A stretch of DNA of 64,000 nucleotides from the IMG/VR virus record IMGVR_UViG_3300027888_000004, positions 1 through 64,000 of that record; one strand, given 5' to 3'. The notes below the pieces were generated by a model. The model did not search any database. It was not told the origin of the DNA and saw nothing but the letters and a program-made list of their open reading frames with translations. The DNA is from a virus. Shown here piece by piece: positions 1 through 64,000 of this stretch. The position numbers were made by a program, and so were the translations under genes. Numbering within the stretch: position 1 is the first letter of the stretch; each line of letters starts with the position of its first letter.

Positions 1-48
1 CATGATAAGATTAATTACAGTACCACGACAGTAATTAATCTTATCATG
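1..48. repeat. Perfect 18-bp inverted repeat with 12-bp loop
   Basis: Bases 1-18 (CATGATAAGATTAATTAC) are the exact reverse complement of 31-48. The loop is 19-30. No T-tract follows on the visible side, and the repeat lies inside an open frame on the minus strand. It may continue left of the window. Confidence 0.8.
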
Positions 49-114
49 TTTCTCAGCAAAAGGGCACGTCTCAGTATAGGGACACACCTCATTCGATTTT
101 AGCCTCAAAGTCAT
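1..114 (-). CDS. Partial small Cys-containing protein, open at the left edge
   Basis: An ATG at 114 lies just after the RNR stop codon (TAAATG), with GTGGGG upstream, and the frame stays open to base 1 (38 codons). The N-terminus has cysteines spaced C-x5-C-x11-C (CPYTETCPF then NYC), which suggests a metal-binding module like the other small zinc proteins of this block. It is probably cotranscribed with the RNR gene. The left third of the visible part is formed by a perfect inverted repeat. Product unknown. Confidence 0.5.
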   Translation of the reverse strand, partial: MTLRLKSNEVCPYTETCPFAEKHDKINYCRGTVINLIM

Positions 115-1851
115 TTATTCCCCACAACTATTATCCCCAAGGTTACAAACCATATCTGATGCAGAGAGGTTTCTTATAATATTCCTTCCATTCTCTTTCA
201 GATATTCAATTACTTCATCTTTATCCATTTTGTTATAAATCTGACCTTGCCGAACACCATCTACATAAACAGTTACTCCCTTCAAATCTTTTATATACTC
301 AAGAAGTAAATCACTCAATTGTTGATCCGTCGTCCCTGCTGGCATATTAATCGTCTTACTAACTGCACCATCAACAAACCTTTGAACTGCCGCTTGAATA
401 TTAAAATGATCTTTTGGTTCAAGTTCAAAAGAATCAACATACCAATCAGGTATATCAATTCCTTCTGAAAGAAACCTTTCATAAAGCGGATGAACATAAA
501 CCCGACTACCGACCCGATCATTTCTTACATATGATTTGGCAAATAGAGGTTCAATTCCACTAGTTACATCAGCTATAAGAGAAATCGTTCCGGTTGGGGC
601 AATTGCCATTGCCGTAACACAACGAGAACCATATTTCTTTATATCCATTCGTAATTCACCAGGAAGCTTTTTAACAAACGAAGCATTTACATAAGGCATT
701 TTCTCAAACTTTGGAAATGCGCCTTTCTCATCCGCCAATTTTACTAAAGTCTGATAAATTATATTTCTAATAAATCTCATTACTTTCTCAGCCTCTTCTA
801 TAGATTTATCAGAACCATATCTTACACCCTTGGAAAATAAATATTCAGCTAAACCCATAACTCCAATACCTATTCTCCTTGAATTATGGGCCTTAATATC
901 AATCTCCTTTAACGAGTATTTATTTACATCAATAACATTATCAAGAAAACGTACCGCTAGTTCGACAGTAGATTCAAGTTTTCTCCAATTTGTATAGACA
1001 TTTCCTGTGATAAAACTAGGTAGGACAAGTGAACCTAAATTACAGACATCATAGGGAGCGAGAACTGCTTCCCCACAAGGATTTGTACCCGTGACTGGAT
1101 CATAATAGTAGGAATTATTTTTTCTCAAATAATCCCAATTTAGAAGGCCAGGTTCAGCACACTCAATCATATTTTTTATGATCTTATCCCATATCAATCT
1201 AGCCTTCACTTTTCCATAGGATCTCTGTTTAAATTTGAATTCCCACTGTTTATCTTCTTCGACGGCATTGAGAAATTCTTGATTAACAGCAACTGAAATA
1301 TTGAAATGTGGTAATATCCCATGCTGCAACTTAGCATCTATAAAATCACAAACCTCTGGGTGTCTAACATCAACAGAAGCAAGAGCTGCTGCCCTCCTAG
1401 CACCGCCACTCTCAATTGTTTCAGCGACTCCATCTGCTGCTTTAATAAAACTAACTAACCCAGATGATTGACCACCCTTTCCCAGAATAATATCACCTTT
1501 TGGTCTTAACTGGGAAAAATTGCACCCGACCCCTCCTCCATCACTCCATAGAATCAGAGCATCTTTTATAAATTGACCTATTTCTTCTATGGAGTCTCCA
1601 CAAGGGAGATGATAACAGTTAAACAATGATCCGCTAGGTCTTCCACAATTTCTCAAAATCCTCCCGCCTGGCAAAAAGTCCCTATTGTAGATCATATCAA
1701 AGAATAGATCATAATATTTCTTATCACTCTCAACACTAGAAACAGTTCGTGCAACTCTTTTGCAACACTCCTGCCAGTCCTCTCCTTCCATAAAATACCT
1801 AGCTTCGGCAACCGCTTGCGCGTTCGACGACAAAATAACTTCTTTGCCCAT
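115..1851 (-). CDS. nrdJ: Adenosylcobalamin-dependent (class II) ribonucleotide reductase
   Basis: Reduces ribonucleotides to deoxyribonucleotides for phage DNA synthesis, using B12 as radical source, so no small subunit is needed. Visible class II features are the first redox cysteine in FNCY (about C79), the thiyl-radical loop NPCGE (C259), the partner cysteine in DVCNLGS (C270) and the PTGTISLI / GIEPLFA signature. A C-terminal cysteine pair (CNLGDNSC) may be the reductant shuttle. At 578 residues it is shorter than many bacterial NrdJ proteins and lacks a long zinc C-terminus. It is followed by a 2-bp gap after the LigD-type gene upstream. Class is inferred from motifs. Confidence 0.9.
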   Translation of the reverse strand: MGKEVILSSNAQAVAEARYFMEGEDWQECCKRVARTVSSVESDKKYYDLFFDMIYNRDFLPGGRILRNCGRPSGSLFNCYHLPCGDSIEEIGQFIKDALILWSDGGGVGCNFSQLRPKGDIILGKGGQSSGLVSFIKAADGVAETIESGGARRAAALASVDVRHPEVCDFIDAKLQHGILPHFNISVAVNQEFLNAVEEDKQWEFKFKQRSYGKVKARLIWDKIIKNMIECAEPGLLNWDYLRKNNSYYYDPVTGTNPCGEAVLAPYDVCNLGSLVLPSFITGNVYTNWRKLESTVELAVRFLDNVIDVNKYSLKEIDIKAHNSRRIGIGVMGLAEYLFSKGVRYGSDKSIEEAEKVMRFIRNIIYQTLVKLADEKGAFPKFEKMPYVNASFVKKLPGELRMDIKKYGSRCVTAMAIAPTGTISLIADVTSGIEPLFAKSYVRNDRVGSRVYVHPLYERFLSEGIDIPDWYVDSFELEPKDHFNIQAAVQRFVDGAVSKTINMPAGTTDQQLSDLLLEYIKDLKGVTVYVDGVRQGQIYNKMDKDEVIEYLKENGRNIIRNLSASDMVCNLGDNSCGE

Positions 1852-1853
1852 CT

Positions 1854-2252
1854 TTATTTCTCCTTGCCTTTAAAAAGTAAGTATGTCTCACCTTTTGTAT
1901 CTTTAAATACTGACAAAAAATGATATATCCCTTTAATTTTCCTCCCCTTAAAATCAACTACTATGTGCCTTTTTGGTTCATATTTTAAAATTACACAACT
2001 CCCTCCATCCCATTTTTTTAATGTCCCTGCACCATAACCAGTTTTGATTTCTCCAGTAAATAATGCTTCTTCCTCAGTATGATCGTGAGTCCGGGTTACC
2101 ATTACTCGAACTGCCTCTTTAGTTGGGATTTCTTTTCTAGATGCAAAGGATATCCATTTTGTACCCCTAGGTATTTTAAAGCGAATATCATAATGAAGAC
2201 CAGCCTTTTTGGCCCTATGTTCTATTACTACAAATTTGCTACTTACTTTCAT
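1854..2252 (-). CDS. Stand-alone LigD-type 3'-phosphoesterase domain protein
   Basis: The 132-residue protein matches the phosphoesterase module that in bacterial NHEJ is fused to ligase D and trims 3'-phosphates or ribonucleotides from DNA ends. Visible marks are FVVIEHRA near the start, LHYDIRF (His and Asp ligand region, about 19-25), a His-containing THDHTEEE segment and the closing TGYGAGTLKKWDGG. No ligase or polymerase domain is attached and no Ku gene is seen nearby. It overlaps the RuvC-like gene by 14 bp, suggesting joint use in DNA end processing or recombination. Confidence 0.7.
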   Translation of the reverse strand: MKVSSKFVVIEHRAKKAGLHYDIRFKIPRGTKWISFASRKEIPTKEAVRVMVTRTHDHTEEEALFTGEIKTGYGAGTLKKWDGGSCVILKYEPKRHIVVDFKGRKIKGIYHFLSVFKDTKGETYLLFKGKEK

Positions 2253-2724
2253 CTTTAAATTCCTCCAATGCTAATCTAGCTAAGCAATAAGCATCACAAA
2301 TATTATCGTCTTCAAAAGATTCGCCCCACCTCTTATAACACTTGAGAAGCATTAGATTCTTCTTTGCATTACCATTATTTGTGACAAATTTCTTTAAAGT
2401 TTTTGGTGGGATTATTTTGATTTGAATGTTGGTTTTAAAAAAGTAAGTTCTAATTAAGAAATGTAATCCAGCCAATTCAAACAATCGACTAGATTTTGAG
2501 AAATAGGCAAGGTCCTCCATATAAACTTTTACTAAACGAGGGACTTTTTTTATAAAAGAAAGATTTTCCAAAATATCCAGAAGTCGTTTTTCTGTCGGAG
2601 TATCAGAACTTGTAGAAATAAGTTTTTGCTCAACGATCTCCCCATCTTCATTAATCATTACAATTCCGGTACCAATAAGACTCGGGTCGATACCAACGAA
2701 GTAATTACTCCCCCCTTCAACCAT
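2239..2724 (-). CDS. RuvC-like Holliday junction resolvase
   Basis: RNase H-fold nuclease expected to resolve Holliday junctions or branched DNA before packaging. The four acidic positions of RuvC are recognisable: D13 in GIDPSL, E in YMEDLAYF (about 89) and the DDNICDAYCLARL pair near 139-144. Length (161) fits RuvC. The start has AGGAG nine bases upstream. It sits between the LigD-type gene and a structural-like gene in the leftward operon. Confidence 0.82.
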   Translation of the reverse strand: MVEGGSNYFVGIDPSLIGTGIVMINEDGEIVEQKLISTSSDTPTEKRLLDILENLSFIKKVPRLVKVYMEDLAYFSKSSRLFELAGLHFLIRTYFFKTNIQIKIIPPKTLKKFVTNNGNAKKNLMLLKCYKRWGESFEDDNICDAYCLARLALEEFKDESK

Positions 2725-2739
2725 TTAGGTATTCTCCTC

Positions 2740-3465
2740 TTATCCATGATCAATAATTACATTCGGTATTGCTCCAGCAGTTAATTTTTCAACAATCTCC
2801 CGCTTCTTCTCTTTTCCCTCATCCATAATTTCAGAACTCAAGGGTATCTCACCAAACGGGGTCCTTAGAGTTCCATCACCGTATTTCTTTCTAATTCTGC
2901 CTAACAGCATCATAATATCTGCAAGAGCCATTTCACAAAATAAAACCTGAAATTCATTGGGAATACCTCTAAAATCTGGAGGTTGAATACGCTCATATTC
3001 TATGGTTACATATGGACCAGCATTTGTAACCACAGGAGAAATCCTTATCCTATTGGGATGTATAAACTCATGAGTATAATCCCAACTAGAAAACATTTTT
3101 ATCTGCATAGAAGTTGCAACGGCCAATGCCCAATCTTTTATCTCTCCTTGTGATAGAGGACCCATTGGCGGATGACCATGTAGAATCAAATTACCTTCAT
3201 CAAAATAAACATCAACAACATTCAGAATTTCGTACCCCTCGGGTTCATGAATATAATACTCGTTACTTCTGCCAGGAACTTTATTTTGGTCAAGAGTCAC
3301 ATTTAGACCCATTCTCTTTACCTGCGGAATATAATACGAAAATTCTCGCAGAGTATAATCTGTGACATACTCCATGATCTTGCTATCTTCAATCTCAATA
3401 AAATTAAACGGGAAAGCAAGATTATCTTTTATATATTTCAAAACTCTAGATGGATTTAACATCAT
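2740..3465 (-). CDS. Unrecognised phage protein, virion-structure-like
   Basis: 241 residues. The general character (FPFNFIEIEDSKI, YIPQV, VPGRSNEYYI, TPFGEIPL, ending in a lysine-rich helix) resembles conserved neck or structural proteins of large T4-like phages, but I cannot name the family. Its place among replication genes is unusual for a virion gene. The start is the first of two ATGs, overlapping the flap nuclease stop as ATGA, with GGAGG just upstream. Confidence 0.35.
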   Translation of the reverse strand: MMLNPSRVLKYIKDNLAFPFNFIEIEDSKIMEYVTDYTLREFSYYIPQVKRMGLNVTLDQNKVPGRSNEYYIHEPEGYEILNVVDVYFDEGNLILHGHPPMGPLSQGEIKDWALAVATSMQIKMFSSWDYTHEFIHPNRIRISPVVTNAGPYVTIEYERIQPPDFRGIPNEFQVLFCEMALADIMMLLGRIRKKYGDGTLRTPFGEIPLSSEIMDEGKEKKREIVEKLTAGAIPNVIIDHG

Positions 3466-4604
3466 TTTCCTCCGTTATAATATATAACCTCCAAAATATC
3501 TTTATCAATAAACACTCGATTCATCTCTAATGCTTTCTTCATACTCTCTAATCTTGCTCGACTATCATTTTCTAAAATTTGTAATATCCTTTTTCTTTTC
3601 TCAATCATTTCAGTAGTTGTGGGTTCATCAACTTCTCTTGACAATAACTCAAATGAAACTAACTTTAAGTTGTTGGAAATTAAACTCTTTTTCTCTTCTT
3701 GTTCTATTATTTGATTTATATATTTGTTCTTAAATTTGAGGTCGCCAAACTGAAAAATTGGTCTACAATTAAACACATCATCATATAATTTTTCCATTCC
3801 GCCAACCAACTTAACTATCTCATCCAATAGAGATGCGACCCTCTTCTGACCAATGCCGGGGATTCCGTCAACATCATCCCCAGTATCACCAACTATTGCC
3901 ATAGCAAGTGGAAGATATTCATCAGGAAAATTATTCTTGAATTTAAGATATCTGGTCATTACCTCATTCTTCTTTATTATCCTCTTCCTTCGCCCAGTCT
4001 TACAAAATATATAGACATTATCATTCACACACTGAAAAAGATCATGATCATTGGAATAAACAACATGGACAACATTTGGACTTGTATCAACTAAAGAATT
4101 TCTTATAAGATAATACGGGATAAAATCAGTTTCCAAATTAGGAATTCTGATAATCTTTATATTTGGCATCAAATTGCAAGCTCTATCAATAAGTTGAAAA
4201 TTCTTCTGAACTATTTCAGCAAATAATTCTCTCTTATCTCTCTCCAATCCATAAAGATCATCAATCTGCCTAGAGATTTTATATTTCTTACTTATATTTG
4301 TATGATAGTATGATTTTCCCGTCTCAAAAAAGATATAAAAATTTATATTAACTTTTCTTTTAACAGAGTATAGTTTATGAAACCAAAGAAATGATAATAA
4401 AGATTCAAAAACTGCAGTATTTATATAATTTGATTTAAGGGTACTCTCAACTAGATTTATAATCGCATGCTGCATATATAAAGATTGAAGATTATTTTTC
4501 AAATCCAAATAGAGATTCAAAGTATCATAATCAGAATATGATAGAATTTCATCAAGTATAGAATATGTCGGGTAATAACTAAGAATTGACGACGGGTGCA
4601 TCAT
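3462..4604 (-). CDS. 5'-3' exonuclease / flap endonuclease (T4 RNase H-like)
   Basis: PIN/FEN-fold nuclease, likely removing RNA primers and 5' flaps. SNDHDLFQCV carries the metal-site acidic pair, and VGDTGDDVDGIPGIGQKRVA is the acidic cluster plus helix-three-turn-helix of the FEN family. The N-terminal part is divergent and I could not find a clear first metal motif. The start is placed at the tandem ATGs 4604/4601, preceded by GGGAG and overlapping the stop of the upstream gene. A longer frame to 4661 exists but would bury 80 bp in that gene. Confidence 0.78.
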   Translation of the reverse strand: MMHPSSILSYYPTYSILDEILSYSDYDTLNLYLDLKNNLQSLYMQHAIINLVESTLKSNYINTAVFESLLSFLWFHKLYSVKRKVNINFYIFFETGKSYYHTNISKKYKISRQIDDLYGLERDKRELFAEIVQKNFQLIDRACNLMPNIKIIRIPNLETDFIPYYLIRNSLVDTSPNVVHVVYSNDHDLFQCVNDNVYIFCKTGRRKRIIKKNEVMTRYLKFKNNFPDEYLPLAMAIVGDTGDDVDGIPGIGQKRVASLLDEIVKLVGGMEKLYDDVFNCRPIFQFGDLKFKNKYINQIIEQEEKKSLISNNLKLVSFELLSREVDEPTTTEMIEKRKRILQILENDSRARLESMKKALEMNRVFIDKDILEVIYYNGGK

Positions 4605-5088
4605 TATCTCCCAAAGAATGATATTTCTTTCCAACTTCCATAATTTTTTTGTCAATATCATATATTTGTTCTCGAATTTGACCCATTTCTCCTTCTTTTC
4701 TTTTTAATTCTTGTTCGTGGAAATCTCTTCTTCTAATCAGGTCAACCATCTCGAGTGGTTGGTTAACCTTCTCATCACCCAAGTAAATATCCCACTCTTG
4801 CTTATCTCCCACAAACCACATAAAATATTTTATTTTCTTCATCTTAGATTTATAAGAATCATAGTGTGCTTTCCAACCTGCCAGAAGATTTCCATCTAAA
4901 TCATAAACATTAAGCTCTATAACTGCATAGGGCGGCTGACGCTTATTCCATACCTCAAGAGACTTAGGAAACCTATCAACTATATCTTCCAGACTATCAT
5001 ACTCATAAACGTCCGTATGTGTATCTTTATGCTGGCAGCAACCACACCAATATCCATTATGACTTATTTCTTCTACCTTGAAATACAT
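4579..5088 (-). CDS. Hypothetical protein with C-terminal coiled coil
   Basis: 169 residues, not recognised. The N-terminus has a possible metal cluster (WCGCCQHKDTHTD). The middle (AVIELNVYDLDGNLLAGW) looks like a beta-sandwich strand pair, and residues about 115-155 form a charged coiled coil. It lies between the clamp and flap nuclease genes, sharing base 5088 with the clamp stop and overlapping the nuclease start, so it is translated with the replisome genes. Confidence 0.6.
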   Translation of the reverse strand: MYFKVEEISHNGYWCGCCQHKDTHTDVYEYDSLEDIVDRFPKSLEVWNKRQPPYAVIELNVYDLDGNLLAGWKAHYDSYKSKMKKIKYFMWFVGDKQEWDIYLGDEKVNQPLEMVDLIRRRDFHEQELKRKEGEMGQIREQIYDIDKKIMEVGKKYHSLGDNDAPVVNS

Positions 5089-5828
5089 CAGTCACCCTCA
5101 GGATTTACAAGGCTAGATCTACAATAGACATTTATATCAATGTCAGATATAGCAGTTGATATTCTATTTAAGCAAACATTTTCTTGAATATTATACATCG
5201 TAAAATTCATATCACCATCGTGATCAATAATAAACGGAATTGAAACAATATTCGTTACAAAATTCATATCACGGTTAGACATAATACCACTTACCAGTTT
5301 TGCATACTGATCTTTAGATTGAGCCTCAGTTGATATAGAAGCACTATCTCCTTCAAATATTACTCGAATATTATTAACATTAAAATTAGAAGTAATAACT
5401 CTTATTCTATCCGAGATTATTTTCTCAATACTACAATTTAGAATACAATCAGACTCATCAGCTACAAGTATACTTTCAGCTTCCTCATCTGGCATAAACT
5501 TATTATTCATAAACTCTAAATTCGGCGTAGTAAATCTAAATGAAGAATACTGATCTGTAAATGAGTAATCTCTTTCATTTACAGTTATTTCAACTTCCTG
5601 CTCAGAAAAACATTTTAATAAATCTATCTTCTGCTTCAAATTTGTTAAAGGTATATTCAATGCAGGTATAATAGGATTCAAATCCATTTCAAAAACAGCC
5701 GAGTTATCATTAGTCCTCTGACGCACTACACCATTACGAATATCTACGTCATCAAAATCTTCCTTAAGAAGAGAAATACATCTAAGAAATTCATCATACC
5801 TTTCCGCACTAAGATTTACAGTAACCAT
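5088..5828 (-). CDS. Probable DNA sliding clamp (gp45-like)
   Basis: 246 residues with the alternating strand-helix pattern of PCNA/gp45 clamps: an early helix (AERYDEFLRCISLL), a DLNPIIPALNIPLTNL segment like the clamp 'DL..l...l' region, and a second half starting at ILNCSIEKIISDRIRVIT. Length is close to T4 gp45. Context is strong: primase, clamp loader and flap nuclease lie in the same operon. Sequence identity to known clamps is weak by eye, so the call leans on context. Confidence 0.55.
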   Translation of the reverse strand: MVTVNLSAERYDEFLRCISLLKEDFDDVDIRNGVVRQRTNDNSAVFEMDLNPIIPALNIPLTNLKQKIDLLKCFSEQEVEITVNERDYSFTDQYSSFRFTTPNLEFMNNKFMPDEEAESILVADESDCILNCSIEKIISDRIRVITSNFNVNNIRVIFEGDSASISTEAQSKDQYAKLVSGIMSNRDMNFVTNIVSIPFIIDHDGDMNFTMYNIQENVCLNRISTAISDIDINVYCRSSLVNPEGD

Positions 5829-5842
5829 TCAAACTCTCCTTT

Positions 5843-6223
5843 CTATCCAACCTTTTTCACGACAACCATATACACAAACTTATCCTCTTTTACTTCTATA
5901 GAACTAGAGAAGTCAATAGTTGTAAAACATTCCTCCACATTTTCAATTACTTCCATAACTCTCTCAGAAATATGTTTACTTCCTATTTCTTTAGAATTTA
6001 TAGGAATTGAAAAAAGCATCAAGACAGCATCGTTATCATTATACTTACAGTTGAACATACACATATTGTTTCCCATAAGTTTAAATAAACGATCTTTCGA
6101 TGCCGATTTACAAAGAAGTGCATAATAATCTATCTCAGTAACAGACCCGGTATATTTAGCATCAGAGTCAATTGTGGCCTCAAAAATCTCTTTTAATTTC
6201 TCTCTCACAACTTCTTTTCCCAT
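5843..6223 (-). CDS. Hypothetical protein
   Basis: 126 residues, no motif recognised. Mixed alpha/beta composition without membrane segments. It sits between clamp and primase genes with gaps of 14 and 5 bp, so it probably belongs to the replication operon. Confidence 0.6.
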   Translation of the reverse strand: MGKEVVREKLKEIFEATIDSDAKYTGSVTEIDYYALLCKSASKDRLFKLMGNNMCMFNCKYNDNDAVLMLFSIPINSKEIGSKHISERVMEVIENVEECFTTIDFSSSIEVKEDKFVYMVVVKKVG

Positions 6224-6228
6224 ATTAT

Positions 6229-7227
6229 CTACCCTCTACTAATATTTAAATATTCATACTGGGGAATTATAGGAGTAATGTTAAAATCTTTACCTGTTTT
6301 ATTATAAACAACAACTAACTTATTAATATAACGACCAACATTTCTTGTCATCCGCTTATAATAATCAATAGTAACATCGTTATCAGACAATATATAAATA
6401 TCTGGCATTAAAACTCTCTCATTTTTCATAAGACTAACTATTAGGGATGTATAAGAGGTAGAGAATGCACAAGCATACAATCTAGCAGATTTTTTTATGT
6501 TTAAAGAATCAAATATATGTTCTGTGAATATATCAAAAATTCCCTCTGATATTACAACTTCATTACCAAAAGGGTTACCACCATCTAGTTTATAATAGTC
6601 AAGAAATTTAGAAGCATAGAGATTATACTTCCAATGATCAAATTCTTGTGACTCATCTATATTTCTAAAATATAACCTACTTTGATTATTTGCTATAAAA
6701 CAAATAAAATTCTCTTGAAGATAATCTTTAAGACGAAACAACGTTGGACTAACTGGAATCTCATTCAATCTTATCAACTCATTAATATCAAAAACTAAAC
6801 CTCTAATAGACTGAAGATCAACATTTCTAAATTTTAACCTTTGTTTAACATAGAGAGATTTTGCCTTAAACCTATCTTCTTCAATTTTCGGTCTTATCAA
6901 CTTCTTTACTTGAACTTGCTGTCTAGCTAATTTTGTCCTTCTCTTTTTCCTTTCTTTAACCTCCTTTTCATCAACAAAATCATTTGAGATATCTTTTCCT
7001 TCTATTCTTCGTATTAGTTTAGGAATCACTCCACTAACATTACAATCTCCAAAAAAACAATGAAAAATCGGAGCTTCTAAAGATATATACATATGATAAT
7101 GCTTCTTCTGCTTTCCATATTCGCACCAAGGACAACGACAGATAATATTACTCGATGAAACCTTAACAGGTTCACCAAGTCTATCTCTTAGAAAATCTAT
7201 AAAACTGTCCTGATAAATACCAATCAT
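6229..7227 (-). CDS. DNA primase (zinc-binding plus TOPRIM domains)
   Basis: Makes RNA primers for lagging-strand synthesis. The N-terminal zinc ribbon has C30, C32, C35 and later C57 and C62 (CRCPWC ... FHCFFGDC). A basic linker (KKRRTKLARQQVQVKKL) follows. The TOPRIM core shows the catalytic Glu in VVISEGIFDIF (about 224-234) and the DxD pair in IYILSDNDV (about 280). At 332 residues it resembles T4 gp61 in size rather than full DnaG. It would work with the DnaB-type helicase at 59613-61124. Confidence 0.82.
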   Translation of the reverse strand: MIGIYQDSFIDFLRDRLGEPVKVSSSNIICRCPWCEYGKQKKHYHMYISLEAPIFHCFFGDCNVSGVIPKLIRRIEGKDISNDFVDEKEVKERKKRRTKLARQQVQVKKLIRPKIEEDRFKAKSLYVKQRLKFRNVDLQSIRGLVFDINELIRLNEIPVSPTLFRLKDYLQENFICFIANNQSRLYFRNIDESQEFDHWKYNLYASKFLDYYKLDGGNPFGNEVVISEGIFDIFTEHIFDSLNIKKSARLYACAFSTSYTSLIVSLMKNERVLMPDIYILSDNDVTIDYYKRMTRNVGRYINKLVVVYNKTGKDFNITPIIPQYEYLNISRG

Positions 7228-7235
7228 TATTACTC

Positions 7236-7568
7236 CTAAATAGTCATTAACCCACCAGATAATGACTCTTTAATATCGAGTTCCATCATCTTCTTAAAAT
7301 CCTCCAAAGGAATCCAAAGGCAAACCTCTTGTAACTCAGGATTTATCTGATCATCAATCCTATAATCTTTTCCCCTACCTACATAAACTTTAAGAACAAC
7401 TCTTTTCCCTCTAGCATATGGGTGTGCTAACTCATTATCTTGTTCAACATAACATATACCGCACGGAACATCATTTGCTCTAACACATTGTTTACCAGTC
7501 AAAAGTTGAAAACCTTTACTATTAAACATCTTCCATCCAAGATTTTTATTTCTCACTTTTGATTTCAT
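7236..7568 (-). CDS. Hypothetical protein
   Basis: 110 residues, basic N-terminus, one CGIC pair near residue 36. Not recognised. Its ATG overlaps the stop of the upstream 58-residue frame as ATGA, indicating coupled translation. Confidence 0.55.
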   Translation of the reverse strand: MKSKVRNKNLGWKMFNSKGFQLLTGKQCVRANDVPCGICYVEQDNELAHPYARGKRVVLKVYVGRGKDYRIDDQINPELQEVCLWIPLEDFKKMMELDIKESLSGGLMTI

Positions 7569-7741
7569 TCATTTCTCCAAGGACCCAAAGGTTCAAACCT
7601 ATCCTCATCAACATAATAAACTGCGCTAAGACTCTCATCATCTAAACACTCAAAAATTACCTTCCTCTCTTCTTCATAAACTTTCAGAGCAAAAAGGTAA
7701 CCATCAATATCTCTGAGTTCTCTAGTACGAATCCAAGTCAT
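7565..7741 (-). CDS. Small acidic hypothetical protein (58 aa)
   Basis: A complete short frame, MTWIRTRELRDIDGYL to FEPLGPWRNE, fills what would otherwise be a gap. It begins 20 bp inside the end of the zinc-protein gene upstream and its stop overlaps the next ATG (ATGA). The perfect fit at both ends, not a database match, supports it as a real gene. Confidence 0.6.
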   Translation of the reverse strand: MTWIRTRELRDIDGYLFALKVYEEERKVIFECLDDESLSAVYYVDEDRFEPLGPWRNE

Positions 7742-7997
7742 CTAATTTCTTATAATCCCCACCTGTCATTAAGTGATCAATCCAATAAACTAATCCCCTA
7801 CCTTCACACTTATCACAATATGAACCATCCCATGCCATATGGGTATTGTTGCCATCAGTCCATTCTTGAATTCCGGCCAAACCTGTACCATCACAATGTT
7901 CACACTTAGTAGTAGCCTCTGGAGGTAATTTTTGAAGTTCTGTATATCTTCTTCTTAAAGAAATCATTCTCTTCGCAGAATGTCTAATTGCCATCAT
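7722..7997 (-). CDS. Small DnaJ-type zinc-finger protein
   Basis: 91 residues with one full DnaJ cysteine-rich repeat pair: CEHCDGTG (about 32-39) and CDKCEGRG (about 61-68), which together bind one zinc. No J domain. Start overlaps the clamp loader stop as ATGA; the second of two ATGs is better spaced from GGGAG. Related CxxCxGxG proteins occur at 47327-47956 and 57082-59616. Confidence 0.65.
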   Translation of the reverse strand: MMAIRHSAKRMISLRRRYTELQKLPPEATTKCEHCDGTGLAGIQEWTDGNNTHMAWDGSYCDKCEGRGLVYWIDHLMTGGDYKKLDDLDSY

Positions 7998-8980
7998 TTG
8001 CTCCCAACTGCTTTTCGATAATCCATTAGCACTTTAATAATTTCATATACACAGGCCATAAAATGCATTGAGGGAACCAAACAACTTCCATGACTATTTG
8101 AATATTTATTTACAACAATCTTTGCTGGAGCAGGAATGCCCTTCTTAAAAAATAAATTTGAATATAAACTCCTATATTCAAGATCCCTCTCATCCAATCT
8201 CGAGATGATCATATTTACCGATTTACCTATCTTATGTTGTTGATCATTCTTTAAAGCATCAATTATCTCAGTAATACAACCAGCAATAACTCTCTCACTT
8301 GTTAGGGCAATATCTTTACTTACCCTCAAAGTATTAGTCCTTGAACTTCTCTGTAAATTATTGACGATCTTTCTAACATCTGGATAAAAACTATCAATAA
8401 CAAATTTCAAATCATCTTCATTATACTTAATCTGCTCTCCACCGAGAATATTCTTACAATATTCAAGTACAAACTCAAGCGGCAATTGCTTAAAAAAATA
8501 CTCTTGGGTTCTACTTTGAATTGCCTCAGGAAGTTTAGAAATATAATTACAAGTAAATAAAAAGCGACCATATTTCTCATATCTTTCGATTATTGACCTT
8601 AATGAGTGAAAACTAGCATCCGTCAGATAATCCGCTTCATCAATGAAAACAACACGAAAAGGATCGTTACCTGCTGGAGGGATTTTCAAGAAAGGTTCAA
8701 TAACATCTTCAACAAATGATATACCTCTTGTTCTCTTTGATGAACCATTTATCTCAAGAAGATTATCATTTGCATTATTGAGAATTCCATTTTTCGAAAC
8801 TAATATTCTAGCAACCGTTGTCTTGCCCCCACCCGGAGGACCATGAAATAAAAAATTTGCTATATCTCTCTGCTCAATACATTTCTTAAAATCTTCTTTA
8901 TAATCATCTGGCAACACTAAATCATCAATAATTCTAGGTCTATACTTTTCAACCCAAAGTCTTCCAAGAACTTGCTCCAT
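7994..8980 (-). CDS. Clamp loader AAA+ ATPase (RFC / gp44-like)
   Basis: Loads the sliding clamp onto primed DNA using ATP. RFC marks are WVEKYRPRIIDDLV at the N-terminus, Walker A GPPGGGKT (about 47-54), Walker B FIDEAD (about 113-118), an SRT-type sensor segment (IQSRTQEYFF) and a C-terminal collar domain. Start chosen at ATG 8980, which has GGAG five bases upstream and follows the preceding stop; an upstream frame to 9046 would overlap that gene. A separate small subunit (gp62-like) was not identified. Confidence 0.88.
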   Translation of the reverse strand: MEQVLGRLWVEKYRPRIIDDLVLPDDYKEDFKKCIEQRDIANFLFHGPPGGGKTTVARILVSKNGILNNANDNLLEINGSSKRTRGISFVEDVIEPFLKIPPAGNDPFRVVFIDEADYLTDASFHSLRSIIERYEKYGRFLFTCNYISKLPEAIQSRTQEYFFKQLPLEFVLEYCKNILGGEQIKYNEDDLKFVIDSFYPDVRKIVNNLQRSSRTNTLRVSKDIALTSERVIAGCITEIIDALKNDQQHKIGKSVNMIISRLDERDLEYRSLYSNLFFKKGIPAPAKIVVNKYSNSHGSCLVPSMHFMACVYEIIKVLMDYRKAVGSK

Positions 8981-8990
8981 CGCGACTCCA

Positions 8991-9398
8991 TTAGCAATGA
9001 TATCCTTCAACAGCATGAAGAAGCTGAAGTTGTTTCTGTGTTTCAATAAATTTGCCTATAGCTTCTTCACCTATAGCTTCTATGAAAGCATCTAAGGCTC
9101 TCCCGCCTGTTACTAATTTAACGTTTCCATCTTCTCCAAGTTTATGAAAATATGGTTCAGCAATTTCTATATTTAACTTCTTTATTTGTTTAAAAATGAG
9201 TATATCAGCGGCTGCTCTAGTTGGGGCTGTAGCAGCATTAAACGAAATATATAATCTTTCCTCATTTTCTTTATAAACTAAAATAAAATAATCACAAACA
9301 AATGTATGTATACCCGCTTTAGCTGGATCCCCCTGGTAAGTAAAGTCTGTTCCATACTCATCTAATTTTTTAATTATTTTTTTAATCATGCTGTTCAT
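8991..9398 (-). CDS. Hypothetical protein upstream of the clamp loader
   Basis: 135 residues, no family recognised. Basic N-terminal helix, then a beta-rich core. First gene after an internal promoter-like element and a terminator, so it probably heads the transcript for clamp loader, primase and clamp. Position next to the loader would suit a gp62-like subunit, but sequence gives no support. Confidence 0.55.
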   Translation of the reverse strand: MNSMIKKIIKKLDEYGTDFTYQGDPAKAGIHTFVCDYFILVYKENEERLYISFNAATAPTRAAADILIFKQIKKLNIEIAEPYFHKLGEDGNVKLVTGGRALDAFIEAIGEEAIGKFIETQKQLQLLHAVEGYHC

Positions 9399-9420
9399 AT
9401 TAATTTCTCCAGCACTATTT

Positions 9421-9441
9421 ATTTTTTATTTGTTCCATATC
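9421..9441 (-). promoter_or_regulatory. GGAACAAATAAA-type leader/promoter element (leftward)
   Basis: Read leftward: GATATGGAACAAATAAAAAA. It matches the element found upstream of rightward genes at seven divergent junctions and at 55638. A TTTGAT hexamer could be a weak -10. It lies between a terminator and the gene starting at 9398. Confidence 0.5.
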
Positions 9442-9472
9442 AAAAAAATTTATACTCATATGGTATGAAACC

Positions 9473-9502
9473 AAAAAAAAGAGTTGTGAACAACTCTTTT
9501 TT
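9473..9502. terminator. Bidirectional rho-independent terminator
   Basis: Stem GAGTTG/CAACTC with TGAA loop (9481-9496), flanked by eight A's and six T's, so it has a U-tract in both directions. It directly follows the stop of the leftward gene 9503-9718. Confidence 0.85.
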
Positions 9503-9718
9503 CTACATTTTACCAAGGGTTATTTTTAGGGTCTCAAATAATTGATCCATTGCGTGCTGTATTTCATCATTAGATATACAATTACGACCAAAACAGATCG
9601 AACAAATGGCAACCCCAATAAAATCACCATCCTCAACAATCATTCCTGTTGGACGCTGACAGAGATTACACATAATCTCTGTGTCATCTATTGTTATGAA
9701 ATCTTTATACTGTGCCAT
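9503..9718 (-). CDS. Small zinc-ribbon hypothetical protein
   Basis: 71 residues with two CxxC pairs (CNLC at about 17-20, CSIC at about 39-42), consistent with a single zinc site. Starts at the stop of the PyrE-like gene and is the last gene before a terminator. Function unknown. Confidence 0.6.
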   Translation of the reverse strand: MAQYKDFITIDDTEIMCNLCQRPTGMIVEDGDFIGVAICSICFGRNCISNDEIQHAMDQLFETLKITLGKM

Positions 9719-10308
9719 TAATGTACCCCATTTAGTTTTGGTATAAGTATAGGATCTCCTCTCCTACATCCAGGACACATCTTTACTTGCCACTCCATTA
9801 TCCTCTCTTCAATAAGTGATTTTGTCTGAATGTATGGATGTTTCCAATATGTTCTATTCCAAATTGCAAATATTCCCGCAATAAAGGCCCCATCTTGCTC
9901 AGCCTTAAATGCTAAAGCACTAACAGAACTTCCGGTGGTAATTACGTCTTCAATTATAATAAGGTTACACCCTGAAAGGTTATGCACTGAAGTTGATCTA
10001 AATCTAAATGGATCATTCCATTCATTAACTTTCTCTGCAAATATAAACCTCACACCCAGTTTGTAGGCTAACATGCCTGCCAAAATCCCTCCAGCGTCTG
10101 GTGGGCCAGTAATTGTATCAAACTTATATTCAAAGAGAGAGAGTTGAGTAGCTAACGCATCAACAACTTTTGTTCTCAATATTTCATCATACAGTATCAA
10201 GTCTTTATTTACATATTTGAGTGTATGATTTCCTGAACTAAGCTGAAAATGACCTTCTACTACAACTCCCCTCTTAACCAAAAGATCCCTAAGGTTTGTT
10301 TTTACCAT
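9718..10308 (-). CDS. Orotate phosphoribosyltransferase-like protein
   Basis: Type I phosphoribosyltransferase fold. The PRPP loop is IIIEDVITTGSSVSAL (about 117-132). The N-terminal HFQLSSGNHTLKYV matches the OPRT 'F.L.SG..S..Y' hood segment, and the tail CPGCRRGDPILIPK resembles C-terminal tails of some PyrE proteins. Likely makes OMP from orotate and PRPP to boost pyrimidine supply, alongside thymidylate synthase and dCMP deaminase elsewhere in the window. A purine or nicotinamide PRTase role cannot be excluded. Confidence 0.72.
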   Translation of the reverse strand: MVKTNLRDLLVKRGVVVEGHFQLSSGNHTLKYVNKDLILYDEILRTKVVDALATQLSLFEYKFDTITGPPDAGGILAGMLAYKLGVRFIFAEKVNEWNDPFRFRSTSVHNLSGCNLIIIEDVITTGSSVSALAFKAEQDGAFIAGIFAIWNRTYWKHPYIQTKSLIEERIMEWQVKMCPGCRRGDPILIPKLNGVH

Positions 10309-10723
10309 TCCCTTTCCTTACCATGTTATCAACTACATTTTCAATAAGTTCTTTATTCAACATAGGAAATGAGTCAATAAAATATTTCTCAGTCCTAATT
10401 CGGCATTCTTCACATCTACTAACTAAATCACACCATGCCTTGTTTATAGCGAAAGAATTCATTTTGATACCTTTCATCCAGGTATCCAAATAAGGAGTAA
10501 CATCCTCAAGTGGAGATTTATGATTATATCCTCTATATTTCATTTCCTCGACAATTTCATCATGCCTATCTCCCAGATATTGAGGAACGAGAAAATGTTT
10601 TTGAATATAACCCTTAACTGAGCGACCTCCCCTAATAGTTCCAACAAACATATGATGTTCGAGATGCTCTCCAAGTAAGTGTTGTCTGCACATTAATCTA
10701 GGTGGTAAAAACCATTGTCTCAT
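10289..10723 (-). CDS. DenV-like pyrimidine dimer DNA glycosylase
   Basis: The line PPRLMCRQHLLGEHLEHH, then GRSVKGYIQKHFLVPQYLG and EMKYRGYNHKSPLEDV, follows T4 endonuclease V segment by segment, including a Glu at the catalytic Glu-23 position (here E22). This enzyme cuts DNA at UV dimers. T4 DenV uses the amino group of Thr-2; here residue 2 is Arg, and the Arg-26 equivalent appears to be Met, so substrate or chemistry may differ. Overlaps the PyrE-like gene by 20 bp. Confidence 0.62.
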   Translation of the reverse strand: MRQWFLPPRLMCRQHLLGEHLEHHMFVGTIRGGRSVKGYIQKHFLVPQYLGDRHDEIVEEMKYRGYNHKSPLEDVTPYLDTWMKGIKMNSFAINKAWCDLVSRCEECRIRTEKYFIDSFPMLNKELIENVVDNMVRKGNGKNKP

Positions 10724-10739
10724 TTGATCTCCTTATCAA

Positions 10740-11000
10740 TTAGAATATGCAGAGGTATGTAATTACAAAACCATAAATGAGAAGGCTAATAAAAGGAGAG
10801 AGAACCTTTAGATCATCAATAGCTGATTTAGTTTTTGTTCTCTTCTGAGTATAATTACTATACTTAATACACCCTTCTGTACATATAGCTCCAATAATAC
10901 ATTCTCTACATGGATTTTTACAAAGAGAATCAAGCAACCACGAAGAGCTTCTCCTTCGCTCTAGTAACTCCTGTGTATAACCACCTTCGGTAATAGTCAT
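10740..11000 (-). CDS. Small Cys-motif membrane protein, start uncertain
   Basis: Contains CKNPCRECIIGAICTEGC (CxxC-x5-C-x3-C type), the same layout as two proteins at 14720-15414, and ends in a hydrophobic helix (LSPFISLLIYGFVITYLCIF). ATG 11000 would overlap the helicase gene by 71 bp; a TTG near 10940 with AAGGAG upstream is an alternative. Membrane-anchored zinc protein of unknown role. Confidence 0.5.
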   Translation of the reverse strand: MTITEGGYTQELLERRRSSSWLLDSLCKNPCRECIIGAICTEGCIKYSNYTQKRTKTKSAIDDLKVLSPFISLLIYGFVITYLCIF

Positions 11001-12192
11001 CGTCCCAATATCGACTCCTTTCCTCAAATAAAACAACTTTTTTCCACTCACTCCCCTGTGCTCTATGGACAGAAATAGCATAACCAAAATCAAAAAGGTC
11101 AATACTATCAAATCCCGTTCCTTTTATCCTTTCCCTATTCTTCTTAAAGTCCGCTTTATCAACAACATCACCATATGACTCAACACCAAAACAGCAATTA
11201 TGAACCAGTCCAGTATACATATCGTTAAAATCATCCATCTCAATAGTGACATTATACATATCATCAGAAACGGGCAGCAACCACATAAGGGTTCCAAGTT
11301 GGCCATTCATTATCTTAGTAACATAATTATTTCGTAGACAAATAAGTCTCTCACCAGGATACGGATCAGGAGCATCAAAACCAAACTTTTGCCTGATCAT
11401 ACTATTTATCAATACCCTAGACTTATTCATCCCACATAAGGCAATGACATCCTCATTAAAATCAATTGCTTCAAAAATTTCTCGTGATTTCCTTTCACGC
11501 CAAGCAATCTTAAAAACGCCCGGATCATGAACTCCATATGGAATTGATCCATTATTTCTAACAATCATTGATAATTTTATAATTGGATTTCCCAATGCCT
11601 GCCTGTGAATATCTCTGAGAATATAATCTGGTTTCTTCATCAGATAAAAATCTTCCCCAACAGGAGGCAATTGTCCATGATCTCCAAAAGCAACAATTGG
11701 TACCTGGTAACTGTTTAGATCTTTCCATATCTCTTCATTGACCATAGATGCCTCATCAATTATGATCATATCACAAGGGATCTCAAGTTTCTTTTTCCAA
11801 CCACTAATTACTTTCTTTCCCCATTTATCTATTTTATATATTGGTTGGTATACTAAAGAATGAATAGTCCCAATAAAATCTGCGGAATAGACTGCGTCAG
11901 CATCTCGTAACCTTGTAGCAAGAACTGAAGATGCTTTGCCTGTAAATGCACAAAAAGCAACAGTATATCCTCTTCCAATTTTATAAATTTCATTTCTGAG
12001 ATGTGGAATAAGGTGAGTCTTGCCAGTACCTGCATATCCACCAACTAGTCTATAATTATCCGGTTTTGGAACAACCAAACCTTCAAAATCAGAACTGGCA
12101 AATACTCTAACATAACTGGGTTTGATTACATACCTAACCCAATCTACTAACTCCTTTAAAACATGGGATTGTTCAGAACTTAGATTATTCAC
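10930..12192 (-). CDS. Dda-like SF1B DNA helicase
   Basis: 5'-3' helicase of the Dda/RecD2 type, in T4 linked to replication start and recombination. Seen: Walker A GGYAGTGKT (about 51-59), IIIDEAS (motif II), FGDHGQLPPV (motif III), ISVHRAQGSEW (motif V) and YTGVTRAKEKL (motif VI). Start taken as GTG 12192, with GAGG six bases upstream. A slightly longer TTG frame exists. Confidence 0.85.
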   Translation of the reverse strand: MNNLSSEQSHVLKELVDWVRYVIKPSYVRVFASSDFEGLVVPKPDNYRLVGGYAGTGKTHLIPHLRNEIYKIGRGYTVAFCAFTGKASSVLATRLRDADAVYSADFIGTIHSLVYQPIYKIDKWGKKVISGWKKKLEIPCDMIIIDEASMVNEEIWKDLNSYQVPIVAFGDHGQLPPVGEDFYLMKKPDYILRDIHRQALGNPIIKLSMIVRNNGSIPYGVHDPGVFKIAWRERKSREIFEAIDFNEDVIALCGMNKSRVLINSMIRQKFGFDAPDPYPGERLICLRNNYVTKIMNGQLGTLMWLLPVSDDMYNVTIEMDDFNDMYTGLVHNCCFGVESYGDVVDKADFKKNRERIKGTGFDSIDLFDFGYAISVHRAQGSEWKKVVLFEERSRYWDDDYYRRWLYTGVTRAKEKLFVVA

Positions 12193-12445
12193 TGTAGTCC
12201 TCAAGTAATTTTGTTATTTTAACTAACACATGACCAAGAAATTTTCTCGGATCCTTAATATTCTTTAACTCAATCTGACTAAGAAGTATGGTCTTTAAAT
12301 CAGTAAAAAATGAATCAAATCCAATAGCGATACCCGATGGTGTCTTCTCTTTGGCCATCAAACACTTCTTACCTGGAGTAATTGGATGTATAAAACCACA
12401 CTCAGGACATGTATCGCCTCTAGTCTGAATGTCGCCTGTTTTCAT
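12185..12445 (-). CDS. Small zinc-motif hypothetical protein
   Basis: 86 residues; CPECGF (13-18) and a later GKKC give a zinc-ribbon-like start, followed by two amphipathic helices. Overlaps the helicase start by 8 bp, so likely coexpressed. Function unknown. Confidence 0.55.
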   Translation of the reverse strand: MKTGDIQTRGDTCPECGFIHPITPGKKCLMAKEKTPSGIAIGFDSFFTDLKTILLSQIELKNIKDPRKFLGHVLVKITKLLEDYSE

Positions 12446-12454
12446 AGACCACCT

Positions 12455-12607
12455 CTAAAAGAAAATCCATTTAATGTATTTACTAATCCCAATCAACCAA
12501 GGGATTAAACCAAATAAAATAAATACCAAAAGTGCCCCCCAAACAATAACCTTAGCAGAAAGGTCATCTCCTTCACGCTTCCAATATTCAATTGCTCTTT
12601 CTATCAT
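12455..12607 (-). CDS. Small single-pass membrane protein (50 aa)
   Basis: MIERAIEYWKREGDDLSAK then a hydrophobic stretch of about 25 residues and a C-terminal IKWIFF. GGAG lies five bases before the ATG. Too short for most gene callers, but the start, ribosome site, membrane pattern and fit between neighbours support it. Confidence 0.6.
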   Translation of the reverse strand: MIERAIEYWKREGDDLSAKVIVWGALLVFILFGLIPWLIGISKYIKWIFF

Positions 12608-12620
12608 GACTACTCCAATC

Positions 12621-12640
12621 TTTTTATTTATTTTTTGTTC
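12621..12640 (-). promoter_or_regulatory. GAACAAAAAATAAA leader element (leftward)
   Basis: Read leftward: GAACAAAAAATAAATAAAAA, the same element as at the divergent junctions, about 15 bp before the 50-residue gene. It directly follows a strong GC-rich hairpin. Confidence 0.45.
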
Positions 12641-12670
12641 CCCCCCAGGATTAAAGTATCCCGGGAGGGG
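12639..12670 (-). terminator. GC-rich hairpin without U-tract
   Basis: Read leftward, the RNA can pair over about 12 bp (two G-U pairs) around a six-base loop ACUUUA. It lies just after the stop of the gene ending at 12678. No U run follows, so it may be a weak terminator or an mRNA-end stabiliser. Confidence 0.45.
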
Positions 12671-12677
12671 ACAAATG

Positions 12678-12935
12678 TTATAGAAAAATTTCAGACCACC
12701 CCATCTCCTCTTTCTTCAAAACTGCTCTAGCATTTCTAATAGCTTCGGGTAATATAAGTATAGGTTTAACACAGGCCCAACAACGATGTATTCCCGACAC
12801 GGGCGGTTGATTATGGGTTTTGTTACCACAGTCTCCACACTCAAAACTCATAAACTCCTGACCACCTTTCATAGTTAAGGTTATCTCTCTCATGACCGAA
12901 TTCTTGTTGTAACGAATTTTCGTGTGACAAGTCAT
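12678..12935 (-). CDS. Zinc-finger hypothetical protein
   Basis: 85 residues with FECGDCG and HRCWACV, two CxxC pairs about 20 residues apart. ATG 12935 overlaps the previous stop as ATGA, with GAGGAGG upstream; a longer frame would run inside the neighbour. Unknown function. Confidence 0.6.
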   Translation of the reverse strand: MTCHTKIRYNKNSVMREITLTMKGGQEFMSFECGDCGNKTHNQPPVSGIHRCWACVKPILILPEAIRNARAVLKKEEMGWSEIFL

Positions 12936-13144
12936 TTTTTGTGCCTCCTCATTATTTTTAGAACTTTCTCTGTAAGGATCATCCAACCGTCATCATATCT
13001 ATGTTTAATATTATGATCCTCAAACCCGCGCGGTCTTACAATTTTATAAGTATAAATTTTCCTCCTCTTGCTTCTACTTTCTTGTCTCCTCACTTGAATT
13101 TGACCTATTCTCTCAAAATCCACATATGCACATATTATTAACAA
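12932..13144 (-). CDS. Small basic hypothetical protein (TTG start)
   Basis: 70 residues, strongly basic (QVRRQESRSKRRKIYTYKI), so perhaps nucleic-acid binding. The only start with a ribosome site is TTG at 13144, nine bases after GGAGG; the next in-frame ATG is far inside. Ends in an ATGA overlap. Confidence 0.5.
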   Translation of the reverse strand: MLIICAYVDFERIGQIQVRRQESRSKRRKIYTYKIVRPRGFEDHNIKHRYDDGWMILTEKVLKIMRRHKK

Positions 13145-13145
13145 G

Positions 13146-13670
13146 TTATCCGTCCTCCCTCAAAACTTTAAAATCAAAAGGACCCAAATTCCCACTATAA
13201 ACCTGATCAATAAAATTCTGCTCCTGAGTCATGAGAAGATTTATTGCCTTCTTGTCATTCGTATATCCTATATGATTAGGATCAATATATTCAAGAGTCA
13301 TTATCCGCTCACTATCAGTTACAGGAAAGAACCTAAGACCTTTCTCTTCTGAAGCATCAATTATGCTCGGTATCCCATCAGTAAGTCTAAGTCCACACTC
13401 TTTAGCAATCCATTCAACATAAACTTTATCCTCAATAGGAATAGACATAACTCCCCATATCATCTCTTCCCACTTGACCATGACAAGTTGAAATAAATCA
13501 TTCTTAGGAGTATCTGGAGGATAATGTCTATATTCCAAAATAGACCCAAATAGACCTACACCAATCCTAATAGGTATCAACATACCAATTATAAAAAATC
13601 TACTCTCATCTTTAGTCATCTCCCTGAGTTCATCATCGTTCATTGGACGACTTATCTCTGGTATTGGCAT
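13146..13670 (-). CDS. Hypothetical protein
   Basis: 174 residues, no motif recognised. Contains a hydrophobic run (FFIIGMLIPIRIGVGLFG) that may be buried core or a membrane dip. GGAGG precedes the ATG. Part of the leftward early block. Confidence 0.55.
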   Translation of the reverse strand: MPIPEISRPMNDDELREMTKDESRFFIIGMLIPIRIGVGLFGSILEYRHYPPDTPKNDLFQLVMVKWEEMIWGVMSIPIEDKVYVEWIAKECGLRLTDGIPSIIDASEEKGLRFFPVTDSERIMTLEYIDPNHIGYTNDKKAINLLMTQEQNFIDQVYSGNLGPFDFKVLREDG

Positions 13671-13681
13671 ATATCCTCCCT

Positions 13682-14707
13682 CTACTTTTTTATTTTCCCT
13701 ATCTTATAATCTTTCTCAATAATGCCTACCTTCTTATCTCCCCTAGTATGCATTGGAACCCAATATACACCTTTATGACGTCCAAAAAGACCTCGTCCCT
13801 CTCGACAATCTCGAAAGTGACCTCGACAAATATGAAGAGCTCGTCTCAAACCTACTTTATCACTCTTCCCCTCATATTTCAAAATTTTCCTTGCTGCATC
13901 TATTTCGAGAGTTTTAAATTTCATTAGAGGTCTTTTTCCCTTTTTCTCTCGATATTTGTTAATTCTCACTTCACTTTTTCTCTCAACTGCTTCAACATTC
14001 TTACAGTGTAGTAAAGATACTCCAAAGAGAGAAGGAAGTATAGTTGTGAAGAAAATAAGATTATTAACATCTTCACCATCATCGAATCCTGCTAATGTAG
14101 GAGCAGGTTTTACAACTGGAAGGTGATCAAATTCACTAACTCTCTTAGTCGCAAACAGTTCTTGACCTTGATCATCAAGGTAACTATTATATATACCGGC
14201 ACAACTATAACCTTCCTTGAATTTCATACTTTTTAAAAAGATTATATGAATAACAACCCAATTAATTAAGCTATCATCCATATGAACTAATCTTCCTTCT
14301 ACTTCTAGTTGATGACTCCAAAGACCAATTCTAGAGATTCGTCGAAATAATTTCCCATGATCTTTTTTTGAAAGGCCAAGCGAAAATGCACCAACTCTCT
14401 TTACCCTAGAGAAATAATTCTTTACCAGTTCATTAGCAATTGATATAGTAGGAACTGTAAACTCAAACCAACTAAATGGCCACGGTGGCGATAAGCAAGG
14501 AAATATTTTACTATCCCACCAAGACCACACATCCTTCTCGCCAGTATATATCCATTTTGAGACGTTAGATAACTCAACAAAGGTAGTATGACCAAGTAGA
14601 ACTTCCTCTACATCTATACTTATCTCATGGAAAATATAAGCACTAAGTTGCTCAATTAAAAACTTTATATCATAGATAATATCATCTAGATATTCATCAA
14701 TAAACAT
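13682..14707 (-). CDS. Phage protein with conserved HICRGHFRD...GLFGRHKG tail
   Basis: 341 residues. The C-terminal segment (HICRGHFRDCREGRGLFG, then GVYWVPMHTRGD) is a motif I have seen in unannotated phage and mobile-element proteins with the same closing HxRG; its function is not known to me. Cys/His content suggests a metal site. Start set at ATG 14707 with AAGGAG six bases upstream. Confidence 0.6.
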   Translation of the reverse strand: MFIDEYLDDIIYDIKFLIEQLSAYIFHEISIDVEEVLLGHTTFVELSNVSKWIYTGEKDVWSWWDSKIFPCLSPPWPFSWFEFTVPTISIANELVKNYFSRVKRVGAFSLGLSKKDHGKLFRRISRIGLWSHQLEVEGRLVHMDDSLINWVVIHIIFLKSMKFKEGYSCAGIYNSYLDDQGQELFATKRVSEFDHLPVVKPAPTLAGFDDGEDVNNLIFFTTILPSLFGVSLLHCKNVEAVERKSEVRINKYREKKGKRPLMKFKTLEIDAARKILKYEGKSDKVGLRRALHICRGHFRDCREGRGLFGRHKGVYWVPMHTRGDKKVGIIEKDYKIGKIKK

Positions 14708-14719
14708 CACAATCTCCTT

Positions 14720-15094
14720 TCATATACCAATTCTCTCAAGTCCAAATGGACTGGCATTAAATCTATGCCTACATTTAGCACACATTATATTAGTACAAAG
14801 TCCTCCTTGAGGTCCCTCAAGAAATTCCCGACCACCACAATCCGGACAGCAATTATACTTTCTAGCTATCCTTGTTAATTCTTCATCATCCATCACAACC
14901 TTATCACATATTTCAGTACAATTAGTTGTAACTATACAATCAGTGCAGGGAAATAATTCTCTTTCAATTCTCATAACTACATTTGTTGGTTTAACCATTT
15001 CATAGGTAACTTCTGATGGATGCTCATATTCTCCATCTTTCAAAAACCCAAAAAGTTTAAACATCTGAGTACAGAAATCCCAAACGAATGACAT
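14720..15094 (-). CDS. Cys-rich zinc protein, CxxC-x5-C-x3-C family
   Basis: 124 residues with PCTDCIVTTNCTEICDK in the middle, then CCPDCGG and CTNIMCAKCRHRFN as a second zinc ribbon. The closing FGLERIGI is typical of small phage zinc proteins. Start at ATG 15094 after AAAGGA. Paralogous in layout to the next gene upstream, with which a longer frame would overlap. Confidence 0.6.
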   Translation of the reverse strand: MSFVWDFCTQMFKLFGFLKDGEYEHPSEVTYEMVKPTNVVMRIERELFPCTDCIVTTNCTEICDKVVMDDEELTRIARKYNCCPDCGGREFLEGPQGGLCTNIMCAKCRHRFNASPFGLERIGI

Positions 15095-15105
15095 TTTTTT
15101 CCTTT

Positions 15106-15414
15106 CTACCAACCAGGTCCAGCTACAGAATATTTATAACTACAACCTTTACATCTATAAATATTTCCCAATGCTGGCGGTTGACAATCACGAAACCATT
15201 CGGTTTCTCCGGTTCTTTGAATAATTCCCCCACAGTATGGACACATACCCGGATATATATCACTTATGTAGCTAACTTGTGCCTGGTCAACTTTATCACA
15301 CCTCTCTTGGCAAGTCTGAATCAATATGCATCCGGTACATGGATATTTGAATCTTCTAATTTCCCACTCGTATTTTAACTTCTTTATCCACATTCTAAAC
15401 CGATAACCCACCAT
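15106..15414 (-). CDS. Cys-rich zinc protein, CxxC-x5-C-x3-C family
   Basis: First gene of the long leftward block. Carries YPCTGCILIQTCQERCDK and then CPYCGG ... CKGCSY. AAGGAGG lies right before ATG 15414 / GTG 15411, so I start there; an ATG at 15456 would leave no leader behind the promoter element at 15459. This gives an mRNA leader of roughly 45 nt, like the other cassettes. Confidence 0.55.
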   Translation of the reverse strand: MVGYRFRMWIKKLKYEWEIRRFKYPCTGCILIQTCQERCDKVDQAQVSYISDIYPGMCPYCGGIIQRTGETEWFRDCQPPALGNIYRCKGCSYKYSVAGPGW

Positions 15415-15458
15415 ACCCTCCTTCCAATTAAAAAAATCAACAAGTCTATTATTCATAA

Positions 15459-15545
15459 ATTAATATATATAGTGGATTGAAGGTTTAAAAATAAGAAAAT
15501 TTCTACTGAATGAGATACTTTTTTAGAATATAGTAACAAATGAAT
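15459..15545. promoter_or_regulatory. Divergent promoter region 1
   Basis: Leftward element CTATATATATTAAT at 15472-15459. Rightward element ATATAGTAACAAATGAA at 15528-15545, with TAGAAT as possible -10. No TTGACA-like -35 is seen for the leftward element. Confidence 0.6.
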
Positions 15546-15577
15546 GATAGAATCAGTTTGGAGGGAGTAGTGCAAAT

Positions 15578-16522
15578 ATGAATATAAAAATTGAACGATC
15601 TATACGACAAGCATTGTGTCCATGTAGGTATGGTTCGTGGGGTAGTAAATTCAAATGTAGCTCCTTAAATGGTTCAAAACCATTATTTAATATAGATCAT
15701 ATGCTACTAGTTAACATTATTCAAGATATGTTAATTCAGAATTATTGGGATGGGAGGAACAACGGAGAAATACCCAAATCCTGGAAAAATCCAATAGTTT
15801 GGAAAGGTATTAAACCATTGATACATAGAGGAGATTGGTTCAATATATATAATGGTACATCAACTGAGCGTTCAAAAGATTATACTTATACCTATCTATA
15901 TAATAAATATCCCTTTCTAAAGGAGCGTATAAAACATGCCGGATCATTGAAAAAGTTGATTCTAGAGCTTAATAATATGAGATTCAACTTAGTTATGAGA
16001 GTAAGAGCAGTATATCATGCGAAAAAGAAGATGTACAATTATCAAACTCATAAAGATTATAATAAAGAATATCCTGAATACGATAGTTTCTTTATGAATA
16101 CAATGAATAAACCAGCATCAAAATTATTTAACTTTGAGATAACCAAGGAAGAAAAATTTAGTAGAGGTGGTATATCAGATATTGAATTTCATATAAAGAT
16201 GAACAATATATACTTCTATTCAATGTACCAGGGTGCCATGTATGTAACTATCGACTGGATACCCGAGGAGATATATACCCTGAAGATGAACAATTATAGT
16301 AAATTTCTTTATATACTAATGCTAGCAGGGAAGGTAAAAAAGGACTATGAGTATAACTTGGGTGAAATAGTTGAAAAACTACAGCTGAAACCTAATCAAA
16401 AGAAGAGTCAATTATGTATGCTCATTGATAGGTACTTAGATGATCTGGTGCAAAATAACTTTATCGAAGTAGAATCAAGGGGTGGATTTAAGAATAGAAG
16501 ATATATTATAAATAGAAAGTGA
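15578..16522 (+). CDS. Possible replication initiator (Rep-like, C-terminal winged helix)
   Basis: 314 residues, basic. The last 80 residues (NYSKFLYILMLAG, then LGEIVEKLQLKP and LVQNNFIEVES, closing GGFKNRRYIINRK) follow the winged-helix pattern of plasmid Rep proteins. The N-terminal half is not recognised and has CPCRYG near its start. Four bases after its stop begin the 20-bp iterons, the usual gene-plus-iteron arrangement of a theta origin. Family assignment is inference from fold pattern and context, not from a clear match. Confidence 0.45.
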   Translation: MNIKIERSIRQALCPCRYGSWGSKFKCSSLNGSKPLFNIDHMLLVNIIQDMLIQNYWDGRNNGEIPKSWKNPIVWKGIKPLIHRGDWFNIYNGTSTERSKDYTYTYLYNKYPFLKERIKHAGSLKKLILELNNMRFNLVMRVRAVYHAKKKMYNYQTHKDYNKEYPEYDSFFMNTMNKPASKLFNFEITKEEKFSRGGISDIEFHIKMNNIYFYSMYQGAMYVTIDWIPEEIYTLKMNNYSKFLYILMLAGKVKKDYEYNLGEIVEKLQLKPNQKKSQLCMLIDRYLDDLVQNNFIEVESRGGFKNRRYIINRK

Positions 16523-16525
16523 GGT

Positions 16526-16619
16526 AAAAAGTATATTCATTACCCAAAAAGTATATTCATTACCCAAAAAGTATATTCATTACCCAAAAAGTATATTCAT
16601 TACCCAAAAAGTATATTCA
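16526..16619. repeat. Iteron-like tandem direct repeats (20 bp x 4.7)
   Basis: Unit AAAAAGTATATTCATTACCC repeats exactly at 16526, 16546, 16566 and 16586, with a fifth partial copy of 14 bp ending at 16619. The copies are contiguous and identical. The 20-bp period places the A-tract on the same helix face each time. An AT-rich stretch follows (16620-16690). Together with the Rep-like gene this is a candidate replication origin or Rep operator. Confidence 0.85.
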
Positions 16620-16695
16620 AGAGGCCATAAAAATTTGAATAAAATTAAAGATTTACAGAACCACATTTTCCCTGATTTATGATAATGATTTATGA

Positions 16696-16734
16696 CACTC
16701 CGGTGTGGTTCATTGGTTTCACCACACCAAAGTG
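16696..16734. other. Strong hairpin upstream of the rightward operon
   Basis: CACT-CC-GGTGTGGT pairs with ACCACACC-AA-AGTG around an 11-base loop: 8 bp plus 4 bp with a 2x2 internal loop. The short CTTTTG after it is a poor U-tract. Lies between the iterons and the next gene. Confidence 0.6.
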
Positions 16735-16757
16735 CTTTTGGGCATACGCCTTATACG

Positions 16758-16777
16758 TTAAAGAACAAATCAAAAAG
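16758..16777 (+). promoter_or_regulatory. AAAGAACAAATCAAAAAG leader element
   Basis: Resembles the GGAACAAAATAAA element of the junctions. Located 25-45 bp upstream of ATG 16802, itself preceded by AAAAAGGAG. Confidence 0.35.
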
Positions 16778-16801
16778 AAAAACAAAAAAGGAGATCAACG
16801 A

Positions 16802-18793
16802 ATGTACAATGGAGAAGAAACAGTATGGGTTAATCAAAAGGAATTTCAGTACAAAGATGTAGAATATGGTTCAGCTTCAACAATGGATATTTCAACTTCA
16901 ATTAATACGAAAGATTTCAAATATTTTTCACAGGTGACTCTAAACATCTCAATTACTTCAGATTCGGATAGAAGTAGGAGAAATTGTAATTTAAATATTA
17001 ATGATGTTAGGAGTTTGTTCAACTCTTTCTTAGAGGTTTCAAGAGATTATAAGGCCGCTTATGAAAAAGAAGAACCATTCAAAATCTCAAATAAATATGG
17101 TAATAAATACCTTGAGATTATGTATAAACTTTCAAGAACTCAAGTAAGATGTGTCGTGTTAACTATTATCCACAGTGAGAATGATTATGGTCAAATAGTA
17201 ATTCCTTTAGAAGAATTTGAGACAATAGTTCATATATTCTCATTGTTTCGTCATAGTTATCACATATTTAGAAAAGAACTCAAAGATCAAATCATTAATC
17301 ATAAGATAGTTGAAAATACTTCAGCAATGGAAAGAGCTATTAGGACTTTACCTTCCTCAATTTCCACATCTCAGGTAGAATTTCCAAGTTTTAATATTGA
17401 AACACCAATCGAGTCTACTGAAGAGCAGAATGATTTTGAGAAATATGTTAAAGATGAAGAGGTTCTAGAAAAACCTCTTCCGGAAGAAAAGAGGATAGAA
17501 CAACAACAAGAGGTAGAGGCACCTCCAGAAATAAATAGTGAATTTATTCGTGATGTTTTAAAGTTGGATATGGGAAATTATGAGAGATTACTTGCAGCAG
17601 CATCTGGAGAGTATAATACAACTGAGGCGATATTAGAAAGGTTAAAAGAAACTATAACACAATCTGAAGATTATGAATTTTTGCCGGGAATATCTGAGAG
17701 TGATTATAAATCTGCTCTATATATTTCAAGGTTTAATTATTTAACTGGATTCAAATTATATTCCAGAGATAAAATTCAAATTCCAACTTCTATCGCTCCG
17801 ATTAAATATAGACCCGATAAATCCAAAGTTCAAGATTTAAACGTTGAAGTAGCTTATGATCTATTGACAATAAGTGCTTTTGTAAAATGTTTAGTTCAGA
17901 AACTAGGTCAAAAGATTGCAGATAGTCAGAGTAATAAATCACTATTCTATTATGCACATAGGTGCTTTACTGATATTTTATGCTTTAGTTTTCTGACTGA
18001 TGTGGAAGGAAGTATTGTAAAGAATTGTGTAATGACAAGATTTCGAGATTATGAGAAGATAGGATTTTTCAAGCAATATCAAGATCTTCTTCTTGTAAAT
18101 AATTGTACTTCTGTCGTTGAGCAGGATATACAGTCATTTCTGGATCTTTTAGTTGAGAAGGTTTTACCTGCTGAGCTCTATATTAATAATTTACATAATA
18201 AACTCCATGAAGATAAATTATTGCTACCTGCTACAAATAAGGTTAGTTTAGAACAAATTACAAATGAGGTAGTTAAGATTAACGTTCTTCATTTTGTTAA
18301 GGAATTGAATGTTTATGAGATTGATTTAGCACAACTAAATCAGACTATTAATATGCAAATTCCTCCTGAGTTATTTGATTTATTACGTGCTCCGAAAAGT
18401 TTGAGAAAACCGGTGGAGAAGACAAAATATAACTCTAATCTCCATTGGTATTTTAATAAATATCAAGGTGACCTTCCAAAGGGTCATGAAGATAAATTAA
18501 TTAGTTATTTTGAACAACTTGGAGATAATGATTTTCCATTTGATAATCCTCCTATAAATTTGGAAGATTTAGAGGAGAGATATATACGAGCAATATATCA
18601 TCATAATAGTTTGGAGAAGGATCAGAGGAACTTAAAACGAAATGACTTTATCACGTATGTTCATGAAGAATGTACTATGTCGAAAAGGAATATTCTTGAT
18701 ATATATAAGGCCAAAGAAGAAGAAGAAGAAAAAGAATTGAAAAAAGATATAGTTGAAGATTTTGGTGCTATGTTGGAGGCCATGGAAGAATAG
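16802..18793 (+). CDS. Large hypothetical protein
   Basis: 663 residues from ATG 16802 (AAGGAG upstream); an open frame reaching back to 16679 would include the hairpin and is unlikely to be translated. No family recognised. A beta-rich N-terminal domain (about 1-170), an acidic Pro/Glu linker (about 190-245), a helical domain, and an acidic coiled tail (EEEEEKELKKD). Mixed with structural-like genes, but a replication role near the candidate origin is also possible. Confidence 0.6.
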   Translation: MYNGEETVWVNQKEFQYKDVEYGSASTMDISTSINTKDFKYFSQVTLNISITSDSDRSRRNCNLNINDVRSLFNSFLEVSRDYKAAYEKEEPFKISNKYGNKYLEIMYKLSRTQVRCVVLTIIHSENDYGQIVIPLEEFETIVHIFSLFRHSYHIFRKELKDQIINHKIVENTSAMERAIRTLPSSISTSQVEFPSFNIETPIESTEEQNDFEKYVKDEEVLEKPLPEEKRIEQQQEVEAPPEINSEFIRDVLKLDMGNYERLLAAASGEYNTTEAILERLKETITQSEDYEFLPGISESDYKSALYISRFNYLTGFKLYSRDKIQIPTSIAPIKYRPDKSKVQDLNVEVAYDLLTISAFVKCLVQKLGQKIADSQSNKSLFYYAHRCFTDILCFSFLTDVEGSIVKNCVMTRFRDYEKIGFFKQYQDLLLVNNCTSVVEQDIQSFLDLLVEKVLPAELYINNLHNKLHEDKLLLPATNKVSLEQITNEVVKINVLHFVKELNVYEIDLAQLNQTINMQIPPELFDLLRAPKSLRKPVEKTKYNSNLHWYFNKYQGDLPKGHEDKLISYFEQLGDNDFPFDNPPINLEDLEERYIRAIYHHNSLEKDQRNLKRNDFITYVHEECTMSKRNILDIYKAKEEEEEKELKKDIVEDFGAMLEAMEE

Positions 18794-18804
18794 GAGAATC
18801 GTGA

Positions 18805-19416
18805 ATGGGATTAACTTTAGGAAAATCTCTTGATCGTTGTTTCAGTATGAGATTGCCATTTCTCGATGGATATTATAATATAGGTGTATTTTTTAATAAG
18901 AAATCTACTTTCTTACTATTTAAAGTTGATTCTGATTTTCCTAAGGGAGATAGAAGCGTTCATGGTATAAAGATAAATATGTTTAAAAATATTGAATCAT
19001 CTAAATTTTGTGAAACTTTTTTGAGTTTACACAGTTACCGAGGAGATAATCTAGATATATTAAATCAATTTGATTCGATCAGAGATGAATATTACTCGGA
19101 AATAAATTTTATCTTGAATGAGACAATAGTTCTTTCAAAAGTCAAAACTGGAGAAAAAACATTTTTTGATCAACTAATGATATATGGTTTTACTCTCTCT
19201 GCATTTCAATCGGAGATAATTTTTCTTCTAGCTGAGAGGCAGAACATTGTTAGGCGTTTTAGTAAGAAGATCGTGAGAACGACGGGTATCCAAATTGCTA
19301 CGACTTCAGCATTAGAGATGATAAATGAATTTCACGAAGATTTTAAGGTAGGTGGTAAAGTGGGGCTAGAACCAAAGTTCCCAATAGATGAGGTAATAAA
19401 ACTAGAGGAAGAATAA
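18805..19416 (+). CDS. Hypothetical protein
   Basis: 203 residues, not recognised. N-terminal strands (YYNIGVFFNKKSTFLLFKVD), then a mainly helical part. Follows the large gene by 11 bp, and its stop shares one base with the next start (TAATG), so it is in the same operon. Confidence 0.6.
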   Translation: MGLTLGKSLDRCFSMRLPFLDGYYNIGVFFNKKSTFLLFKVDSDFPKGDRSVHGIKINMFKNIESSKFCETFLSLHSYRGDNLDILNQFDSIRDEYYSEINFILNETIVLSKVKTGEKTFFDQLMIYGFTLSAFQSEIIFLLAERQNIVRRFSKKIVRTTGIQIATTSALEMINEFHEDFKVGGKVGLEPKFPIDEVIKLEEE

Positions 19417-20636
19417 TGCCTACTAAACCAGATAGATATGAGTATACGTTCATACACAATGTTTACGCTCACTTTTTTAGTTCTACTGCTGATTACTTTT
19501 CGAAGCATGTATGGCCCAGATTTCTGTGGGTAACCATTGGTACATATGATAAGGCAGTTGAGTACATTGCTAAAAAACAGCAAGAGGCAAGAGAAACAGA
19601 CAAACCATTACTCCCTGCTCTCATTTTGAATCCTGCTGGCGATTGGAATGTATCTGACTACGGCGGTAAACAATATTGGAGATTTCCAAACCTTCAACCG
19701 GGTTTTGTAGATAAGCTATTTGATCCTATCTATCAAGATCAGAATGTTTTGATAACTCCCGCATTTACAAGGATATCTGGTGAGTTAGAGCTGATAATGC
19801 TCTTAAATTCATTTTATGAGTATTGTGATGTTAGAACTTTAATGCTACTTATTTTTGGAGGCATGGAAAGAATAATATATCCAAAATGGTTTCATAGTTT
19901 TATAATACTTCCAGAAGAACTAATTAATTATAGATATAACAATCCGGTTACTGGTGTTTCATATAATCTGAATTGGGAATCTGCTAATGCAAACCCAGAA
20001 TTAGTCAAAAGCACTGCAAGAAATGAACTTGTAGTTCCGTGTAATATTAGACCGTGGTATAAATTAACTTCGATAAGTGATGCTAGCACAAAGTATGGTG
20101 GAGATAAACTTGCAGACTGGAGATTATCAGCACAGATTCAATATGAAGTTGAGTTGCCCACATTTTTAGTTATTAAATCTGATTACCTACTTGAAAATAT
20201 TGAGTATGAGCTAAGGTATGGAGCAGTTTATACTGAATATGAAGATTATAATAACCCCGCCAACAGGCAGTATTGGAGGACTAGTTGGGACTGGGGTCTT
20301 GATACTACTGCGTCTATGACAATTGATCTTTCTCTACTTCAGGAACAGGTTGATATAGTAGAGGAAAAAGATTTTGTTTTCAAAACTAGATATTTTCATG
20401 TTGTAACCGCTGCTGAAGCAGATTCAACAGCTGATATTATAATTGATATGCCGGAGCAAATAACGGATGAAAAGAGGTTGATTGTAAATTCCTATGCCGG
20501 TCATTTAGATTACTGGGATCACTATGAATTAATTGATAATGGTACGAAATTATTAATCAAAATTCCTCAAGTTAGACTTAGAGAGGGAGATGTTCTTGAA
20601 TTATATGTATATGAGGTAACTTATGAAAATCCTTGA
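19416..20636 (+). CDS. Putative virion structural protein
   Basis: 406 residues rich in aromatic residues and beta strands, without membrane segments or catalytic motifs. WPRFLWVTIGTYDKAVEYI and the C-terminal sandwich-like region (LREGDVLELYVYEV) resemble baseplate or tail proteins of large phages in character. Function inferred only from composition and position. Confidence 0.4.
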   Translation: MPTKPDRYEYTFIHNVYAHFFSSTADYFSKHVWPRFLWVTIGTYDKAVEYIAKKQQEARETDKPLLPALILNPAGDWNVSDYGGKQYWRFPNLQPGFVDKLFDPIYQDQNVLITPAFTRISGELELIMLLNSFYEYCDVRTLMLLIFGGMERIIYPKWFHSFIILPEELINYRYNNPVTGVSYNLNWESANANPELVKSTARNELVVPCNIRPWYKLTSISDASTKYGGDKLADWRLSAQIQYEVELPTFLVIKSDYLLENIEYELRYGAVYTEYEDYNNPANRQYWRTSWDWGLDTTASMTIDLSLLQEQVDIVEEKDFVFKTRYFHVVTAAEADSTADIIIDMPEQITDEKRLIVNSYAGHLDYWDHYELIDNGTKLLIKIPQVRLREGDVLELYVYEVTYENP

Positions 20637-21180
20637 CAAATATCTTGAAGGTTTGATGATAGGGCAAACTAATAAGGTAGAATTTGAAGTAGATGTCGCT
20701 GCTGGAGTTATAGTTCGTCTAGATGAGAATGGAGTTCCCGAAATTCTACTTATTCAGAGAGCTAAAGAAGATCACTGGCCAAGTCATTGGGAGTTTCCAA
20801 GAGGAAAATGTGATCAAGGTTCAGATGAGAATTTATATCCTTGCCTAAAAAGAGAGATTAAAGAAGAAACTGGTCTTGATATAATTCCTCTTAGATTTAT
20901 TGATCAATTTGAATATTTGGCTATGGGAGGTAAAAGAAAATCAACACAATATAATTATCTTTGTAAGTTAGAAAAACCAGACCAGATAGTTAAGTTATCA
21001 AAAGAGCATCAAGATTATAGATGGGTAAGAACTGCTGGAGAAGTTGAACTAATGGTTAACGCTGGTGAAATGAAAAGAACTCTTGTAAAAGTATTTGATT
21101 TTGACCATAGAATGGTTGCATATCCAGAAGATGGTTCAATTGAAAAAATTAAGGAATCGAAGAAAATTTGGGGTAAATAA
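20623..21180 (+). CDS. NUDIX hydrolase
   Basis: Nudix box in slightly expanded form: GKCDQGSDENLYPCLKREIK followed by EETGL (about 66-90), with the REIKEE metal site intact. Preceding HWEFPRG fits MutT-like enzymes. Substrate unknown: candidates are oxidised NTPs, ADP-ribose or capped RNA. Overlaps the previous gene by 14 bp, with GAGG six bases before the ATG. Confidence 0.85.
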   Translation: MKILDKYLEGLMIGQTNKVEFEVDVAAGVIVRLDENGVPEILLIQRAKEDHWPSHWEFPRGKCDQGSDENLYPCLKREIKEETGLDIIPLRFIDQFEYLAMGGKRKSTQYNYLCKLEKPDQIVKLSKEHQDYRWVRTAGEVELMVNAGEMKRTLVKVFDFDHRMVAYPEDGSIEKIKESKKIWGK

Positions 21181-21653
21181 TGAAACTTACTATTAAGCAG
21201 GCTGGCCTATTCTTAACATTAACAGGGATTAAACCATTTAGGACTCCCGCTGTAGTTGATATATCGAAGGTAGACTTAAATACCCTTAGAATGGAATTAA
21301 AGCAGTATGGTGTGATAAACTATGAGATAGTTGAGGAGATAATTTCAGAATCAGTACAACCAAGGCGAAAACCTCAGAAGAATCCATTAGCAGAGAAAGT
21401 AGATGCAATATATAAAATGATGCAACAACTGATAGAGAGAGAACCAACGGTTGAGCATCACTACCATTCTGCTGTACAGACTTTAGATAGGTTAGTGGAG
21501 GAAAAATTTGATGAACCCGATGTAGAAGAGTTCATCCCCGGAATTGATATTAGTGATCTTAGTGATGTTGAATTAGATTATAGAACTGAACAGGCAGAAG
21601 ATGTTATGGACGCAGCAGAGAAACTAAGGAAACTAAAAGGAGGAGATACATAG
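21180..21653 (+). CDS. Hypothetical protein, paralogue of the gene at 62191
   Basis: 157 residues. The N-terminus (GIKPFRTPAVVDISKVDL, then YGVINYEIVEEII) aligns with FRGRPVRTPVTLDVTDKE and RGIMKYEVEDII of the protein at 62191-62487, so both share a small domain. The C-terminal half is acidic and helical. It lies directly before the actin-like gene, while the paralogue lies before the portal region. Confidence 0.6.
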   Translation: MKLTIKQAGLFLTLTGIKPFRTPAVVDISKVDLNTLRMELKQYGVINYEIVEEIISESVQPRRKPQKNPLAEKVDAIYKMMQQLIEREPTVEHHYHSAVQTLDRLVEEKFDEPDVEEFIPGIDISDLSDVELDYRTEQAEDVMDAAEKLRKLKGGDT

Positions 21654-22757
21654 ATGAGTGATGAAGAAAAGAAAGAGGAGATAGTTGAGCAGCCTGAGAT
21701 AGTACCTCACCCGCCTCCACCTCGACCAGAGAAAAAAGATAATAGATTATTTATTGGTCTTGATTGTGGGACAATGAATATCTGCTGTGCCAGAAATGAT
21801 GTAGACCAGATTAGAATTACAAGAAATGTCTTTCTGCCAATTAGCGACGATTCTGTTTCAATGTCTGAGTTATCAAATATTAGCTATGTGAAATCAGATG
21901 ATGGAGAATTGTTTATTATAGGAGAAGATGCGTTTAAATTTGCAAATATATTTGGTCAAGCAGTTTCTCGACCAATGGAGAAGGGTTTAATCTCTCCAAA
22001 AGAGATATCTGCAATTGATGTTCTCACATTAATAGTCAAAGATCTAATAGGTCCAGTGCAGAATAGAGATGTTTATTGTGCTTATAGTATCCCTGCTGAA
22101 GCGATTGACGAAACTAGATCTGTTATCTATCATACAAGAGTATTTGGTCGAATTTTGGGTGCCCTTGGCGTCAATCATCGCCCAGTTAACGAAGGTGCAG
22201 CAATTATATACTCAGAGTGTAGTAAGGAGAGGTTTTCTGGAGTTGGAATATCTTTTGGTGCAGGTATGTGTAATGTTGCAATAATGTATAAGGGAGTGGA
22301 AGTTTTAAAGTTCTCTACTTCTAGAAGTGGGGATTATATTGATAATTCCGTTTCCGAATCTCTAAATATAGTTCCAAACAGAGTGACTTCAATAAAAGAA
22401 AGACGTCTTGATCTAACTAAAGGTTTTATGCAAGAGAAGGACAAAAAAATAAGGCGAGTTATTGAGGCACTTGAGTATTATTATTCTGCTCTTATAAACT
22501 ATACAATAAAAAAGATAATTAATGAATTTAATGAGAAGGTTGACATTGAAGTTGACGAGAATTTGCCAGTTATTATATCTGGAGGAACGTCAATGCCGAA
22601 TGGTTTTCTTGAGTTGTTTAAGTCTATGATATCTCAATATGAGTTGCCATTTGGTGTTAGTGAAGTAAGGAGGGCTAAGAATCCACTTACTTCTGTTGCA
22701 AACGGTTTACTTGTTTTAACTGTTGCTGATTTCTCAGGAACAAAAATAAAAAGATAG
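21654..22757 (+). CDS. Actin-like ATPase (ParM/MreB/Alp superfamily)
   Basis: Phage-encoded actin homologue, expected to form ATP-driven filaments for DNA or capsid positioning or segregation. Actin-fold motifs are phosphate-1 GLDCGTMNI (35-43), the connector NEGAAIIYSE (about 179-188), phosphate-2 GVGISFGAGMCNVAI (196-210) and adenosine loop IISGGTSMPNGF (307-318). A Pro-rich acidic leader of about 28 residues precedes the fold. Nearest named family uncertain. The acidic helical protein next door could be a partner. Confidence 0.82.
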   Translation: MSDEEKKEEIVEQPEIVPHPPPPRPEKKDNRLFIGLDCGTMNICCARNDVDQIRITRNVFLPISDDSVSMSELSNISYVKSDDGELFIIGEDAFKFANIFGQAVSRPMEKGLISPKEISAIDVLTLIVKDLIGPVQNRDVYCAYSIPAEAIDETRSVIYHTRVFGRILGALGVNHRPVNEGAAIIYSECSKERFSGVGISFGAGMCNVAIMYKGVEVLKFSTSRSGDYIDNSVSESLNIVPNRVTSIKERRLDLTKGFMQEKDKKIRRVIEALEYYYSALINYTIKKIINEFNEKVDIEVDENLPVIISGGTSMPNGFLELFKSMISQYELPFGVSEVRRAKNPLTSVANGLLVLTVADFSGTKIKR

Positions 22758-22769
22758 GAGGCAGTTACA

Positions 22770-23330
22770 ATGAAGTCAGATAAATTAGTAGACCTTGTAC
22801 TTGACGGAAAGTACAATAAAGTTAAAGAAGCGGAGAGATTAGTAGACCAGCTACTTGAGAGCTGTGGTAAGAAGCATGTAAAAGAAGGCGATGGTGGTGA
22901 AGAAGTTGAAACTGTGACTGGTACTGACGTTGGTGATGCATCAGGTCATCTCTCATCTGTTCCAAAAGAGAAGGAACAAAGAAAGGAAGAGATTGCAAAA
23001 GAACAAACTGACCTCGAACCGGCAAAAGAACCTGAGAAAGTAGAAAATGAACTGGATTCAGGTGACGTTGATCAGAATGTTGGGAGTTTAAAGAAAGATG
23101 TTAAAGCTGATGTCGCTAAAGAGGTAGAGGGTGCTCTCTCCGAGGCTAAAGAACTTGGTCCAGAAGATTTCAAAGACTATTTTGAAGACCTGAAGAAAAA
23201 AGGCCTAACGGATGAAAAGAAATTATATGGAATGTTGAATCGAGCGAAAGAGATTGCGAAGAATCAAGGGAAAGAGAATGACAAAAGAGCTATAACGGGG
23301 ATTATGCAGGGATTCCTAGGTGGCAAATAA
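22770..23330 (+). CDS. Charged helical protein next to the actin-like gene
   Basis: 186 residues, very rich in Glu, Lys and Asp; long disordered middle (about 40-120) and helical ends (MKSDKLVDLVLDGKYNKVKE; LKKKGLTDEKKLYGML). Could be a scaffold, a prohead-core protein or an adaptor for the actin-like filament. No family recognised. Confidence 0.55.
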   Translation: MKSDKLVDLVLDGKYNKVKEAERLVDQLLESCGKKHVKEGDGGEEVETVTGTDVGDASGHLSSVPKEKEQRKEEIAKEQTDLEPAKEPEKVENELDSGDVDQNVGSLKKDVKADVAKEVEGALSEAKELGPEDFKDYFEDLKKKGLTDEKKLYGMLNRAKEIAKNQGKENDKRAITGIMQGFLGGK

Positions 23331-23355
23331 TCGAACTCTCGAAAGGTTTTGAAAA

Positions 23356-24612
23356 GTGAAAAGAGCAAGATTTTCGAGGCAACCGGTAGCTAAACAGATA
23401 ACTCCACTCGAACTAAGAATGTTTGGTCTTTCTGAAGATTCAATAAAATTAGTTGACAAGATAGAAGAATTGAGGTCAGACCCTCCGAATATTGTGATTG
23501 CGGAATGTCTGAAAACTGCTCATTTTATTCAAAATAAATTTAAGCAACAAGTTGTGAAAAAGAAAAGTAAATATGTAATGGGTTTGGGGGTATATGAGCA
23601 GTTAAAATTTGAACCAAAGATGAATGCCAAAATATTGAGACCCGCTAAAGTAAAATTTAAAAACATATATAATCCATATATAGGTCATGATCTTGAAGAT
23701 GAAACCCTTATAGTATGGAGAACCGGGGGTATCGGCGACCTTTTATTTATCCAACCAAACCTAAATTATCTCAAAGAAATATATCCAACTTGTGAAATCA
23801 TTTTAGCCTGTGGTCCTCAGTATCAAGCAATGGTTGAAGATTGGCCAGCGGTTGATATGGTTCTTGATCTTCCTTTCCTATTTCAATACTTAATTAGAGC
23901 TGATTACCATGCAGTTTTTGAAGGAGTTATCGAAAGATGTAAAGAAGCACAAACTACAAATGCATATGAGTTATTTACTAGATGGTTAGGTTTAGATCTC
24001 CCAAAAGATAGATTAGTACCTACACAAGATGTAAAACTAGACAAACTTGAAGAGTGTAAGAAGATTTTGGAAGATGAATGGAACTTAGAAGGGATAGATT
24101 TTATTATTATTCAATTAAGGGCTAGTTCTCCAATTAGGTCTCCAAGGTTAGGTCTTTGGGGAGATATAATAAATCGTTTGACTAAAAATGATCATGTGGT
24201 AATAATTACTGATGCACCTCATTATGCAAAAGAAATAGATTTTCTAATTGATAAATTTATAAAAGATAAAGATCTTGTGTTTAATTTTGCGCATCATTCA
24301 AAGAGTTTGGATTATACCATTGCTCTAACTTCATTAGCAAAGATGGCATTATCTACTGATACTGCTATGATGCACCTTGCTGCTGCTTTAGATATTAAAG
24401 GATTTGGACTTTATGGTCCTTTTCCTGGAGAAATAAGACTTACTACATATCCAAAAAGTCGTTGGATAAATGCTGAGTATCATTGTGCTCCATGTTTTTT
24501 ACATGGCCATAAACCTTGCCCCGGTGCTGCTGCAGATGGAACTCCAAGATGCTATGAGCAAATAAATTTAGATGAACTTATTGAAAGGATTGAGGAGTTG
24601 TACAATGATTAA
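23356..24612 (+). CDS. Glycosyltransferase family 9 (heptosyltransferase-like)
   Basis: GT-B enzyme. The N-terminal WRTGGIGDLLFIQPNL is the GT9 glycine-rich start after an extra 115-residue leader. The C-terminal half has SLAKMALSTDTAMMHLAA and the closing CAPCFLHGHKPCPG cysteines typical of ADP-heptose transferases. Would add a sugar to a lipopolysaccharide-like or other glycan acceptor. GTG start with AAAGG upstream. First gene of the glycan region. Confidence 0.8.
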   Translation: MKRARFSRQPVAKQITPLELRMFGLSEDSIKLVDKIEELRSDPPNIVIAECLKTAHFIQNKFKQQVVKKKSKYVMGLGVYEQLKFEPKMNAKILRPAKVKFKNIYNPYIGHDLEDETLIVWRTGGIGDLLFIQPNLNYLKEIYPTCEIILACGPQYQAMVEDWPAVDMVLDLPFLFQYLIRADYHAVFEGVIERCKEAQTTNAYELFTRWLGLDLPKDRLVPTQDVKLDKLEECKKILEDEWNLEGIDFIIIQLRASSPIRSPRLGLWGDIINRLTKNDHVVIITDAPHYAKEIDFLIDKFIKDKDLVFNFAHHSKSLDYTIALTSLAKMALSTDTAMMHLAAALDIKGFGLYGPFPGEIRLTTYPKSRWINAEYHCAPCFLHGHKPCPGAAADGTPRCYEQINLDELIERIEELYND

Positions 24613-25435
24613 AATTGCAGTCACTATTCGTAATAGACTTGCAATTACTAAAAAGTGTATAGCAGCGATTAAAAAGCATTCAAAGATTCCCCACCAGTTA
24701 TATTTATATAATAATTCAACTAATCATCTAATAAAGGAACATTTTGAATATGCTTATAATCTCTATAAGAATGGATTAGTAACGCAAATAACCTTCAATA
24801 CTGATGCTAGTACATATAAGGCATTTAGTAAAGCATCTGCTCTAAATGCTTTTGGGTTAGCACATGAGCAAGACCCTGCTAAAGATAGTTATCATTTTTT
24901 AGTATTTCTTGATAACGATGTTATTGTTGTACCTGGTTGGGACCAAGTTTTTTATGAAGGTTGGAAATTTGTTAATAATCAAAAATTGAGTAATATAAAA
25001 GTAATTGGCCAATTGCCAGGGGGGATTAAAGAAAGAAAAAATTTGAAAAGTCAAATTGCAGGATGTACTGCAGCGATGGGAAAGTTAGGCGGGTCTGGAC
25101 TTTGGACTGTTAGGACAAACTTTTTTAGAGATATTGGATATTTAGATATAAAACAATTAGTTGGACATAATAAACGCCATGACCAAATGTATTGGTCTTT
25201 AATGAATAGAAAGACTAATGGTAAGGAATATATTTTAGGTATTAGGAAAAAACTTGGATACCATTGTGGTCCATTTGCTGGTTCCGTATGCAATATTCTC
25301 ACGAAGCAAAAGGATAGCAAGATAAGTATGGAGGCAATAAAATTTAAGGAACAAGAGAAGAAAATCGAAGCAATGTCATTCGATGAATTTTATGAAAAGG
25401 TTATTACGGATCCAAGAGTTCAGCGAGGTTGGTAA
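24605..25435 (+). CDS. Family 2-like glycosyltransferase (GT-A)
   Basis: 276 residues from ATG 24605 (GAGGAG seven bases upstream), overlapping the GT9 stop. IAVTIRNRLAITKKCIAAI is a GT2 nucleotide-binding start, and FLVFLDNDVIVVPGWD supplies the metal-binding DxD. Acceptor unknown. Confidence 0.75.
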   Translation: MIKIAVTIRNRLAITKKCIAAIKKHSKIPHQLYLYNNSTNHLIKEHFEYAYNLYKNGLVTQITFNTDASTYKAFSKASALNAFGLAHEQDPAKDSYHFLVFLDNDVIVVPGWDQVFYEGWKFVNNQKLSNIKVIGQLPGGIKERKNLKSQIAGCTAAMGKLGGSGLWTVRTNFFRDIGYLDIKQLVGHNKRHDQMYWSLMNRKTNGKEYILGIRKKLGYHCGPFAGSVCNILTKQKDSKISMEAIKFKEQEKKIEAMSFDEFYEKVITDPRVQRGW

Positions 25436-26355
25436 TGCAGAAAGCAGTCTTAATGGGTCCTTTCATTGGGGAAATGGGGTGGGAATTGCTGAGGTTTGCT
25501 CCAATGCTTCCCTATATGAAGACAAAAAAGTATAAAGGTCAAAATGTAAAATTTATTGTTTTTACGAGGCCAGAGAGGTTTGACCTGTATGGTGTATGGG
25601 CAGACACTCTAGTGCCTCTTCGATTAAAGGGCGATTATCACAATTATAAACCTGAATGTTTCCGAGCAATAGGTTTTTCAGCTAAAACTTATAATAAACT
25701 TGCAGAATCTTTTAGGAAACAATTTTCTGCTAAATATAATATTATAGAACATATATATCCAAAGATTACAAAACCTGCATATTTAAATAAGAATCAATAT
25801 CCACAAAAAATTATGATTTATGATTACCGGCCTAGAAAGTCTAATAGAATTCTAGTTGGAAAGTATGTACCTAATGATAAACCAGTTGTTGTTTTGGGAC
25901 CAAGATTTAGGAAGGGTTTCAGAAGAAATTGGCCTCATTGGCAGAAATTCTATAGCATACTGTCAGCAAATAGTTGGTTAGTAAATAATTTTCATTTTGT
26001 GATTTGTGGAAAGGAACCTGAATATGTCCCGGATGAGCGACAGAGATTTTTCGATATTAATAGTATCGAAAGGCATGAAAATAGCTCTCTTATTGGTCTT
26101 ACTATTGAAACTATAAGAAGGTCAATGCTCGTTGTTGGGTCCCAGTCTGCTATACCAAATGTTGGCATGATATTAAGAGTTGAAGTTTTAGAGTGGGGTA
26201 ATGAACCAAGAGAACATACAAAAACTTATAATGTCTTTAATACTAAAGTTAACTTCATCACTGATAAATTTTATAAAACTCCGCCAGAGGCGATCATTAA
26301 AGACATGACGAAAATCCTGAAAAGAAAACTCAAAGAAGGAGCGAAAAATGAATGA
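25435..26355 (+). CDS. Putative glycosyltransferase-like protein (GPFIGEMGWE type)
   Basis: 306 residues. Starts MQKAVLMGPFIGEMGWELL, a signature of unnamed proteins found in glycan clusters, with a GT-B-like second half (PVVVLGPRFRKGFRRNWPHW; VGSQSAIPNVGM). ATG 25435 overlaps the previous stop; GAGG lies upstream. Assigned by pattern and neighbourhood. Confidence 0.5.
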   Translation: MQKAVLMGPFIGEMGWELLRFAPMLPYMKTKKYKGQNVKFIVFTRPERFDLYGVWADTLVPLRLKGDYHNYKPECFRAIGFSAKTYNKLAESFRKQFSAKYNIIEHIYPKITKPAYLNKNQYPQKIMIYDYRPRKSNRILVGKYVPNDKPVVVLGPRFRKGFRRNWPHWQKFYSILSANSWLVNNFHFVICGKEPEYVPDERQRFFDINSIERHENSSLIGLTIETIRRSMLVVGSQSAIPNVGMILRVEVLEWGNEPREHTKTYNVFNTKVNFITDKFYKTPPEAIIKDMTKILKRKLKEGAKNE

Positions 26356-26635
26356 GAATGTTTGGTTAATTTCGAATAGAAAGAAGGTCAAAGCATTACT
26401 TCGCCAATTTGAAGAACACCGAATGAAGGGTTCTTATGGAGGAGATATAAATCTTGGTGAAGCAATCATGCTTACGAGTGGTTTAATAAACGAGATAGAA
26501 AGACTGAATAGAGAAAATGTGGAATTAAAGTCGAAACCAGAAGTAGATATTAGTAAGTTGAAAGCCAAAATTGAAACCCTTGAGATTGAGAATAAACACC
26601 TAAAGGGCAAGATATCGACTTTAAAGGGAGAATAA
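26348..26635 (+). CDS. Small coiled-coil protein
   Basis: 95 residues. From about residue 45 on it is a heptad-rich coiled coil (INEIERLNRENVELK ... KLKAKIETLEIENKHLKG). Overlaps the previous gene by 8 bp. Function unknown. Confidence 0.6.
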   Translation: MNENVWLISNRKKVKALLRQFEEHRMKGSYGGDINLGEAIMLTSGLINEIERLNRENVELKSKPEVDISKLKAKIETLEIENKHLKGKISTLKGE

Positions 26636-26636
26636 A

Positions 26637-27389
26637 ATGGCCCTTCCAATTGATGCAGTTTACGCAGGGACTAATGCCAAGATAGCAGATGTACAGGCAA
26701 AATATAATGATTGTCTTACCTTATTCCCCGATATTCAAACACAATTAGCAATAGTCTCAGCAAATGTGACAACTATATATAATACTGCTGTTGATATGAT
26801 CAGTGAAGAATTTAGTACTCTACTAGAGAAATACGGAATTAATTGTGCATCCAGAGCATATTTTGGTCAAGATGCTGATGACTTAATAACTGATAGATAT
26901 GACATATTTGAGAAAGCACAAAGCGGTGACATATATAATCCAATTAATGATCAACTACAGTATATGCTAGATCAAACAGGACCTTTTGACTGTAGTATAC
27001 CTGCTATAGAAGCTTGGGTGAGAAGTTTATTTGATAATTTATCTGATAAGACAGATGACCGTAAAGATCTTATTGATGCAGCAAAACAATTTGTAGATGA
27101 TGCAAAAGAATTTGTCGATGATGTAAACCGTGCTTTAGGTTTCCTTGGTGAGTGGATAGGATGTGGAGTACAGATGTTTAATAATTTCTATGATCTTGGA
27201 CCTGCTATGGAAACTTATAATACATATGCCAATCAAACTTTTACTGCAGTTGATAATGCAAAACAAATAACCGATAATCCAACTGAAATTTATAATTTAT
27301 CAGTAGAGGAAACAAAATCCACTCTAGGTTTACAAACTAGAATGGATAACCTCAAGAGTGAAGCTAGTTCTATACTAAGTTTATTTTAG
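26637..27389 (+). CDS. Hypothetical helical protein upstream of PAAR
   Basis: 250 residues, acidic and helical, with several Asn/Asp-rich turns and no membrane segment. It directly precedes the PAAR gene (8-bp gap), so a tail or spike role is plausible but unproven. Confidence 0.55.
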   Translation: MALPIDAVYAGTNAKIADVQAKYNDCLTLFPDIQTQLAIVSANVTTIYNTAVDMISEEFSTLLEKYGINCASRAYFGQDADDLITDRYDIFEKAQSGDIYNPINDQLQYMLDQTGPFDCSIPAIEAWVRSLFDNLSDKTDDRKDLIDAAKQFVDDAKEFVDDVNRALGFLGEWIGCGVQMFNNFYDLGPAMETYNTYANQTFTAVDNAKQITDNPTEIYNLSVEETKSTLGLQTRMDNLKSEASSILSLF

Positions 27390-27397
27390 GAGAAAAC

Positions 27398-27700
27398 ATG
27401 CCCGGAACAGCATTCCTTACATCAATTGGAGTAGGTACTTGCTGCTGCCACCACGATCCGGATTGTAGACCAAAAACTGGTATGATTGTTTCTGGATCTC
27501 CGGATAAGATTACGAATGGATTACCAACCGCAAGAATTGGGGACGTATTTTTAGGAACTTGTGGTCATACTTCTATAATGGCAAGTGGGTCTCCAAATGT
27601 GATTACAAATGGAAGGGGTCAATGTAGAATTGGCGATGTTTTTTCCGGCTGTATAGTAGGAGTGATTGTTACAGGTTCTCCAGATTCTATCACTAACTAG
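27398..27700 (+). CDS. PAAR-motif spike tip protein
   Basis: 100 residues with repeating SGSPDKITNGLPTARIGD, then SGSPNVITNGRGQCRIGD and a final TGSPDSITN. This is the PAAR beta-prism that caps the VgrG/gp5 needle and binds a metal at its tip (Cys/His-rich CCCHHDPDC and CGHTS here). Likely sharpens the contractile tail spike. Followed by a terminator. Confidence 0.88.
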   Translation: MPGTAFLTSIGVGTCCCHHDPDCRPKTGMIVSGSPDKITNGLPTARIGDVFLGTCGHTSIMASGSPNVITNGRGQCRIGDVFSGCIVGVIVTGSPDSITN

Positions 27701-27702
27701 AT

Positions 27703-27726
27703 AAAAAAAGGGAGGTCAGACCTCCC
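27703..27726. terminator. Convergent terminator, cassette A
   Basis: Stem GGGAGGT/ACCTCCC with CAG loop (27710-27726); seven A's precede it, giving a U-tract to leftward transcripts. Confidence 0.8.
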
Positions 27727-27749
27727 AATTTCCAGAACACAGCTCTCCT

Positions 27750-28121
27750 TTACTTAAGATCGGACGCTGAAACCTTTTCTTTCCTCACGGTATCTAGCTG
27801 AACGACCTTGATGGGTTTTGGAGTTGTTCTGAACTTCCCTTTCCTCATATCTACCAAATGTTTCCTGACCATCTCGACTTTTGGGTCTTCACTTTCAATG
27901 TAATGAATTATGAATACGCCAGTTGTTGATGTACATTTTGGACAGCAGCGGTGTTCTAGTGCATCATATACTGCGCTACAATTTCCACAAAGTTTTGTAT
28001 CATCAACTCTAAAGATTACGGAGACAAATGTTTCCTTCTTTTCCATTCTATAATCATAGAAACCGGCGAATATGAAGCATCCTAAAGCGAGACCAACAAT
28101 TAATGCTACAAGAATTTCCAT
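27750..28121 (-). CDS. Membrane-anchored zinc-motif protein
   Basis: 123 residues: N-terminal membrane helix (VALIVGLALGCFIFAGF), then CGNCSAVY and CCPKC, one probable zinc site, and a basic tail. Last gene of leftward cassette A. Unknown function. Confidence 0.6.
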   Translation of the reverse strand: MEILVALIVGLALGCFIFAGFYDYRMEKKETFVSVIFRVDDTKLCGNCSAVYDALEHRCCPKCTSTTGVFIIHYIESEDPKVEMVRKHLVDMRKGKFRTTPKPIKVVQLDTVRKEKVSASDLK

Positions 28122-28123
28122 CT

Positions 28124-28363
28124 TTATCGACCCCCTTCGATAATTTGGCTAAGTTCTCCGATGCACTTAACACAGAGACCTGTTTTTCGAAATTTCTCAA
28201 TTTCGATATTTGTTTGGAATTGGTCAAGAGTAATATTACTTGAGCAGGCCAGGCATCGACCCTGTTTAATCAAACCATATGTGTCGATGCCTCTTAGAAA
28301 CATTGCTGACCTAATTGAACTTATGCATCTAACAGTTTTTATTGGATATTTGTTCTCGGTCAT
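28124..28363 (-). CDS. Small zinc-motif protein
   Basis: 79 residues with CLACSS and CVKCIG, two CxxC pairs 27 residues apart. Stop and start overlap as ATGA with the gene upstream. Unknown function. Confidence 0.6.
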   Translation of the reverse strand: MTENKYPIKTVRCISSIRSAMFLRGIDTYGLIKQGRCLACSSNITLDQFQTNIEIEKFRKTGLCVKCIGELSQIIEGGR

Positions 28364-28833
28364 ATTGGGTACTCCCCTGAGTAATCAAGTTCTAATTTTA
28401 ACCCACCTTCTTTAGGGACAATTTCGCCTATTCCTTTCTCAACTTCTTTCATTTGTTTTTTAATTTTTTCCAACTCTTGTTCAAGTTTAGATAAGATCTC
28501 CATCTCAACCATACCAAACATTTGTTTATGTTGTTCATAGAGTTCTGGACTTCGAGCAATTATTTGTATTTGCATCCCTTCAAGAATATCTAATTGGAGT
28601 TTGAGGGCTCTTAAATCTTGAGATACTTTAGATGATTGTTTAGCAATAGTGACACTAGAAGAAATAGCTTTATCGGTACCATCTATTACAACTAACATCT
28701 GATCTTTAGTTCTTATCATTCCCCAAAGCATCACAATTATAAGCGCCGCAAATATTATGTTGAGAGCGGTTTGGGCACAAAGGAAATTGTATGTAATCTT
28801 GAATGGATCCTTTTTGAATTTTTCAGCATGCAT
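28360..28833 (-). CDS. Membrane protein with long coiled coil
   Basis: 157 residues: membrane helix about 20-42 (ALNIIFAALIIVMLWGM) followed by a helical region ending in a strong coiled coil (MEILSKLEQELEKIKKQMKE). Type II or inner-membrane orientation is likely. Spanin-like or signalling roles are possible; none is supported by a motif. Confidence 0.6.
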   Translation of the reverse strand: MHAEKFKKDPFKITYNFLCAQTALNIIFAALIIVMLWGMIRTKDQMLVVIDGTDKAISSSVTIAKQSSKVSQDLRALKLQLDILEGMQIQIIARSPELYEQHKQMFGMVEMEILSKLEQELEKIKKQMKEVEKGIGEIVPKEGGLKLELDYSGEYPI

Positions 28834-28844
28834 TAGTGCCTCCT

Positions 28845-29150
28845 TTATCTAGCTTGCTGCTGTAACTGACGTATTTCTTGAGCGCTTAATGCTCGTATCT
28901 GCATCACGTGTTCAGTTGGAATAGCCAACCAGAGACTTCGGTGATAGAGGTCCCCTCCGGGGTTCTCCATGTAACAAAGAGTATATTTTTCCTCTTCAGA
29001 AATTTTGAAATAGGGAGTATTGATATTCTGTATTACTGTCATAAATTGAGAATCACCTCCTCTTGTATCAGGATTAGGTAACCAGAACTTATAAGTAATA
29101 TTAAACATCAATACTAAACTTATAACAAATCCTAAAAGTTTTTTACCCAC
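28845..29150 (-). CDS. Small exported or membrane-anchored protein
   Basis: 101 residues with an N-terminal signal-anchor (KKLLGFVISLVLMFNITY) and a short polar domain. No clear signal peptidase site. Member of cassette A. Confidence 0.55.
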   Translation of the reverse strand: MGKKLLGFVISLVLMFNITYKFWLPNPDTRGGDSQFMTVIQNINTPYFKISEEEKYTLCYMENPGGDLYHRSLWLAIPTEHVMQIRALSAQEIRQLQQQAR

Positions 29151-29163
29151 GATATCCTCCTCT

Positions 29164-29652
29164 TTAGTTCATTAAATAGAAACCGATGATTTTCTGGTTA
29201 TGGATACTTAGGATTATAAACTCAGCAGCAACTTTTCTGTCTTCTGTTCTCTTTACCAACATCCATTCATGTATCCAAATCAGATTTCCATTATTAAGAG
29301 CAAATGAAACTTTGATTCGGTCTCCTTTGTTGAGATTTACATTACTACTTGATAGAAACGAGATTCCAGTCCTTGATAGGTCCTCGACAATCATACCATG
29401 CTCTTTCCCGAATCCGTCTATCCACGAACCAGGGAGACTCACCTTTTTTCTATACCAAGATCTGGTACAGAAAATTACGTTCCATTTTTCACCACAAGTA
29501 CAACTAGCTCTAAGTTGCTTATTTAGTTTTCCATTTGTGAGTCTCATATGGTATATTCTTGAACATTTAGGACATTCGATTTTAGTACCCCCGGATGGAC
29601 CAACTGGAATAACCTCATATTCCTGATATGTTTCCAGATTTAGACCATTCAC
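29164..29652 (-). CDS. Zinc ribbon plus PilZ domain protein (c-di-GMP receptor-like)
   Basis: 162 residues. Cys pairs CPKC (27-30) and CTC (51-53) form a probable zinc ribbon. The PilZ domain follows, with the two cyclic-di-GMP motifs intact: RSWYR (RxxxR, 64-68) and DLSRTG (DxSxxG, 91-96). PilZ proteins couple c-di-GMP to pili, motility and exopolysaccharide. In a phage this could rewire host surface behaviour. The type IV pilin gene in cassette C (40909-41316) fits that idea. Confidence 0.75.
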   Translation of the reverse strand: MNGLNLETYQEYEVIPVGPSGGTKIECPKCSRIYHMRLTNGKLNKQLRASCTCGEKWNVIFCTRSWYRKKVSLPGSWIDGFGKEHGMIVEDLSRTGISFLSSSNVNLNKGDRIKVSFALNNGNLIWIHEWMLVKRTEDRKVAAEFIILSIHNQKIIGFYLMN

Positions 29653-29673
29653 CTTAACTCCTCCTTGATTTAT

Positions 29674-29832
29674 CTATTCATATCTTGGCAAAACTTCCTC
29701 TGTAAACTCTTTTGCTTTCTTAAAAAGTTCATCTAATGATTCAAAATCTCTTATTTCAAAGGTTTTCATATGTGTTACTTTATTAGTATCAACTATCACC
29801 TCGACTCTTAATTCTCTTAATATCTCTGCCAC
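29674..29832 (-). CDS. Small hypothetical protein (52 aa, GTG start)
   Basis: Frame from GTG 29832 with AAAGGAG about ten bases upstream, reading VAEILRELRVEVIVDTNKV and ending LPRYE. It fills the space between the PilZ gene and the exported-protein gene. Alpha/beta pattern; unknown function. Confidence 0.5.
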   Translation of the reverse strand: MAEILRELRVEVIVDTNKVTHMKTFEIRDFESLDELFKKAKEFTEEVLPRYE

Positions 29833-29857
29833 CCTCAGGTCTCCTTTCAACTTAGGG

Positions 29858-30175
29858 TTATTTAGTTTTACTTAATTCTTCGAATTCTTTCCTATATCTC
29901 ATATAAGTTTGTGGATCGGTTGGCACAAATTTTCCACCCTTAGCTAATCTAGTCTGCGCTATAGGTAAGATAGCTAGGGCGACGGCTAATCCGAAAGTCT
30001 TACTGTTTGCGACCCAGATAACTACTCCAGCTTCTTCGTCTATAACTCGACTTATTGTGGTTTCACCATCATGTAAGCTAATTTCAAAAGTTGTGACAGA
30101 GTCCGGATTAGCATAACACAGCGCAGAGGAAAGAAATAGAATTATTACTGATAAAACTAAAATTTTTGTCTTCAT
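29858..30175 (-). CDS. Small periplasmic protein with signal peptide
   Basis: 105 residues. Signal peptide MKTKILVLSVIILFLSSALC with cleavage likely after YANP-region alanine (about 22). The mature part has a second hydrophobic stretch (FGLAVALAILPIAQT). First gene of cassette A, 78 bp downstream of the promoter element. Confidence 0.6.
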   Translation of the reverse strand: MKTKILVLSVIILFLSSALCYANPDSVTTFEISLHDGETTISRVIDEEAGVVIWVANSKTFGLAVALAILPIAQTRLAKGGKFVPTDPQTYMRYRKEFEELSKTK

Positions 30176-30253
30176 AGGTTACCCCTCCTTTTCAAAAATT
30201 ACTTTTATATTTGGCATTAAAATCACTCACAAACATATTGTTCTGCTTCAGAT

Positions 30254-30304
30254 ATTAATATATATAGAGTACATTTTATTATCCAAATAGAACAAAATAA
30301 CAAT
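30254..30304. promoter_or_regulatory. Divergent promoter region 2
   Basis: Leftward CTATATATATTAAT at 30267-30254 drives cassette A. Rightward AAATAGAACAAAATAACAAT at 30285-30304 precedes the GT4 gene. Confidence 0.6.
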
Positions 30305-30323
30305 ATATACCGAAGGAGCGAAC

Positions 30324-31319
30324 ATGAGAATTCTTTTCAATCTGGTTAATTGTGGACTAGGTAATAATGGAGGGTCATCTACAATAATTCATTCAGCTAA
30401 TACTCTACTTGAAATGGGCCATAATGTAAAAATTATTGATAGTATGAAAAATAAGTTTACTTGGTTTCCATTAAAAGCAGATCATATAATATTGAGAGAT
30501 TTAGACGATTGCCCAGATGCAGATGTGGTCATTGCAACAGGTTTCAAAACTGTAGCTCCTACTCTCAAGTTACCTAATAGGTGTGGAATTAAAGCACATT
30601 GGATAAGAGCATGGGAACACTGGCAAATGCCACATGATCAAATTCTTAGTAGAGTTCTTAATGTGCCAACCATCAAACTTGTTAATAGTTTATGTCTTCA
30701 AAGGAAACTTGAACAGTATCAAATTCCATCTCATATTGTAAGACCAGGATATGATTTTGGAAAGTTATATCCTCTCAATCTTAGAAACTACAGAGATAAA
30801 CAAATCATTATAGGCGCTCTTTACCGTGAGGGAGTCCATGGTCAGAGAAAGAGAACAAACTGGGCTCTTGATGTTGCAAAACAGTTACATACAACTAAGA
30901 AAATAAAATTTTGGATGTTTGGATCAGAATCAAAACCAAACCTTCCCTTCATTGATAATTATCTTAGAATGCCCTCATTTCAACAAAAGAATGAATTCTA
31001 TAATAAAATTCATTTATGGATTGCACCCACTATGTCAGAAGGTCTACATCTTCCTCCTGCTGAAGCAATGATGACTGAATGTCCAGTTGTAGGTACTGAT
31101 GCACAAATGAGCGGCATGCAGGATTATTTGATAGATGGTAAAACCGGTAGAGTATCGGGAGACAGTTTTATGTCATTTTTTCATATTGTTAGAGAATTAA
31201 TTAACCAACCTGGGGTCATGCAAACATTGGGAAAGAATGGTAGATTAAAGATTATGGAATTGGGTGACCGGAAAACCAATATGTATCTAATGATTAACTA
31301 TCTAAAGAGTTTAATATGA
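30324..31319 (+). CDS. Family 4-like glycosyltransferase (GT-B)
   Basis: 331 residues. N-terminal GNNGGSSTIIHSANTLLEMG is the acceptor-side start of GT4 enzymes; the donor site shows PTMSEGLHLPPAEAMMTECP, the conserved E-x7-E stretch. GAAGGAG before the ATG. Heads the second half of the glycan region. Confidence 0.8.
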   Translation: MRILFNLVNCGLGNNGGSSTIIHSANTLLEMGHNVKIIDSMKNKFTWFPLKADHIILRDLDDCPDADVVIATGFKTVAPTLKLPNRCGIKAHWIRAWEHWQMPHDQILSRVLNVPTIKLVNSLCLQRKLEQYQIPSHIVRPGYDFGKLYPLNLRNYRDKQIIIGALYREGVHGQRKRTNWALDVAKQLHTTKKIKFWMFGSESKPNLPFIDNYLRMPSFQQKNEFYNKIHLWIAPTMSEGLHLPPAEAMMTECPVVGTDAQMSGMQDYLIDGKTGRVSGDSFMSFFHIVRELINQPGVMQTLGKNGRLKIMELGDRKTNMYLMINYLKSLI

Positions 31320-32149
31320 GCCTAAAAGTATATAAAGTAGCAGAAATACTAAAAGATCTTGAAAGTTCTATAGAAGAGAAGAGACCATTTTCTCTAATAC
31401 GTTTTGGAGATGGTGGTATTAAATTAATTCATTCATACTACTTTCATGATCATAAGCAATTATATGCAATCTGTAAGAAAGAAGGATTGCCAGGAGATAG
31501 AGTTAAATACATTATTGATTTATGGGCAAGATATGCAAATGAAGCTGATTATATAGATTGCCTTGATGTTTATTTTTCAAAGCGTTTCTGGGGTAAGTAT
31601 AGGAAGGGATTTGTTCAAGCATCTGATAAAACTTTGATGAGAATGAGAATGTGGAAAGAGTTATATAGTCGTGCAGGATTTGATATTCATAACGCTAAAT
31701 ACTGTAACCCAGAAGTTAATTATTTAATGTGTGTGGTTTTTCCTGGAAAGAAGACTATCTTTGAGATAATGAAGGATAAGAAGGTATGTTGTATAACCTC
31801 TTGCCCACAAGCTATAAATAAGCTTCCCAATTATAATATTGACGTTATAGAAATTGTTGGTCATTATGAGAGGCATTTTGCAAAATCTTTTTCTAAAGTT
31901 GTTAGTCTCATTGAAGGTCGTGCAAACCTCTATGATTTTTGGATTGTGGGAGCTGGAGAATTGGGTAGAATATATTCCGGATTAATCAAGGCTAGAGGAG
32001 GGAGAACGATTGATATGGGTTTTGTTATTGATTATTGGCACAATCAAGAAATCCCATCCCGACTTAATCAATTTATAGATCCCCATCCTCTAGATAAATT
32101 AAAGTTAGTATTGACAAAGTATGGGAAACCTTATGCAGAACACCTCTAA
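31316..32149 (+). CDS. GT-D fold (DUF1792-like) glycosyltransferase
   Basis: 277 residues. PFSLIRFGDGGIKLI near the N-terminus and WIVGAGELGRIYSGLIKARG with IDMGFVIDYW near the C-terminus match the GT-D type glucosyltransferases known from bacterial adhesin glycosylation. ATGA overlap with the GT4 gene. Confidence 0.65.
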   Translation: MSLKVYKVAEILKDLESSIEEKRPFSLIRFGDGGIKLIHSYYFHDHKQLYAICKKEGLPGDRVKYIIDLWARYANEADYIDCLDVYFSKRFWGKYRKGFVQASDKTLMRMRMWKELYSRAGFDIHNAKYCNPEVNYLMCVVFPGKKTIFEIMKDKKVCCITSCPQAINKLPNYNIDVIEIVGHYERHFAKSFSKVVSLIEGRANLYDFWIVGAGELGRIYSGLIKARGGRTIDMGFVIDYWHNQEIPSRLNQFIDPHPLDKLKLVLTKYGKPYAEHL

Positions 32150-32879
32150 GAAAATAGATATTACGATGACTAGTGTCCTTCGACCAAGTATAGTCGATGC
32201 GACTCTTAGGTCGTTCTGTGAAAAAATGTTGACTGATCGAGATAGATATCGTTTAATTATCAATATTGATCCAGTCGGTGAAAATATAAAACCAAAAGAA
32301 GTAATAAAAGTTTGTGAAAATTACTTTGATGATATTATTTATAATGTGGCTGATAAACCATCATTCCCAGCTGCTGTAATATGGACTTGGAGAAAGGCAA
32401 GATCTGAGTGGATCTTTCACCTTGAAGATGACTGGAAAGTTTCTCGTGAAGTTAGCATAAATCATATGATCAACATTCTTAAAAAATATGAAGATATCGC
32501 ATGCCTTAGACTTCCAAAACACCCCATTCCAAATAAAAGATTAATTATGATGTTTCGGTCTAGATATAAGTATAATCCCGATGGATTTTATATCGCTGAT
32601 GATAGAAAAGCACAATTTGGCCTAAATCCGGTTTTGATAAGAGGAACTTTTGTTAGAAGAGCAGTTCCATTGATGGTTACATCTAAAAATCCTGAAAAAC
32701 AATTTAGATATGGAAATATAGTAATGAGAGAGTTTATTATGAAATGGAAATATGCAATTTATGGAACACCGGGTCAACCTACTCTTGCAATTGATAATGG
32801 TTTAGTATGGAGACAGACTCTAGGTTTCAATAAACCTGAACCAGAAGAAGGGCCATTTTTGGTATGGAAAAAGAAATAA
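32133..32879 (+). CDS. Family 2-like glycosyltransferase (GT-A)
   Basis: About 248 residues. FHLEDDW carries the metal-binding acidic motif, preceded by a Rossmann-like start (IDITMTSVLRPSIVDATLRS). Start at 32133 (GGGA seven bases upstream) or 32121 in the same frame. Overlaps both neighbours. Confidence 0.65.
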   Translation: MQNTSKKIDITMTSVLRPSIVDATLRSFCEKMLTDRDRYRLIINIDPVGENIKPKEVIKVCENYFDDIIYNVADKPSFPAAVIWTWRKARSEWIFHLEDDWKVSREVSINHMINILKKYEDIACLRLPKHPIPNKRLIMMFRSRYKYNPDGFYIADDRKAQFGLNPVLIRGTFVRRAVPLMVTSKNPEKQFRYGNIVMREFIMKWKYAIYGTPGQPTLAIDNGLVWRQTLGFNKPEPEEGPFLVWKKK

Positions 32880-33631
32880 ATTTATTTTGGCAACACAAAG
32901 ATGGAAATTTTGGAGATGAATTATCTCCTTATATTGTCAGCAAAATATCTGGAAAAAAAGTTAAGTTTTCTAATAGCCCTACTCCAACAAAAGTTATATA
33001 TCTAGCTGTAGGTAGTATTCTCCATCATTTAGCTGCTGGAATGAAATGGTGTGAGATTTGGGGTTCTGGTTTAATGGACCAAAACCATACATTAGTTTCT
33101 CCAAAAAAGATTCATGCTGTTAGAGGACCATTAACTAGACAATTCCTAATAAGACAAGGGATAGATTGTCCCGCTATTTATGGAGATCCAGCCCTTTTAT
33201 TACCTCGTTTATTCAATCCAAAAGTTGAGAAGAAATATAGAGTGGGTATAGTTCCACATTTTATTGATCAGAAAGATAGTTGGATAAAAATTCAGAATGC
33301 CAAAGATGATGTTTTGATAATAAATGTTTATGATCCAATCGAAAAAGTTATCATAGATATTTTGTCTTGTAAAGCAATTCTTTCTAGTTCTTTGCATGGC
33401 CTAATTGTAGCTGATGCGTATGAAATTCCATCGTTATGGATTAAACTATCCGACAAGGTAAAGGGAAAGGGTTTTAAATTTAGAGATTATCTCTTATCAA
33501 TTGGTGTTGAACCCTATAAACCATATTATCCAGCAATCCCATACCAAGACATTGATGCACCATTAAGATTTGTAAAAAAATATAAACTGAAATTAAATCT
33601 GGACAGACTTCTAGAAAGTCACCCCTTTTAA
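32864..33631 (+). CDS. Polysaccharide pyruvyl transferase family protein
   Basis: 255 residues. NFGDELSPYIVSKISG at the N-terminus, HAVRGPLTRQFL, YGDPALLLP and SSSLHGLIVADAYEIPS are the landmarks of the family that puts ketal-pyruvate on sugars. This would add negative charge to a surface glycan. Confidence 0.85.
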   Translation: MEKEINLFWQHKDGNFGDELSPYIVSKISGKKVKFSNSPTPTKVIYLAVGSILHHLAAGMKWCEIWGSGLMDQNHTLVSPKKIHAVRGPLTRQFLIRQGIDCPAIYGDPALLLPRLFNPKVEKKYRVGIVPHFIDQKDSWIKIQNAKDDVLIINVYDPIEKVIIDILSCKAILSSSLHGLIVADAYEIPSLWIKLSDKVKGKGFKFRDYLLSIGVEPYKPYYPAIPYQDIDAPLRFVKKYKLKLNLDRLLESHPF

Positions 33632-33640
33632 GGAGATAAG

Positions 33641-34918
33641 ATGAAAGTTATTCTAATTTATTTACCGCACCCATATTTTAAGCAACCGGATTCACAAGCT
33701 CCATTAGGACTCTTATATTTGGGTGCAGTATTGGAGGAAGAGGGAATTGAAGTGGAGATGAAAAATTATTCAAGTTATTCAAATGAACAGGCAATTGAAG
33801 ATCTACCTTTTGCTGACATCTATGGCCTTACTACAACTAGTCTTGAATTGCTCCAAAGTAATAGATTTGCTAAATCTATAAAGGAGAAGTATCCTAATTC
33901 AACTGTATTTGTAGGTGGACCCGGAACATATACAGATGAATATATTGATTGGAAATATATAGATTCAATTTGTAAAGGTGAAGCTGAGCATACAATTTTT
34001 GATATGATAAATGATTCTAATAAAGGTGCTCTAAGAAGAATATATAATGGTAATTTTATTAAAGATTTAGATTCTCTACCTTTACCTGCCCGCCATTTAT
34101 TAAAAGACAAACAAGGTGGCAAGATCTTTGCATATGACAGAGATTATAAGGGTACAGGGAGTACTGTACTCATGACAAGTAGGGGTTGCCCTTTTAATTG
34201 TTCTTTTTGTTCTTCTCCCTGTTTCAATAATCGAGTTGTAAGGTGGCGAACTCCTGAGAAAGTAGCAGAGGAAGTCAGGCATGTAATAGATAGTTACAAT
34301 ATCCGCCAATTTAGATTTTCAGATGATACGATTACAGTAAATAAAAAGCATTGTCTAAGAGTAGCCGAATTATTTGGAGAATTAGATGTTGCTTGGAGAA
34401 TATCAACTCGAGTCAAACCATTTGATTATGATGTCTTTAAAGCGATGCATGAGGCCGGTTTAAAAGAGATATCTTTTGGAGTTGAGAGTTTTGACGACGA
34501 TATACTTAAGATATTAAATAAAGGTGCGACTGTTGCTGATAATGTTAGAGCTTTAGAATTGTCTGATAAAATTGGAATAAAAGCAAGAATCTTAATGATG
34601 ATCGGAACGCCAGGGCAGACAAGAAAAACTATTGAGAGAAATAAATACTGGATTCCGAAAGTTCCATTTAATATGGTTGCTTGTAAAAGATTTGTTCCAA
34701 TGCCCGGGAGCGACATTTGGAATAATCCTGATCATTATAACATTGAAATTCTAAATAGAAATTTAGATGATTATAATTTCTATTTCTTCGGCCCGGAAGG
34801 AATGAATGAACATATTGATTTTATCAGACTTAAAGATAGGAATATGGATGAAGTCAATAAAGAAAATTTAGAGTTTTTAGACTTTTTAGATGAAACTGGA
34901 AAATTAAATAAGGGGTAA
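33641..34918 (+). CDS. B12-binding radical SAM enzyme
   Basis: 425 residues. A cobalamin-binding Rossmann domain (about 1-125; APLGLLYLGAVLEEEG, FVGGPGTY) is followed by a radical SAM domain with the [4Fe-4S] motif RGCPFNCSFC (CxxxCxxC, about 182-190) and FGVESFDD. Such enzymes methylate unreactive carbons or act in glycan and natural-product pathways. Substrate unknown; the two methyltransferases next door suggest a modified sugar. Confidence 0.85.
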   Translation: MKVILIYLPHPYFKQPDSQAPLGLLYLGAVLEEEGIEVEMKNYSSYSNEQAIEDLPFADIYGLTTTSLELLQSNRFAKSIKEKYPNSTVFVGGPGTYTDEYIDWKYIDSICKGEAEHTIFDMINDSNKGALRRIYNGNFIKDLDSLPLPARHLLKDKQGGKIFAYDRDYKGTGSTVLMTSRGCPFNCSFCSSPCFNNRVVRWRTPEKVAEEVRHVIDSYNIRQFRFSDDTITVNKKHCLRVAELFGELDVAWRISTRVKPFDYDVFKAMHEAGLKEISFGVESFDDDILKILNKGATVADNVRALELSDKIGIKARILMMIGTPGQTRKTIERNKYWIPKVPFNMVACKRFVPMPGSDIWNNPDHYNIEILNRNLDDYNFYFFGPEGMNEHIDFIRLKDRNMDEVNKENLEFLDFLDETGKLNKG

Positions 34919-34922
34919 AAGT

Positions 34923-35615
34923 ATGATACTCAAAGAGAGTCAAGAGCAGCGAGATGGAGAACTTTCTAAATTGACTGGGATCTCTATAGATATAATTAGG
35001 AAACTCGATATAACAAAACCTAGATGTGGTTATGAAGAACCAGAAACCGAGAATGGATATATAGAACTTTACTCAAAGGACTATGGATTGAAAACTGTTG
35101 AGTATATGAGAATCCTAATGTGTACTAGTATTAACGCGAGAGATGAGGAGCTTTATCAACTTATAAATAGAACTTCAGGAAAGAAGTGTCTTGATTTTGG
35201 TTGTGGAGTTGGAACTCATGCAATTGCTTTGTTAGAGAGAGGTAATGATGTTTCAATTTTAGATGTGCCTAGTCCACTTTTGGATCTAACTGTAAAAAGA
35301 GCTGCTTTAAGAAAGTTGTCGTTTGAGAAGGTTTATTCTAATGATGATAAACTCCCAAATTCTAAATTTGATATAGTTATATGTACTAACGTCCTCGAGC
35401 ATGTATATGATCCAATTAGAGAAGTAGATAGGATAACTAAAAGCCTAAGGAAACATGGAGAATTACATTTAGTTGTTAGTAACAAAATCAAACCATCTTC
35501 TGGGCATTTCAGAAGAACTGTTGAGATGTGGAGAAAAGAAGGTAGTGCTTTTATGAAGAAATATTATGTTAAAAAGGGAAAAACTATGTATCAGAAGAGA
35601 AAAAGGCCACTATGA
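34923..35615 (+). CDS. SAM-dependent methyltransferase
   Basis: 230 residues; motif I CLDFGCGVGTHAIALLERG (about 90-108), acidic motif II (VSILDVPS) and post-motif DIVICTNVLEHVYDP are the class I fold. Likely modifies a sugar or lipid in the glycan pathway. Confidence 0.8.
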   Translation: MILKESQEQRDGELSKLTGISIDIIRKLDITKPRCGYEEPETENGYIELYSKDYGLKTVEYMRILMCTSINARDEELYQLINRTSGKKCLDFGCGVGTHAIALLERGNDVSILDVPSPLLDLTVKRAALRKLSFEKVYSNDDKLPNSKFDIVICTNVLEHVYDPIREVDRITKSLRKHGELHLVVSNKIKPSSGHFRRTVEMWRKEGSAFMKKYYVKKGKTMYQKRKRPL

Positions 35616-36199
35616 AAAAATTGAAGAACATTCCAGTTATTGCTAAATGGACTCATTGGAGAGTTGCAGAAGAATTGAAACATCATAAACCTTCGACAGT
35701 TATTGATATGGGAGGGGTCGGGAGATTAGGAAAACTTACATCTTTTAAGGTGACAGATGCTAATATAAAACAAGGGATAGATGCAACCAATATGCCATTT
35801 GAAGATAAGTCATTTGACGCATCTGTTTCTATTAATACACTTGAGCATGTGAAACTTAAGAAGAATTTTCTTCTTGAGGCTATCAGAGTAGCAAGGATTG
35901 TATCAATACATGAATTCCCATTTGGTCCACATGCTAGGCAGGTTGAGGAACTAAAAGAAAAATTAGGCCATAAGCATCCTTGTAAACTTCCAAATTATCG
36001 AGACCATATTTTACCTTTTATGACTAATTCATCATTAGATTGTAAATTTAAACCTGCCATGAGTTGTCAAATTTGCCTTTTATTGTTAGCATCTATGAAT
36101 GAAAAAATGAATGTGAATGAGACATTTGAACTTGCTAGATCATGTGGGAGTGCACCATATAGCTATATATTAGTTATAAAATCGAAAGGTGAGAAATGA
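35612..36199 (+). CDS. Methyltransferase-like protein with degenerate SAM motif
   Basis: 195 residues. VIDMGGVGRLGKL replaces the usual glycine-rich loop, and FDASVSINTLEHV matches the class I post-motif. The loop is atypical, so it may be a divergent or inactive methyltransferase. Overlaps both neighbours by 4 bp. Confidence 0.6.
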   Translation: MKKLKNIPVIAKWTHWRVAEELKHHKPSTVIDMGGVGRLGKLTSFKVTDANIKQGIDATNMPFEDKSFDASVSINTLEHVKLKKNFLLEAIRVARIVSIHEFPFGPHARQVEELKEKLGHKHPCKLPNYRDHILPFMTNSSLDCKFKPAMSCQICLLLLASMNEKMNVNETFELARSCGSAPYSYILVIKSKGEK

Positions 36200-37080
36200 G
36201 AATCTTATATTTTTCGGACGGTTATTCATGGAATGTAATGGGAGTTAAGCGCTCAATTTCTGAAGAATTGCAAAGGAAAGGTCATGATGTTATTTATTTG
36301 GATAAAGGTTTGATATGGAAGATTTCGGACTTTATATTTGAGTATGATCCAGATCAGATATGGTTAGCACATACAGGTTTATTTTTCTCAAATGAGGTTA
36401 GAAAGAAAATAAAGAAACCAATTATCGGTTTTGGTTTTAGTGATCCCTATTACACACAGTTGTATCCAGAGAAATATGACGTTTATATAACTAATCATTA
36501 TAAAACTTACCTTAGTCTTAAAGATAAAATAAAGTGTATTTATAACCCGCCTTCATGCGATTTTAAATTTCACCAAAAATTAAACCTTCAAAAAACAGTC
36601 GATCTTTCAATGATTGGTACAGCAGTACATTCCCGCTTTAAAAATCAAAAATTAAGAATAGAGACAATCAACAAACTTAGAAAAGATACTAACTGGATTA
36701 TTGTAGCATATGGAAAGAAATGGCCTAAAAACTTGAGAAATCGTGGCCATATTGAAGGTCAAGAATTTTTGGTTGCTATAAATAGTACAAAGTTAGGTCT
36801 GGATCCAGTCGAGAAACGCTTCATTTTAACAAGAAGGATATTTGAGTTTTCTGCTTGTGGAGTACCTATTATAACCAGACATAGAGAAGAACCATTACTA
36901 CATTTTGAAAAAGACAAAGAAATTCTTACTTATCATAACTACGATGACCTTTTGGAACAAGTAAATTATTATCTTAGTAACTCATCTGAGTTAGAACAAA
37001 TAGGTACAAGAGCATTAGAGAGGTGTGTGAGAGACCATAATATAAGTAATAGGGTTGATCACATATTGGCAGAACTTTAA
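36196..37080 (+). CDS. CgeB-like glycosyltransferase (GT-B)
   Basis: 294 residues. ILYFSDGYSWNVMGVKRSIS start, and a C-terminal KRFILTRRIFEFSACGVPII motif typical of spore-protein CgeB and related GT-B enzymes. Part of the glycan operon. Confidence 0.65.
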   Translation: MRILYFSDGYSWNVMGVKRSISEELQRKGHDVIYLDKGLIWKISDFIFEYDPDQIWLAHTGLFFSNEVRKKIKKPIIGFGFSDPYYTQLYPEKYDVYITNHYKTYLSLKDKIKCIYNPPSCDFKFHQKLNLQKTVDLSMIGTAVHSRFKNQKLRIETINKLRKDTNWIIVAYGKKWPKNLRNRGHIEGQEFLVAINSTKLGLDPVEKRFILTRRIFEFSACGVPIITRHREEPLLHFEKDKEILTYHNYDDLLEQVNYYLSNSSELEQIGTRALERCVRDHNISNRVDHILAEL

Positions 37081-37092
37081 CGAGGATGGTAA

Positions 37093-38124
37093 ATGAGTAA
37101 AAACTTTTGGTTGTTCAGAACAAATTTGAGGCCATTAGAGTATTACCATCAATATAAGAGTTTAGAGAATTTTGAAAAGAATTGCCACGATTTTTATTTA
37201 TTAATGGGCGTTTGGTTTCTGAGAAATAGAATATATGATAATTTTATAATATGGAGGTTGAATCCGAAGAGACAGAAATTGGAAGATATAGTTTTCGATA
37301 TAGATGGTAAGAAATTTATTCAGAGATGGGTAAATAGTTTTAACGAAGTATTCAAATATGACCCACCAAAAATCTCCTTTTTTCGAGGAGGATTCCCCGA
37401 GTACTGTCAGATTACAAATTCCAACCCGGGTTATCTAGGTAAGAAATTATATCTTGGAGCTGGTAGGAGAGTCTATCCTCAACATGGAGGAAAGTATGAC
37501 TTAGTACTCCTAGAAGACGAAGAAGATCAAAGAACTGACTATAAAACAGCTCCGTTTTATAAAACTGCTAATAGTGAAATATTTAAACCCCTTGATATGC
37601 CAAAAAAATATAACCTATGTTGGATTTGTAATTTTGTACAGATAAGACATAAGGGTCAAGAATTCTTTATAAATGAGGTTTCGAAATCATCTCATCTTAA
37701 GCAATTAGCTATTGTTCATGTAGGAAATAAATCCGAAGATGGCCGAAAGATGTGTAGGAAATATGGAGTTAATAATATTGAATTTGCTGGTTGGGTTGAA
37801 AGACCAATTCTAAATGAGTATTTGAATTCTAGCTATTTCGGTATAGTAACATCAAATGAAGTTGATGGATGTCCAAGAGTTATAACTGAAGTAATGATGT
37901 CCGGCACTCCTCTATTACTAAGAAAACGAACCCGTCTTTTAAGTTTCTATAAGAAATCTGGAATTATAATATTTGATGATAAAAGTTTAAAAGTTAAATT
38001 ACAACATGGTATGTATAAATACGATGAGTATAAGAATCAAGCGAAAAAAAATATTGAGGAGAGAATATCTATGAGTAAAGTTTGTAATATGAACTTAAAT
38101 ATATGGAGTAATTCAAAAAAATGA
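37093..38124 (+). CDS. Glycosyltransferase, GT-B type
   Basis: 343 residues. The C-terminal donor domain shows NIEFAGWVERPILNEYLNSS and DGCPRVITEVMMSGTPLLLR, as in GT4 enzymes. The N-terminal half is divergent. Last gene of the glycan region; its stop codon is within the terminator stem. Confidence 0.65.
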   Translation: MSKNFWLFRTNLRPLEYYHQYKSLENFEKNCHDFYLLMGVWFLRNRIYDNFIIWRLNPKRQKLEDIVFDIDGKKFIQRWVNSFNEVFKYDPPKISFFRGGFPEYCQITNSNPGYLGKKLYLGAGRRVYPQHGGKYDLVLLEDEEDQRTDYKTAPFYKTANSEIFKPLDMPKKYNLCWICNFVQIRHKGQEFFINEVSKSSHLKQLAIVHVGNKSEDGRKMCRKYGVNNIEFAGWVERPILNEYLNSSYFGIVTSNEVDGCPRVITEVMMSGTPLLLRKRTRLLSFYKKSGIIIFDDKSLKVKLQHGMYKYDEYKNQAKKNIEERISMSKVCNMNLNIWSNSKK

Positions 38125-38149
38125 GGTACATATAAATCATGTACCTCAT
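38121..38149. terminator. Convergent terminator, cassette B
   Basis: 11-bp stem ATGAGGTACAT/ATGTACCTCAT with a seven-base loop. Six or seven A's just upstream give a U-tract to leftward RNA. The rightward gene's TGA is part of the stem. Confidence 0.8.
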
Positions 38150-38175
38150 CCGGAGAATGGCGGGGGAGTTAAGTC

Positions 38176-39252
38176 TTATTCGACTCTATCGAGAGCCCAT
38201 TTCCAGCCAGCCTTAATTCTGTCTTTGACATAATTATAGGATCTGACAATTCGACCTGGGTTCTCTTTCTCCTTCTCCTTTTGTTTCATTTGATACTGTT
38301 GAATCTGTTCAAGGGGAATTTCTTTCATTTTTGCTTTCAGTACACTACCCTTAAGTTGCCCCTTGAAATTATCAGAATGGAAGGTAATCTTCTTTTGCCC
38401 TGTCCTCCAAAGGATAGATGCACGTCGGACCTCAACTTGTTCAATTTTTAGAGGGCCTTGTACATAATTCTTTATTGGATGAGGCATTGCTCGATGGTCT
38501 GGATTGCCCATAAAAGCAAAGCAATTCTTAAGACCTTTTTCACGCATTGCATTGACCATTACTTCCATGTCAGTTTCGGTTCCGCCTTTGAAATCTCTAT
38601 AGACGAATGGGCCGCTCATGGAAGTATAGCCATCGCCGATTAGAATACTGTCATACCCCCATTCTTTTGCTCGTTTTGACATAGCCTCTGCTAACTCTTT
38701 ATTGATACCTTCTATGTTAGCGGGTCGGATTGTGACAAATCCATCTTTGTCTTCAATTACTTCGATGCCGTCAAAGTTGGGGTTTTTGAGTGTTTGGATT
38801 CTTCCTACTAGGGCATCCTTGATTTCTTCCAGAACAGATGCTTGCCTTGAGTAATCTTCGACAGCTTGCTTGATGACTTGTGGTCCAGTCTCATATAGAA
38901 CCACTCCAGCTATCCCGCCGAATACTATAGCAAGTACTAGGATCACACCTGCTAGAACTTTGGCTGTATATACTAACGGATTTGTCTTCAACTCCTCTGG
39001 TTCTAGTTCTTTGGCTTTCTTACCAAACATCTTTCCCAAGGTTTCAAAGAAACCTGTTCTTTTGGTGAAGGCCACTTTTTCTTCAATCTCGGCAAGTTTG
39101 GAACTAATTTCAACTAGCTCCTCTTTAGCCTTAAGCAACCTTGCTTTGTCACCATCGGTGGCTACTCCTTGGGTGATCCGATCCTCAATTGCTGCACATT
39201 CTCGCATCAATGATGCTCGGTTTTGACGAAGTTGCTTTTCTTTTTCGTCCAT
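38176..39252 (-). CDS. Membrane protein with N-terminal coiled coil
   Basis: 358 residues from ATG 39252 (GGAGG nine bases upstream). A charged coiled coil (about 1-65), one membrane helix (about 98-124; VLAGVILVLAIVFGGIAGVV), then a soluble domain of about 230 residues ending in a Lys/Glu/Gln-rich segment. The likely outside domain (IGDGYTSMSGPFVYRDF) is unknown to me. Cassette B. Confidence 0.6.
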   Translation of the reverse strand: MDEKEKQLRQNRASLMRECAAIEDRITQGVATDGDKARLLKAKEELVEISSKLAEIEEKVAFTKRTGFFETLGKMFGKKAKELEPEELKTNPLVYTAKVLAGVILVLAIVFGGIAGVVLYETGPQVIKQAVEDYSRQASVLEEIKDALVGRIQTLKNPNFDGIEVIEDKDGFVTIRPANIEGINKELAEAMSKRAKEWGYDSILIGDGYTSMSGPFVYRDFKGGTETDMEVMVNAMREKGLKNCFAFMGNPDHRAMPHPIKNYVQGPLKIEQVEVRRASILWRTGQKKITFHSDNFKGQLKGSVLKAKMKEIPLEQIQQYQMKQKEKEKENPGRIVRSYNYVKDRIKAGWKWALDRVE

Positions 39253-39285
39253 AAGTAACATCCTCCTTTTTTCTTCGTTCGGTAA

Positions 39286-39474
39286 TTATACTATTTCTTC
39301 CCTTTCAATTTCCGAACTTCCATAACCTTTAATGATTTTGAAACCATATGCGGGAAATGCTACTAATCCCACAAGACCTCCTGCCGCCATTCCAAAGAAG
39401 AAGCCTATTACTGCTAAGGCTATCAAAATTAGAACGAACCCGACCACCGTCATTACGTCGATCGCCAATTGCAT
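39286..39474 (-). CDS. Small membrane protein (62 aa)
   Basis: Two hydrophobic segments (VVGFVLILIALAVIGFFFG and AAGGLVGLVAFPAYGF) and a charged C-terminus. GGAGG precedes the start. Unknown function; holin-like size but no specific support. Confidence 0.6.
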   Translation of the reverse strand: MQLAIDVMTVVGFVLILIALAVIGFFFGMAAGGLVGLVAFPAYGFKIIKGYGSSEIEREEIV

Positions 39475-39529
39475 CTGCTAGCCTCCTTCCACAAGTAAAT
39501 TTTCGACGCACAATAATTATATTCCAGTA

Positions 39530-39608
39530 ATTAATATATATAGACACAGATGATTAACCAAGAATCATGTGAGATAAAATTTTTGGATATGAGAACATAT
39601 ATTAAAAA
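39530..39608. promoter_or_regulatory. Divergent promoter region 3
   Basis: Leftward CTATATATATTAAT at 39543-39530 for cassette B. Rightward ATATGAGAACATATATTAAA (39587-39606) upstream of queC, with AAGGGAG following. Confidence 0.55.
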
Positions 39609-39623
39609 TGAAGGGAGAAACGA

Positions 39624-40223
39624 ATGGTGAATATTGGACCAATAAGTGAAGAAGTTAGGGATCTATTGATACTTTATAGTGGCGGAGCAGACAGTCGATT
39701 GATGTTAGAAATTGCTCTTAGATTGGGCAGAAAACCACATTGCCTATTAATTCATTATGGTCAACTACATAAAGAGGAACTTGATTTTGCAATAAATCAA
39801 CTTGATAAACTTAAGGTTCCGTGGCAGATGGTTACGGTCCAAGGACTTTTGTATGAGAGTGCATTAACAGGTAGTGGCGAGCAAGGTACATTCGGAGATA
39901 AAGACGAGATTAGTATATGGCATGTTCCTGGTCGAAATACAATGTTCGCTGGAATTGCATTGGGAATTGCTGAAAATAAAAGGATTGATGAAATATGGCA
40001 TGGGGCTGATTTTTCAGATCGTCTAAATTTATTTCCAGATTGTTACCAAGAATATGTTGTCAAAGTAAATGAATTATTTGCAATTGCTGGCCCAAAACCA
40101 ATTAAATATATGGCACCTTTAGCCGGTATGACAAAAGAGATGATAATAGGTTTGTTGAAAGAGTATGAAATTTCTGAGCATGAAATCTTTTCAGGATATG
40201 GGGATATACAGGCAGAAGTTTAG
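39624..40223 (+). CDS. queC: QueC-like 7-cyano-7-deazaguanine (preQ0) synthase
   Basis: PP-loop ATPase converting 7-carboxy-7-deazaguanine to preQ0. SGGADS (19-24) is the ATP loop; HVPGRNTMFAGIALGIAE and LFPDCYQEYV match QueC. The usual C-terminal zinc site (four cysteines) is absent: the protein ends at EIFSGYGDIQAEV where cellular QueC has SCY...CG.C..C. With QueE (52651) and a DpdA-like enzyme (55676) it suggests 7-deazaguanine in the phage DNA. Confidence 0.8.
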   Translation: MVNIGPISEEVRDLLILYSGGADSRLMLEIALRLGRKPHCLLIHYGQLHKEELDFAINQLDKLKVPWQMVTVQGLLYESALTGSGEQGTFGDKDEISIWHVPGRNTMFAGIALGIAENKRIDEIWHGADFSDRLNLFPDCYQEYVVKVNELFAIAGPKPIKYMAPLAGMTKEMIIGLLKEYEISEHEIFSGYGDIQAEV

Positions 40224-40248
40224 ACAAAAAAATAAATCGAAGAAAAAC

Positions 40249-40278
40249 AAAAAGGCATTAGAGTTAATATGCCTTTTT
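40249..40278. terminator. Bidirectional terminator, cassette C
   Basis: Perfect stem AAAAAGGCAT/ATGCCTTTTT with ten-base loop; its A/T arms give U-tracts both ways. Confidence 0.9.
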
Positions 40279-40315
40279 GACTATCTGGTTCATTGGAAGA
40301 TTTCAACAGATAGTT

Positions 40316-40876
40316 TTAGTAGAATTCTCGCCAACGATTATTTTTCCACATAAGTTGACGATCAGCCTGGATGCTTGTATTTTTGGTTTTGGCAACATTT
40401 GCTGCCATCAGACCGATTGAATCATGACGATGGTGTGTGAAAGTATGACCAAGTTCATGAGCAGTGACAATACCACTACCTCTCATGGTCGACCTAATCA
40501 GAATATAGCGACCAGCACATTTTGCCATGAATGGTCTATTTGGAAGGTTCAGATAGGCGATTGCAACATCAAAAGGATATTTCTTCTCGAAGCGTTTGGC
40601 CTTATGCTTAAGTTGGACCATTAACCTTGATCCCACTTTTTTGTTCCAATGAACCTTCTTGACCGCCACGATTTCGAGATCCATATAGACTTGACCTTCC
40701 ATGATTCTACTTGCATTTGAAATCGCTTGGTAAATCCGATCTTGTTTAAATACACCATCAGTCAGTACCAGAACCTTTAAGGTTCGGACATTGAAGTTCT
40801 CAGCGAGCACTGGACTTGCTAAACTAAGAACTAACACTATAGCCAATAGCCACCTTAACATTGTTTTTTGTTTCAT
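40316..40876 (-). CDS. Secreted zinc metalloprotease (zincin)
   Basis: 186 residues. Signal peptide MLRWLLAIVLVLSLASPVLA with cleavage after ALA (about 25). The zinc site is AHELGHTFTHHRHD: HExxH at 140-144 and further His at 148, 149 and 151. GLMAAN (about 155) could be a Met-turn, as in metzincins, though spacing of the third ligand is not the standard HExxHxxGxxH. Likely acts in the periplasm or outside the cell. Confidence 0.75.
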   Translation of the reverse strand: MKQKTMLRWLLAIVLVLSLASPVLAENFNVRTLKVLVLTDGVFKQDRIYQAISNASRIMEGQVYMDLEIVAVKKVHWNKKVGSRLMVQLKHKAKRFEKKYPFDVAIAYLNLPNRPFMAKCAGRYILIRSTMRGSGIVTAHELGHTFTHHRHDSIGLMAANVAKTKNTSIQADRQLMWKNNRWREFY

Positions 40877-40908
40877 GATATTATCCTCCTTTTAGGTCAT
40901 GGCCTGAC

Positions 40909-41316
40909 CTATTTCTTTTTCTTTTTTGCAGGTTTACAACTTCCTTTACCTTTCTCAGCTGTTACATTACCAGTTGATTGATCGTATAGGAAAGAATATC
41001 CTTGACCATCAATATCAGCAGTTGCACAATTACCACTATCTACCCAATTGAGTTCTAGACCAGAAAGACTTATACGATTCTTTAAGTCTGAAGTTTCTGG
41101 GTAGATTGGAGGGCTGTTGCCCTTTACAGCACTCTCGATATATCCGAAAGATGCAGCGGTGGTTATTGTTACAATTATTTGGTTTACCTTTCCTTCTCTA
41201 ACTTCGTCTCTTAAATCAAGATATGCAGGAAAGGCTATAGCTGCTAACATGCCAAGGAGTGCAATCACTAAAACGATCTCGAGAAATGTGAAACCATTTT
41301 TGTTTCTTATATTCAT
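40909..41316 (-). CDS. Type IV pilin-like protein
   Basis: 135 residues with a textbook class III signal: short basic leader MNIRNKN, then G|FTFLE (cleavage after G8, Glu at +5) and the hydrophobic alpha-1 helix IVLVIALLGMLAAIAFPAYL. Two cysteines (NCATAD and GSCKPA) could form the C-terminal disulphide loop of a pilin or pseudopilin. It ends in KKKKK. It could enter host pili or the secretion pseudopilus and block receptor-dependent superinfection. First gene of cassette C. Confidence 0.85.
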   Translation of the reverse strand: MNIRNKNGFTFLEIVLVIALLGMLAAIAFPAYLDLRDEVREGKVNQIIVTITTAASFGYIESAVKGNSPPIYPETSDLKNRISLSGLELNWVDSGNCATADIDGQGYSFLYDQSTGNVTAEKGKGSCKPAKKKKK

Positions 41317-41363
41317 CTTAATTACCTCCTTTCAAAAACACCAAACATTTCGCCCTATCATTA

Positions 41364-41408
41364 ATTAATATATATAGTAGTGAATCTTTATATATGGTGG
41401 CAAAAATG
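41364..41408. promoter_or_regulatory. Divergent promoter region 4
   Basis: Leftward CTATATATATTAAT at 41377-41364. Rightward TATATATGGTGGCAAAAATG (41389-41408) overlaps the start codon of the next gene, so the rightward leader is very short. Confidence 0.55.
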
Positions 41409-41780
41409 GACCCAACTAAACCAGGAAAGATCATTGGTATTATTGGTACAAGACGAAGAAATAGTTTCAATGACTATAAAGCGGTCGAAGAAGCATTCTT
41501 TAAAATCTATGAAGAAGGAGATTGGATTTGCTCAGGGGGATGTCCGAGGGGTGGAGATAGATTTGCTGAGAAGATTGCAAAAAAATATGGGATACCAATT
41601 CTTATATTCTACCCAAATTGGACAAAGTATGGTAGAGGTGCGGGTATTGTGAGGAATACATATATTGCAGCAATATCTAATATTCTTATTGCTTGTGTTG
41701 CAGAAGATCGGACTGGTGGTTCTGAAGACACCATTGAAAAATTTGAGAGACATAGAAAAAGAAAGGCAGTATTGGTATGA
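41406..41780 (+). CDS. SLOG/DUF2493-like nucleotide-binding protein
   Basis: 124 residues from ATG 41406 (GGTGG five bases upstream). IIGIIGTRRR is the glycine-rich start, ICSGGCPRGGDRFAEKIAKK the binding loop, and GAGIVRNTYIAAISNILIAC the closing core. SLOG domains bind NAD-derived or nucleotide signals. The next gene has a related fold. Confidence 0.65.
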   Translation: MDPTKPGKIIGIIGTRRRNSFNDYKAVEEAFFKIYEEGDWICSGGCPRGGDRFAEKIAKKYGIPILIFYPNWTKYGRGAGIVRNTYIAAISNILIACVAEDRTGGSEDTIEKFERHRKRKAVLV

Positions 41781-42598
41781 GATTAAGAGTGTATCTAGCT
41801 GGTCATGCCCTTGAGGAAGAATATAGAGAAATTGTCAAGAAGCAATATGGAGAACAGTTTGACCTTATTGATCCGGTTTTAAAAGCTAAGTTAGAAGAAA
41901 CTGATCCAATGGATATTCCCCCAATAGATAAAGCATTAATTCTTACTTGTCATGTTCTTGTTGCATATATTAGAAAAGCAACTTTTGGGACAGCTATGGA
42001 AATCATATTTGCTTATATGCACGGAATACCTGTCATATTAATAGACGTAACTAACGGGGAAATTGCAAAAGATATCTGGGTTGCCTATCATATAAGAGGA
42101 GTATTTTATTCAATCCGATCTTGCTTTGATTACTTATTGAGTCATCAATTAGAATATATAGAACAAAAAATAAAAAAGGAGTCGGTAATGGAACCTAAAG
42201 TTGCAACGAAACTGTTGGGCAAAGAACATTCACCAATGATTATTAGAAAGACAAACAAATTTGGTTTTCCTTTATTTGTTAGTCTTATTTGTGATGCTGA
42301 TTTATCTAATTTAGATGAGATTATTATGGTGAGTATTAGTAATGCTATCCATGAGAGGTTTAATGGTGAAGAAGAAAAAGTTTATGAGAATCCCCAGAAT
42401 TTAAGAAATCTTGTCGGTGAAATATCAGAAAGAATTAAGAAGAATTATGAGAAGGTAAAAGAAGGTTGTGTTGAAGGAATTGCTGTCATTCTTTATGCTG
42501 ATAAGTGTTTTATCTCCTCGTTATGGGGAGATTTTATGAATCATGGTATGTGCAGAGAAGAACTTTACTTTGCTCTAAACTTTATGACTGGAGTTTAG
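41777..42598 (+). CDS. Nucleoside 2-deoxyribosyltransferase-like domain protein
   Basis: 273 residues. N-terminal half: RVYLAGHALEEEY, then VLVAYIRKATFGTAMEIIFA and IPVILID, the deoxyribosyltransferase/SLOG-like fold with GTAxE as the catalytic-Glu region. The C-terminal half (about 140-273) is unrecognised. Could exchange bases on deoxynucleosides or process a nucleotide signal. Confidence 0.6.
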   Translation: MRLRVYLAGHALEEEYREIVKKQYGEQFDLIDPVLKAKLEETDPMDIPPIDKALILTCHVLVAYIRKATFGTAMEIIFAYMHGIPVILIDVTNGEIAKDIWVAYHIRGVFYSIRSCFDYLLSHQLEYIEQKIKKESVMEPKVATKLLGKEHSPMIIRKTNKFGFPLFVSLICDADLSNLDEIIMVSISNAIHERFNGEEEKVYENPQNLRNLVGEISERIKKNYEKVKEGCVEGIAVILYADKCFISSLWGDFMNHGMCREELYFALNFMTGV

Positions 42599-42599
42599 T

Positions 42600-42959
42600 A
42601 TGGAAATTGAAGTGAATACAGTAGAAGGTGCAGAATTAAAACCTGTTAAATATAATGTACCTGATGGGTTAGTTCCTGGAGAAATTGCTAACCATCTTGA
42701 GTTTACTGAAAATGTCCATCAATTTATTGAACCTCCGTTTCCATTTGGTATACTAATTAGCAGGAGAGAAGATAGGAATGAATTCTTTATTTCGATTGAG
42801 GCCTTTGGAACTTGTGAGTATTTCAAAGTATACTCAGTTAAAGATCTGATGATTCTATTTGCTAAAACATTAAGTCCTTTTCTTGTTCCTTTCTATCTTG
42901 AGCATTTTTATAGAGCATTGAGGGGGATACAGCAACAAGGCAATAGACCAGGGAGATAA
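42600..42959 (+). CDS. Hypothetical protein
   Basis: 119 residues, no motif recognised; alpha/beta, with a Pro/Gly/Arg tail. One base after the previous stop, so cotranscribed with the SLOG genes. Confidence 0.55.
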   Translation: MEIEVNTVEGAELKPVKYNVPDGLVPGEIANHLEFTENVHQFIEPPFPFGILISRREDRNEFFISIEAFGTCEYFKVYSVKDLMILFAKTLSPFLVPFYLEHFYRALRGIQQQGNRPGR

Positions 42960-42961
42960 TA

Positions 42962-43249
42962 ATGGCGAGAGAACATATCAGAGATTTAGTTAAAGATCCT
43001 CAATGGCAAAAAGTACGAGAGAGTTTGTTAGGTCAGTGGAAGGAGAGACCAGAGTGGTGTTGTGCCCAATTAAACAAATACTTGGGTTCAATTTCGAGTG
43101 CCTCTAATAAGAAAATTAGAATAGTCATGAATTATCTAACTGGAACCGGGTTCCGTACAGGCAGAATCACTCACTCCTGTATAACCAAAATAAGGACTCA
43201 ATTATCTGCTGAAGTAAAGAAGAGAAAAGCAAAGAGAACTTGGGAATAA
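42962..43249 (+). CDS. Small basic hypothetical protein
   Basis: 95 residues, basic, helical; the pattern (SSASNKKIRIVMNYLTG, ITKIRTQLSAEVKKRKAKR) suggests nucleic-acid binding but no family. Last gene before a terminator. Confidence 0.55.
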   Translation: MAREHIRDLVKDPQWQKVRESLLGQWKERPEWCCAQLNKYLGSISSASNKKIRIVMNYLTGTGFRTGRITHSCITKIRTQLSAEVKKRKAKRTWE

Positions 43250-43277
43250 AACAAAAAAAATAATTGGGTTTAAAAAG

Positions 43278-43317
43278 AAAAAGGGTCAAATCCCCTTTTT
43301 CCCCTGGTGGTTCCAGG
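43278..43317. terminator. Convergent terminator pair, cassette D
   Basis: AAAAAGGG/CCCTTTTT stem (43278-43300) with U-tracts both ways, plus a second small hairpin CCTGG/CCAGG (43303-43317). Confidence 0.85.
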
Positions 43318-43318
43318 A

Positions 43319-43489
43319 TTAGATTTTTAGAGTCTCTGCGACTTCTATGACCCAGTCAGGTAGTTCATCCCTGTTGATTATCTGTCCATCAAGGTTCCAC
43401 TTGACTGTGTATCCTCCAATATTACCCTTGAGGTAGTCGCCGCAGAAATCTAGAGAAATGGATTCTCCGCTCTCAAATACTGCTTGCAC
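43319..43489 (-). CDS. Small hypothetical protein (56 aa, GTG start)
   Basis: GTG 43489 has AAGGAGG eight bases upstream and overlaps the zinc-finger gene by 17 bp. Contains LDFCGDYLKGNIGGYTVKWN. A longer frame upstream would lie wholly inside the neighbour. Unknown function. Confidence 0.5.
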   Translation of the reverse strand: MQAVFESGESISLDFCGDYLKGNIGGYTVKWNLDGQIINRDELPDWVIEVAETLKI

Positions 43490-43685
43490 GACTCTCACCT
43501 CCTTTGAATTTGTCAAAGGCCTTTTCAAAGAGGAAGTCGTCACACTTCTTACAGGAGCATACATGATCACGAATGAGTTGAGAAACTTCGTCGTCGAGTT
43601 CTCCGTTGAGATAACTCTCCATCTCAACTTTGATAAGTTGGCAACCAGCGTTTTGATCTAATTCTCCATCTAGTTCAAAAACCAT
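43473..43685 (-). CDS. Anti-sigma-factor-like zinc finger (zf-HC2/ZAS) protein
   Basis: 70 residues: C15, then ESYLNGELDDEVSQLIRDH with H41, and HVCSCKKC giving the HxxxCxxC (H41, C45, C48) of the ZAS domain. Bacterial ZAS proteins bind and silence ECF sigma factors. Here the domain stands alone, without a membrane anchor, so it could act as a small phage anti-sigma factor. Start at ATG 43685 (GGAGG six bases upstream). Confidence 0.65.
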   Translation of the reverse strand: MVFELDGELDQNAGCQLIKVEMESYLNGELDDEVSQLIRDHVCSCKKCDDFLFEKAFDKFKGGESRASSI

Positions 43686-43695
43686 GATAACCTCC

Positions 43696-43911
43696 TTATT
43701 TTTGATTTCCGTAATGTTTCTTGGTACTTTCAATTTGCTGCCAATAACCAGCACCCTCTAGTGTCATTTTGAATTCTTCTTCTCTCTTCCTTCTCTTTCT
43801 TTTAGATTCGAATGGGTCACTATTTCTCCACATCCAAACTAAGTAGTAGAGGATTGAGAGTGCTAGAAACGATACCACGATAATATCAAGCAAACTCATT
43901 CCTTTAAACAT
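43696..43911 (-). CDS. Small single-pass membrane protein
   Basis: 71 residues from ATG 43911 (GGAGG eight bases upstream): membrane helix LLDIIVVSFLALSILYYLVW, then a very basic KRKRRKREEE stretch (positive-inside, C-terminus in the cytoplasm). Unknown function. Confidence 0.6.
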   Translation of the reverse strand: MFKGMSLLDIIVVSFLALSILYYLVWMWRNSDPFESKRKRRKREEEFKMTLEGAGYWQQIESTKKHYGNQK

Positions 43912-43925
43912 GGCCGTGTCCTCCT

Positions 43926-44183
43926 TCACTTTCTGTAATAAGATTTGATTCTTTGTTGACGTTCTTGTTCTTGTATTTCTCTTTCTATGACTTCTGCCTT
44001 TCTCTTCTTCTCATGTTTCCGGTCAAGAATGAAGAACTTTACCATTATGATCCAAGCGGTAATCATTATCAAAAGCGCAGGAATCTTCGTAAAGAGACTT
44101 GTTGACTGTGAGTGAGTATATATTGCTATTATCATTATTAGTGAATATAATATGCTCCACCTAAGAAATTTTTCTGATTTCAT
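43926..44183 (-). CDS. Small two-helix membrane protein
   Basis: 85 residues with hydrophobic segments at about 9-24 and 33-52 and a highly charged C-terminus (DRKHEKKRKAEVIEREIQEQ). Unknown function. Confidence 0.6.
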   Translation of the reverse strand: MKSEKFLRWSILYSLIMIIAIYTHSQSTSLFTKIPALLIMITAWIIMVKFFILDRKHEKKRKAEVIEREIQEQERQQRIKSYYRK

Positions 44184-44201
44184 AGCCCTAAACCCTCCTT
44201 G

Positions 44202-44606
44202 TTAGTAATTAGAATTGTCCTCGACTTCTACTTTTCTAAGTTTGGCGATAGCAAGGACAATCTCTTTGAAAGCAATTAATTGACCCTCTCCCCAGTATTT
44301 GTGCTTTATAGTTATTGTGAAGAATTCTCCCTTTACTCTATGGTAAGTCCAGCAGTCATTCAACTCTTCATCACCGTACTCATTGATATCCATAAAAGCA
44401 TAAGTGGGAGAAAGTAAGGATACTATTGCTCTCAAAGTATTTGTAGTTACATAAATCTGATATGGCTGATTTATATATTTCTTAAATATGAAGGTAGCTA
44501 TTTCTCCTCGGCGATCATACTTATCCTGAATCTCATGAAAAACTACCTTCACCAAATCAGCTAGAGATGATGATAAAGAAACCTTAATCCCTTGTGGTAG
44601 TCCCAT
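44202..44606 (-). CDS. Hypothetical protein
   Basis: 134 residues, soluble, not recognised. Start shares one base with the previous stop (TAATG). Cassette D. Confidence 0.55.
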   Translation of the reverse strand: MGLPQGIKVSLSSSLADLVKVVFHEIQDKYDRRGEIATFIFKKYINQPYQIYVTTNTLRAIVSLLSPTYAFMDINEYGDEELNDCWTYHRVKGEFFTITIKHKYWGEGQLIAFKEIVLAIAKLRKVEVEDNSNY

Positions 44607-44830
44607 TATTTACCCCTCCAGTTTGGTGGAATTTTGCCTACTGGAATTACGCTTGAACAGACATGGCATTTAACCTGGTCATCTCCAAGATGTGTGAAAC
44701 CCCAATAGTTACACTCTAATTTTTGAGCATCAACTATTGATAAACAACATGGGCATTGAACCTCATTGAGATCAGTATGATTTCTGGAATGAAATGTCTG
44801 TGTGGTTCCATAAGTATCATACCTATCCAT
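44606..44830 (-). CDS. Small zinc-ribbon protein
   Basis: 74 residues with CPCCLS and CHVCSS, two CxxC pairs about 30 residues apart. First gene of cassette D, about 40 bp from the promoter element. Unknown function. Confidence 0.6.
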   Translation of the reverse strand: MDRYDTYGTTQTFHSRNHTDLNEVQCPCCLSIVDAQKLECNYWGFTHLGDDQVKCHVCSSVIPVGKIPPNWRGK

Positions 44831-44870
44831 TATCTATCCTCCTCTAAAAGTATAAAATCATTACCCGATA

Positions 44871-44917
44871 ATTAATATATATAGACACTTTTTTTATATA
44901 TGGTAACAAAATAAAAA
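44871..44917. promoter_or_regulatory. Divergent promoter region 5
   Basis: Leftward CTATATATATTAAT at 44884-44871. Rightward ATATGGTAACAAAATAAAAA at 44898-44917 with TATATA as -10; TTAATA at 44872-44877, 17 bp before it, could serve as a weak -35. Confidence 0.65.
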
Positions 44918-44935
44918 GGAAAGGAGTCACAGAAA

Positions 44936-45406
44936 ATGGCTGGAGATCAAATTATTATTGCTCCTCATTGTGACGATGAGATCATCGGTTGTTTTGAAAT
45001 TCTAAATAAGAATACTATAGTTGTTTATACTGAACCCGCTGATCAAAAGAGAAGAGATGAGGCGGCGAAATTATTAAAAGATCACCAATTAGTTAAGGGT
45101 CAATTATTCTTTAAAGATATTCCCAGTACTATTATGTCACCTAAGAATATTTTTTATTTCCCTGATCCAGCCTATGAAATTCATCCTGCCCACAGAAAAT
45201 GGGGATCAGTAGGTGAAGCGATGCTTAGAAGTGGATTCGATGTTATTTTCTATTCTATTCAAATGAACGCTCCGTATATTCATGAAACCAAAGAACCTGG
45301 CGAGAAGAAAAGATTGTTAGATTTAGTTTATCCAAGTCAAATTAATCTATGGTTGAATGATGCAAAATATTATCTTTTTGAAGGAAGATGTAAATGGATA
45401 ATGTAG
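44936..45406 (+). CDS. PIG-L/LmbE-like deacetylase
   Basis: 156 residues. IIIAPHCDDEIIGC is the metal-binding AHxDDE motif of the family (here PHCDDE), and HPAHRKWG supplies the third ligand region. These enzymes remove N-acetyl groups from GlcNAc-type sugars. Short for the family. May act with the glycan genes. Confidence 0.75.
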   Translation: MAGDQIIIAPHCDDEIIGCFEILNKNTIVVYTEPADQKRRDEAAKLLKDHQLVKGQLFFKDIPSTIMSPKNIFYFPDPAYEIHPAHRKWGSVGEAMLRSGFDVIFYSIQMNAPYIHETKEPGEKKRLLDLVYPSQINLWLNDAKYYLFEGRCKWIM

Positions 45407-45861
45407 AGAGACCTAGTTGGAATAAATACTTTATGGAAATGGCCCATTTAGCTAAGAGCCGTTCAACTTGACTAAGGAGAAAAGTTGGAGCTGTCCTAGT
45501 TAAGGATCGGCAAGTAATAGCGACAGGGTATAATGGAGCACCGACTGGACAAAAGCATTGTCTCGATATAGGGTGTTTAAGAGAAGAGTTAAATATTCCA
45601 TCTGGTGAAAAGCATGAGTTATGTAGAGCTGTACATGCCGAGCAAAACCTAATCGCTCAAGCATCAAAACGTGGCATATCCAGTGAAGGTGCGACTGTTT
45701 ATTGTACAACATTTCCATGTTTTATATGTTCTAAACTTCTAATAAACTCAGGTATATCAGAGATATACTATGAAGAGTACTACAATGCTCCAGAGACAAA
45801 AGAGATGCTCGAAGAAGCGAATATTAGGTTAATTCATTGGAAAGGAGAAGAGGGTGAGTAG
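45394..45861 (+). CDS. dCMP deaminase interrupted by one in-frame TGA
   Basis: Translates as a full ComEB-like dCMP deaminase of 155 codons except that codon 26 (45469-45471) is TGA: RSFT-type segment KSRST-[TGA][10 protein letters not shown]. Homologues such as B. subtilis ComEB have Cys there (RSTC). Zinc motifs are intact downstream: VHAEQN and PCFIC. Start (overlapping the deacetylase gene) and stop (overlapping the next gene) are both neat. Could be selenocysteine or other readthrough, a nonsense mutation, or a base error. Confidence 0.75.
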
Positions 45862-46801
45862 ATTATTTTTTGTTCCACAATTGCCAATAAAGATGAGATA
45901 TCAGGAATGGTGGTTCACACAGATTCCAGAGCAATTATCTAAGTATTTTGATAAAATTATTGTAGTGGGTGAACAATATGCTTTTACTGAGGGTGTTTCT
46001 AGCGGCAAGGATTTCTCAAATATTGAAAGAGCAATTAAATTTGAATGTAAACAAGTCAATGAGTTTTTAAATTATGACTTAGGAGATAGCGATTTTCTAC
46101 TTCACGCGGATCTTAGTTTTCCTGGTATATTTCATAACGTATTGCATCATAAACAGGTCAAGAACGCATTTGTGATGTGTCACGCCACTTCAAAGAACAA
46201 ACTTGATTACTTTACCCCAGTCAGAAACAGTAAAGAGGCAGTTGAGTGTGGTCATGCGAGATCATATAAAAAAGTATTTGTTGCTAGTGAATACCATAAG
46301 AAAAAATTGGGGTGGACAAATGTTGTAAATTTAGGAGCATTACCTAATCCTTCATTTAAGGGTTGTAACTCCGAGAAGGTTTATCCTATTGTCTCAGTTG
46401 CTAGACACTCTGTTCAAAAAAGGACTAAGTCAATTGAAGACGCCGTAAGAAAGAGATATGGAGAAATAATTGATGCTCCTCAATTTTTAGAATGGTATGG
46501 TTATTATGATTTTCTAGGGAGCTCGGAGTGTATGTTAATTACTAGTAAGGAAGAGTGTTATGGTTACCAAGTTATTGATGCGGTAATAAATAATTGTATA
46601 CCAATTGCTCCTAGAGGTTTTTCATATCCTGAGCTATTACCAGATGAATATCTTTATAGTGGAATAGATGAGTTATTCGAAATTCTAAGATGGACTGATG
46701 GGAAGGGAGTTAGAGGTTTAAAAGTTCCCAAGCTTCTTAATCAAGAAAAGATTGACAACTTTTATCAAAACCTTGTAATGGAGATGAAAGATGCCGTTTA
46801 A
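45854..46801 (+). CDS. Glycosyltransferase-like protein (GT-B)
   Basis: 315 residues, GTG start with AAGGAG upstream. [20 protein letters not shown] and FSYPELL in the C-terminal half resemble the donor site of GT4 enzymes, including those that act on modified nucleosides. Acceptor unknown. Confidence 0.6.
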
Positions 46802-47300
46802 GATATTCAATAAATGGCTCTTCGATGGAAATAAAAAATCAAAAATTGATCCCAGTTTATTGAAATATAATTCACCAATTACTAATATGTATGTTATGGG
46901 TCTATTTCAGAGAAGTGGGAAATTAAATCATTATTTAGATAAGTATTTTAATAATATGGGTCTATATTATTTAGATAAGGAGGAGTTCTTTAACTTCATT
47001 AAGAAGTGCGTAATAGACTTTAGGATTAATCGAAGGAATATAACATTCTTTCCCAGAAAACCAAGCGATGATTTATTTAATGCACTAAGGAATCGAGTGG
47101 CTACATTGAAAAGTGATGACCTTGATTTATTAACTCAATTGGTAAATAAATCTGATGATAAAGAAGCAATCTATAGTTCTCTTGGTATTGATAAAAAACC
47201 AAAAGCATGTAAAATTCCAAACCGTTCAATGAAGCAAAAAAATAAAGTTAGTTTAGAAGAGTTTATGGAGAATTTCACCACCATAGAGATAGGAAAATAG
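46791..47300 (+). CDS. Hypothetical protein
   Basis: 169 residues, basic, helical. FNKWLFDGNKKSK start and IPNRSMKQKNKVSLEEFMEN end; no family recognised. Overlaps the previous gene by 11 bp. Confidence 0.55.
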   Translation: MPFKIFNKWLFDGNKKSKIDPSLLKYNSPITNMYVMGLFQRSGKLNHYLDKYFNNMGLYYLDKEEFFNFIKKCVIDFRINRRNITFFPRKPSDDLFNALRNRVATLKSDDLDLLTQLVNKSDDKEAIYSSLGIDKKPKACKIPNRSMKQKNKVSLEEFMENFTTIEIGK

Positions 47301-47312
47301 TACCTATCTCTA
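47284..47312. terminator. Hairpin at convergent junction, cassette E
   Basis: Ten-bp stem TAGAGATAGG/CCTATCTCTA with nine-base loop, overlapping the rightward stop. No T-tract on either side. Confidence 0.55.
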
Positions 47313-47326
47313 CGGCGGGACAGAGT

Positions 47327-47956
47327 TTAAATATCTGTCAACTTTTTTGCAATATCTTCTGTTAAGACTGGAGTAGAAACTGTTATTGGTTTTTTTCCCA
47401 CTCCTTTGCACCTTTTGCACCTAATTACCTCCTTGATTTTTCCTGTATTTACTGGTCTTGATTTATTACCAGATCCTAAGCAAGACTTGCATTTTATTAC
47501 TCTTTTTCTTTTGATAGTTTTTCTGTACTCGTATATTCCTTTACCCTCACAGGTTCGACAAGTCTTTGTACCAACCTTACCTGTGCCTTCACACCTCTTA
47601 CATTTACTTCTGGCTATACCTGTGCCATCACATAATTTACATGGAAGCACAAGGATATCATAATGAAAATCGGGTCTGAATCCTTTTCCCCTACAATTCG
47701 GGCAAGGATTATTTATGGGGATTCTAATGTAATATCTAGATTTTTCAGCTAGTTGATCCTCGATTATTGCTGCTATTAGTGTATTTTTTGCAGTGATAAT
47801 CTTCTCTGTCCCGTCCTTGTCTCCTTTTAGATCTTCGAGTAAATTGACAAAGGATGCTATAATGATTTTCTCATCAAGTTCATCAATTTTATTAACGAGA
47901 TCTAATGCCCATATAGCATTGTCTATCATATCTTGCTCAATACATGATTTAATCAT
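47327..47956 (-). CDS. DnaJ-type zinc-finger protein without J domain
   Basis: 209 residues. N-terminal helical part (about 1-75), then six CxxC(x)GxG-like units: CPNCRGKG, CKLCDGTG, CKRCEGTG, CRTCEGKG, CKSCLGSG and CKRCKGVG, forming about three zinc sites. No HPD-containing J domain. May bind unfolded proteins or act as a DnaK decoy. Confidence 0.8.
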   Translation of the reverse strand: MIKSCIEQDMIDNAIWALDLVNKIDELDEKIIIASFVNLLEDLKGDKDGTEKIITAKNTLIAAIIEDQLAEKSRYYIRIPINNPCPNCRGKGFRPDFHYDILVLPCKLCDGTGIARSKCKRCEGTGKVGTKTCRTCEGKGIYEYRKTIKRKRVIKCKSCLGSGNKSRPVNTGKIKEVIRCKRCKGVGKKPITVSTPVLTEDIAKKLTDI

Positions 47957-47997
47957 GACCCCCTCCCCCCTCTATTCCATATTGTTACCTCCCATTC

Positions 47998-48020
47998 AAA
48001 AAAAGTTGCCCGAAGGCAAC
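47998..48020 (-). terminator. Rho-independent terminator
   Basis: Stem GTTGCC/GGCAAC with a CGAA loop, followed leftward by seven U's. Ends the 70-residue membrane-protein gene inside cassette E. Confidence 0.85.
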
Positions 48021-48036
48021 ATACTATTCTGGAGCT

Positions 48037-48249
48037 CTAGAATATATAATCTAGAGTCTTCTTTCTCCCTTTATAGAATTTATAAATTGACCAACCAACC
48101 CAGATTACAGGTATGATATATACTGCGCGTCTGAAATGGTTTAGGAGGAGAAGGTCTATCATACATAGTATCCATATTACTATGCTGAGCAAAGCAATTG
48201 CACGTATTAGCGGATTAAATATTGTAAGTAATCTGAAAAATCTTCTCAT
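48037..48249 (-). CDS. Small membrane protein
   Basis: 70 residues, two hydrophobic segments (about 15-37 and 42-57) and basic ends. First gene of cassette E. Unknown function. Confidence 0.6.
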   Translation of the reverse strand: MRRFFRLLTIFNPLIRAIALLSIVIWILCMIDLLLLNHFRRAVYIIPVIWVGWSIYKFYKGRKKTLDYIF

Positions 48250-48302
48250 TTTACTAACCCCCTTTCATAATTTTTAAAAACACAAACCCACCGCCTTCAA
48301 AT

Positions 48303-48373
48303 ATTTATATATATAGAAAAATTCTCAATTCTAAATGGGTATCTATTTTTATAGAAGGGAACAAAATAAAAAT
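48303..48373. promoter_or_regulatory. Divergent promoter region 6 (variant)
   Basis: Leftward element reads CTATATATATAAAT, the only variant; it contains TATAAATA, the T4 late-promoter octamer, when extended one base. Rightward GAAGGGAACAAAATAAAAAT at 48354-48373, TATAGA as -10. Confidence 0.6.
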
Positions 48374-48395
48374 TGATTTGTAATGGAGTATGTTT

Positions 48396-51300
48396 ATGTT
48401 TAGCATTAAGAACTCTTTTGCTGACTGTATGTCTTGCCCTCTCCTTGATGCCCCATCATGTATTCTTGAAACTAATTGTTCAGATAACCTAAAGGATATT
48501 GAAGTTGTATTTGTATCCGAAAATCCCGGAAAAAATGAGGTCAAGAAAAAGAGACCTTTAATAGGAAGAGCGGGAAGAACATTCAGGAAACCATTTGATT
48601 TATATATTAGAGATAAATTCAAGTGGTTATTAACAAATTGTGTTTTATGTTGTACGTTATTACCAGACGGTAAGACAGGTAACCCAACGCCAGAAATTAT
48701 TGAGAGATGTAAAGAGAATGCTTTTAATATAATCGAAGCGTGTAGTCCGAAATTGATTGTGGCTATGGGTGCAAGTCCAATGTCTGCTTTTGGTTTTGCA
48801 AAAACAGGTATAACTGATTTGAGAGGCCAAGTATTTAAATGGAGAGATTATGATGTTCTCCTAACTGTTCATCCATCTTTTGTAAATAGAAATCAAAGTT
48901 ATAAAGGTAAGTTTGAAAGGGATATACAAACTGCTGCAGTAATGCTTGGTGCAGAACTTGAAGTGAAAGCAGAGAAAGGGATGAATGCTGTAGGAACAGG
49001 AAAATATCGTTATAAAATTCCAGAGGAATTCTATAGTCCAGACTATAGACTTGTTGATGTCCAATTTTTACATAAGACAAATGAAGTTATACATATCTTT
49101 AGAGATAAGGATAATAATAAAATTTATCATAAGGAAAATGATGATTATTTCTGCTATAGAGTTCCAGAAGGTATTGAGAATAAACATCTTGTAGAATATG
49201 ATAAATTGGAGATAATCAAAGTTCCATATAAACAAAAATCAGCACTAGATCCAGAAAGAACATACGAAGGTGATATAAGAATATCAGTAAAGTATGCCCA
49301 AGATTACTATCACTTTAGTAAGGGCGAACCATCAGAAAAAGAATTAAATATAATGTTCTTGGATATTGAGACATACAGTAAAACAAAGGAATTTCCAAAT
49401 GTTGAAGATGCGGATCATCCGATTTGTCTTATAACATACTATTATCATGGAAAATACATAACATATGTAGTCGATAACAAGATTCTATTAAATGATAGAA
49501 ATGCTCCAGATATTATAACAACTAAAGAGGATCCTATTCATATTTTTAAATCTGAGCGTGAAATGATCCTTAAATTTATAAAAGATTTGAGAACATTGGA
49601 ACCAGACTTTCTCGTGGGTTGGAATGTAATTGGGTTTGACCTTTATTATATTTATAACAGATGCAGAAAACTAAGAATAAAGCAAGAATCACTCTCAAAA
49701 TTTAATGAAGTATCATTCTCAATTGATGAGAAAAGACAATATTGTGAGATTGCTGGGTTAGTAGTTCTTGATCTGCTTAGATTATATAGAAGCTTCACAT
49801 TTACACAGAAAGAAAATTATCGTCTTGGAACAATCGCTCAGGAGGAGTTGGGAGAAGAGAAAACAGATGTTGGTGAGAACTTCTCGGAGAAATATGAGAA
49901 AGATATTAATGGAGCAATTGACTATAACATAAAAGACGTTGAATTGATTCTACGAATAGATAATAAACTCCGACTTATAGTTTTAGAAAATGAAATTAGA
50001 AAAATTGGTAGCTCTAGTTTTGCTGGAGCATTTAGTAATCTTGGGAAACTTGACAGCTTAGTGATTTCATTTTTGAAAGATAAAGGTTTTGCTTCAAGGA
50101 ATGCAAATGTCCATAAAGTAAAAGAAGCTTCAATTCCTGGAGCATTTGTCAAGGAACCGAGAACAGGTATACATGAGTATATTGTTGATTTTGATTTCAC
50201 ATCCCTATATCCAAGTCTAATCTTAACCTATAACATTGGGATAAACACATTTGTTGCAAAGTTTAAAGATCATACGTTAGGATATGACTTTGTATATCAA
50301 CTGGATAATCTCCCGGAAGAGTTCACTATAATCTATGATCCTGGTTTTCTTAATAAAGAAATGACAGTCAAGAAAGAGGATTTTATTAAGAAGGTCAAAG
50401 ATGCAAACCTTACATATACAATAAATGGATGTTTCTATAAACCACATGATAAAGAGGTTTCCGTTTATTCGGAGGTTTTGGACCATTTACTGATTTCTAG
50501 AAAAGAATATAAAGACAAAATGTTTGATGCCAAACAAGCAGGGGAAGATCATTTACATGATATGTACTATGGTCGTCAATTAGTTTACAAAGTTTTAGCT
50601 AACGCTTTATATGGAATTCTTACAAACCATTTCTTTAGATTCTACCATGACGATCTCGGAAGTAGTATCACTCTAAGTGGTCAAGAAGCTTTGAAAACCT
50701 CAATCATTCATGGAAATAATTATGTTGATATGATTAAAAAGAAAGCTTCTAAATACGAAGCTCCTGAACCACTGACAAAGCAAGAAATGTATGGTGATGT
50801 TACAAGAGATACTGAGTTTATCATTACGGGAGATACTGATAGTTTATTTGTATCATTTGATGATATTGTAGATAAAAATAAATCAGAAGATGAGTTAATG
50901 AAGCAAATTGAAAGTTGGTGTGATGAAATTCAATTATTTTTGAACAATAAGATCATTATGCCATTAGTTACTAATCATAATGTTCCTCTAGAAAGAAATC
51001 GTCTTGAGTTAAAGAATGAGCTAGTTATTAAGAGAGGTTTGTTTTTAGCTAAGAAACATTATGCAATTTATGTAACTTCGCAAGAGGGAAGGAAAACAGA
51101 TGAAATAGTAAATATGGGTATTGCAACGAAACGAAGTGATTATCCGAGCTATACAAAACAATCTCTAAGTGATTTATTGGATCTAATTCTGAAGTCAGAA
51201 GAAGTATCATTAAAGAAAATTATGGATTTTATTCACTCAAGAAAAACTTCATTTATTCATAAGATAAGAGCAGGTGATAAAAGAGTCGCTCGCCCTTCTG

Positions 51301-51653
51301 CATTTACGAGGAGATTAGATCATTATAAAAAAGTACCTCCTGGAGTAATCTCAATGTTAAATTGGAATGAATTGGAGTATAAGATTTTTGATGTTGGTTC
51401 AAAAGGTTATCTATTCAAATTAAATGGCATAGACCTCATGAAAGCTCCTCCAGACGTAGCTGAAAAATATAACCAAAAATTCTTAGCAAATGGTAGGAAA
51501 TTGGACTATATATCTCTTCCAGATGAGGAAATATCTCTACCGTCATATTATGTAGTTGATGTTAGTGCAATGTTAAAATTTGCATGGGAGGATAGATTTA
51601 GTTTAATATTAGAACCAGTAATGAGTCCGAAGCAGGAACTAATGACAATCTAG
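48396..51653 (+). CDS. Uracil-DNA glycosylase (family 4-like) fused to family B DNA polymerase
   Basis: 1085 residues from ATG 48396 (GGAG seven bases upstream; an ATG at 48390 is too close). Numbering is from 48390. UDG domain, about 10-190: Fe-S-type cysteines CMSCPLL (13, 16), later NCVLCC (84-88), motif A-like SENPGKNE (43-50) with GRAG, and TVHPS (159-163). Polymerase: ExoI FLDIET (about 323), ExoII GWNVIGFDLYYIY, ExoIII YNIKDVEL, motif A DFTSLYPS (602-609), motif B KVLANALYG and motif C TGDTDS (about 814). Likely the replicative polymerase. All exonuclease and polymerase carboxylates seem present. Confidence 0.88.
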   Translation: MFSIKNSFADCMSCPLLDAPSCILETNCSDNLKDIEVVFVSENPGKNEVKKKRPLIGRAGRTFRKPFDLYIRDKFKWLLTNCVLCCTLLPDGKTGNPTPEIIERCKENAFNIIEACSPKLIVAMGASPMSAFGFAKTGITDLRGQVFKWRDYDVLLTVHPSFVNRNQSYKGKFERDIQTAAVMLGAELEVKAEKGMNAVGTGKYRYKIPEEFYSPDYRLVDVQFLHKTNEVIHIFRDKDNNKIYHKENDDYFCYRVPEGIENKHLVEYDKLEIIKVPYKQKSALDPERTYEGDIRISVKYAQDYYHFSKGEPSEKELNIMFLDIETYSKTKEFPNVEDADHPICLITYYYHGKYITYVVDNKILLNDRNAPDIITTKEDPIHIFKSEREMILKFIKDLRTLEPDFLVGWNVIGFDLYYIYNRCRKLRIKQESLSKFNEVSFSIDEKRQYCEIAGLVVLDLLRLYRSFTFTQKENYRLGTIAQEELGEEKTDVGENFSEKYEKDINGAIDYNIKDVELILRIDNKLRLIVLENEIRKIGSSSFAGAFSNLGKLDSLVISFLKDKGFASRNANVHKVKEASIPGAFVKEPRTGIHEYIVDFDFTSLYPSLILTYNIGINTFVAKFKDHTLGYDFVYQLDNLPEEFTIIYDPGFLNKEMTVKKEDFIKKVKDANLTYTINGCFYKPHDKEVSVYSEVLDHLLISRKEYKDKMFDAKQAGEDHLHDMYYGRQLVYKVLANALYGILTNHFFRFYHDDLGSSITLSGQEALKTSIIHGNNYVDMIKKKASKYEAPEPLTKQEMYGDVTRDTEFIITGDTDSLFVSFDDIVDKNKSEDELMKQIESWCDEIQLFLNNKIIMPLVTNHNVPLERNRLELKNELVIKRGLFLAKKHYAIYVTSQEGRKTDEIVNMGIATKRSDYPSYTKQSLSDLLDLILKSEEVSLKKIMDFIHSRKTSFIHKIRAGDKRVARPSAFTRRLDHYKKVPPGVISMLNWNELEYKIFDVGSKGYLFKLNGIDLMKAPPDVAEKYNQKFLANGRKLDYISLPDEEISLPSYYVVDVSAMLKFAWEDRFSLILEPVMSPKQELMTI

Positions 51654-51660
51654 AAAAAAA

Positions 51661-51727
51661 AGGGAGTGGGCATCGTCACTCCCTATACTGAGTTGGGGGA
51701 AGGTAATTAAAATGCCTAACTCAGTAT
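51661..51727. terminator. Two tandem hairpins at convergent junction, cassette F
   Basis: AGGGAGTG/CACTCCCT (51661-51684), followed leftward by eight U's, then a 10-bp inverted repeat ATACTGAGTT/AACTCAGTAT (51685-51694 and 51718-51727). Confidence 0.75.
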
Positions 51728-51738
51728 TTCGATAATCA

Positions 51739-51981
51739 CTATTTTAGAAATTGTGGGATAAAGGCTATCACAATAATCGCACCTGCTAAATATCCACCAA
51801 TTCCTATAAAGGTTCTGGTAAATGTTTTCCATGTAAAACCCTCTTTTATATCTGCTGCAAACAAACCAATTGCTAGTGCTGATATAATTAAGCTAGTAAT
51901 TGCTAAACCAGAAGTTTTACATGATAATAGAGAAATCATTCCAATCAAACCTGTTAAAAAACATAAGAGATTTCTTTTCAT
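51739..51981 (-). CDS. Small membrane protein, paralogue group (1)
   Basis: 80 residues, three hydrophobic segments. LLCFLTGLIGM and FIGIGGYLAGAIIVIAF match the start and end of the next two proteins loosely. Last gene of cassette F. Confidence 0.6.
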   Translation of the reverse strand: MKRNLLCFLTGLIGMISLLSCKTSGLAITSLIISALAIGLFAADIKEGFTWKTFTRTFIGIGGYLAGAIIVIAFIPQFLK

Positions 51982-51990
51982 GCTCTTCTC

Positions 51991-52206
51991 CTATATTACT
52001 ACGTAAGCAATAAGGTATCCGCCCATGAAGGATATGAACTCAACACCTTTACTTTTTACACCGATAAAAATACCTATCATAAGGAGAATAATCATTATTG
52101 GAACTTGAGAAACTCCAAACTTTGACCTGGCTATATTAATAATCAGAAAAATAATTACTCCAGCAGCAAACGATAGTAAATTTCTAAAAATTGTTTTTAT
52201 ATCCAT
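51991..52206 (-). CDS. Small membrane protein, paralogue group (2)
   Basis: 71 residues, three hydrophobic segments. FRNLLSFAAGVIIFLI ... FISFMGGYLIAYVVI aligns along its length with the protein of the next gene, indicating tandem duplication. Confidence 0.6.
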   Translation of the reverse strand: MDIKTIFRNLLSFAAGVIIFLIINIARSKFGVSQVPIMIILLMIGIFIGVKSKGVEFISFMGGYLIAYVVI

Positions 52207-52224
52207 TTATCTTCTCCTGAAGTA

Positions 52225-52261
52225 ATGGAATGGAGAGGATATCAATCCCTCTCCATTCCAT
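52225..52261. terminator. Long perfect hairpin between paralogues
   Basis: 14-bp stem ATGGAATGGAGAGG/CCTCTCCATTCCAT with a nine-base loop. No U-tract, so attenuation or mRNA protection is as likely as termination. Confidence 0.55.
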
Positions 52262-52267
52262 CTGGTT

Positions 52268-52531
52268 TTACAACATGACGAAGATGTAGGTAAGAACGAA
52301 ACCACTTACGGTTGAAAAGACCTCAGCGGTCTTATTCATTCTTGCTACAAGGACCCCTGTTCCTATGAGTATTACAGGACCAAAGAGTTCCGGAAACGGA
52401 ACACCTTTCATTCCCATGTAGACAATCACTAGAAACACTGATACGCCAAGTGCAAAAGCAATAGCGTTCCTGAGAAGACCGCCTATGAAAATGAAAATGC
52501 TTTTGAAAAGTTTCTTTAGAAAATTCTTCAT
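52268..52531 (-). CDS. Small membrane protein, paralogue group (3)
   Basis: 87 residues, basic start then three hydrophobic segments. LRNAIAFALGVSVFLVI ... FSTVSGFVLTYIFVML is the counterpart of the preceding paralogue. First gene of cassette F; GGAGG before ATG. Confidence 0.6.
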   Translation of the reverse strand: MKNFLKKLFKSIFIFIGGLLRNAIAFALGVSVFLVIVYMGMKGVPFPELFGPVILIGTGVLVARMNKTAEVFSTVSGFVLTYIFVML

Positions 52532-52572
52532 GATTATCCTCCTTTAAAAGACATAGCCAATTTCTCTTTAAA

Positions 52573-52636
52573 ATTAATATATATAGCAACTTTAGATATG
52601 AGAAAAAGAACTTGAGATTGAGAACAAAATAAAAAA
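52573..52636. promoter_or_regulatory. Divergent promoter region 7
   Basis: Leftward CTATATATATTAAT at 52586-52573. Rightward GATTGAGAACAAAATAAAAA at 52616-52635, followed by AAGGAG. Confidence 0.6.
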
Positions 52637-52650
52637 CAGAAAGGAGTCAA

Positions 52651-53322
52651 ATGAAACGGAGAATCAAAGCAATCGAATGTATTCAAACATGGCAGGGCGA
52701 AGGACCAGATACTGGTAAATCAATGCTTCTTATCAGATTTAAACATTGCGATCGAGTTGATCATAAGAACCCTTGTAATTGGTGCGATACATTAGTTAAG
52801 ATGAGAGTTAGTCCAGAAGCAGAATATTCCTTACAAGAATTACAAAATATAATAGATGATCAGAAATGTGGTTTGATGATAACTGGTGGAGAACCCACAT
52901 GGGATCCACATTATAAAGATACGATTCTATTATTGAGGATGTTAAAGTATAAATCTGCAAACGTTGAAACAAATGGTTATCGCTTAAGAGACCTCTATAA
53001 ACAAAGTACACAAGATAATATCAACTATATTTACTCTCCTAAGATGTTTTATCCACATGAAGTAGATGATGCAGTTGAGATGACTAAATGGGCTAAAACT
53101 CGTAAAAATGTTTATATAAAAGTTGTATATAACAGGACTCGTGAGGATTATAATTTTATTGAAAAGATTTCTGATATGGATATCAATGATAGGATCTATT
53201 TGATGCCACAAGGATGCAATAGAGAAGAACTATTAAAGAATACACCATTTGTATTGGATATGGCTGAAAAGTTTAAAGTAAACATTTCAACGAGAATGCA
53301 TTTAATGTTCGAATTTATCTAA
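52651..53322 (+). CDS. queE: QueE-like 7-carboxy-7-deazaguanine synthase (radical SAM)
   Basis: 223 residues. IQTWQGEGPDTGKSMLLIRF is the QueE substrate/Mg start. Cluster cysteines C33, C42 and C45 (KHCDRV ... PCNWCDT) give CxnCxxC rather than the standard CxxxCxxC, as some QueE proteins do. ITGGEPTWDP follows. Makes CDG, the precursor of preQ0 for QueC. Confidence 0.85.
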   Translation: MKRRIKAIECIQTWQGEGPDTGKSMLLIRFKHCDRVDHKNPCNWCDTLVKMRVSPEAEYSLQELQNIIDDQKCGLMITGGEPTWDPHYKDTILLLRMLKYKSANVETNGYRLRDLYKQSTQDNINYIYSPKMFYPHEVDDAVEMTKWAKTRKNVYIKVVYNRTREDYNFIEKISDMDINDRIYLMPQGCNREELLKNTPFVLDMAEKFKVNISTRMHLMFEFI

Positions 53323-53336
53323 GAGAGGAGAAGAGA

Positions 53337-53600
53337 ATGATTCAAGCAGTGATGGATAAAGTGGTAGTTGAAGTTCTAAAAGAAGAACCAAAAACTGAAG
53401 CTGGAATAATTGTTCCTGATACAGCCACTAAAAATCCACAAATTAATGGAAAAGTAATGTCTGTTGGAGAAACAATTGAGACGATTAAACCCAATGATAT
53501 TATTATGTGCCATAGGGCCGGAGGGCAAGATATTCTTTATAAAGGAAAACTTTATAAAGTATTAGCATATGGTGAAATCTATGGAGTTGTAAGAGAGTAA
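53337..53600 (+). CDS. GroES-like co-chaperonin
   Basis: 87 residues. Domain order fits GroES: start MIQAVMDKVVVEVLKEEP, mobile-loop position TEAGIIVPDTA, NGKVMSVGE strand, NDIIMCHRAGGQDILYKGK roof and a final LAYGEIYGVV. As in T4 gp31, it may replace host GroES to fold the capsid protein. No phage GroEL is seen in the window. Confidence 0.85.
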   Translation: MIQAVMDKVVVEVLKEEPKTEAGIIVPDTATKNPQINGKVMSVGETIETIKPNDIIMCHRAGGQDILYKGKLYKVLAYGEIYGVVRE

Positions 53601-54148
53601 TGCTTAAGAAAGTAAAAGAGAAGATTAGAAAAGCAAAAGAGGCCCTTAATGGAGGACCAGTAAATTCCCAAGTGGTTTCTCATAACCATAGTATGGGTCA
53701 TGGTCATTCCTATACTGGAGTTACGCAAGGTCATACTCATGCGGTACCGGGGCATAGTCATAGCCATAGTTTTAGTACAGCATGGCCTTATGATCCTTCT
53801 ACTGGACCTCTAGCAGAAACCCTTGAATGGTTTCACAAAGTTTTTTGTCCTTGTGGCAGTATTGAATGGATAGAAGTTGTGCGTAAATGGTCATGGAGTC
53901 ATATAAAGGGTGATAATGTAAATAAAAAATTGGTTATTTGTAAGGAGTGTGAAAAGGTTACAATAGTTGATGATGACGAGATTGTTGAGCAAAGAGACCC
54001 AATTGATATAGATGATAAGTTTGAATTCTTTGAAAAAATACAGGAATTAAGAATAGATTTTGAGAAAAATCAGTTTCCCAGAACAACTACCACATGGCCT
54101 GCTACTTCAACAACGAGTACAACTCCACCGCCTAGGAGCTGGCGATGA
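53600..54148 (+). CDS. His-rich protein with Thr/Pro tail
   Basis: 182 residues. HNHSMGHGHSYTGVTQGHTH plus AVPGHSHSHSF recalls the HxH metal-binding shaft motifs of tail-fibre and collar proteins. The middle has CPCG and CKEC (zinc). The tail is TTTTWPATSTTSTTPPP. Could be a virion part or a metal-binding protein. Overlaps both neighbours. Confidence 0.5.
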   Translation: MLKKVKEKIRKAKEALNGGPVNSQVVSHNHSMGHGHSYTGVTQGHTHAVPGHSHSHSFSTAWPYDPSTGPLAETLEWFHKVFCPCGSIEWIEVVRKWSWSHIKGDNVNKKLVICKECEKVTIVDDDEIVEQRDPIDIDDKFEFFEKIQELRIDFEKNQFPRTTTTWPATSTTSTTPPPRSWR

Positions 54149-55008
54149 ATATAGTGAAAATAGAAGCAACAACACTCGAAGATGCATGGTTTAGAACATT
54201 ATTTGAAATGATTGAAAATGGGCGAGTTTTCAAGATTGACCAAGGCTCATATGCTGGTCAGAAGCGACTTGAATTTGATTATGTTGTAGTTGGAATAAAA
54301 GATCCAGGAAATAAAGAACATATGTATTTACCCGATAGTAGTAGATTACTCCCTAGGATACCAGAGCAATATGGGATACCTAATCCTGTTGCTGATGATT
54401 ATTTAGATGACTACTTACCATATTTAATGACTGATTTAGTTTCTGAGAAAGAATCATATACTTACGGACAGAGAATAAATAAAGTCTCTATGCCTCTTGA
54501 TTACTACTATAGAAGAAAAGAGTTTTTAGACGGTCATAAAACAGATGAAGAGTGTTTAGTCTATACTGATGCTTGTTGGGATAATCGAGAGGTTGTTCCT
54601 TTAGAATTTGATTCTCGAGGAAATGAGATGTGGTTTTTGAGTCAAGTTAATTGGGTAATATGGACTTATAAAAATAAAGGTCATAGAAATAATCAGATGG
54701 TTTTACAGGTTGCTAGTCCAAGTGATATTGTTTTAAAAGATCCACCGTGTTTAAGACATATTGATACAAGAGTTCAAGACAATAAGTTACATTTTTTCCC
54801 TTATTTTAGATCGTGGGATTTATGGAATGGTTTCCCTGCAAACTTAGCAGCGATCCAATTATTGAAAGAATATATGGCAGCAGAAATTGGAGTTGACGAT
54901 GGAGAAATAGTTTGTGCATCTAAAGGTCTCCATATTTATGATTATGCTTTTGATCTGGCCAAATGCGTCAGAATGAAAGAAGAGGGTTTTATGTTTAAGG
55001 GGGAATAA
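54145..55008 (+). CDS. Thymidylate synthase (ThyA-type)
   Basis: 287 residues. Catalytic Cys C202 in DPPCLRH; FRSWD (221-225) matches the RSxD phosphate site; GFPANLAA keeps Asn (N233), the position that in dCMP hydroxymethylases is Asp, so dUMP is the expected substrate. LHIYDY closes the site. The N-terminal half is divergent from cellular ThyA. Works with dCMP deaminase to make dTMP. Confidence 0.78.
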   Translation: MNIVKIEATTLEDAWFRTLFEMIENGRVFKIDQGSYAGQKRLEFDYVVVGIKDPGNKEHMYLPDSSRLLPRIPEQYGIPNPVADDYLDDYLPYLMTDLVSEKESYTYGQRINKVSMPLDYYYRRKEFLDGHKTDEECLVYTDACWDNREVVPLEFDSRGNEMWFLSQVNWVIWTYKNKGHRNNQMVLQVASPSDIVLKDPPCLRHIDTRVQDNKLHFFPYFRSWDLWNGFPANLAAIQLLKEYMAAEIGVDDGEIVCASKGLHIYDYAFDLAKCVRMKEEGFMFKGE

Positions 55009-55010
55009 TT

Positions 55011-55175
55011 ATGATTAAAGGCACAATGTTACAAAGATTAATTGCACCACATTTAAGCGGCCCTCCTTATTTGCTTAAAGAGATTGAAGAGAATATTCAA
55101 AAGTACAACGAAAGGAAAAAGAATGAACGAAATAGTGGCAGACATGTTCAGCGAAAAGGTGGTCAAACTCGCTGA
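55011..55175 (+). CDS. Possible small basic protein (54 aa)
   Basis: ATG 55011 is seven bases after GGGGG and the frame runs MIKGTMLQRLIAPHL to GGQTR. It overlaps the macro-domain gene by 53 bp, which weakens the case; the first 37 codons fill a real gap. Confidence 0.4.
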   Translation: MIKGTMLQRLIAPHLSGPPYLLKEIEENIQKYNERKKNERNSGRHVQRKGGQTR

Positions 55176-55584
55176 TGCAATATGTCTTACCACAAATGGA
55201 TTTGTAAAAAAGAATGGTTGTTGTGTAATGGGAGCTGGAAACGCTAAACAAGCAAGAGATAAATTTGATGGTATTGATAAATCCTTGGGAGGTTTAATTA
55301 AAGAGAAAGGAAATATAGTTCAGATTATTTGGAAATTAGAGAATACATTCATTTTATCTTTTCCAGTTAAACATAATTGGTGGGAGAAAGCAGATATAAA
55401 TCTGCTTGAATCTTCAGCAAAACAACTTGTAAAATTGACCGATGAAATGGGTTGGCAAAAAGTGATCCTACCAAGACCTGGTTGTCACAATGGAAAACTT
55501 AAGTGGCTTTCCGAAGTGAAACCGATCCTTAGGAAATATCTCGACAATAGGTTCTATATTATAAATCTTCCTGGTAAGTACTAA
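55123..55584 (+). CDS. Macro-domain (ADP-ribose-binding) protein
   Basis: 153 residues from ATG 55123 (AAAGGA upstream). DAICLTTNGFVKKNGCCVMG is the adenine/ribose loop start and ILPRPGCHNGKLKW the phosphate loop region of viral and phage macro domains. May hydrolyse ADP-ribose-1''-phosphate, strip ADP-ribose from proteins or DNA, or sequester a defence signal. Confidence 0.7.
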   Translation: MNEIVADMFSEKVVKLADAICLTTNGFVKKNGCCVMGAGNAKQARDKFDGIDKSLGGLIKEKGNIVQIIWKLENTFILSFPVKHNWWEKADINLLESSAKQLVKLTDEMGWQKVILPRPGCHNGKLKWLSEVKPILRKYLDNRFYIINLPGKY

Positions 55585-55610
55585 CCCGTTAAACCTATTC
55601 CATTTTATGC

Positions 55611-55657
55611 TTGACTTACCAAGAATATTTTTTTATAATATGGAACAAATAAAAAAA
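55611..55657 (+). promoter_or_regulatory. Sigma-70-like promoter with GGAACAAATAAA start
   Basis: TTGACT (55611-55616), 17-bp spacer, TATAAT (55634-55639): near-perfect consensus. ATATGGAACAAATAAAAAAA (55638-55657) overlaps the expected start site near 55646. Drives the DpdA-like gene. Confidence 0.8.
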
Positions 55658-55675
55658 TCGAGATAGGAGTGTAAT

Positions 55676-57082
55676 ATGCGGTCAGATTATATTTGTGCGG
55701 GTGTCCAAACTCTAAATAATATATTAGAGAATTTCTATAGGGACCCTGAGAGAGGTTTTGATAATCATTTCACTCGTGATACTTTATCCGATTTCTTTGA
55801 TAAAACCTGCAATACATTTCTGCATTCTTTTGGTCAAAACCTTCGAAAAAGAAAGAATATGAAGGGATATGCTGATAATGAAGCAGAAATGTTAAGAGGT
55901 ATGAAACAGGGTACAATATTTGGCCACTCTGAATTAGTTGTAGACTCTGGTGGATTTCAGGTTAGTGTGGGAGATTTGGATTTAGAGCAAACGAAAGGAC
56001 TTTTTGAGATATATCATGACTTCTTAGAAAGACATCAAGATGTCTATGATCGAGCATTTGTATTAGACCTACCTCCTGGTCAAGGGGGTCATCCAAAATT
56101 CTTTGAGACGTTTGATGATATCTATAAGTGGAATTATATGTCTTATACTAAGGCCGCCAGTTTTCCAAAGGCTATAAGAAATAAGTTAATTTATATTCAC
56201 CATTTTAGAACTCCTGCTCTTTGGGATATATTTATGAAAATTATGCGGGATGATAATTTATTTGTTGAATTTGAGCACCATGGAACTGGAGGTATGGTTG
56301 CAAACCTTTCATCTGATTCTGTCACTCCATGTATCACTTATATTATTCCTTTAATTCCTCTACTAAACGAAGCAAAAAGAAATAAAAGGAATTATTTACA
56401 TTTTCATGTTCTTGGAATTGGAAATCCTAGAGATATATTTTTCTATGAGTTCTTCAAAACTCATGTTAAGAAGGTTCATAATATAGATCTAACTATATCA
56501 TACGATTCAGCTGGAGCGGCCTTTAAACAGTTGAATAGAGCAAGGTATATATTAGTTTATGATAGGGTTAATGATATGGTTGTAAAGATGTATATAAAAA
56601 CATCCTATCTCAATAGAAGATTCGGTAGGAATAACAGACGAGTAATTGATGCTTATAGTACAGAATTAAATAATATGGCCAATAGATATGGTTTCAAACA
56701 ATTATCTCTAAATGAAGCCTCAGATATTTATCAAAAAGATGGAGAGGGAACTTTTCACGACGTTGTAAAAATCTACTCTATGTTGTACTCCTTAGAATCA
56801 ATGAGACAAATACAAGAAGTTTCAAAACAACGCACAGATGAATTATATCCACTATATGAGGCCAGACAGTTGGAAGAGTTTAATAGGGGTGTAGAATTAG
56901 TAACGAGAAAGTTTAATCATGAAAGAATAACAAGAAAGCAGAAAGCAAAGACAAACAGTTTAATAAGGTCTCTAGATATGCTAACAACTCTTGATGAAGA
57001 ATATTGTGAATACGTAGTCAAAAGATTTCTAGCAAAAGATGAATTTATTCACCTAGATTCATCTTGTCCATTGAGGTTCTAA
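55676..57082 (+). CDS. DpdA-like tRNA-guanine transglycosylase family protein
   Basis: 468 residues. VVDSGGFQVSVGDLDL (about 88-103) is the TGT-family active-site motif, and the barrel continues with FVLDLPPGQGG, YIHHFR and LHFHVLGIGNP. In phages and DNA-modification islands this family (DpdA) swaps guanine in DNA for a 7-deazaguanine base. With QueC and QueE in the window this points to preQ0-type DNA modification against host nucleases. Not a cellular Tgt by overall sequence. Confidence 0.75.
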   Translation: MRSDYICAGVQTLNNILENFYRDPERGFDNHFTRDTLSDFFDKTCNTFLHSFGQNLRKRKNMKGYADNEAEMLRGMKQGTIFGHSELVVDSGGFQVSVGDLDLEQTKGLFEIYHDFLERHQDVYDRAFVLDLPPGQGGHPKFFETFDDIYKWNYMSYTKAASFPKAIRNKLIYIHHFRTPALWDIFMKIMRDDNLFVEFEHHGTGGMVANLSSDSVTPCITYIIPLIPLLNEAKRNKRNYLHFHVLGIGNPRDIFFYEFFKTHVKKVHNIDLTISYDSAGAAFKQLNRARYILVYDRVNDMVVKMYIKTSYLNRRFGRNNRRVIDAYSTELNNMANRYGFKQLSLNEASDIYQKDGEGTFHDVVKIYSMLYSLESMRQIQEVSKQRTDELYPLYEARQLEEFNRGVELVTRKFNHERITRKQKAKTNSLIRSLDMLTTLDEEYCEYVVKRFLAKDEFIHLDSSCPLRF

Positions 57083-57465
57083 TGAGACCTTTTGTAGATA
57101 AAGTAAACCCAAATATAAATCTCCAAAAGGGTGAATATTTGTGTAAACCATGTAATGGTTGGGGGCGTATTCTAAATGAGGATGAATTGCTTCGTACTCC
57201 TTTCCTTAAATGTCCAGTGTGTCTTGGACACGGGAAACTCGATTGGATTGAAAATATAGTTGGAAAAAGAGAAGAGAATAGAAGTGATGATTGTGATTGG
57301 AGACCAAGAGCAGTAACCGGTATCATAGCTGGAGATCCCCCACCAAAACTAGAGGAGGGGACAGCATTCTATGATAAGGATAAGGACGTTCTTAAAATCT
57401 ATAATGGAAAAACTTGGTTTACGCTCGCAAACCCAAAAGAAGGAGCAAAAAATGGCAGATTTTGA
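57082..57465 (+). CDS. CxxCxGxG...LDWIENIVGK zinc protein, paralogue 1
   Basis: 127 residues from ATG 57082 (TAATG overlap, GAGG upstream). KGEYLCKPCNGWG and CPVCLGHGKLDWIENIVGK form a DnaJ-like single zinc site. A C-terminal extension (TAFYDKDKDVLKIYNGKTW) resembles short phage strand motifs. One of five related genes up to 59616. Confidence 0.65.
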   Translation: MRPFVDKVNPNINLQKGEYLCKPCNGWGRILNEDELLRTPFLKCPVCLGHGKLDWIENIVGKREENRSDDCDWRPRAVTGIIAGDPPPKLEEGTAFYDKDKDVLKIYNGKTWFTLANPKEGAKNGRF

Positions 57466-58039
57466 CAAGGCATTTGAAGTGACAATGGGTCACGAAGGCG
57501 GATATGTGCATGATCCAGATGATCCAGGTGGAGAGACTTATAAAGGTGTTGCAAGAGATCGTCATCCAACTTGGAGAGGTTGGGCAGTAATTGACAAGAA
57601 GAAAAATGAACCCAACTTCCCAAAGAATCTAGATGGTGATGAAGATTTACAAGAATGCATCAAAGAATTTTATAAGATAACTTTCTGGGATCATCTTTGT
57701 GGAGATTTGATTCCAGATGATGATATTGCAATTGAGATGTTTGATACTGGGGTGAATATGGGAGTTTATTGGGCATCAATGTTTCTACAACAGACTCTTA
57801 ACCTTCTAAATAGAGAAGGTCATCTTTATGCAGATATTTCTGAAGATGGAGATGTTGGCAAGAATACAATTAAGGCTCTTAAAACTCTTTTAAGTTATGA
57901 TCCGCCTGAATTAGTTCTTCTGTGGTTGAATGTATTTCAGGGAGCTAGATACGCAAGCATATCCAAGAATAATCCAAAGTTGGAAAAATATATGAGAGGA
58001 TGGTCTAAGCGCCTTAAAGTAGCGAAACAATATGGTTAA
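57452..58039 (+). CDS. GH108 endolysin (N-acetylmuramidase)
   Basis: 195 residues from ATG 57452 (AAGGAG upstream). HEGGYVHDPDDPGGETYKGV holds the catalytic Glu (E15) of glycoside hydrolase 108; ITFWDHLCGDLI and MFDTGVNMGVYWASMFLQQ follow, then a PG_binding_3-like region. Cuts peptidoglycan for lysis, or may act as a virion muramidase. No signal peptide; a holin is not identified. Confidence 0.88.
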   Translation: MADFDKAFEVTMGHEGGYVHDPDDPGGETYKGVARDRHPTWRGWAVIDKKKNEPNFPKNLDGDEDLQECIKEFYKITFWDHLCGDLIPDDDIAIEMFDTGVNMGVYWASMFLQQTLNLLNREGHLYADISEDGDVGKNTIKALKTLLSYDPPELVLLWLNVFQGARYASISKNNPKLEKYMRGWSKRLKVAKQYG

Positions 58040-58325
58040 AGTAAAAAAGTATCGAGTAAAAAGGATAAGACCTCGCCTAGAAATAGGCGAGGTTTTTTGT
58101 GATCATTGTGATGGTAGTGGTTTGGTAAAGGAGAAGCAATTCCGTTCTCCTCTTACAGATGGTCTATGTAAATTTATTGAGGAAGATTGCTATATAGTTG
58201 ATAAACAATGCCCTACTTGTAAGGGGGAGGGTAAATTAGATTGGGTTGAGAATGTTGTGGGGAAACATGATAGTGACAAACCAAGAAGAGTCAAAAAACG
58301 ATTTAAGATTATCTCAGAATCATAA
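58032..58325 (+). CDS. CxxCxGxG...LDWVENVVGK zinc protein, paralogue 2
   Basis: 97 residues. IGEVFCDHCDGSG and CPTCKGEGKLDWVENVVGK. Its codons 14-23 are a perfect terminator hairpin plus T-run. The encoded RPRLEIGEVFC aligns with LEEGELIC of paralogue 3, so the terminator lies inside a real coding region. Confidence 0.6.
   Translation: MVKVKKYRVKRIRPRLEIGEVFCDHCDGSGLVKEKQFRSPLTDGLCKFIEEDCYIVDKQCPTCKGEGKLDWVENVVGKHDSDKPRRVKKRFKIISES
58071..58098 (+). terminator. Intrinsic terminator inside a coding region
   Basis: Stem CCTCGCCTA/TAGGCGAGG, GAAA tetraloop, then six T's: a canonical rightward terminator 32 bp after the endolysin stop. Confidence 0.9.
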
Positions 58326-58335
58326 AGAAAATAAG

Positions 58336-58617
58336 ATGGAGTCAGTTTGCTCACTTAAAGCAACTGGACTTGATTTAGAAGAAGGTGAATTAATATGTGA
58401 TACTTGTAATGGTTGGGGAGTTATCCAAAAAAGGAAAGGTGAATGGCCGTATACTCAACCATATGTTAGAAGTTACTGGGTCAAGGATTGTGAGAAATGT
58501 AATGGAGCAGGAAAACTAGATTGGGTCGAGAATGCTGTAGGTAAGAGGCAAAGACCCAAATATGGGAGTGTTTTTAAATATGACAGAGAAACAGGAAAAG
58601 TCAAAAGAGTCGATTAA
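58336..58617 (+). CDS. CxxCxGxG...LDWVENAVGK zinc protein, paralogue 3
   Basis: 93 residues. LDLEEGELICDTCNGWG and CEKCNGAGKLDWVENAVGK. Start at ATG 58336, 10 bp after the previous stop; the ribosome site is weak. Its end overlaps the next gene. Confidence 0.6.
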   Translation: MESVCSLKATGLDLEEGELICDTCNGWGVIQKRKGEWPYTQPYVRSYWVKDCEKCNGAGKLDWVENAVGKRQRPKYGSVFKYDRETGKVKRVD

Positions 58618-59038
58618 GGACGATGCCGCTAGATATTTTGCAGAAAAGATAGCCGGGTCAAAAAATTATGATAATCCCTTCTACTATTTATGGTCAGAAT
58701 TCCTTGGAGGTCTTGCTTTAGTATCTTTCAAATTCTGGATTATGTACTTGACAAATGAAGAAGGGTTTAGAGAAGGTCTTGAAGATAGTCCAAAAGCTAT
58801 TATAGATGCAGTATTGCAAATGTGGAGGGTAAGAGTTATAAGTGAAATTGATAAAGAGATGGAAAAGCATGAAGAAATGATGAAAACTCCATACGCAAAA
58901 ATATTTGGAAATTTAATGACTCCTCCTGATGAAGCACGAAAAGAGATATATAAAACCATAGAAGAAGTAGAGGCGAAAGCGAGGCAGGCTCTTTATGATG
59001 GTATCGTTGTGGCGGTGGATAAAGTTAAAACTGAATGA
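58580..59038 (+). CDS. Hypothetical protein between zinc paralogues
   Basis: 152 residues from ATG 58580 (GGGAG about ten bases upstream; ATG 58562 is an alternative). Possible membrane or buried helix (LGGLALVSFKFWIMYL), then charged helices. No family recognised. Confidence 0.55.
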   Translation: MTEKQEKSKESIKDDAARYFAEKIAGSKNYDNPFYYLWSEFLGGLALVSFKFWIMYLTNEEGFREGLEDSPKAIIDAVLQMWRVRVISEIDKEMEKHEEMMKTPYAKIFGNLMTPPDEARKEIYKTIEEVEAKARQALYDGIVVAVDKVKTE

Positions 59039-59270
59039 GGGCGAACTTATCTGCCCGTATTGCAAAGGTTCCGGTTATATATATCGAAAACCCAAATGGG
59101 GAGTTAAGGAAACACTTTCTTGTCCCCTTTGTGGTACTGCTGGAAAGGTTGACTGGATTAGAAATATAGTTGGACCTGATCCTAGAATGCCTCAGCAATA
59201 TTGGCGAGACAAATCATACGCAAGAAAGATCTTCGACTGGTTACATAGGATGATATATGAACGAGTATGA
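58998..59270 (+). CDS. CxxCxGxG...VDWIRNIVG zinc protein, paralogue 4
   Basis: About 90 residues (tandem ATGs at 58995/58998). LNEGELICPYCKGSG and CPLCGTAGKVDWIRNIVG; the second knuckle deviates from CxGxG. Overlaps neighbours on both sides. Confidence 0.55.
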   Translation: MVSLWRWIKLKLNEGELICPYCKGSGYIYRKPKWGVKETLSCPLCGTAGKVDWIRNIVGPDPRMPQQYWRDKSYARKIFDWLHRMIYERV

Positions 59271-59616
59271 GAGATATAAGTGTGATAAATGTGATGGTAC
59301 AGGAATGTACTACCGCTGTAATAAGAATAATCAAGCTTTTCTATCTATGTGTCCAAAGTGCGACGGAGATGGACATCTGGATTGGGTCGAGAATATTGTT
59401 GGAAAGAGAAGAAAGGTAAATATAGATACTTCCGGAGTCATTGATATAAAGACAAAAGGAGTTGCTATTAATTATCCAAGGATGCACGGAAAAACAACGT
59501 TTCTAAAAGCACAAGTAGATATTGAAAAAGAAATTATTCAAGCAATGAGTAACAAAATTGCAATGGAGATTGATGAAATGATAATTTCAGAATTGCTTGG
59601 GAAGGAGAAAGGATGA
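59257..59616 (+). CDS. CxxCxGxG...LDWVENIVGK zinc protein, paralogue 5
   Basis: 119 residues. CDKCDGTG and CPKCDGDGHLDWVENIVGK, then an added C-terminal helical region (NKIAMEIDEMIISELLGK) absent from the others. Overlaps the helicase start by 4 bp. Confidence 0.65.
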   Translation: MNEYERYKCDKCDGTGMYYRCNKNNQAFLSMCPKCDGDGHLDWVENIVGKRRKVNIDTSGVIDIKTKGVAINYPRMHGKTTFLKAQVDIEKEIIQAMSNKIAMEIDEMIISELLGKEKG

Positions 59617-61124
59617 TAACAGAGGCATTTCTTAATGTTTGCTTCTCAGTATTATTTTGCAAATCTCCCGAAGGAACAAAAGTTAGAAGAGATAATACAA
59701 TATCTCGAGACATTTTAGAGATTCTCGATTTCTTCGAAGGGAAAGATAATACGGGTATCCCAGTTACCTCAAGAAATAAATGGGATTGTCTTAAGAGAGT
59801 TTGCTCACTTAGACTTGAAGGAAGGAGTAATGATGCAATAATCTCTAGCCTGACTGGTATGGGTAAGAAATATTCAGGTTTAAAAGATTTTCTCGAAGCA
59901 AAGTCTAGTGAAGAACTGGTTAGTCAAGAGATTGCAAGAAATATAGATCATATAAGAATACATAGAAAAGCAGCCTCAATGTTTTCAAATTATAATGAAC
60001 TAGTTAGATTAGTTGAGTTAATTAAAGATGGTTCTTTCGAAGCAATTGATGATTTAGTAACGAATTATGAGGGTGAGATAAAAAGATTATATGTAAATGT
60101 AATGGAACACAGTCGAAGTTCAGATATTGAAGCATCTGCTTCTCTAGATTTTATTAAAGATGATCATACTCCTATCTTAGAAGAGATAGTTGATAAATAT
60201 ACAAGTAAGAATAAAGTTTCAACTGGTTTTAGAGTTTTTGATGCTGATGTTATGAATGGAGGTTTTGAGACAGAAAGATTATATATTTTTGGTGGGGGGA
60301 CCAGTGCAGGGAAATCAACTTTAATAAATAACATGATAATTAATTCTGCAACCATATTTGATCCCGTATTAGATGGATGTTATCAAGGAGATGAGATCGA
60401 AAGGGTTTATATTTATATCACTCTTGAGAATTCTTTGAGTGATGCATATTTAAGAACATATCAACCATTATATGATAGAACAACTGCGCAAGCAGTTGAT
60501 GATGTGAAGAAGGGGATGGATATAAGGAAAGCAATAATTGAAAAACTCAAGCAAAAAGGCAGTACAATAATTATGAAATTCTTTCCTGCATATTCAATTA
60601 CCCCTAATGATCTCATGCCTATTGTGAATGATGCAATTTCTGAATATGGTCAGGAATCTATTAAAGGTTTATATGTTGATTATCTTGATTTGCTCAGACC
60701 AGATCGTAGACATGAATATTATAGGATAGAGTTAGGTCACATTGCTCTATCTCTTAAAGGTATCTCAAGTTATTATAAAATTCCAGTAATTACAGCTAGT
60801 CAATTGGGTCGTCAAGTTTATGATGGAATAAACAATGCAAGAGAGCTTCATCTTGGTATGATATCTGAGTCAATCAAGAAAGTCGAGCATGCTGATTTTG
60901 TGGCATTACTTGCTAGAAATGTTACAGAGGAAAGCAAAGTTCATGTATTTGTTGGAAAAAACAGAAGTGGAAAATCAAATGTAGCTATAGACTTTCATGC
61001 TAATTTTGATAAATATAAATTTGTAAATGGAAACGTTGTTGCTGTATCAAAGGAAGAAAGAGCAGAATCTCGTATTGGTACAACTCCTATGGATGACATT
61101 GCTTTCCAGGGTATGACAATATGA
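59613..61124 (+). CDS. DnaB-type replicative helicase
   Basis: 503 residues. Helical N-terminal domain, then a RecA-like core: Walker A FGGGTSAGKST (about 226-236), Walker B GLYVDYLDLLRP (about 350), and ITASQLGRQVYD (sensor). Hexameric 5'-3' helicase unwinding the fork with the primase at 6229-7227. GGAG before ATG. Confidence 0.85.
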   Translation: MITEAFLNVCFSVLFCKSPEGTKVRRDNTISRDILEILDFFEGKDNTGIPVTSRNKWDCLKRVCSLRLEGRSNDAIISSLTGMGKKYSGLKDFLEAKSSEELVSQEIARNIDHIRIHRKAASMFSNYNELVRLVELIKDGSFEAIDDLVTNYEGEIKRLYVNVMEHSRSSDIEASASLDFIKDDHTPILEEIVDKYTSKNKVSTGFRVFDADVMNGGFETERLYIFGGGTSAGKSTLINNMIINSATIFDPVLDGCYQGDEIERVYIYITLENSLSDAYLRTYQPLYDRTTAQAVDDVKKGMDIRKAIIEKLKQKGSTIIMKFFPAYSITPNDLMPIVNDAISEYGQESIKGLYVDYLDLLRPDRRHEYYRIELGHIALSLKGISSYYKIPVITASQLGRQVYDGINNARELHLGMISESIKKVEHADFVALLARNVTEESKVHVFVGKNRSGKSNVAIDFHANFDKYKFVNGNVVAVSKEERAESRIGTTPMDDIAFQGMTI

Positions 61125-61151
61125 GATTATATCTTACTGCAAATACCAACC

Positions 61152-61173
61152 AAATAAAGAACAAAAAATAAAC
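61152..61173 (+). promoter_or_regulatory. AAAGAACAAAAAATAAAC leader element
   Basis: Same class as the junction elements, about 60 bp upstream of the acidic-protein gene, in the only sizeable gap of the region. Confidence 0.45.
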
Positions 61174-61230
61174 AATTTGAGAAGATAATAAAACCTTTGA
61201 GGAGGAAAAAAAGATTAGGGAGGAATTATT

Positions 61231-62112
61231 ATGAGCGAGAAAAAAACTAAAAAGGTATCGTATGCTAACTTACTGAAGGAGGCTCTTTCGGATTATACCG
61301 ATACTCCGAAAAATGTAGATACGTTGGGTCCATTCCTCGATCCTATACTCAGTTATAAGGGCGATGGCGAACTACCCACCCACAAAGATGCCGCATCAAT
61401 CCTTGAAAGGTATTATTTTAAGCAGGAACAGGATGAAGGCGTTACCATATCCCTTGATGAAGAAGAGTCTGTCGTCAATAAGGATATTGTGACTGTGGGC
61501 AAGGACAAAGCTGCTCTTGCCGATGAACCAGAATCAGTCAAAAAGTCCAAAGATGATACTGAAGATGCGATGGCTATGGAGCAGGAAGAAATGGATGTGG
61601 AAGAGGAAGAGGAAGAGACTGAGGAAGTAGAAGAGCAAATGGTTCCCGAGGAGCCTGCTGGTCTTTCTGGAGATGAAAAAGAACTTCCGCCACGTAAAGG
61701 TAAAGATGGTGAGGGGCAAGTTGAGCCTGCAAAACTAGAGTCACAGGTCGTCGAGGAAGATGACTCAGTTGAAAATGCAGTTATCGAAAAGCTGATCTCT
61801 GAGATGGAAGAGGAAGAAGCAGACGAGGAAGCAGAGGAAGAGGAAGCTGCACCCGTCGCTGAGCAGGATGAAGAAGCGGAGGAAGAGAAAGAAGAGGAAG
61901 AAGAAGAGTTAGACGTCGACAAAGAAATGGAAGAAGAAGAGGAAGAGGAAGAGGAAGCTATTGAAGAGCAAATTCCTATTCAAAAGATAGCTGGTGCAGG
62001 CGGATTGGATAAAGAAGAGATGGAAGAGATGTATGAGTCCTTTCAAATCTTCAAAGAGCAAATTGAGGAAGATGACACTCCTGACATTAGCTCAGATGAA
62101 GTAATTGTCTAG
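61231..62112 (+). CDS. Extremely acidic low-complexity protein (possible head core/scaffold)
   Basis: 293 residues. Residues about 105-245 are mostly Glu/Asp with long E runs; ends (MSEKKTKKVSYANLLKEALS; EEMEEMYESFQIFKEQIEE) are helical. It has its own leader element and terminator, and portal-region genes follow, so an abundant prohead-core protein is a fair guess. No family match. Confidence 0.55.
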   Translation: MSEKKTKKVSYANLLKEALSDYTDTPKNVDTLGPFLDPILSYKGDGELPTHKDAASILERYYFKQEQDEGVTISLDEEESVVNKDIVTVGKDKAALADEPESVKKSKDDTEDAMAMEQEEMDVEEEEEETEEVEEQMVPEEPAGLSGDEKELPPRKGKDGEGQVEPAKLESQVVEEDDSVENAVIEKLISEMEEEEADEEAEEEEAAPVAEQDEEAEEEKEEEEEELDVDKEMEEEEEEEEEAIEEQIPIQKIAGAGGLDKEEMEEMYESFQIFKEQIEEDDTPDISSDEVIV

Positions 62113-62124
62113 AACTTAAATAGA

Positions 62125-62172
62125 ACTCAACAGTGGAGGTCAGTCTTCCTTCACTGTTGAGTCTATTTTTTT
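62125..62172 (+). terminator. Rho-independent terminator
   Basis: 11-bp stem ACTCAACAGTG/CACTGTTGAGT with 16-base loop, then CTATTTTTTT. Confidence 0.85.
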
Positions 62173-62190
62173 GGATTTTTGGAAAATGCC

Positions 62191-62487
62191 ATGAAAAAAG
62201 AAAAACGAAGAGTGAAGATTCATGAAGCGAATCATGTAATAATATTTAGAGGTCGGCCAGTAAGAACTCCAGTTACTTTGGATGTTACCGATAAAGAATT
62301 CGATTTTATTATGATGAATATACAGTCTAGAGGAATTATGAAATATGAAGTTGAAGACATAATTAAGAATGAGGCGCCTTTCGAAGAAAGTTTAGTTATG
62401 AAAGTCCCTCAGGATATTGAAGAAGTAGTTGGTGTCGAAGAGTTCGAGGGCCAGTCAACCCTTGATAGAATTTTGGAAGAAAAATGA
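62191..62487 (+). CDS. Hypothetical protein, paralogue of the gene at 21180
   Basis: 98 residues from ATG 62191. FRGRPVRTPVTLDVTDKE and RGIMKYEVEDII match the 21180 protein. Acidic C-terminus. Immediately follows the terminator; the ribosome site is weak. Confidence 0.55.
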   Translation: MKKEKRRVKIHEANHVIIFRGRPVRTPVTLDVTDKEFDFIMMNIQSRGIMKYEVEDIIKNEAPFEESLVMKVPQDIEEVVGVEEFEGQSTLDRILEEK

Positions 62488-62762
62488 AGGTTATTAAAAT
62501 AATCCACGAAAATGCGGACCCTATTGAAGTTCACGACAACGATGAAAGAGATTTGGTATCATATGCCGAGAACCTTTCAAAACTTCTTGAAGCTAGTAAT
62601 GTAACAATATTAGAGACCACTTCGGGGTCAGTTATAGTTAGGCCATCGCGAGTGTGCTCAATTGTAGTCTCCGAAGTAAATGATGAAGGTGAACTAGTTA
62701 AAGAAACTGTGACTGAAACCGAAAGTATAGAAAGCGAGGACGTCGTTACTGACGGAGAATAA
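62484..62762 (+). CDS. Small acidic hypothetical protein
   Basis: 92 residues, ATGA overlap with the previous gene. Beta-rich (VTILETTSGSVIVRPSRV), acidic tail. Unknown function. Confidence 0.55.
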   Translation: MKVIKIIHENADPIEVHDNDERDLVSYAENLSKLLEASNVTILETTSGSVIVRPSRVCSIVVSEVNDEGELVKETVTETESIESEDVVTDGE

Positions 62763-62763
62763 T

Positions 62764-63207
62764 GTGTCACCATACATCCCTGTAGGTTTAGCTTCTATAG
62801 CATTTTGTGCACTATTGTTTCTATTCAATAGATATCAAGATTCAAGAAAGAGAATGGAGGCAATAAAAAATTTCCCATCGTATGCTACTACACTTGGTTA
62901 TCATTTAGAAAAAGCATATGAGATAATTCATAAAGACAGAATGCTTGTCTATTCTCTTGAAGCAACGAGAGTTCCAGATGAGCAGTTTAATGTTATTACA
63001 AAAGATTTTATAGGTTTAGTACTTAAATTAATGGGCCCTAAATTGACAAAAGAGTTCACTTATATTTATGGAAATCTCGATACTCTTATCTTTAATATAA
63101 CTGAGTTCTTTAATACTAAATATGAAGATGATGAGATAAGGCGAGATGCCATGACAGCAATGATTGAAAAAGAAATTGACGAGGGCGAGGAAACTACCGG
63201 AGAATAA
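62764..63207 (+). CDS. Membrane-anchored hypothetical protein (GTG start)
   Basis: 147 residues: N-terminal helix PVGLASIAFCALLFLFN, then a soluble helical domain with an acidic tail. Directly precedes the portal gene. Possible head-assembly membrane factor, by position only. Confidence 0.5.
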   Translation: MSPYIPVGLASIAFCALLFLFNRYQDSRKRMEAIKNFPSYATTLGYHLEKAYEIIHKDRMLVYSLEATRVPDEQFNVITKDFIGLVLKLMGPKLTKEFTYIYGNLDTLIFNITEFFNTKYEDDEIRRDAMTAMIEKEIDEGEETTGE

Positions 63208-63209
63208 AT

Positions 63210-64000
63210 ATGCCACTCAGTGATACATTTGATAAATTAAAATCGTCAGTCCTTGGAGTAAAAACTACAAAGATTGATAAAACATTAGATAAAGCGGTTC
63301 GAGACATTTCAATGTATAAGTCTCAATCCGGAAGAAATGGATATATAGACTTAGTGCGTTCTGTTATTGCTAAGAGTGGTCAAATAGATATTGGTACTGG
63401 TGGACAAGGTTTATTTGGACAAGCAGCAACTCCTGCAATGATGGGTCAAGGTGGGAGGTTAATGCGCTATAGAACATATGAAGCAATCGTCTCAAATATA
63501 AGTTATTGTTTCAGGGCCCTAAGTGTTTTAACAGATAATATTCTTTCACCAGATGACATTACAAAAATTTCTCTTGATATTAAACCAATTGAACAAATAA
63601 CAGATGAAATATCGACTGAGACAATAGTGAATCTTGTAGAGGAGATTATCAAGAGGGTAAAACTTGAGCAACATTTAACTAGGATAGTTAGAAACACTTT
63701 AAAGTTTGGTGATTATTTTTGCGAGATTGCAGATACAAAAACAGCATTGACATCTAGAGCCATAATTGCAGAATATCACCAGTATTTAGATGCAAATAAG
63801 ATAAATACAGATAAGGAAACTATAGTAATAGAAAGTGATGAATTTAAGAAGTCTGATTTTAATACAAAAATTACTATTGATTATTCTGCCTTTACAGAAG
63901 CAGAAGTATCAGAAGAGGGAGAAAAAAGTAAAGATGATGATGAAGAAGATGAAATGAATTTAAATGATGTACATTTAGTTTACCATGAACCAAAATTTGT
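63210..64000 (+). CDS. Portal vertex protein (gp20-like), partial
   Basis: Open from ATG 63210 to the window end (263 codons visible). RYRTYEAIVSNISYCFRALS, LTDNILSPDDIT and LKFGDYFCEI are the N-terminal marks of gp20-type portals of T4-like phages. An acidic insert (EEGEKSKDDDEEDE, about 231-250) precedes VHLVYHEPKFV. The dodecameric portal is the DNA entry channel and head-tail connector. Confidence 0.75.
   Translation, partial: MPLSDTFDKLKSSVLGVKTTKIDKTLDKAVRDISMYKSQSGRNGYIDLVRSVIAKSGQIDIGTGGQGLFGQAATPAMMGQGGRLMRYRTYEAIVSNISYCFRALSVLTDNILSPDDITKISLDIKPIEQITDEISTETIVNLVEEIIKRVKLEQHLTRIVRNTLKFGDYFCEIADTKTALTSRAIIAEYHQYLDANKINTDKETIVIESDEFKKSDFNTKITIDYSAFTEAEVSEEGEKSKDDDEEDEMNLNDVHLVYHEPKF

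Follow-up and report, generated by a model that had tools for sequence, protein, structure and literature searches.

A 64,000-nt stretch of viral DNA (the window), part of the 277-kb genome G004 of an uncultured phage, contains six leftward gene runs, each flanked by rightward genes. A sequence-only reading had taken these runs for plug-in cassettes of host-takeover genes, each with the same promoter, a few small genes and a terminator. All six cassettes were found in the gene layout and share the proposed arrangement, with an early-type element in front of six of six and a T-tailed hairpin at the end of five (Table 1).

Cassette content and boundaries

Neither an Rfam scan (gathering threshold) nor a tRNA scan of the window returned any hit, and a DNA search of the region against an annotated phage collection gave no match; metagenomic relatives and phage AR9 were therefore used for comparison. 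Four small cassette genes (27750, 28124, 48037 and 52268) were overlooked by the gene caller. Three were retained because tblastn detected them in relatives (27750 and 28124 in G002, 52268 in G003), while 48037, with no tblastn match in the four relatives searched, was retained solely on its open frame and position. The doubtful ORF 43319-43627, which overlaps its neighbour, was left out of product counts.

The products had been described as unlike those of the flanking genes, and the counts agree. A fixed hydropathy rule assigned a membrane or signal segment to 13 of 21 cassette products vs 0 of 20 interleaved rightward products (Fisher 1.6e-5, optimistic, as are the P values for divergence from G002 and the slot tables below, since orthologous sites are not independent). 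Counting products with a membrane segment or at least two CxxC motifs gave 16/21 vs 1/20, and zinc alone was not significant (4/21 vs 1/20, p 0.34). Pfam matches included PilZ for 29164 (27 bits vs a cut-off of 22.5), N_methyl for the prepilin-like 40909-41316 (26.7 bits vs 21.2), the CXXCXGXG domain for 47327 (E 6.2e-10) and, below the cut-off, zf-HC2 for 43473. By eye, the N-terminus of 29164 appears zinc-ribbon-like, and 40316-40876 is predicted to be secreted and, from its HELGH motif, zincin-like, with no Pfam peptidase match. Close relatives of this putative zincin were detected only in records of this phage and in G002, and the bacterial genomes scanned contained no close relative of the prepilin-like protein. 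For two cassette proteins, AlphaFold was run on alignments of two sequences and gave poor models (mean pLDDT 37 and 42). A host-takeover role of the products is plausible but unproven.

A standard terminator had also been proposed, and it is present at five of the six ends: a scanner placed minus-strand T-tailed hairpins in four of the six convergent gaps, and folding added a long-loop hairpin in a fifth. The exception is cassette 5, which has no terminator-like hairpin at its end. Overall, the two scanned stretches contained 25 terminator-like sites vs approximately 13 in shuffles.

Table 1. Coordinates of cassettes, promoter-like elements and terminator-like hairpins in the window.
Feature	Position	Strand	Remarks
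Cassette 1	27750..30175	-	Seven genes: 29858 signal-peptide protein, 29674 (58 aa), 29164 PilZ protein, 28845, 28360 membrane protein, 28124 CxxC protein, 27750 membrane protein with CxxC pairs
Cassette 2	38176..39474	-	Two genes: 62-aa membrane protein, 361-aa membrane protein
Cassette 3	40316..41316	-	Two genes: 40909-41316 prepilin-like, 40316-40876 putatively secreted, zincin-like
Cassette 4	43319..44830	-	5-6 genes, one doubtful (43319): 44606 CxxC protein, 44202, 43926 and 43696 membrane proteins, 43473, 43319
Cassette 5	47327..48249	-	Two genes: 48037 70-aa membrane protein, 47327 DnaJ-like zinc protein
Cassette 6	51739..52531	-	Three small membrane proteins
Early-type element, cassette 1	30254..30267	-	Exact CTATATATATTAAT; predicted start near 30248
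Early-type element, cassette 2	39530..39543	-	Exact; adjoins QueC
Early-type element, cassette 3	41364..41377	-	Exact
Early-type element, cassette 4	44871..44884	-	Exact; adjoins gene 44936
Early-type element, cassette 5	48303..48316	-	One mismatch; adjoins DNA polymerase
Early-type element, cassette 6	52573..52586	-	Exact; adjoins QueE-like gene
Additional early-type element	15459..15472	-	Exact; heads leftward run including helicase, clamp loader, primase, ribonucleotide reductase
Late-type element GAACAAAATAA	30290..30300	+	Upstream of rightward gene 30324
Variant late-type element GAACATATATTAAAA	39593..39607	+	Upstream of QueC
Variant late-type element TAACAAAATAA	44904..44914	+	Upstream of 44936
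Late-type element GAACAAAATAA	48359..48369	+	Upstream of DNA polymerase
Late-type element GAACAAAATAA	52622..52632	+	Upstream of QueE-like gene
Terminator-like hairpin with T tail, cassette 1 end	27710..27726	-	Scanner
Terminator-like hairpin with T tail, cassette 2 end	38119..38151	-	Scanner
Long-loop hairpin with T tail, cassette 3 end	40248..40279	-	Folding; not among the scanner's four
Terminator-like hairpin with T tail, cassette 4 end	43278..43299	-	Scanner
Terminator-like hairpin inside cassette 5	48020-48005	-	Between 48037 and 47327
Terminator-like hairpin with T tail, cassette 6 end	51661..51684	-	Scanner

Promoter elements and RNA polymerases

A 14-nt element, CTATATATATTAAT, occurs on the minus strand of each of the six divergent gaps (five copies exact, one with a single mismatch) and ends 41-79 nt upstream of the first ATG. 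The 277-kb genome contains 13 exact copies, 12 of them on the minus strand, and twenty simulated order-3 Markov genomes contained none. The proposed standard promoter thus holds in that one element precedes all six cassettes; it does not hold as a cassette-specific signal, since the element is also found at the head of leftward runs that contain replication genes and one RNA-polymerase set.

Mapping experiments in AR9 gave AAATATATATTAT-(6N)-G as the consensus of its early (virion-polymerase) promoters (PMC5312081, available part). CTATATATATTAAT shares ten consecutive positions with it as well as the spacing to the start, and differs at three of thirteen positions. The early promoter of this phage would accordingly comprise CTATATATATTAAT and a purine start, 6 nt apart from the thirteenth base of the element. 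A purine occupies the predicted start at 40 of 40 sites in G002-G006 and at 76 of 88 copies in six large records, including only 7 of 17 in G008, where the continuation of the element differs (often ATACAT). Polymerase-encoding jumbo phages each have one AT-rich motif of about 10 nt upstream of presumed early operons, according to the available part of PMC7598289; CTATATATATTAAT has the extended, AT-rich, conserved form centred near -10, and its operons would be the predicted early class.

Placement of the 88 copies, for which genes were called with a home-made caller trained on each genome itself, also bears on whether the element is a promoter or a non-promoter DNA signal (e.g. for replication, packaging or segregation) that falls in gaps by chance. 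A one-strand bias, a property of some such signals, was observed in five of the six large records (15/16, 14/16, 12/12, 13/17 and 10/10; weak in G008, 10 vs 7), and 13 copies are in gaps whose two neighbours both run the opposite way. Against a DNA signal, 84 copies are intergenic, 56 (and only 56) have a called same-strand start no more than 250 nt away, the start purine is present as given above, and convergent gaps hold only two copies, making this explanation highly improbable. Divergent gaps, approximately 9% of the intergenic bases, hold 36 copies. A generic sigma70 scan of two stretches gave counts not clearly above those in shuffles (59 vs 53.6, sd 7.6; 62 vs 53.8, sd 7.9) and therefore no pointer to ordinary host promoters. 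A repeated 10-mer considered as a third promoter class was rejected, as it belongs to two repeat arrays.

A second element, GAACAAA, is found in front of the terminase gene and several rightward operons, and as core or variant it points rightward in five of the six cassette divergent gaps. Its AACA core resembles AR9 late promoters, although the AR9 late spacing, AACA-(6N)-TA/G, is kept only loosely. From its position at the terminase gene, GAACAAA is a putative late-type element. It also occurs within the leftward replication and polymerase runs, e.g. upstream of the ligase gene between an early-type element and beta-prime, and those genes may therefore not depend on the early-type element alone. 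Very large GAACAAA-bearing genes near the tail sheath gene, considered as tail-fibre genes from size and place, were not borne out as such: three large genes there, two of them with GAACAAA, were scanned with no match of known function.

T4-type late promoters consist of a TATAAATA element upstream of structural genes. An alternative is that CTATATATATTAAT is itself a late or middle promoter of this kind, with the cassettes making envelope and lysis proteins late in infection. In its favour, the element is AT-rich, membrane or secreted proteins are common among the cassette products, as they are among lysis proteins, the family B DNA polymerase matches T4-type phages, and the baseplate and sheath match phage tail families. 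However, the cassette element differs from the T4-type one, it agrees with AR9 early promoters in sequence and start register, it heads replication and RNA-polymerase runs while the terminase gene has GAACAAA, and no Pfam match to a holin or endolysin was found among the cassette products. A late or middle promoter is therefore considered unlikely.

Two beta and two beta-prime genes are encoded by G004, a pair of multisubunit RNA polymerases shared with phiKZ-related phages, and no sigma70 region-2 match was found in this phage. Of nine relatives searched, six likewise have two beta genes (the remaining three are contigs of 66-124 kb), and no beta or beta-prime was found in the partial records G002, G003 and G006. 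Rpb2 domains 3, 6 and 7 are matched within a single frame in each beta protein (998 and 1364 aa), with domain 7 of the larger one below the cut-off. The 902-aa beta-prime matches Rpb1 domains 1-5 within a single frame, of which domain 1 scores below the cut-off, and the second, of 1001 aa, was scanned for Rpb1 domain 2 only. The DNA polymerase (1087 aa) has exonuclease and polymerase domains in one frame. In phiKZ-related phages the genes for beta, beta-prime and the family B DNA polymerase are split, which is not seen here. Neither set has a split beta, in contrast to phiKZ and AR9, so the promoter rules of those phages were applied by analogy. Profiles of both beta sets against AR9 gave the same non-virion subunit as best for both and did not separate virion from non-virion sets; CTATATATATTAAT would probably be read by a polymerase entering with the DNA, as in AR9 and phiKZ, where early promoters need no protein synthesis to be active. 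Like this phage, metagenomic Caudovirales with a deep-branching multisubunit RNA polymerase are tailed and encode beta and beta-prime, and they include three contigs >200 kb (PMC7481178, available part); the word 'promoter' is absent from the main text of that paper.

Conservation of slots and turnover of cargo

The sequence-only reading expected cassettes to be present or absent as units between conserved flanking genes. The cassette positions in relatives (slots) were compared in 26 records from 25 contigs (L069 and L093 being one contig), with L008 and L009 added to the initial 24 and whole records substituted for L064, L066-L068, L085, L086, L089 and L091. Left out of the counts were G004, L062, which belongs to one contig with L090, and L070, whose identity to L065 is 99.99%, as well as seven contig-end matches and the distant polymerase loci L071-L078. 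Genes were called with a home-made caller trained on G004, which overlooks small genes such as several slot 5 zinc genes. The early element was present at 35 of 78 slot flank genes vs 5 of 126 control backbone genes (Fisher 9.4e-13, likewise optimistic), at 41/78 vs 7/126 when up to two mismatches were allowed, and at 35/75 vs 5/125 in the initial table.

These totals comprise two patterns. A divergent early element is found beside DNA polymerase (slot 5) in 13 of 19 relatives, beside gene 44936 (slot 4) in 9 of 15 and beside QueC (slot 2) in 8 of 13, and the leftward runs at kept slots range from 1 to 69 genes. Slots 2, 4 and 5 are common across the family and are not recent plug-ins. At the right flank of slots 1, 3 and 6 the element is present in 1/5, 1/5 and 3/21 relatives, and these slots look like additions in this lineage. 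The expected presence or absence as units is thus borne out at slot 6 and, from few relatives, at slots 1 and 3. The six cassettes are consequently not one uniform plug-in set, and insertion as units is partly supported.

Within slots, the cargo changes. In G002, with approximately 75% DNA identity, all cassettes are in place with orientation kept; variation proceeds gene by gene within cassettes, with matches to 29164 (PilZ), 40909 (prepilin-like), 48037 and 52268 lacking and other genes present in cassettes 1 and 3. Compared with G002, cassette genes have also diverged faster (median identity x coverage 0.45 vs 0.73, p 8e-7, again optimistic). Cassette genes on the main strand of relatives, named in advance as evidence against the cassettes, were looked for and none was seen; every cassette-protein match lies opposite in strand to the backbone genes next to it. 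Membrane products are not enriched everywhere: among the slot 4 cargo of relatives they number 19 of 136, like background, and 6 of 13 slot 2 membrane genes come from G007, where the QueC match is weak (27%).

Morons are phage-acquired promoter-gene-terminator units, sometimes inverted relative to their neighbours and thought to come and go (PMC2147016, available part). The cassettes share an own, here predicted, promoter element (6/6), an own terminator (5/6) and inverted orientation with them, and differ in having a phage-wide early-type promoter, several old reused sites and leftward runs of up to tens of genes. Six independent recent insertions of such ready-made units would fit the slots without the element (4/5, 4/5 and 18/21 relatives at slots 1, 3 and 6) and the polymerase and QueE-like matches only 48-100 nt apart in L060, L061, L063 and L065. 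The promoter, however, is the phage's own, slots 2, 4 and 5 are widely kept, and the slot 5 DnaJ-like zinc protein is matched in 11 of the records searched, leaving six separate insertions quite improbable. Morons are usually described as expressed in lysogens. The cassettes may be described as moron-like cargo under a jumbo-phage early promoter.

Probable early units back-to-back with late-type operons

Taken together, CTATATATATTAAT is probably the early promoter of this phage, with the cassettes as early units placed back-to-back with late-type operons and carrying exchangeable cargo; most likely, the cassettes are early transcription units that point away from operons of late or middle type. 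The early element would fire leftward from the gaps and, in five of six, the late-type element would point rightward. Because the promoters face apart and the cassette usually ends in a terminator, gain, loss or divergence of cassette genes would leave the rightward operon undisturbed. Three docking points (QueC, gene 44936 and DNA polymerase) have been kept across the family with changing cargo, and the mostly small membrane, secreted, zinc and signalling products would act in the first minutes of infection on the host envelope or host regulation. The element itself, its register and placement, the conservation of slot positions and the turnover of cargo are observed, while early timing, the polymerase involved and product function are inferred.

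Similar arrangements are known elsewhere. AR9 likewise has divergent early/late pairs (g120/g121 and g152/g153), its early-promoter units hold DnaJ-like zinc, zinc-finger and membrane genes, and 249,999 of its 251,042 bases carry 34 promoter features, of which 33 are labelled early and 27 lie on one strand. Early units of AR9 and phiKZ-related phages are dispersed and small, as here (PMC5312081, PMC7598289), while slot-by-slot conservation with changing cargo is not described for AR9 in the available part of PMC5312081. Archaeal viruses have early anti-defence regulons in which diverse small accessory genes are, as here, under one highly conserved regulatory sequence; unlike here, these have TATA/BRE promoters, are mostly single genes, many near genome termini, and their anti-defence function was tested (PMC11065993, available part).

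More broadly, a reading held at even strength is that this jumbo-phage family with unsplit beta keeps ancestral docking sites, i.e. back-to-back early/late promoters beside QueC, gene 44936 and DNA polymerase, exchanging cargo of one to about seventy early genes, and that new sites are founded by copying the early element. Early genes are a frequent home of phage counter-defence and host-control proteins. Uncultured jumbo phages come with no transcriptome to point out such genes, and the 14-nt element is nearly letter-for-letter the same in phages with DNA polymerases of only about half identity; the units that it precedes are candidate early genes, among them PilZ proteins, a prepilin-like protein, a putative zincin-like secreted protein and numerous small membrane proteins. 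Slots that stay fixed while their cargo changes mark the arrival and turnover of early genes, so that gain of host-control genes is testable by slot comparison, and shared slots with changing genes offer a way to look for genes that subdue the host. If the docking-site reading is true, the element would allow early counter-host genes of uncultured giant phages to be catalogued systematically.

Layout of the cassettes and genome of the phage

The sequence-only reading had claimed six leftward cassettes with one promoter element, a standard terminator and products unlike those of their flanks. Six such groups were borne out, each containing 2 to 7 genes and flanked by rightward genes. The terminator held in part, with a leftward T-tailed hairpin detected by scanner in 4/6 convergent gaps and a long-loop hairpin in a fifth, while the end of cassette 5 had none. 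The distinctive membrane, secreted, zinc or regulatory products were evident in this phage: by one fixed rule, a membrane or signal segment was present in 13 of 21 cassette products vs none of 20 rightward genes, and a membrane segment or at least two CxxC motifs in 16/21 vs 1/20. Domains above curated cut-offs were PilZ (gene 29164), a prepilin methylation motif (40909), and a DnaJ cysteine-rich domain (47327); the zf-HC2 match of cassette gene 43473 was under its cut-off.

The phage record G004 (IMGVR_UViG_3300001782_000005; 277,131 bases) is in part identical to the window, from base 15 to the window end, with window position p equal to G004 position p+147047. G004 is probably a complete genome, since its first 94 bases are found again at the record end. 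A second record (G001) was identical to this phage across the stretches compared. The home-made gene caller, which misses small genes, gave 25 strand runs in G004, the short ones mostly within or just past the stretch covered by the window; another such group fell at 31-44 kb. G004 encodes tail sheath, baseplate proteins, and terminase, as well as multisubunit RNA polymerases in two sets, each with beta and beta-prime. With beta unsplit in both sets, the phage is not strictly phiKZ-like; Cobetia phage Carin-5 and Yersinia phage YerA41 are among the best-listed phage matches of the larger beta. Sigma70 region 2 was looked for in the phage and not found.

The family B DNA polymerase is distant from T4-type enzymes (25.8-28.3% for the top 15 listed records). 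It is fused at its N-terminus to a uracil-DNA glycosylase domain (residues 36-173; 54 bits, cut-off 24.3), a stretch that the aligned relatives conserve. The presence in the backbone of QueC (confirmed by Pfam, 102 bits) and a QueE-like gene, named from a radical-SAM match and inspection by eye, suggests 7-deazaguanine DNA modification. Judged by its place, gene 55676 may encode the inserting enzyme; a Pfam match at E 0.01 was sought for it and none was found. Next to the QueE-like gene, in this phage and in relatives, lies one for a GroES-like co-chaperonin (Cpn10, 51 bits).

Two non-coding arrays lie outside the window, with a period near 36 nt in which TGGTTCACT alternates with a TGG-TTT-CT-like half unit and variable stretches of ~9 nt. 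The array at G004 219312 adjoins a gene whose 387-aa product matches Transposase_20 (IS110-type). The G004 arrays resemble TIGR-Tas arrays, whose guide RNAs are 36 nt long and carry two spacers (PMC12045711).

Coordinates of features (window positions unless marked G004) and relatives with a divergent early-type element at each slot, named by its right-flank gene
Feature	Coordinates	Right-flank gene	Relatives with element
Cassette 1	27750-30175		1/5
Cassette 2	38176-39474	QueC	8/13
Cassette 3	40316-41316		1/5
Cassette 4	43319-44830	44936	9/15
Cassette 5	47327-48249	DNA polymerase	13/19
Cassette 6	51739-52531	QueE-like	3/21
QueC	39624-40223		
DNA polymerase	48390-51653		
QueE-like	52651-53322		
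GroES-like	53337-53600		
Possible inserting enzyme	55676-57082		
RNA polymerase beta	G004 81080-84076; G004 113878-117972		
RNA polymerase beta-prime	G004 84302-87010; G004 118309-121314		
Non-coding arrays	G004 219312-220830 (window coordinates 72265-73783); G004 75563-76465		

The early-type element and its partner

The proposed shared promoter element proved to be a 14-nt early-type sequence, CTATATATATTAAT, on the leftward strand in 6/6 divergent gaps, one copy with a mismatch. In G004, 12 of the 13 exact copies are leftward, as are 15 of the 16 at ≤1 mismatch; 20 runs of simulated order-3 genomes yielded 0 exact copies and a mean of 1.05 at ≤1 mismatch. Exact copies are also present in the relatives G002, G003, G005, and G006, and a purine follows the thirteenth base after a 6-nt spacer in 40/40 copies (≤1 mismatch; G002-G006). 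Mapped early promoters of the jumbo phage AR9 are AAATATATATTAT-(6N)-G (PMC5312081), and the annotated plus-strand AR9 sites on which the comparison was based show the register seen here for the predicted start. According to a review, each polymerase-encoding jumbo phage has one AT-rich motif of this kind before presumed early operons (PMC7598289).

Across six large records, 84/88 early-type copies were intergenic, 56/88 were ≤250 nt from a called same-strand start, and 76/88 had the predicted-start purine. Divergent gaps, about 9% of intergenic bases, held 36 copies; a further 33 lay in co-directed, 13 in opposed, and 2 in convergent gaps. Copies lay mostly on one strand in five records, the exception being G008, where the start purine occurred at 7/17 copies and the continuation of the element was altered. 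The exact element in G008 (L133-L143) is often extended to CTATATATATTAATATACAT, perhaps reflecting drifted promoter specificity.

A second, late-type element, GAACAAA, was enriched in the upstream windows of genes preceded by a free gap (n=124; 27 windows vs 2 on the opposite strand). It stands ahead of the terminase gene, several rightward operons of the window, and a number of very large genes close to that for the tail sheath; a known-function match was sought for those of the large genes scanned, and none was found. GAACAAA echoes the AACA core of the AR9 late promoter, AACA-(6N)-TA/G, but does not strictly keep its spacing. The leftward early-type element was paired with a rightward GAACAAA or variant in 5/6 divergent gaps, all except gap 41317-41393. 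The sole exact early-type copy on the opposite strand, G004 59491 (+), is back to back with the terminase gene's GAACAAA; no called gene lies downstream, and it possibly drives a small RNA or very short gene.

Elsewhere in G004, the early-type element heads a leftward run of two CxxC-rich genes followed by helicase, clamp loader, primase, and ribonucleotide reductase; a run with DNA ligase and one RNA polymerase set; a unit encoding two PilZ proteins plus two proteins judged by eye to be lipoproteins; and a unit of signal-peptide proteins, also by eye. It would therefore be a general early promoter rather than a mark of cassettes only. The helicase/primase and ligase/polymerase runs also contain GAACAAA elements, one ahead of the ligase gene. 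AR9 genes with both promoter types form a continuously expressed class, to which replication proteins and most subunits of the non-virion polymerase belong (PMC5312081).

Slots and cargo in relatives

All six cassettes were present in place in G002, where cassette 1 encodes a secreted 164-aa protein, cassette 3 has two other small genes at the position of the prepilin-like gene, and the PilZ protein and genes 48037 and 52268 have no match. Median identity x coverage to G002 was 0.45 for cassette genes (n=21) vs 0.73 for rightward genes (n=28; p 8e-7), and 0.45 (n=20) vs 0.71 (n=12; p 1e-4) among genes ≤210 aa.

Relatives comprised 32 loci from the polymerase alignment, 24 at ≥47% identity, and 13 loci from a QueC query, and the order of backbone genes was well conserved. 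A divergent early-type element (≤1 mismatch, within 450 nt upstream) was found at 35/78 slot genes vs 5/126 control backbone genes (Fisher 9.4e-13, optimistic as orthologous sites are non-independent). Excluding G002 and G003, both close relatives, an earlier version of the table gave 28/68 vs 4/98. The element was searched for in eight distant polymerase loci (L071-L078), with no copy found.

A DnaJ-like zinc protein resembling that of slot 5 was matched in 11 relatives' records; other relatives had different genes or nothing there. Slot 4 was followed by leftward runs of, among others, 1 (G007), 3 (G002, G008), 6 (G010), 36 (G009), and 69 (G011) genes. Slot 2 cargo consisted of differing small proteins, with membrane proteins at 13/27 called genes (7/18 without G007, a weak QueC match) against a background of 9-15% of genes ≤210 aa in five relatives. 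Slot 4 cargo showed no membrane excess (19/136). An envelope theme is thus marked in the cargo of this phage and hinted at by slot 2 in relatives, but does not hold generally.

Proposed working of the slots

The closest known systems are AR9-type early units and morons. AR9 has the same divergent early/late arrangement, with timing measured: g120 and g152 transcripts were present at 5 minutes, and those of their partners g121 and g153 only by 20 minutes (PMC5312081). A shared early promoter was used to find anti-defence genes in an archaeal-virus study (PMC11065993). A limited, title-level search of open-licence literature returned no title on early-promoter slots that such phages conserve while the cargo changes. 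For the present cassettes, we infer the early timing, the polymerase used, and the purpose. An early polymerase, probably injected, would read the early-type element at once, producing leftward messages that would end at the hairpins, and the other polymerase would later transcribe the rightward operons from the opposite side of the same gap. The cassettes would thereby be insulated from the operons, so their cargo would be free to change.
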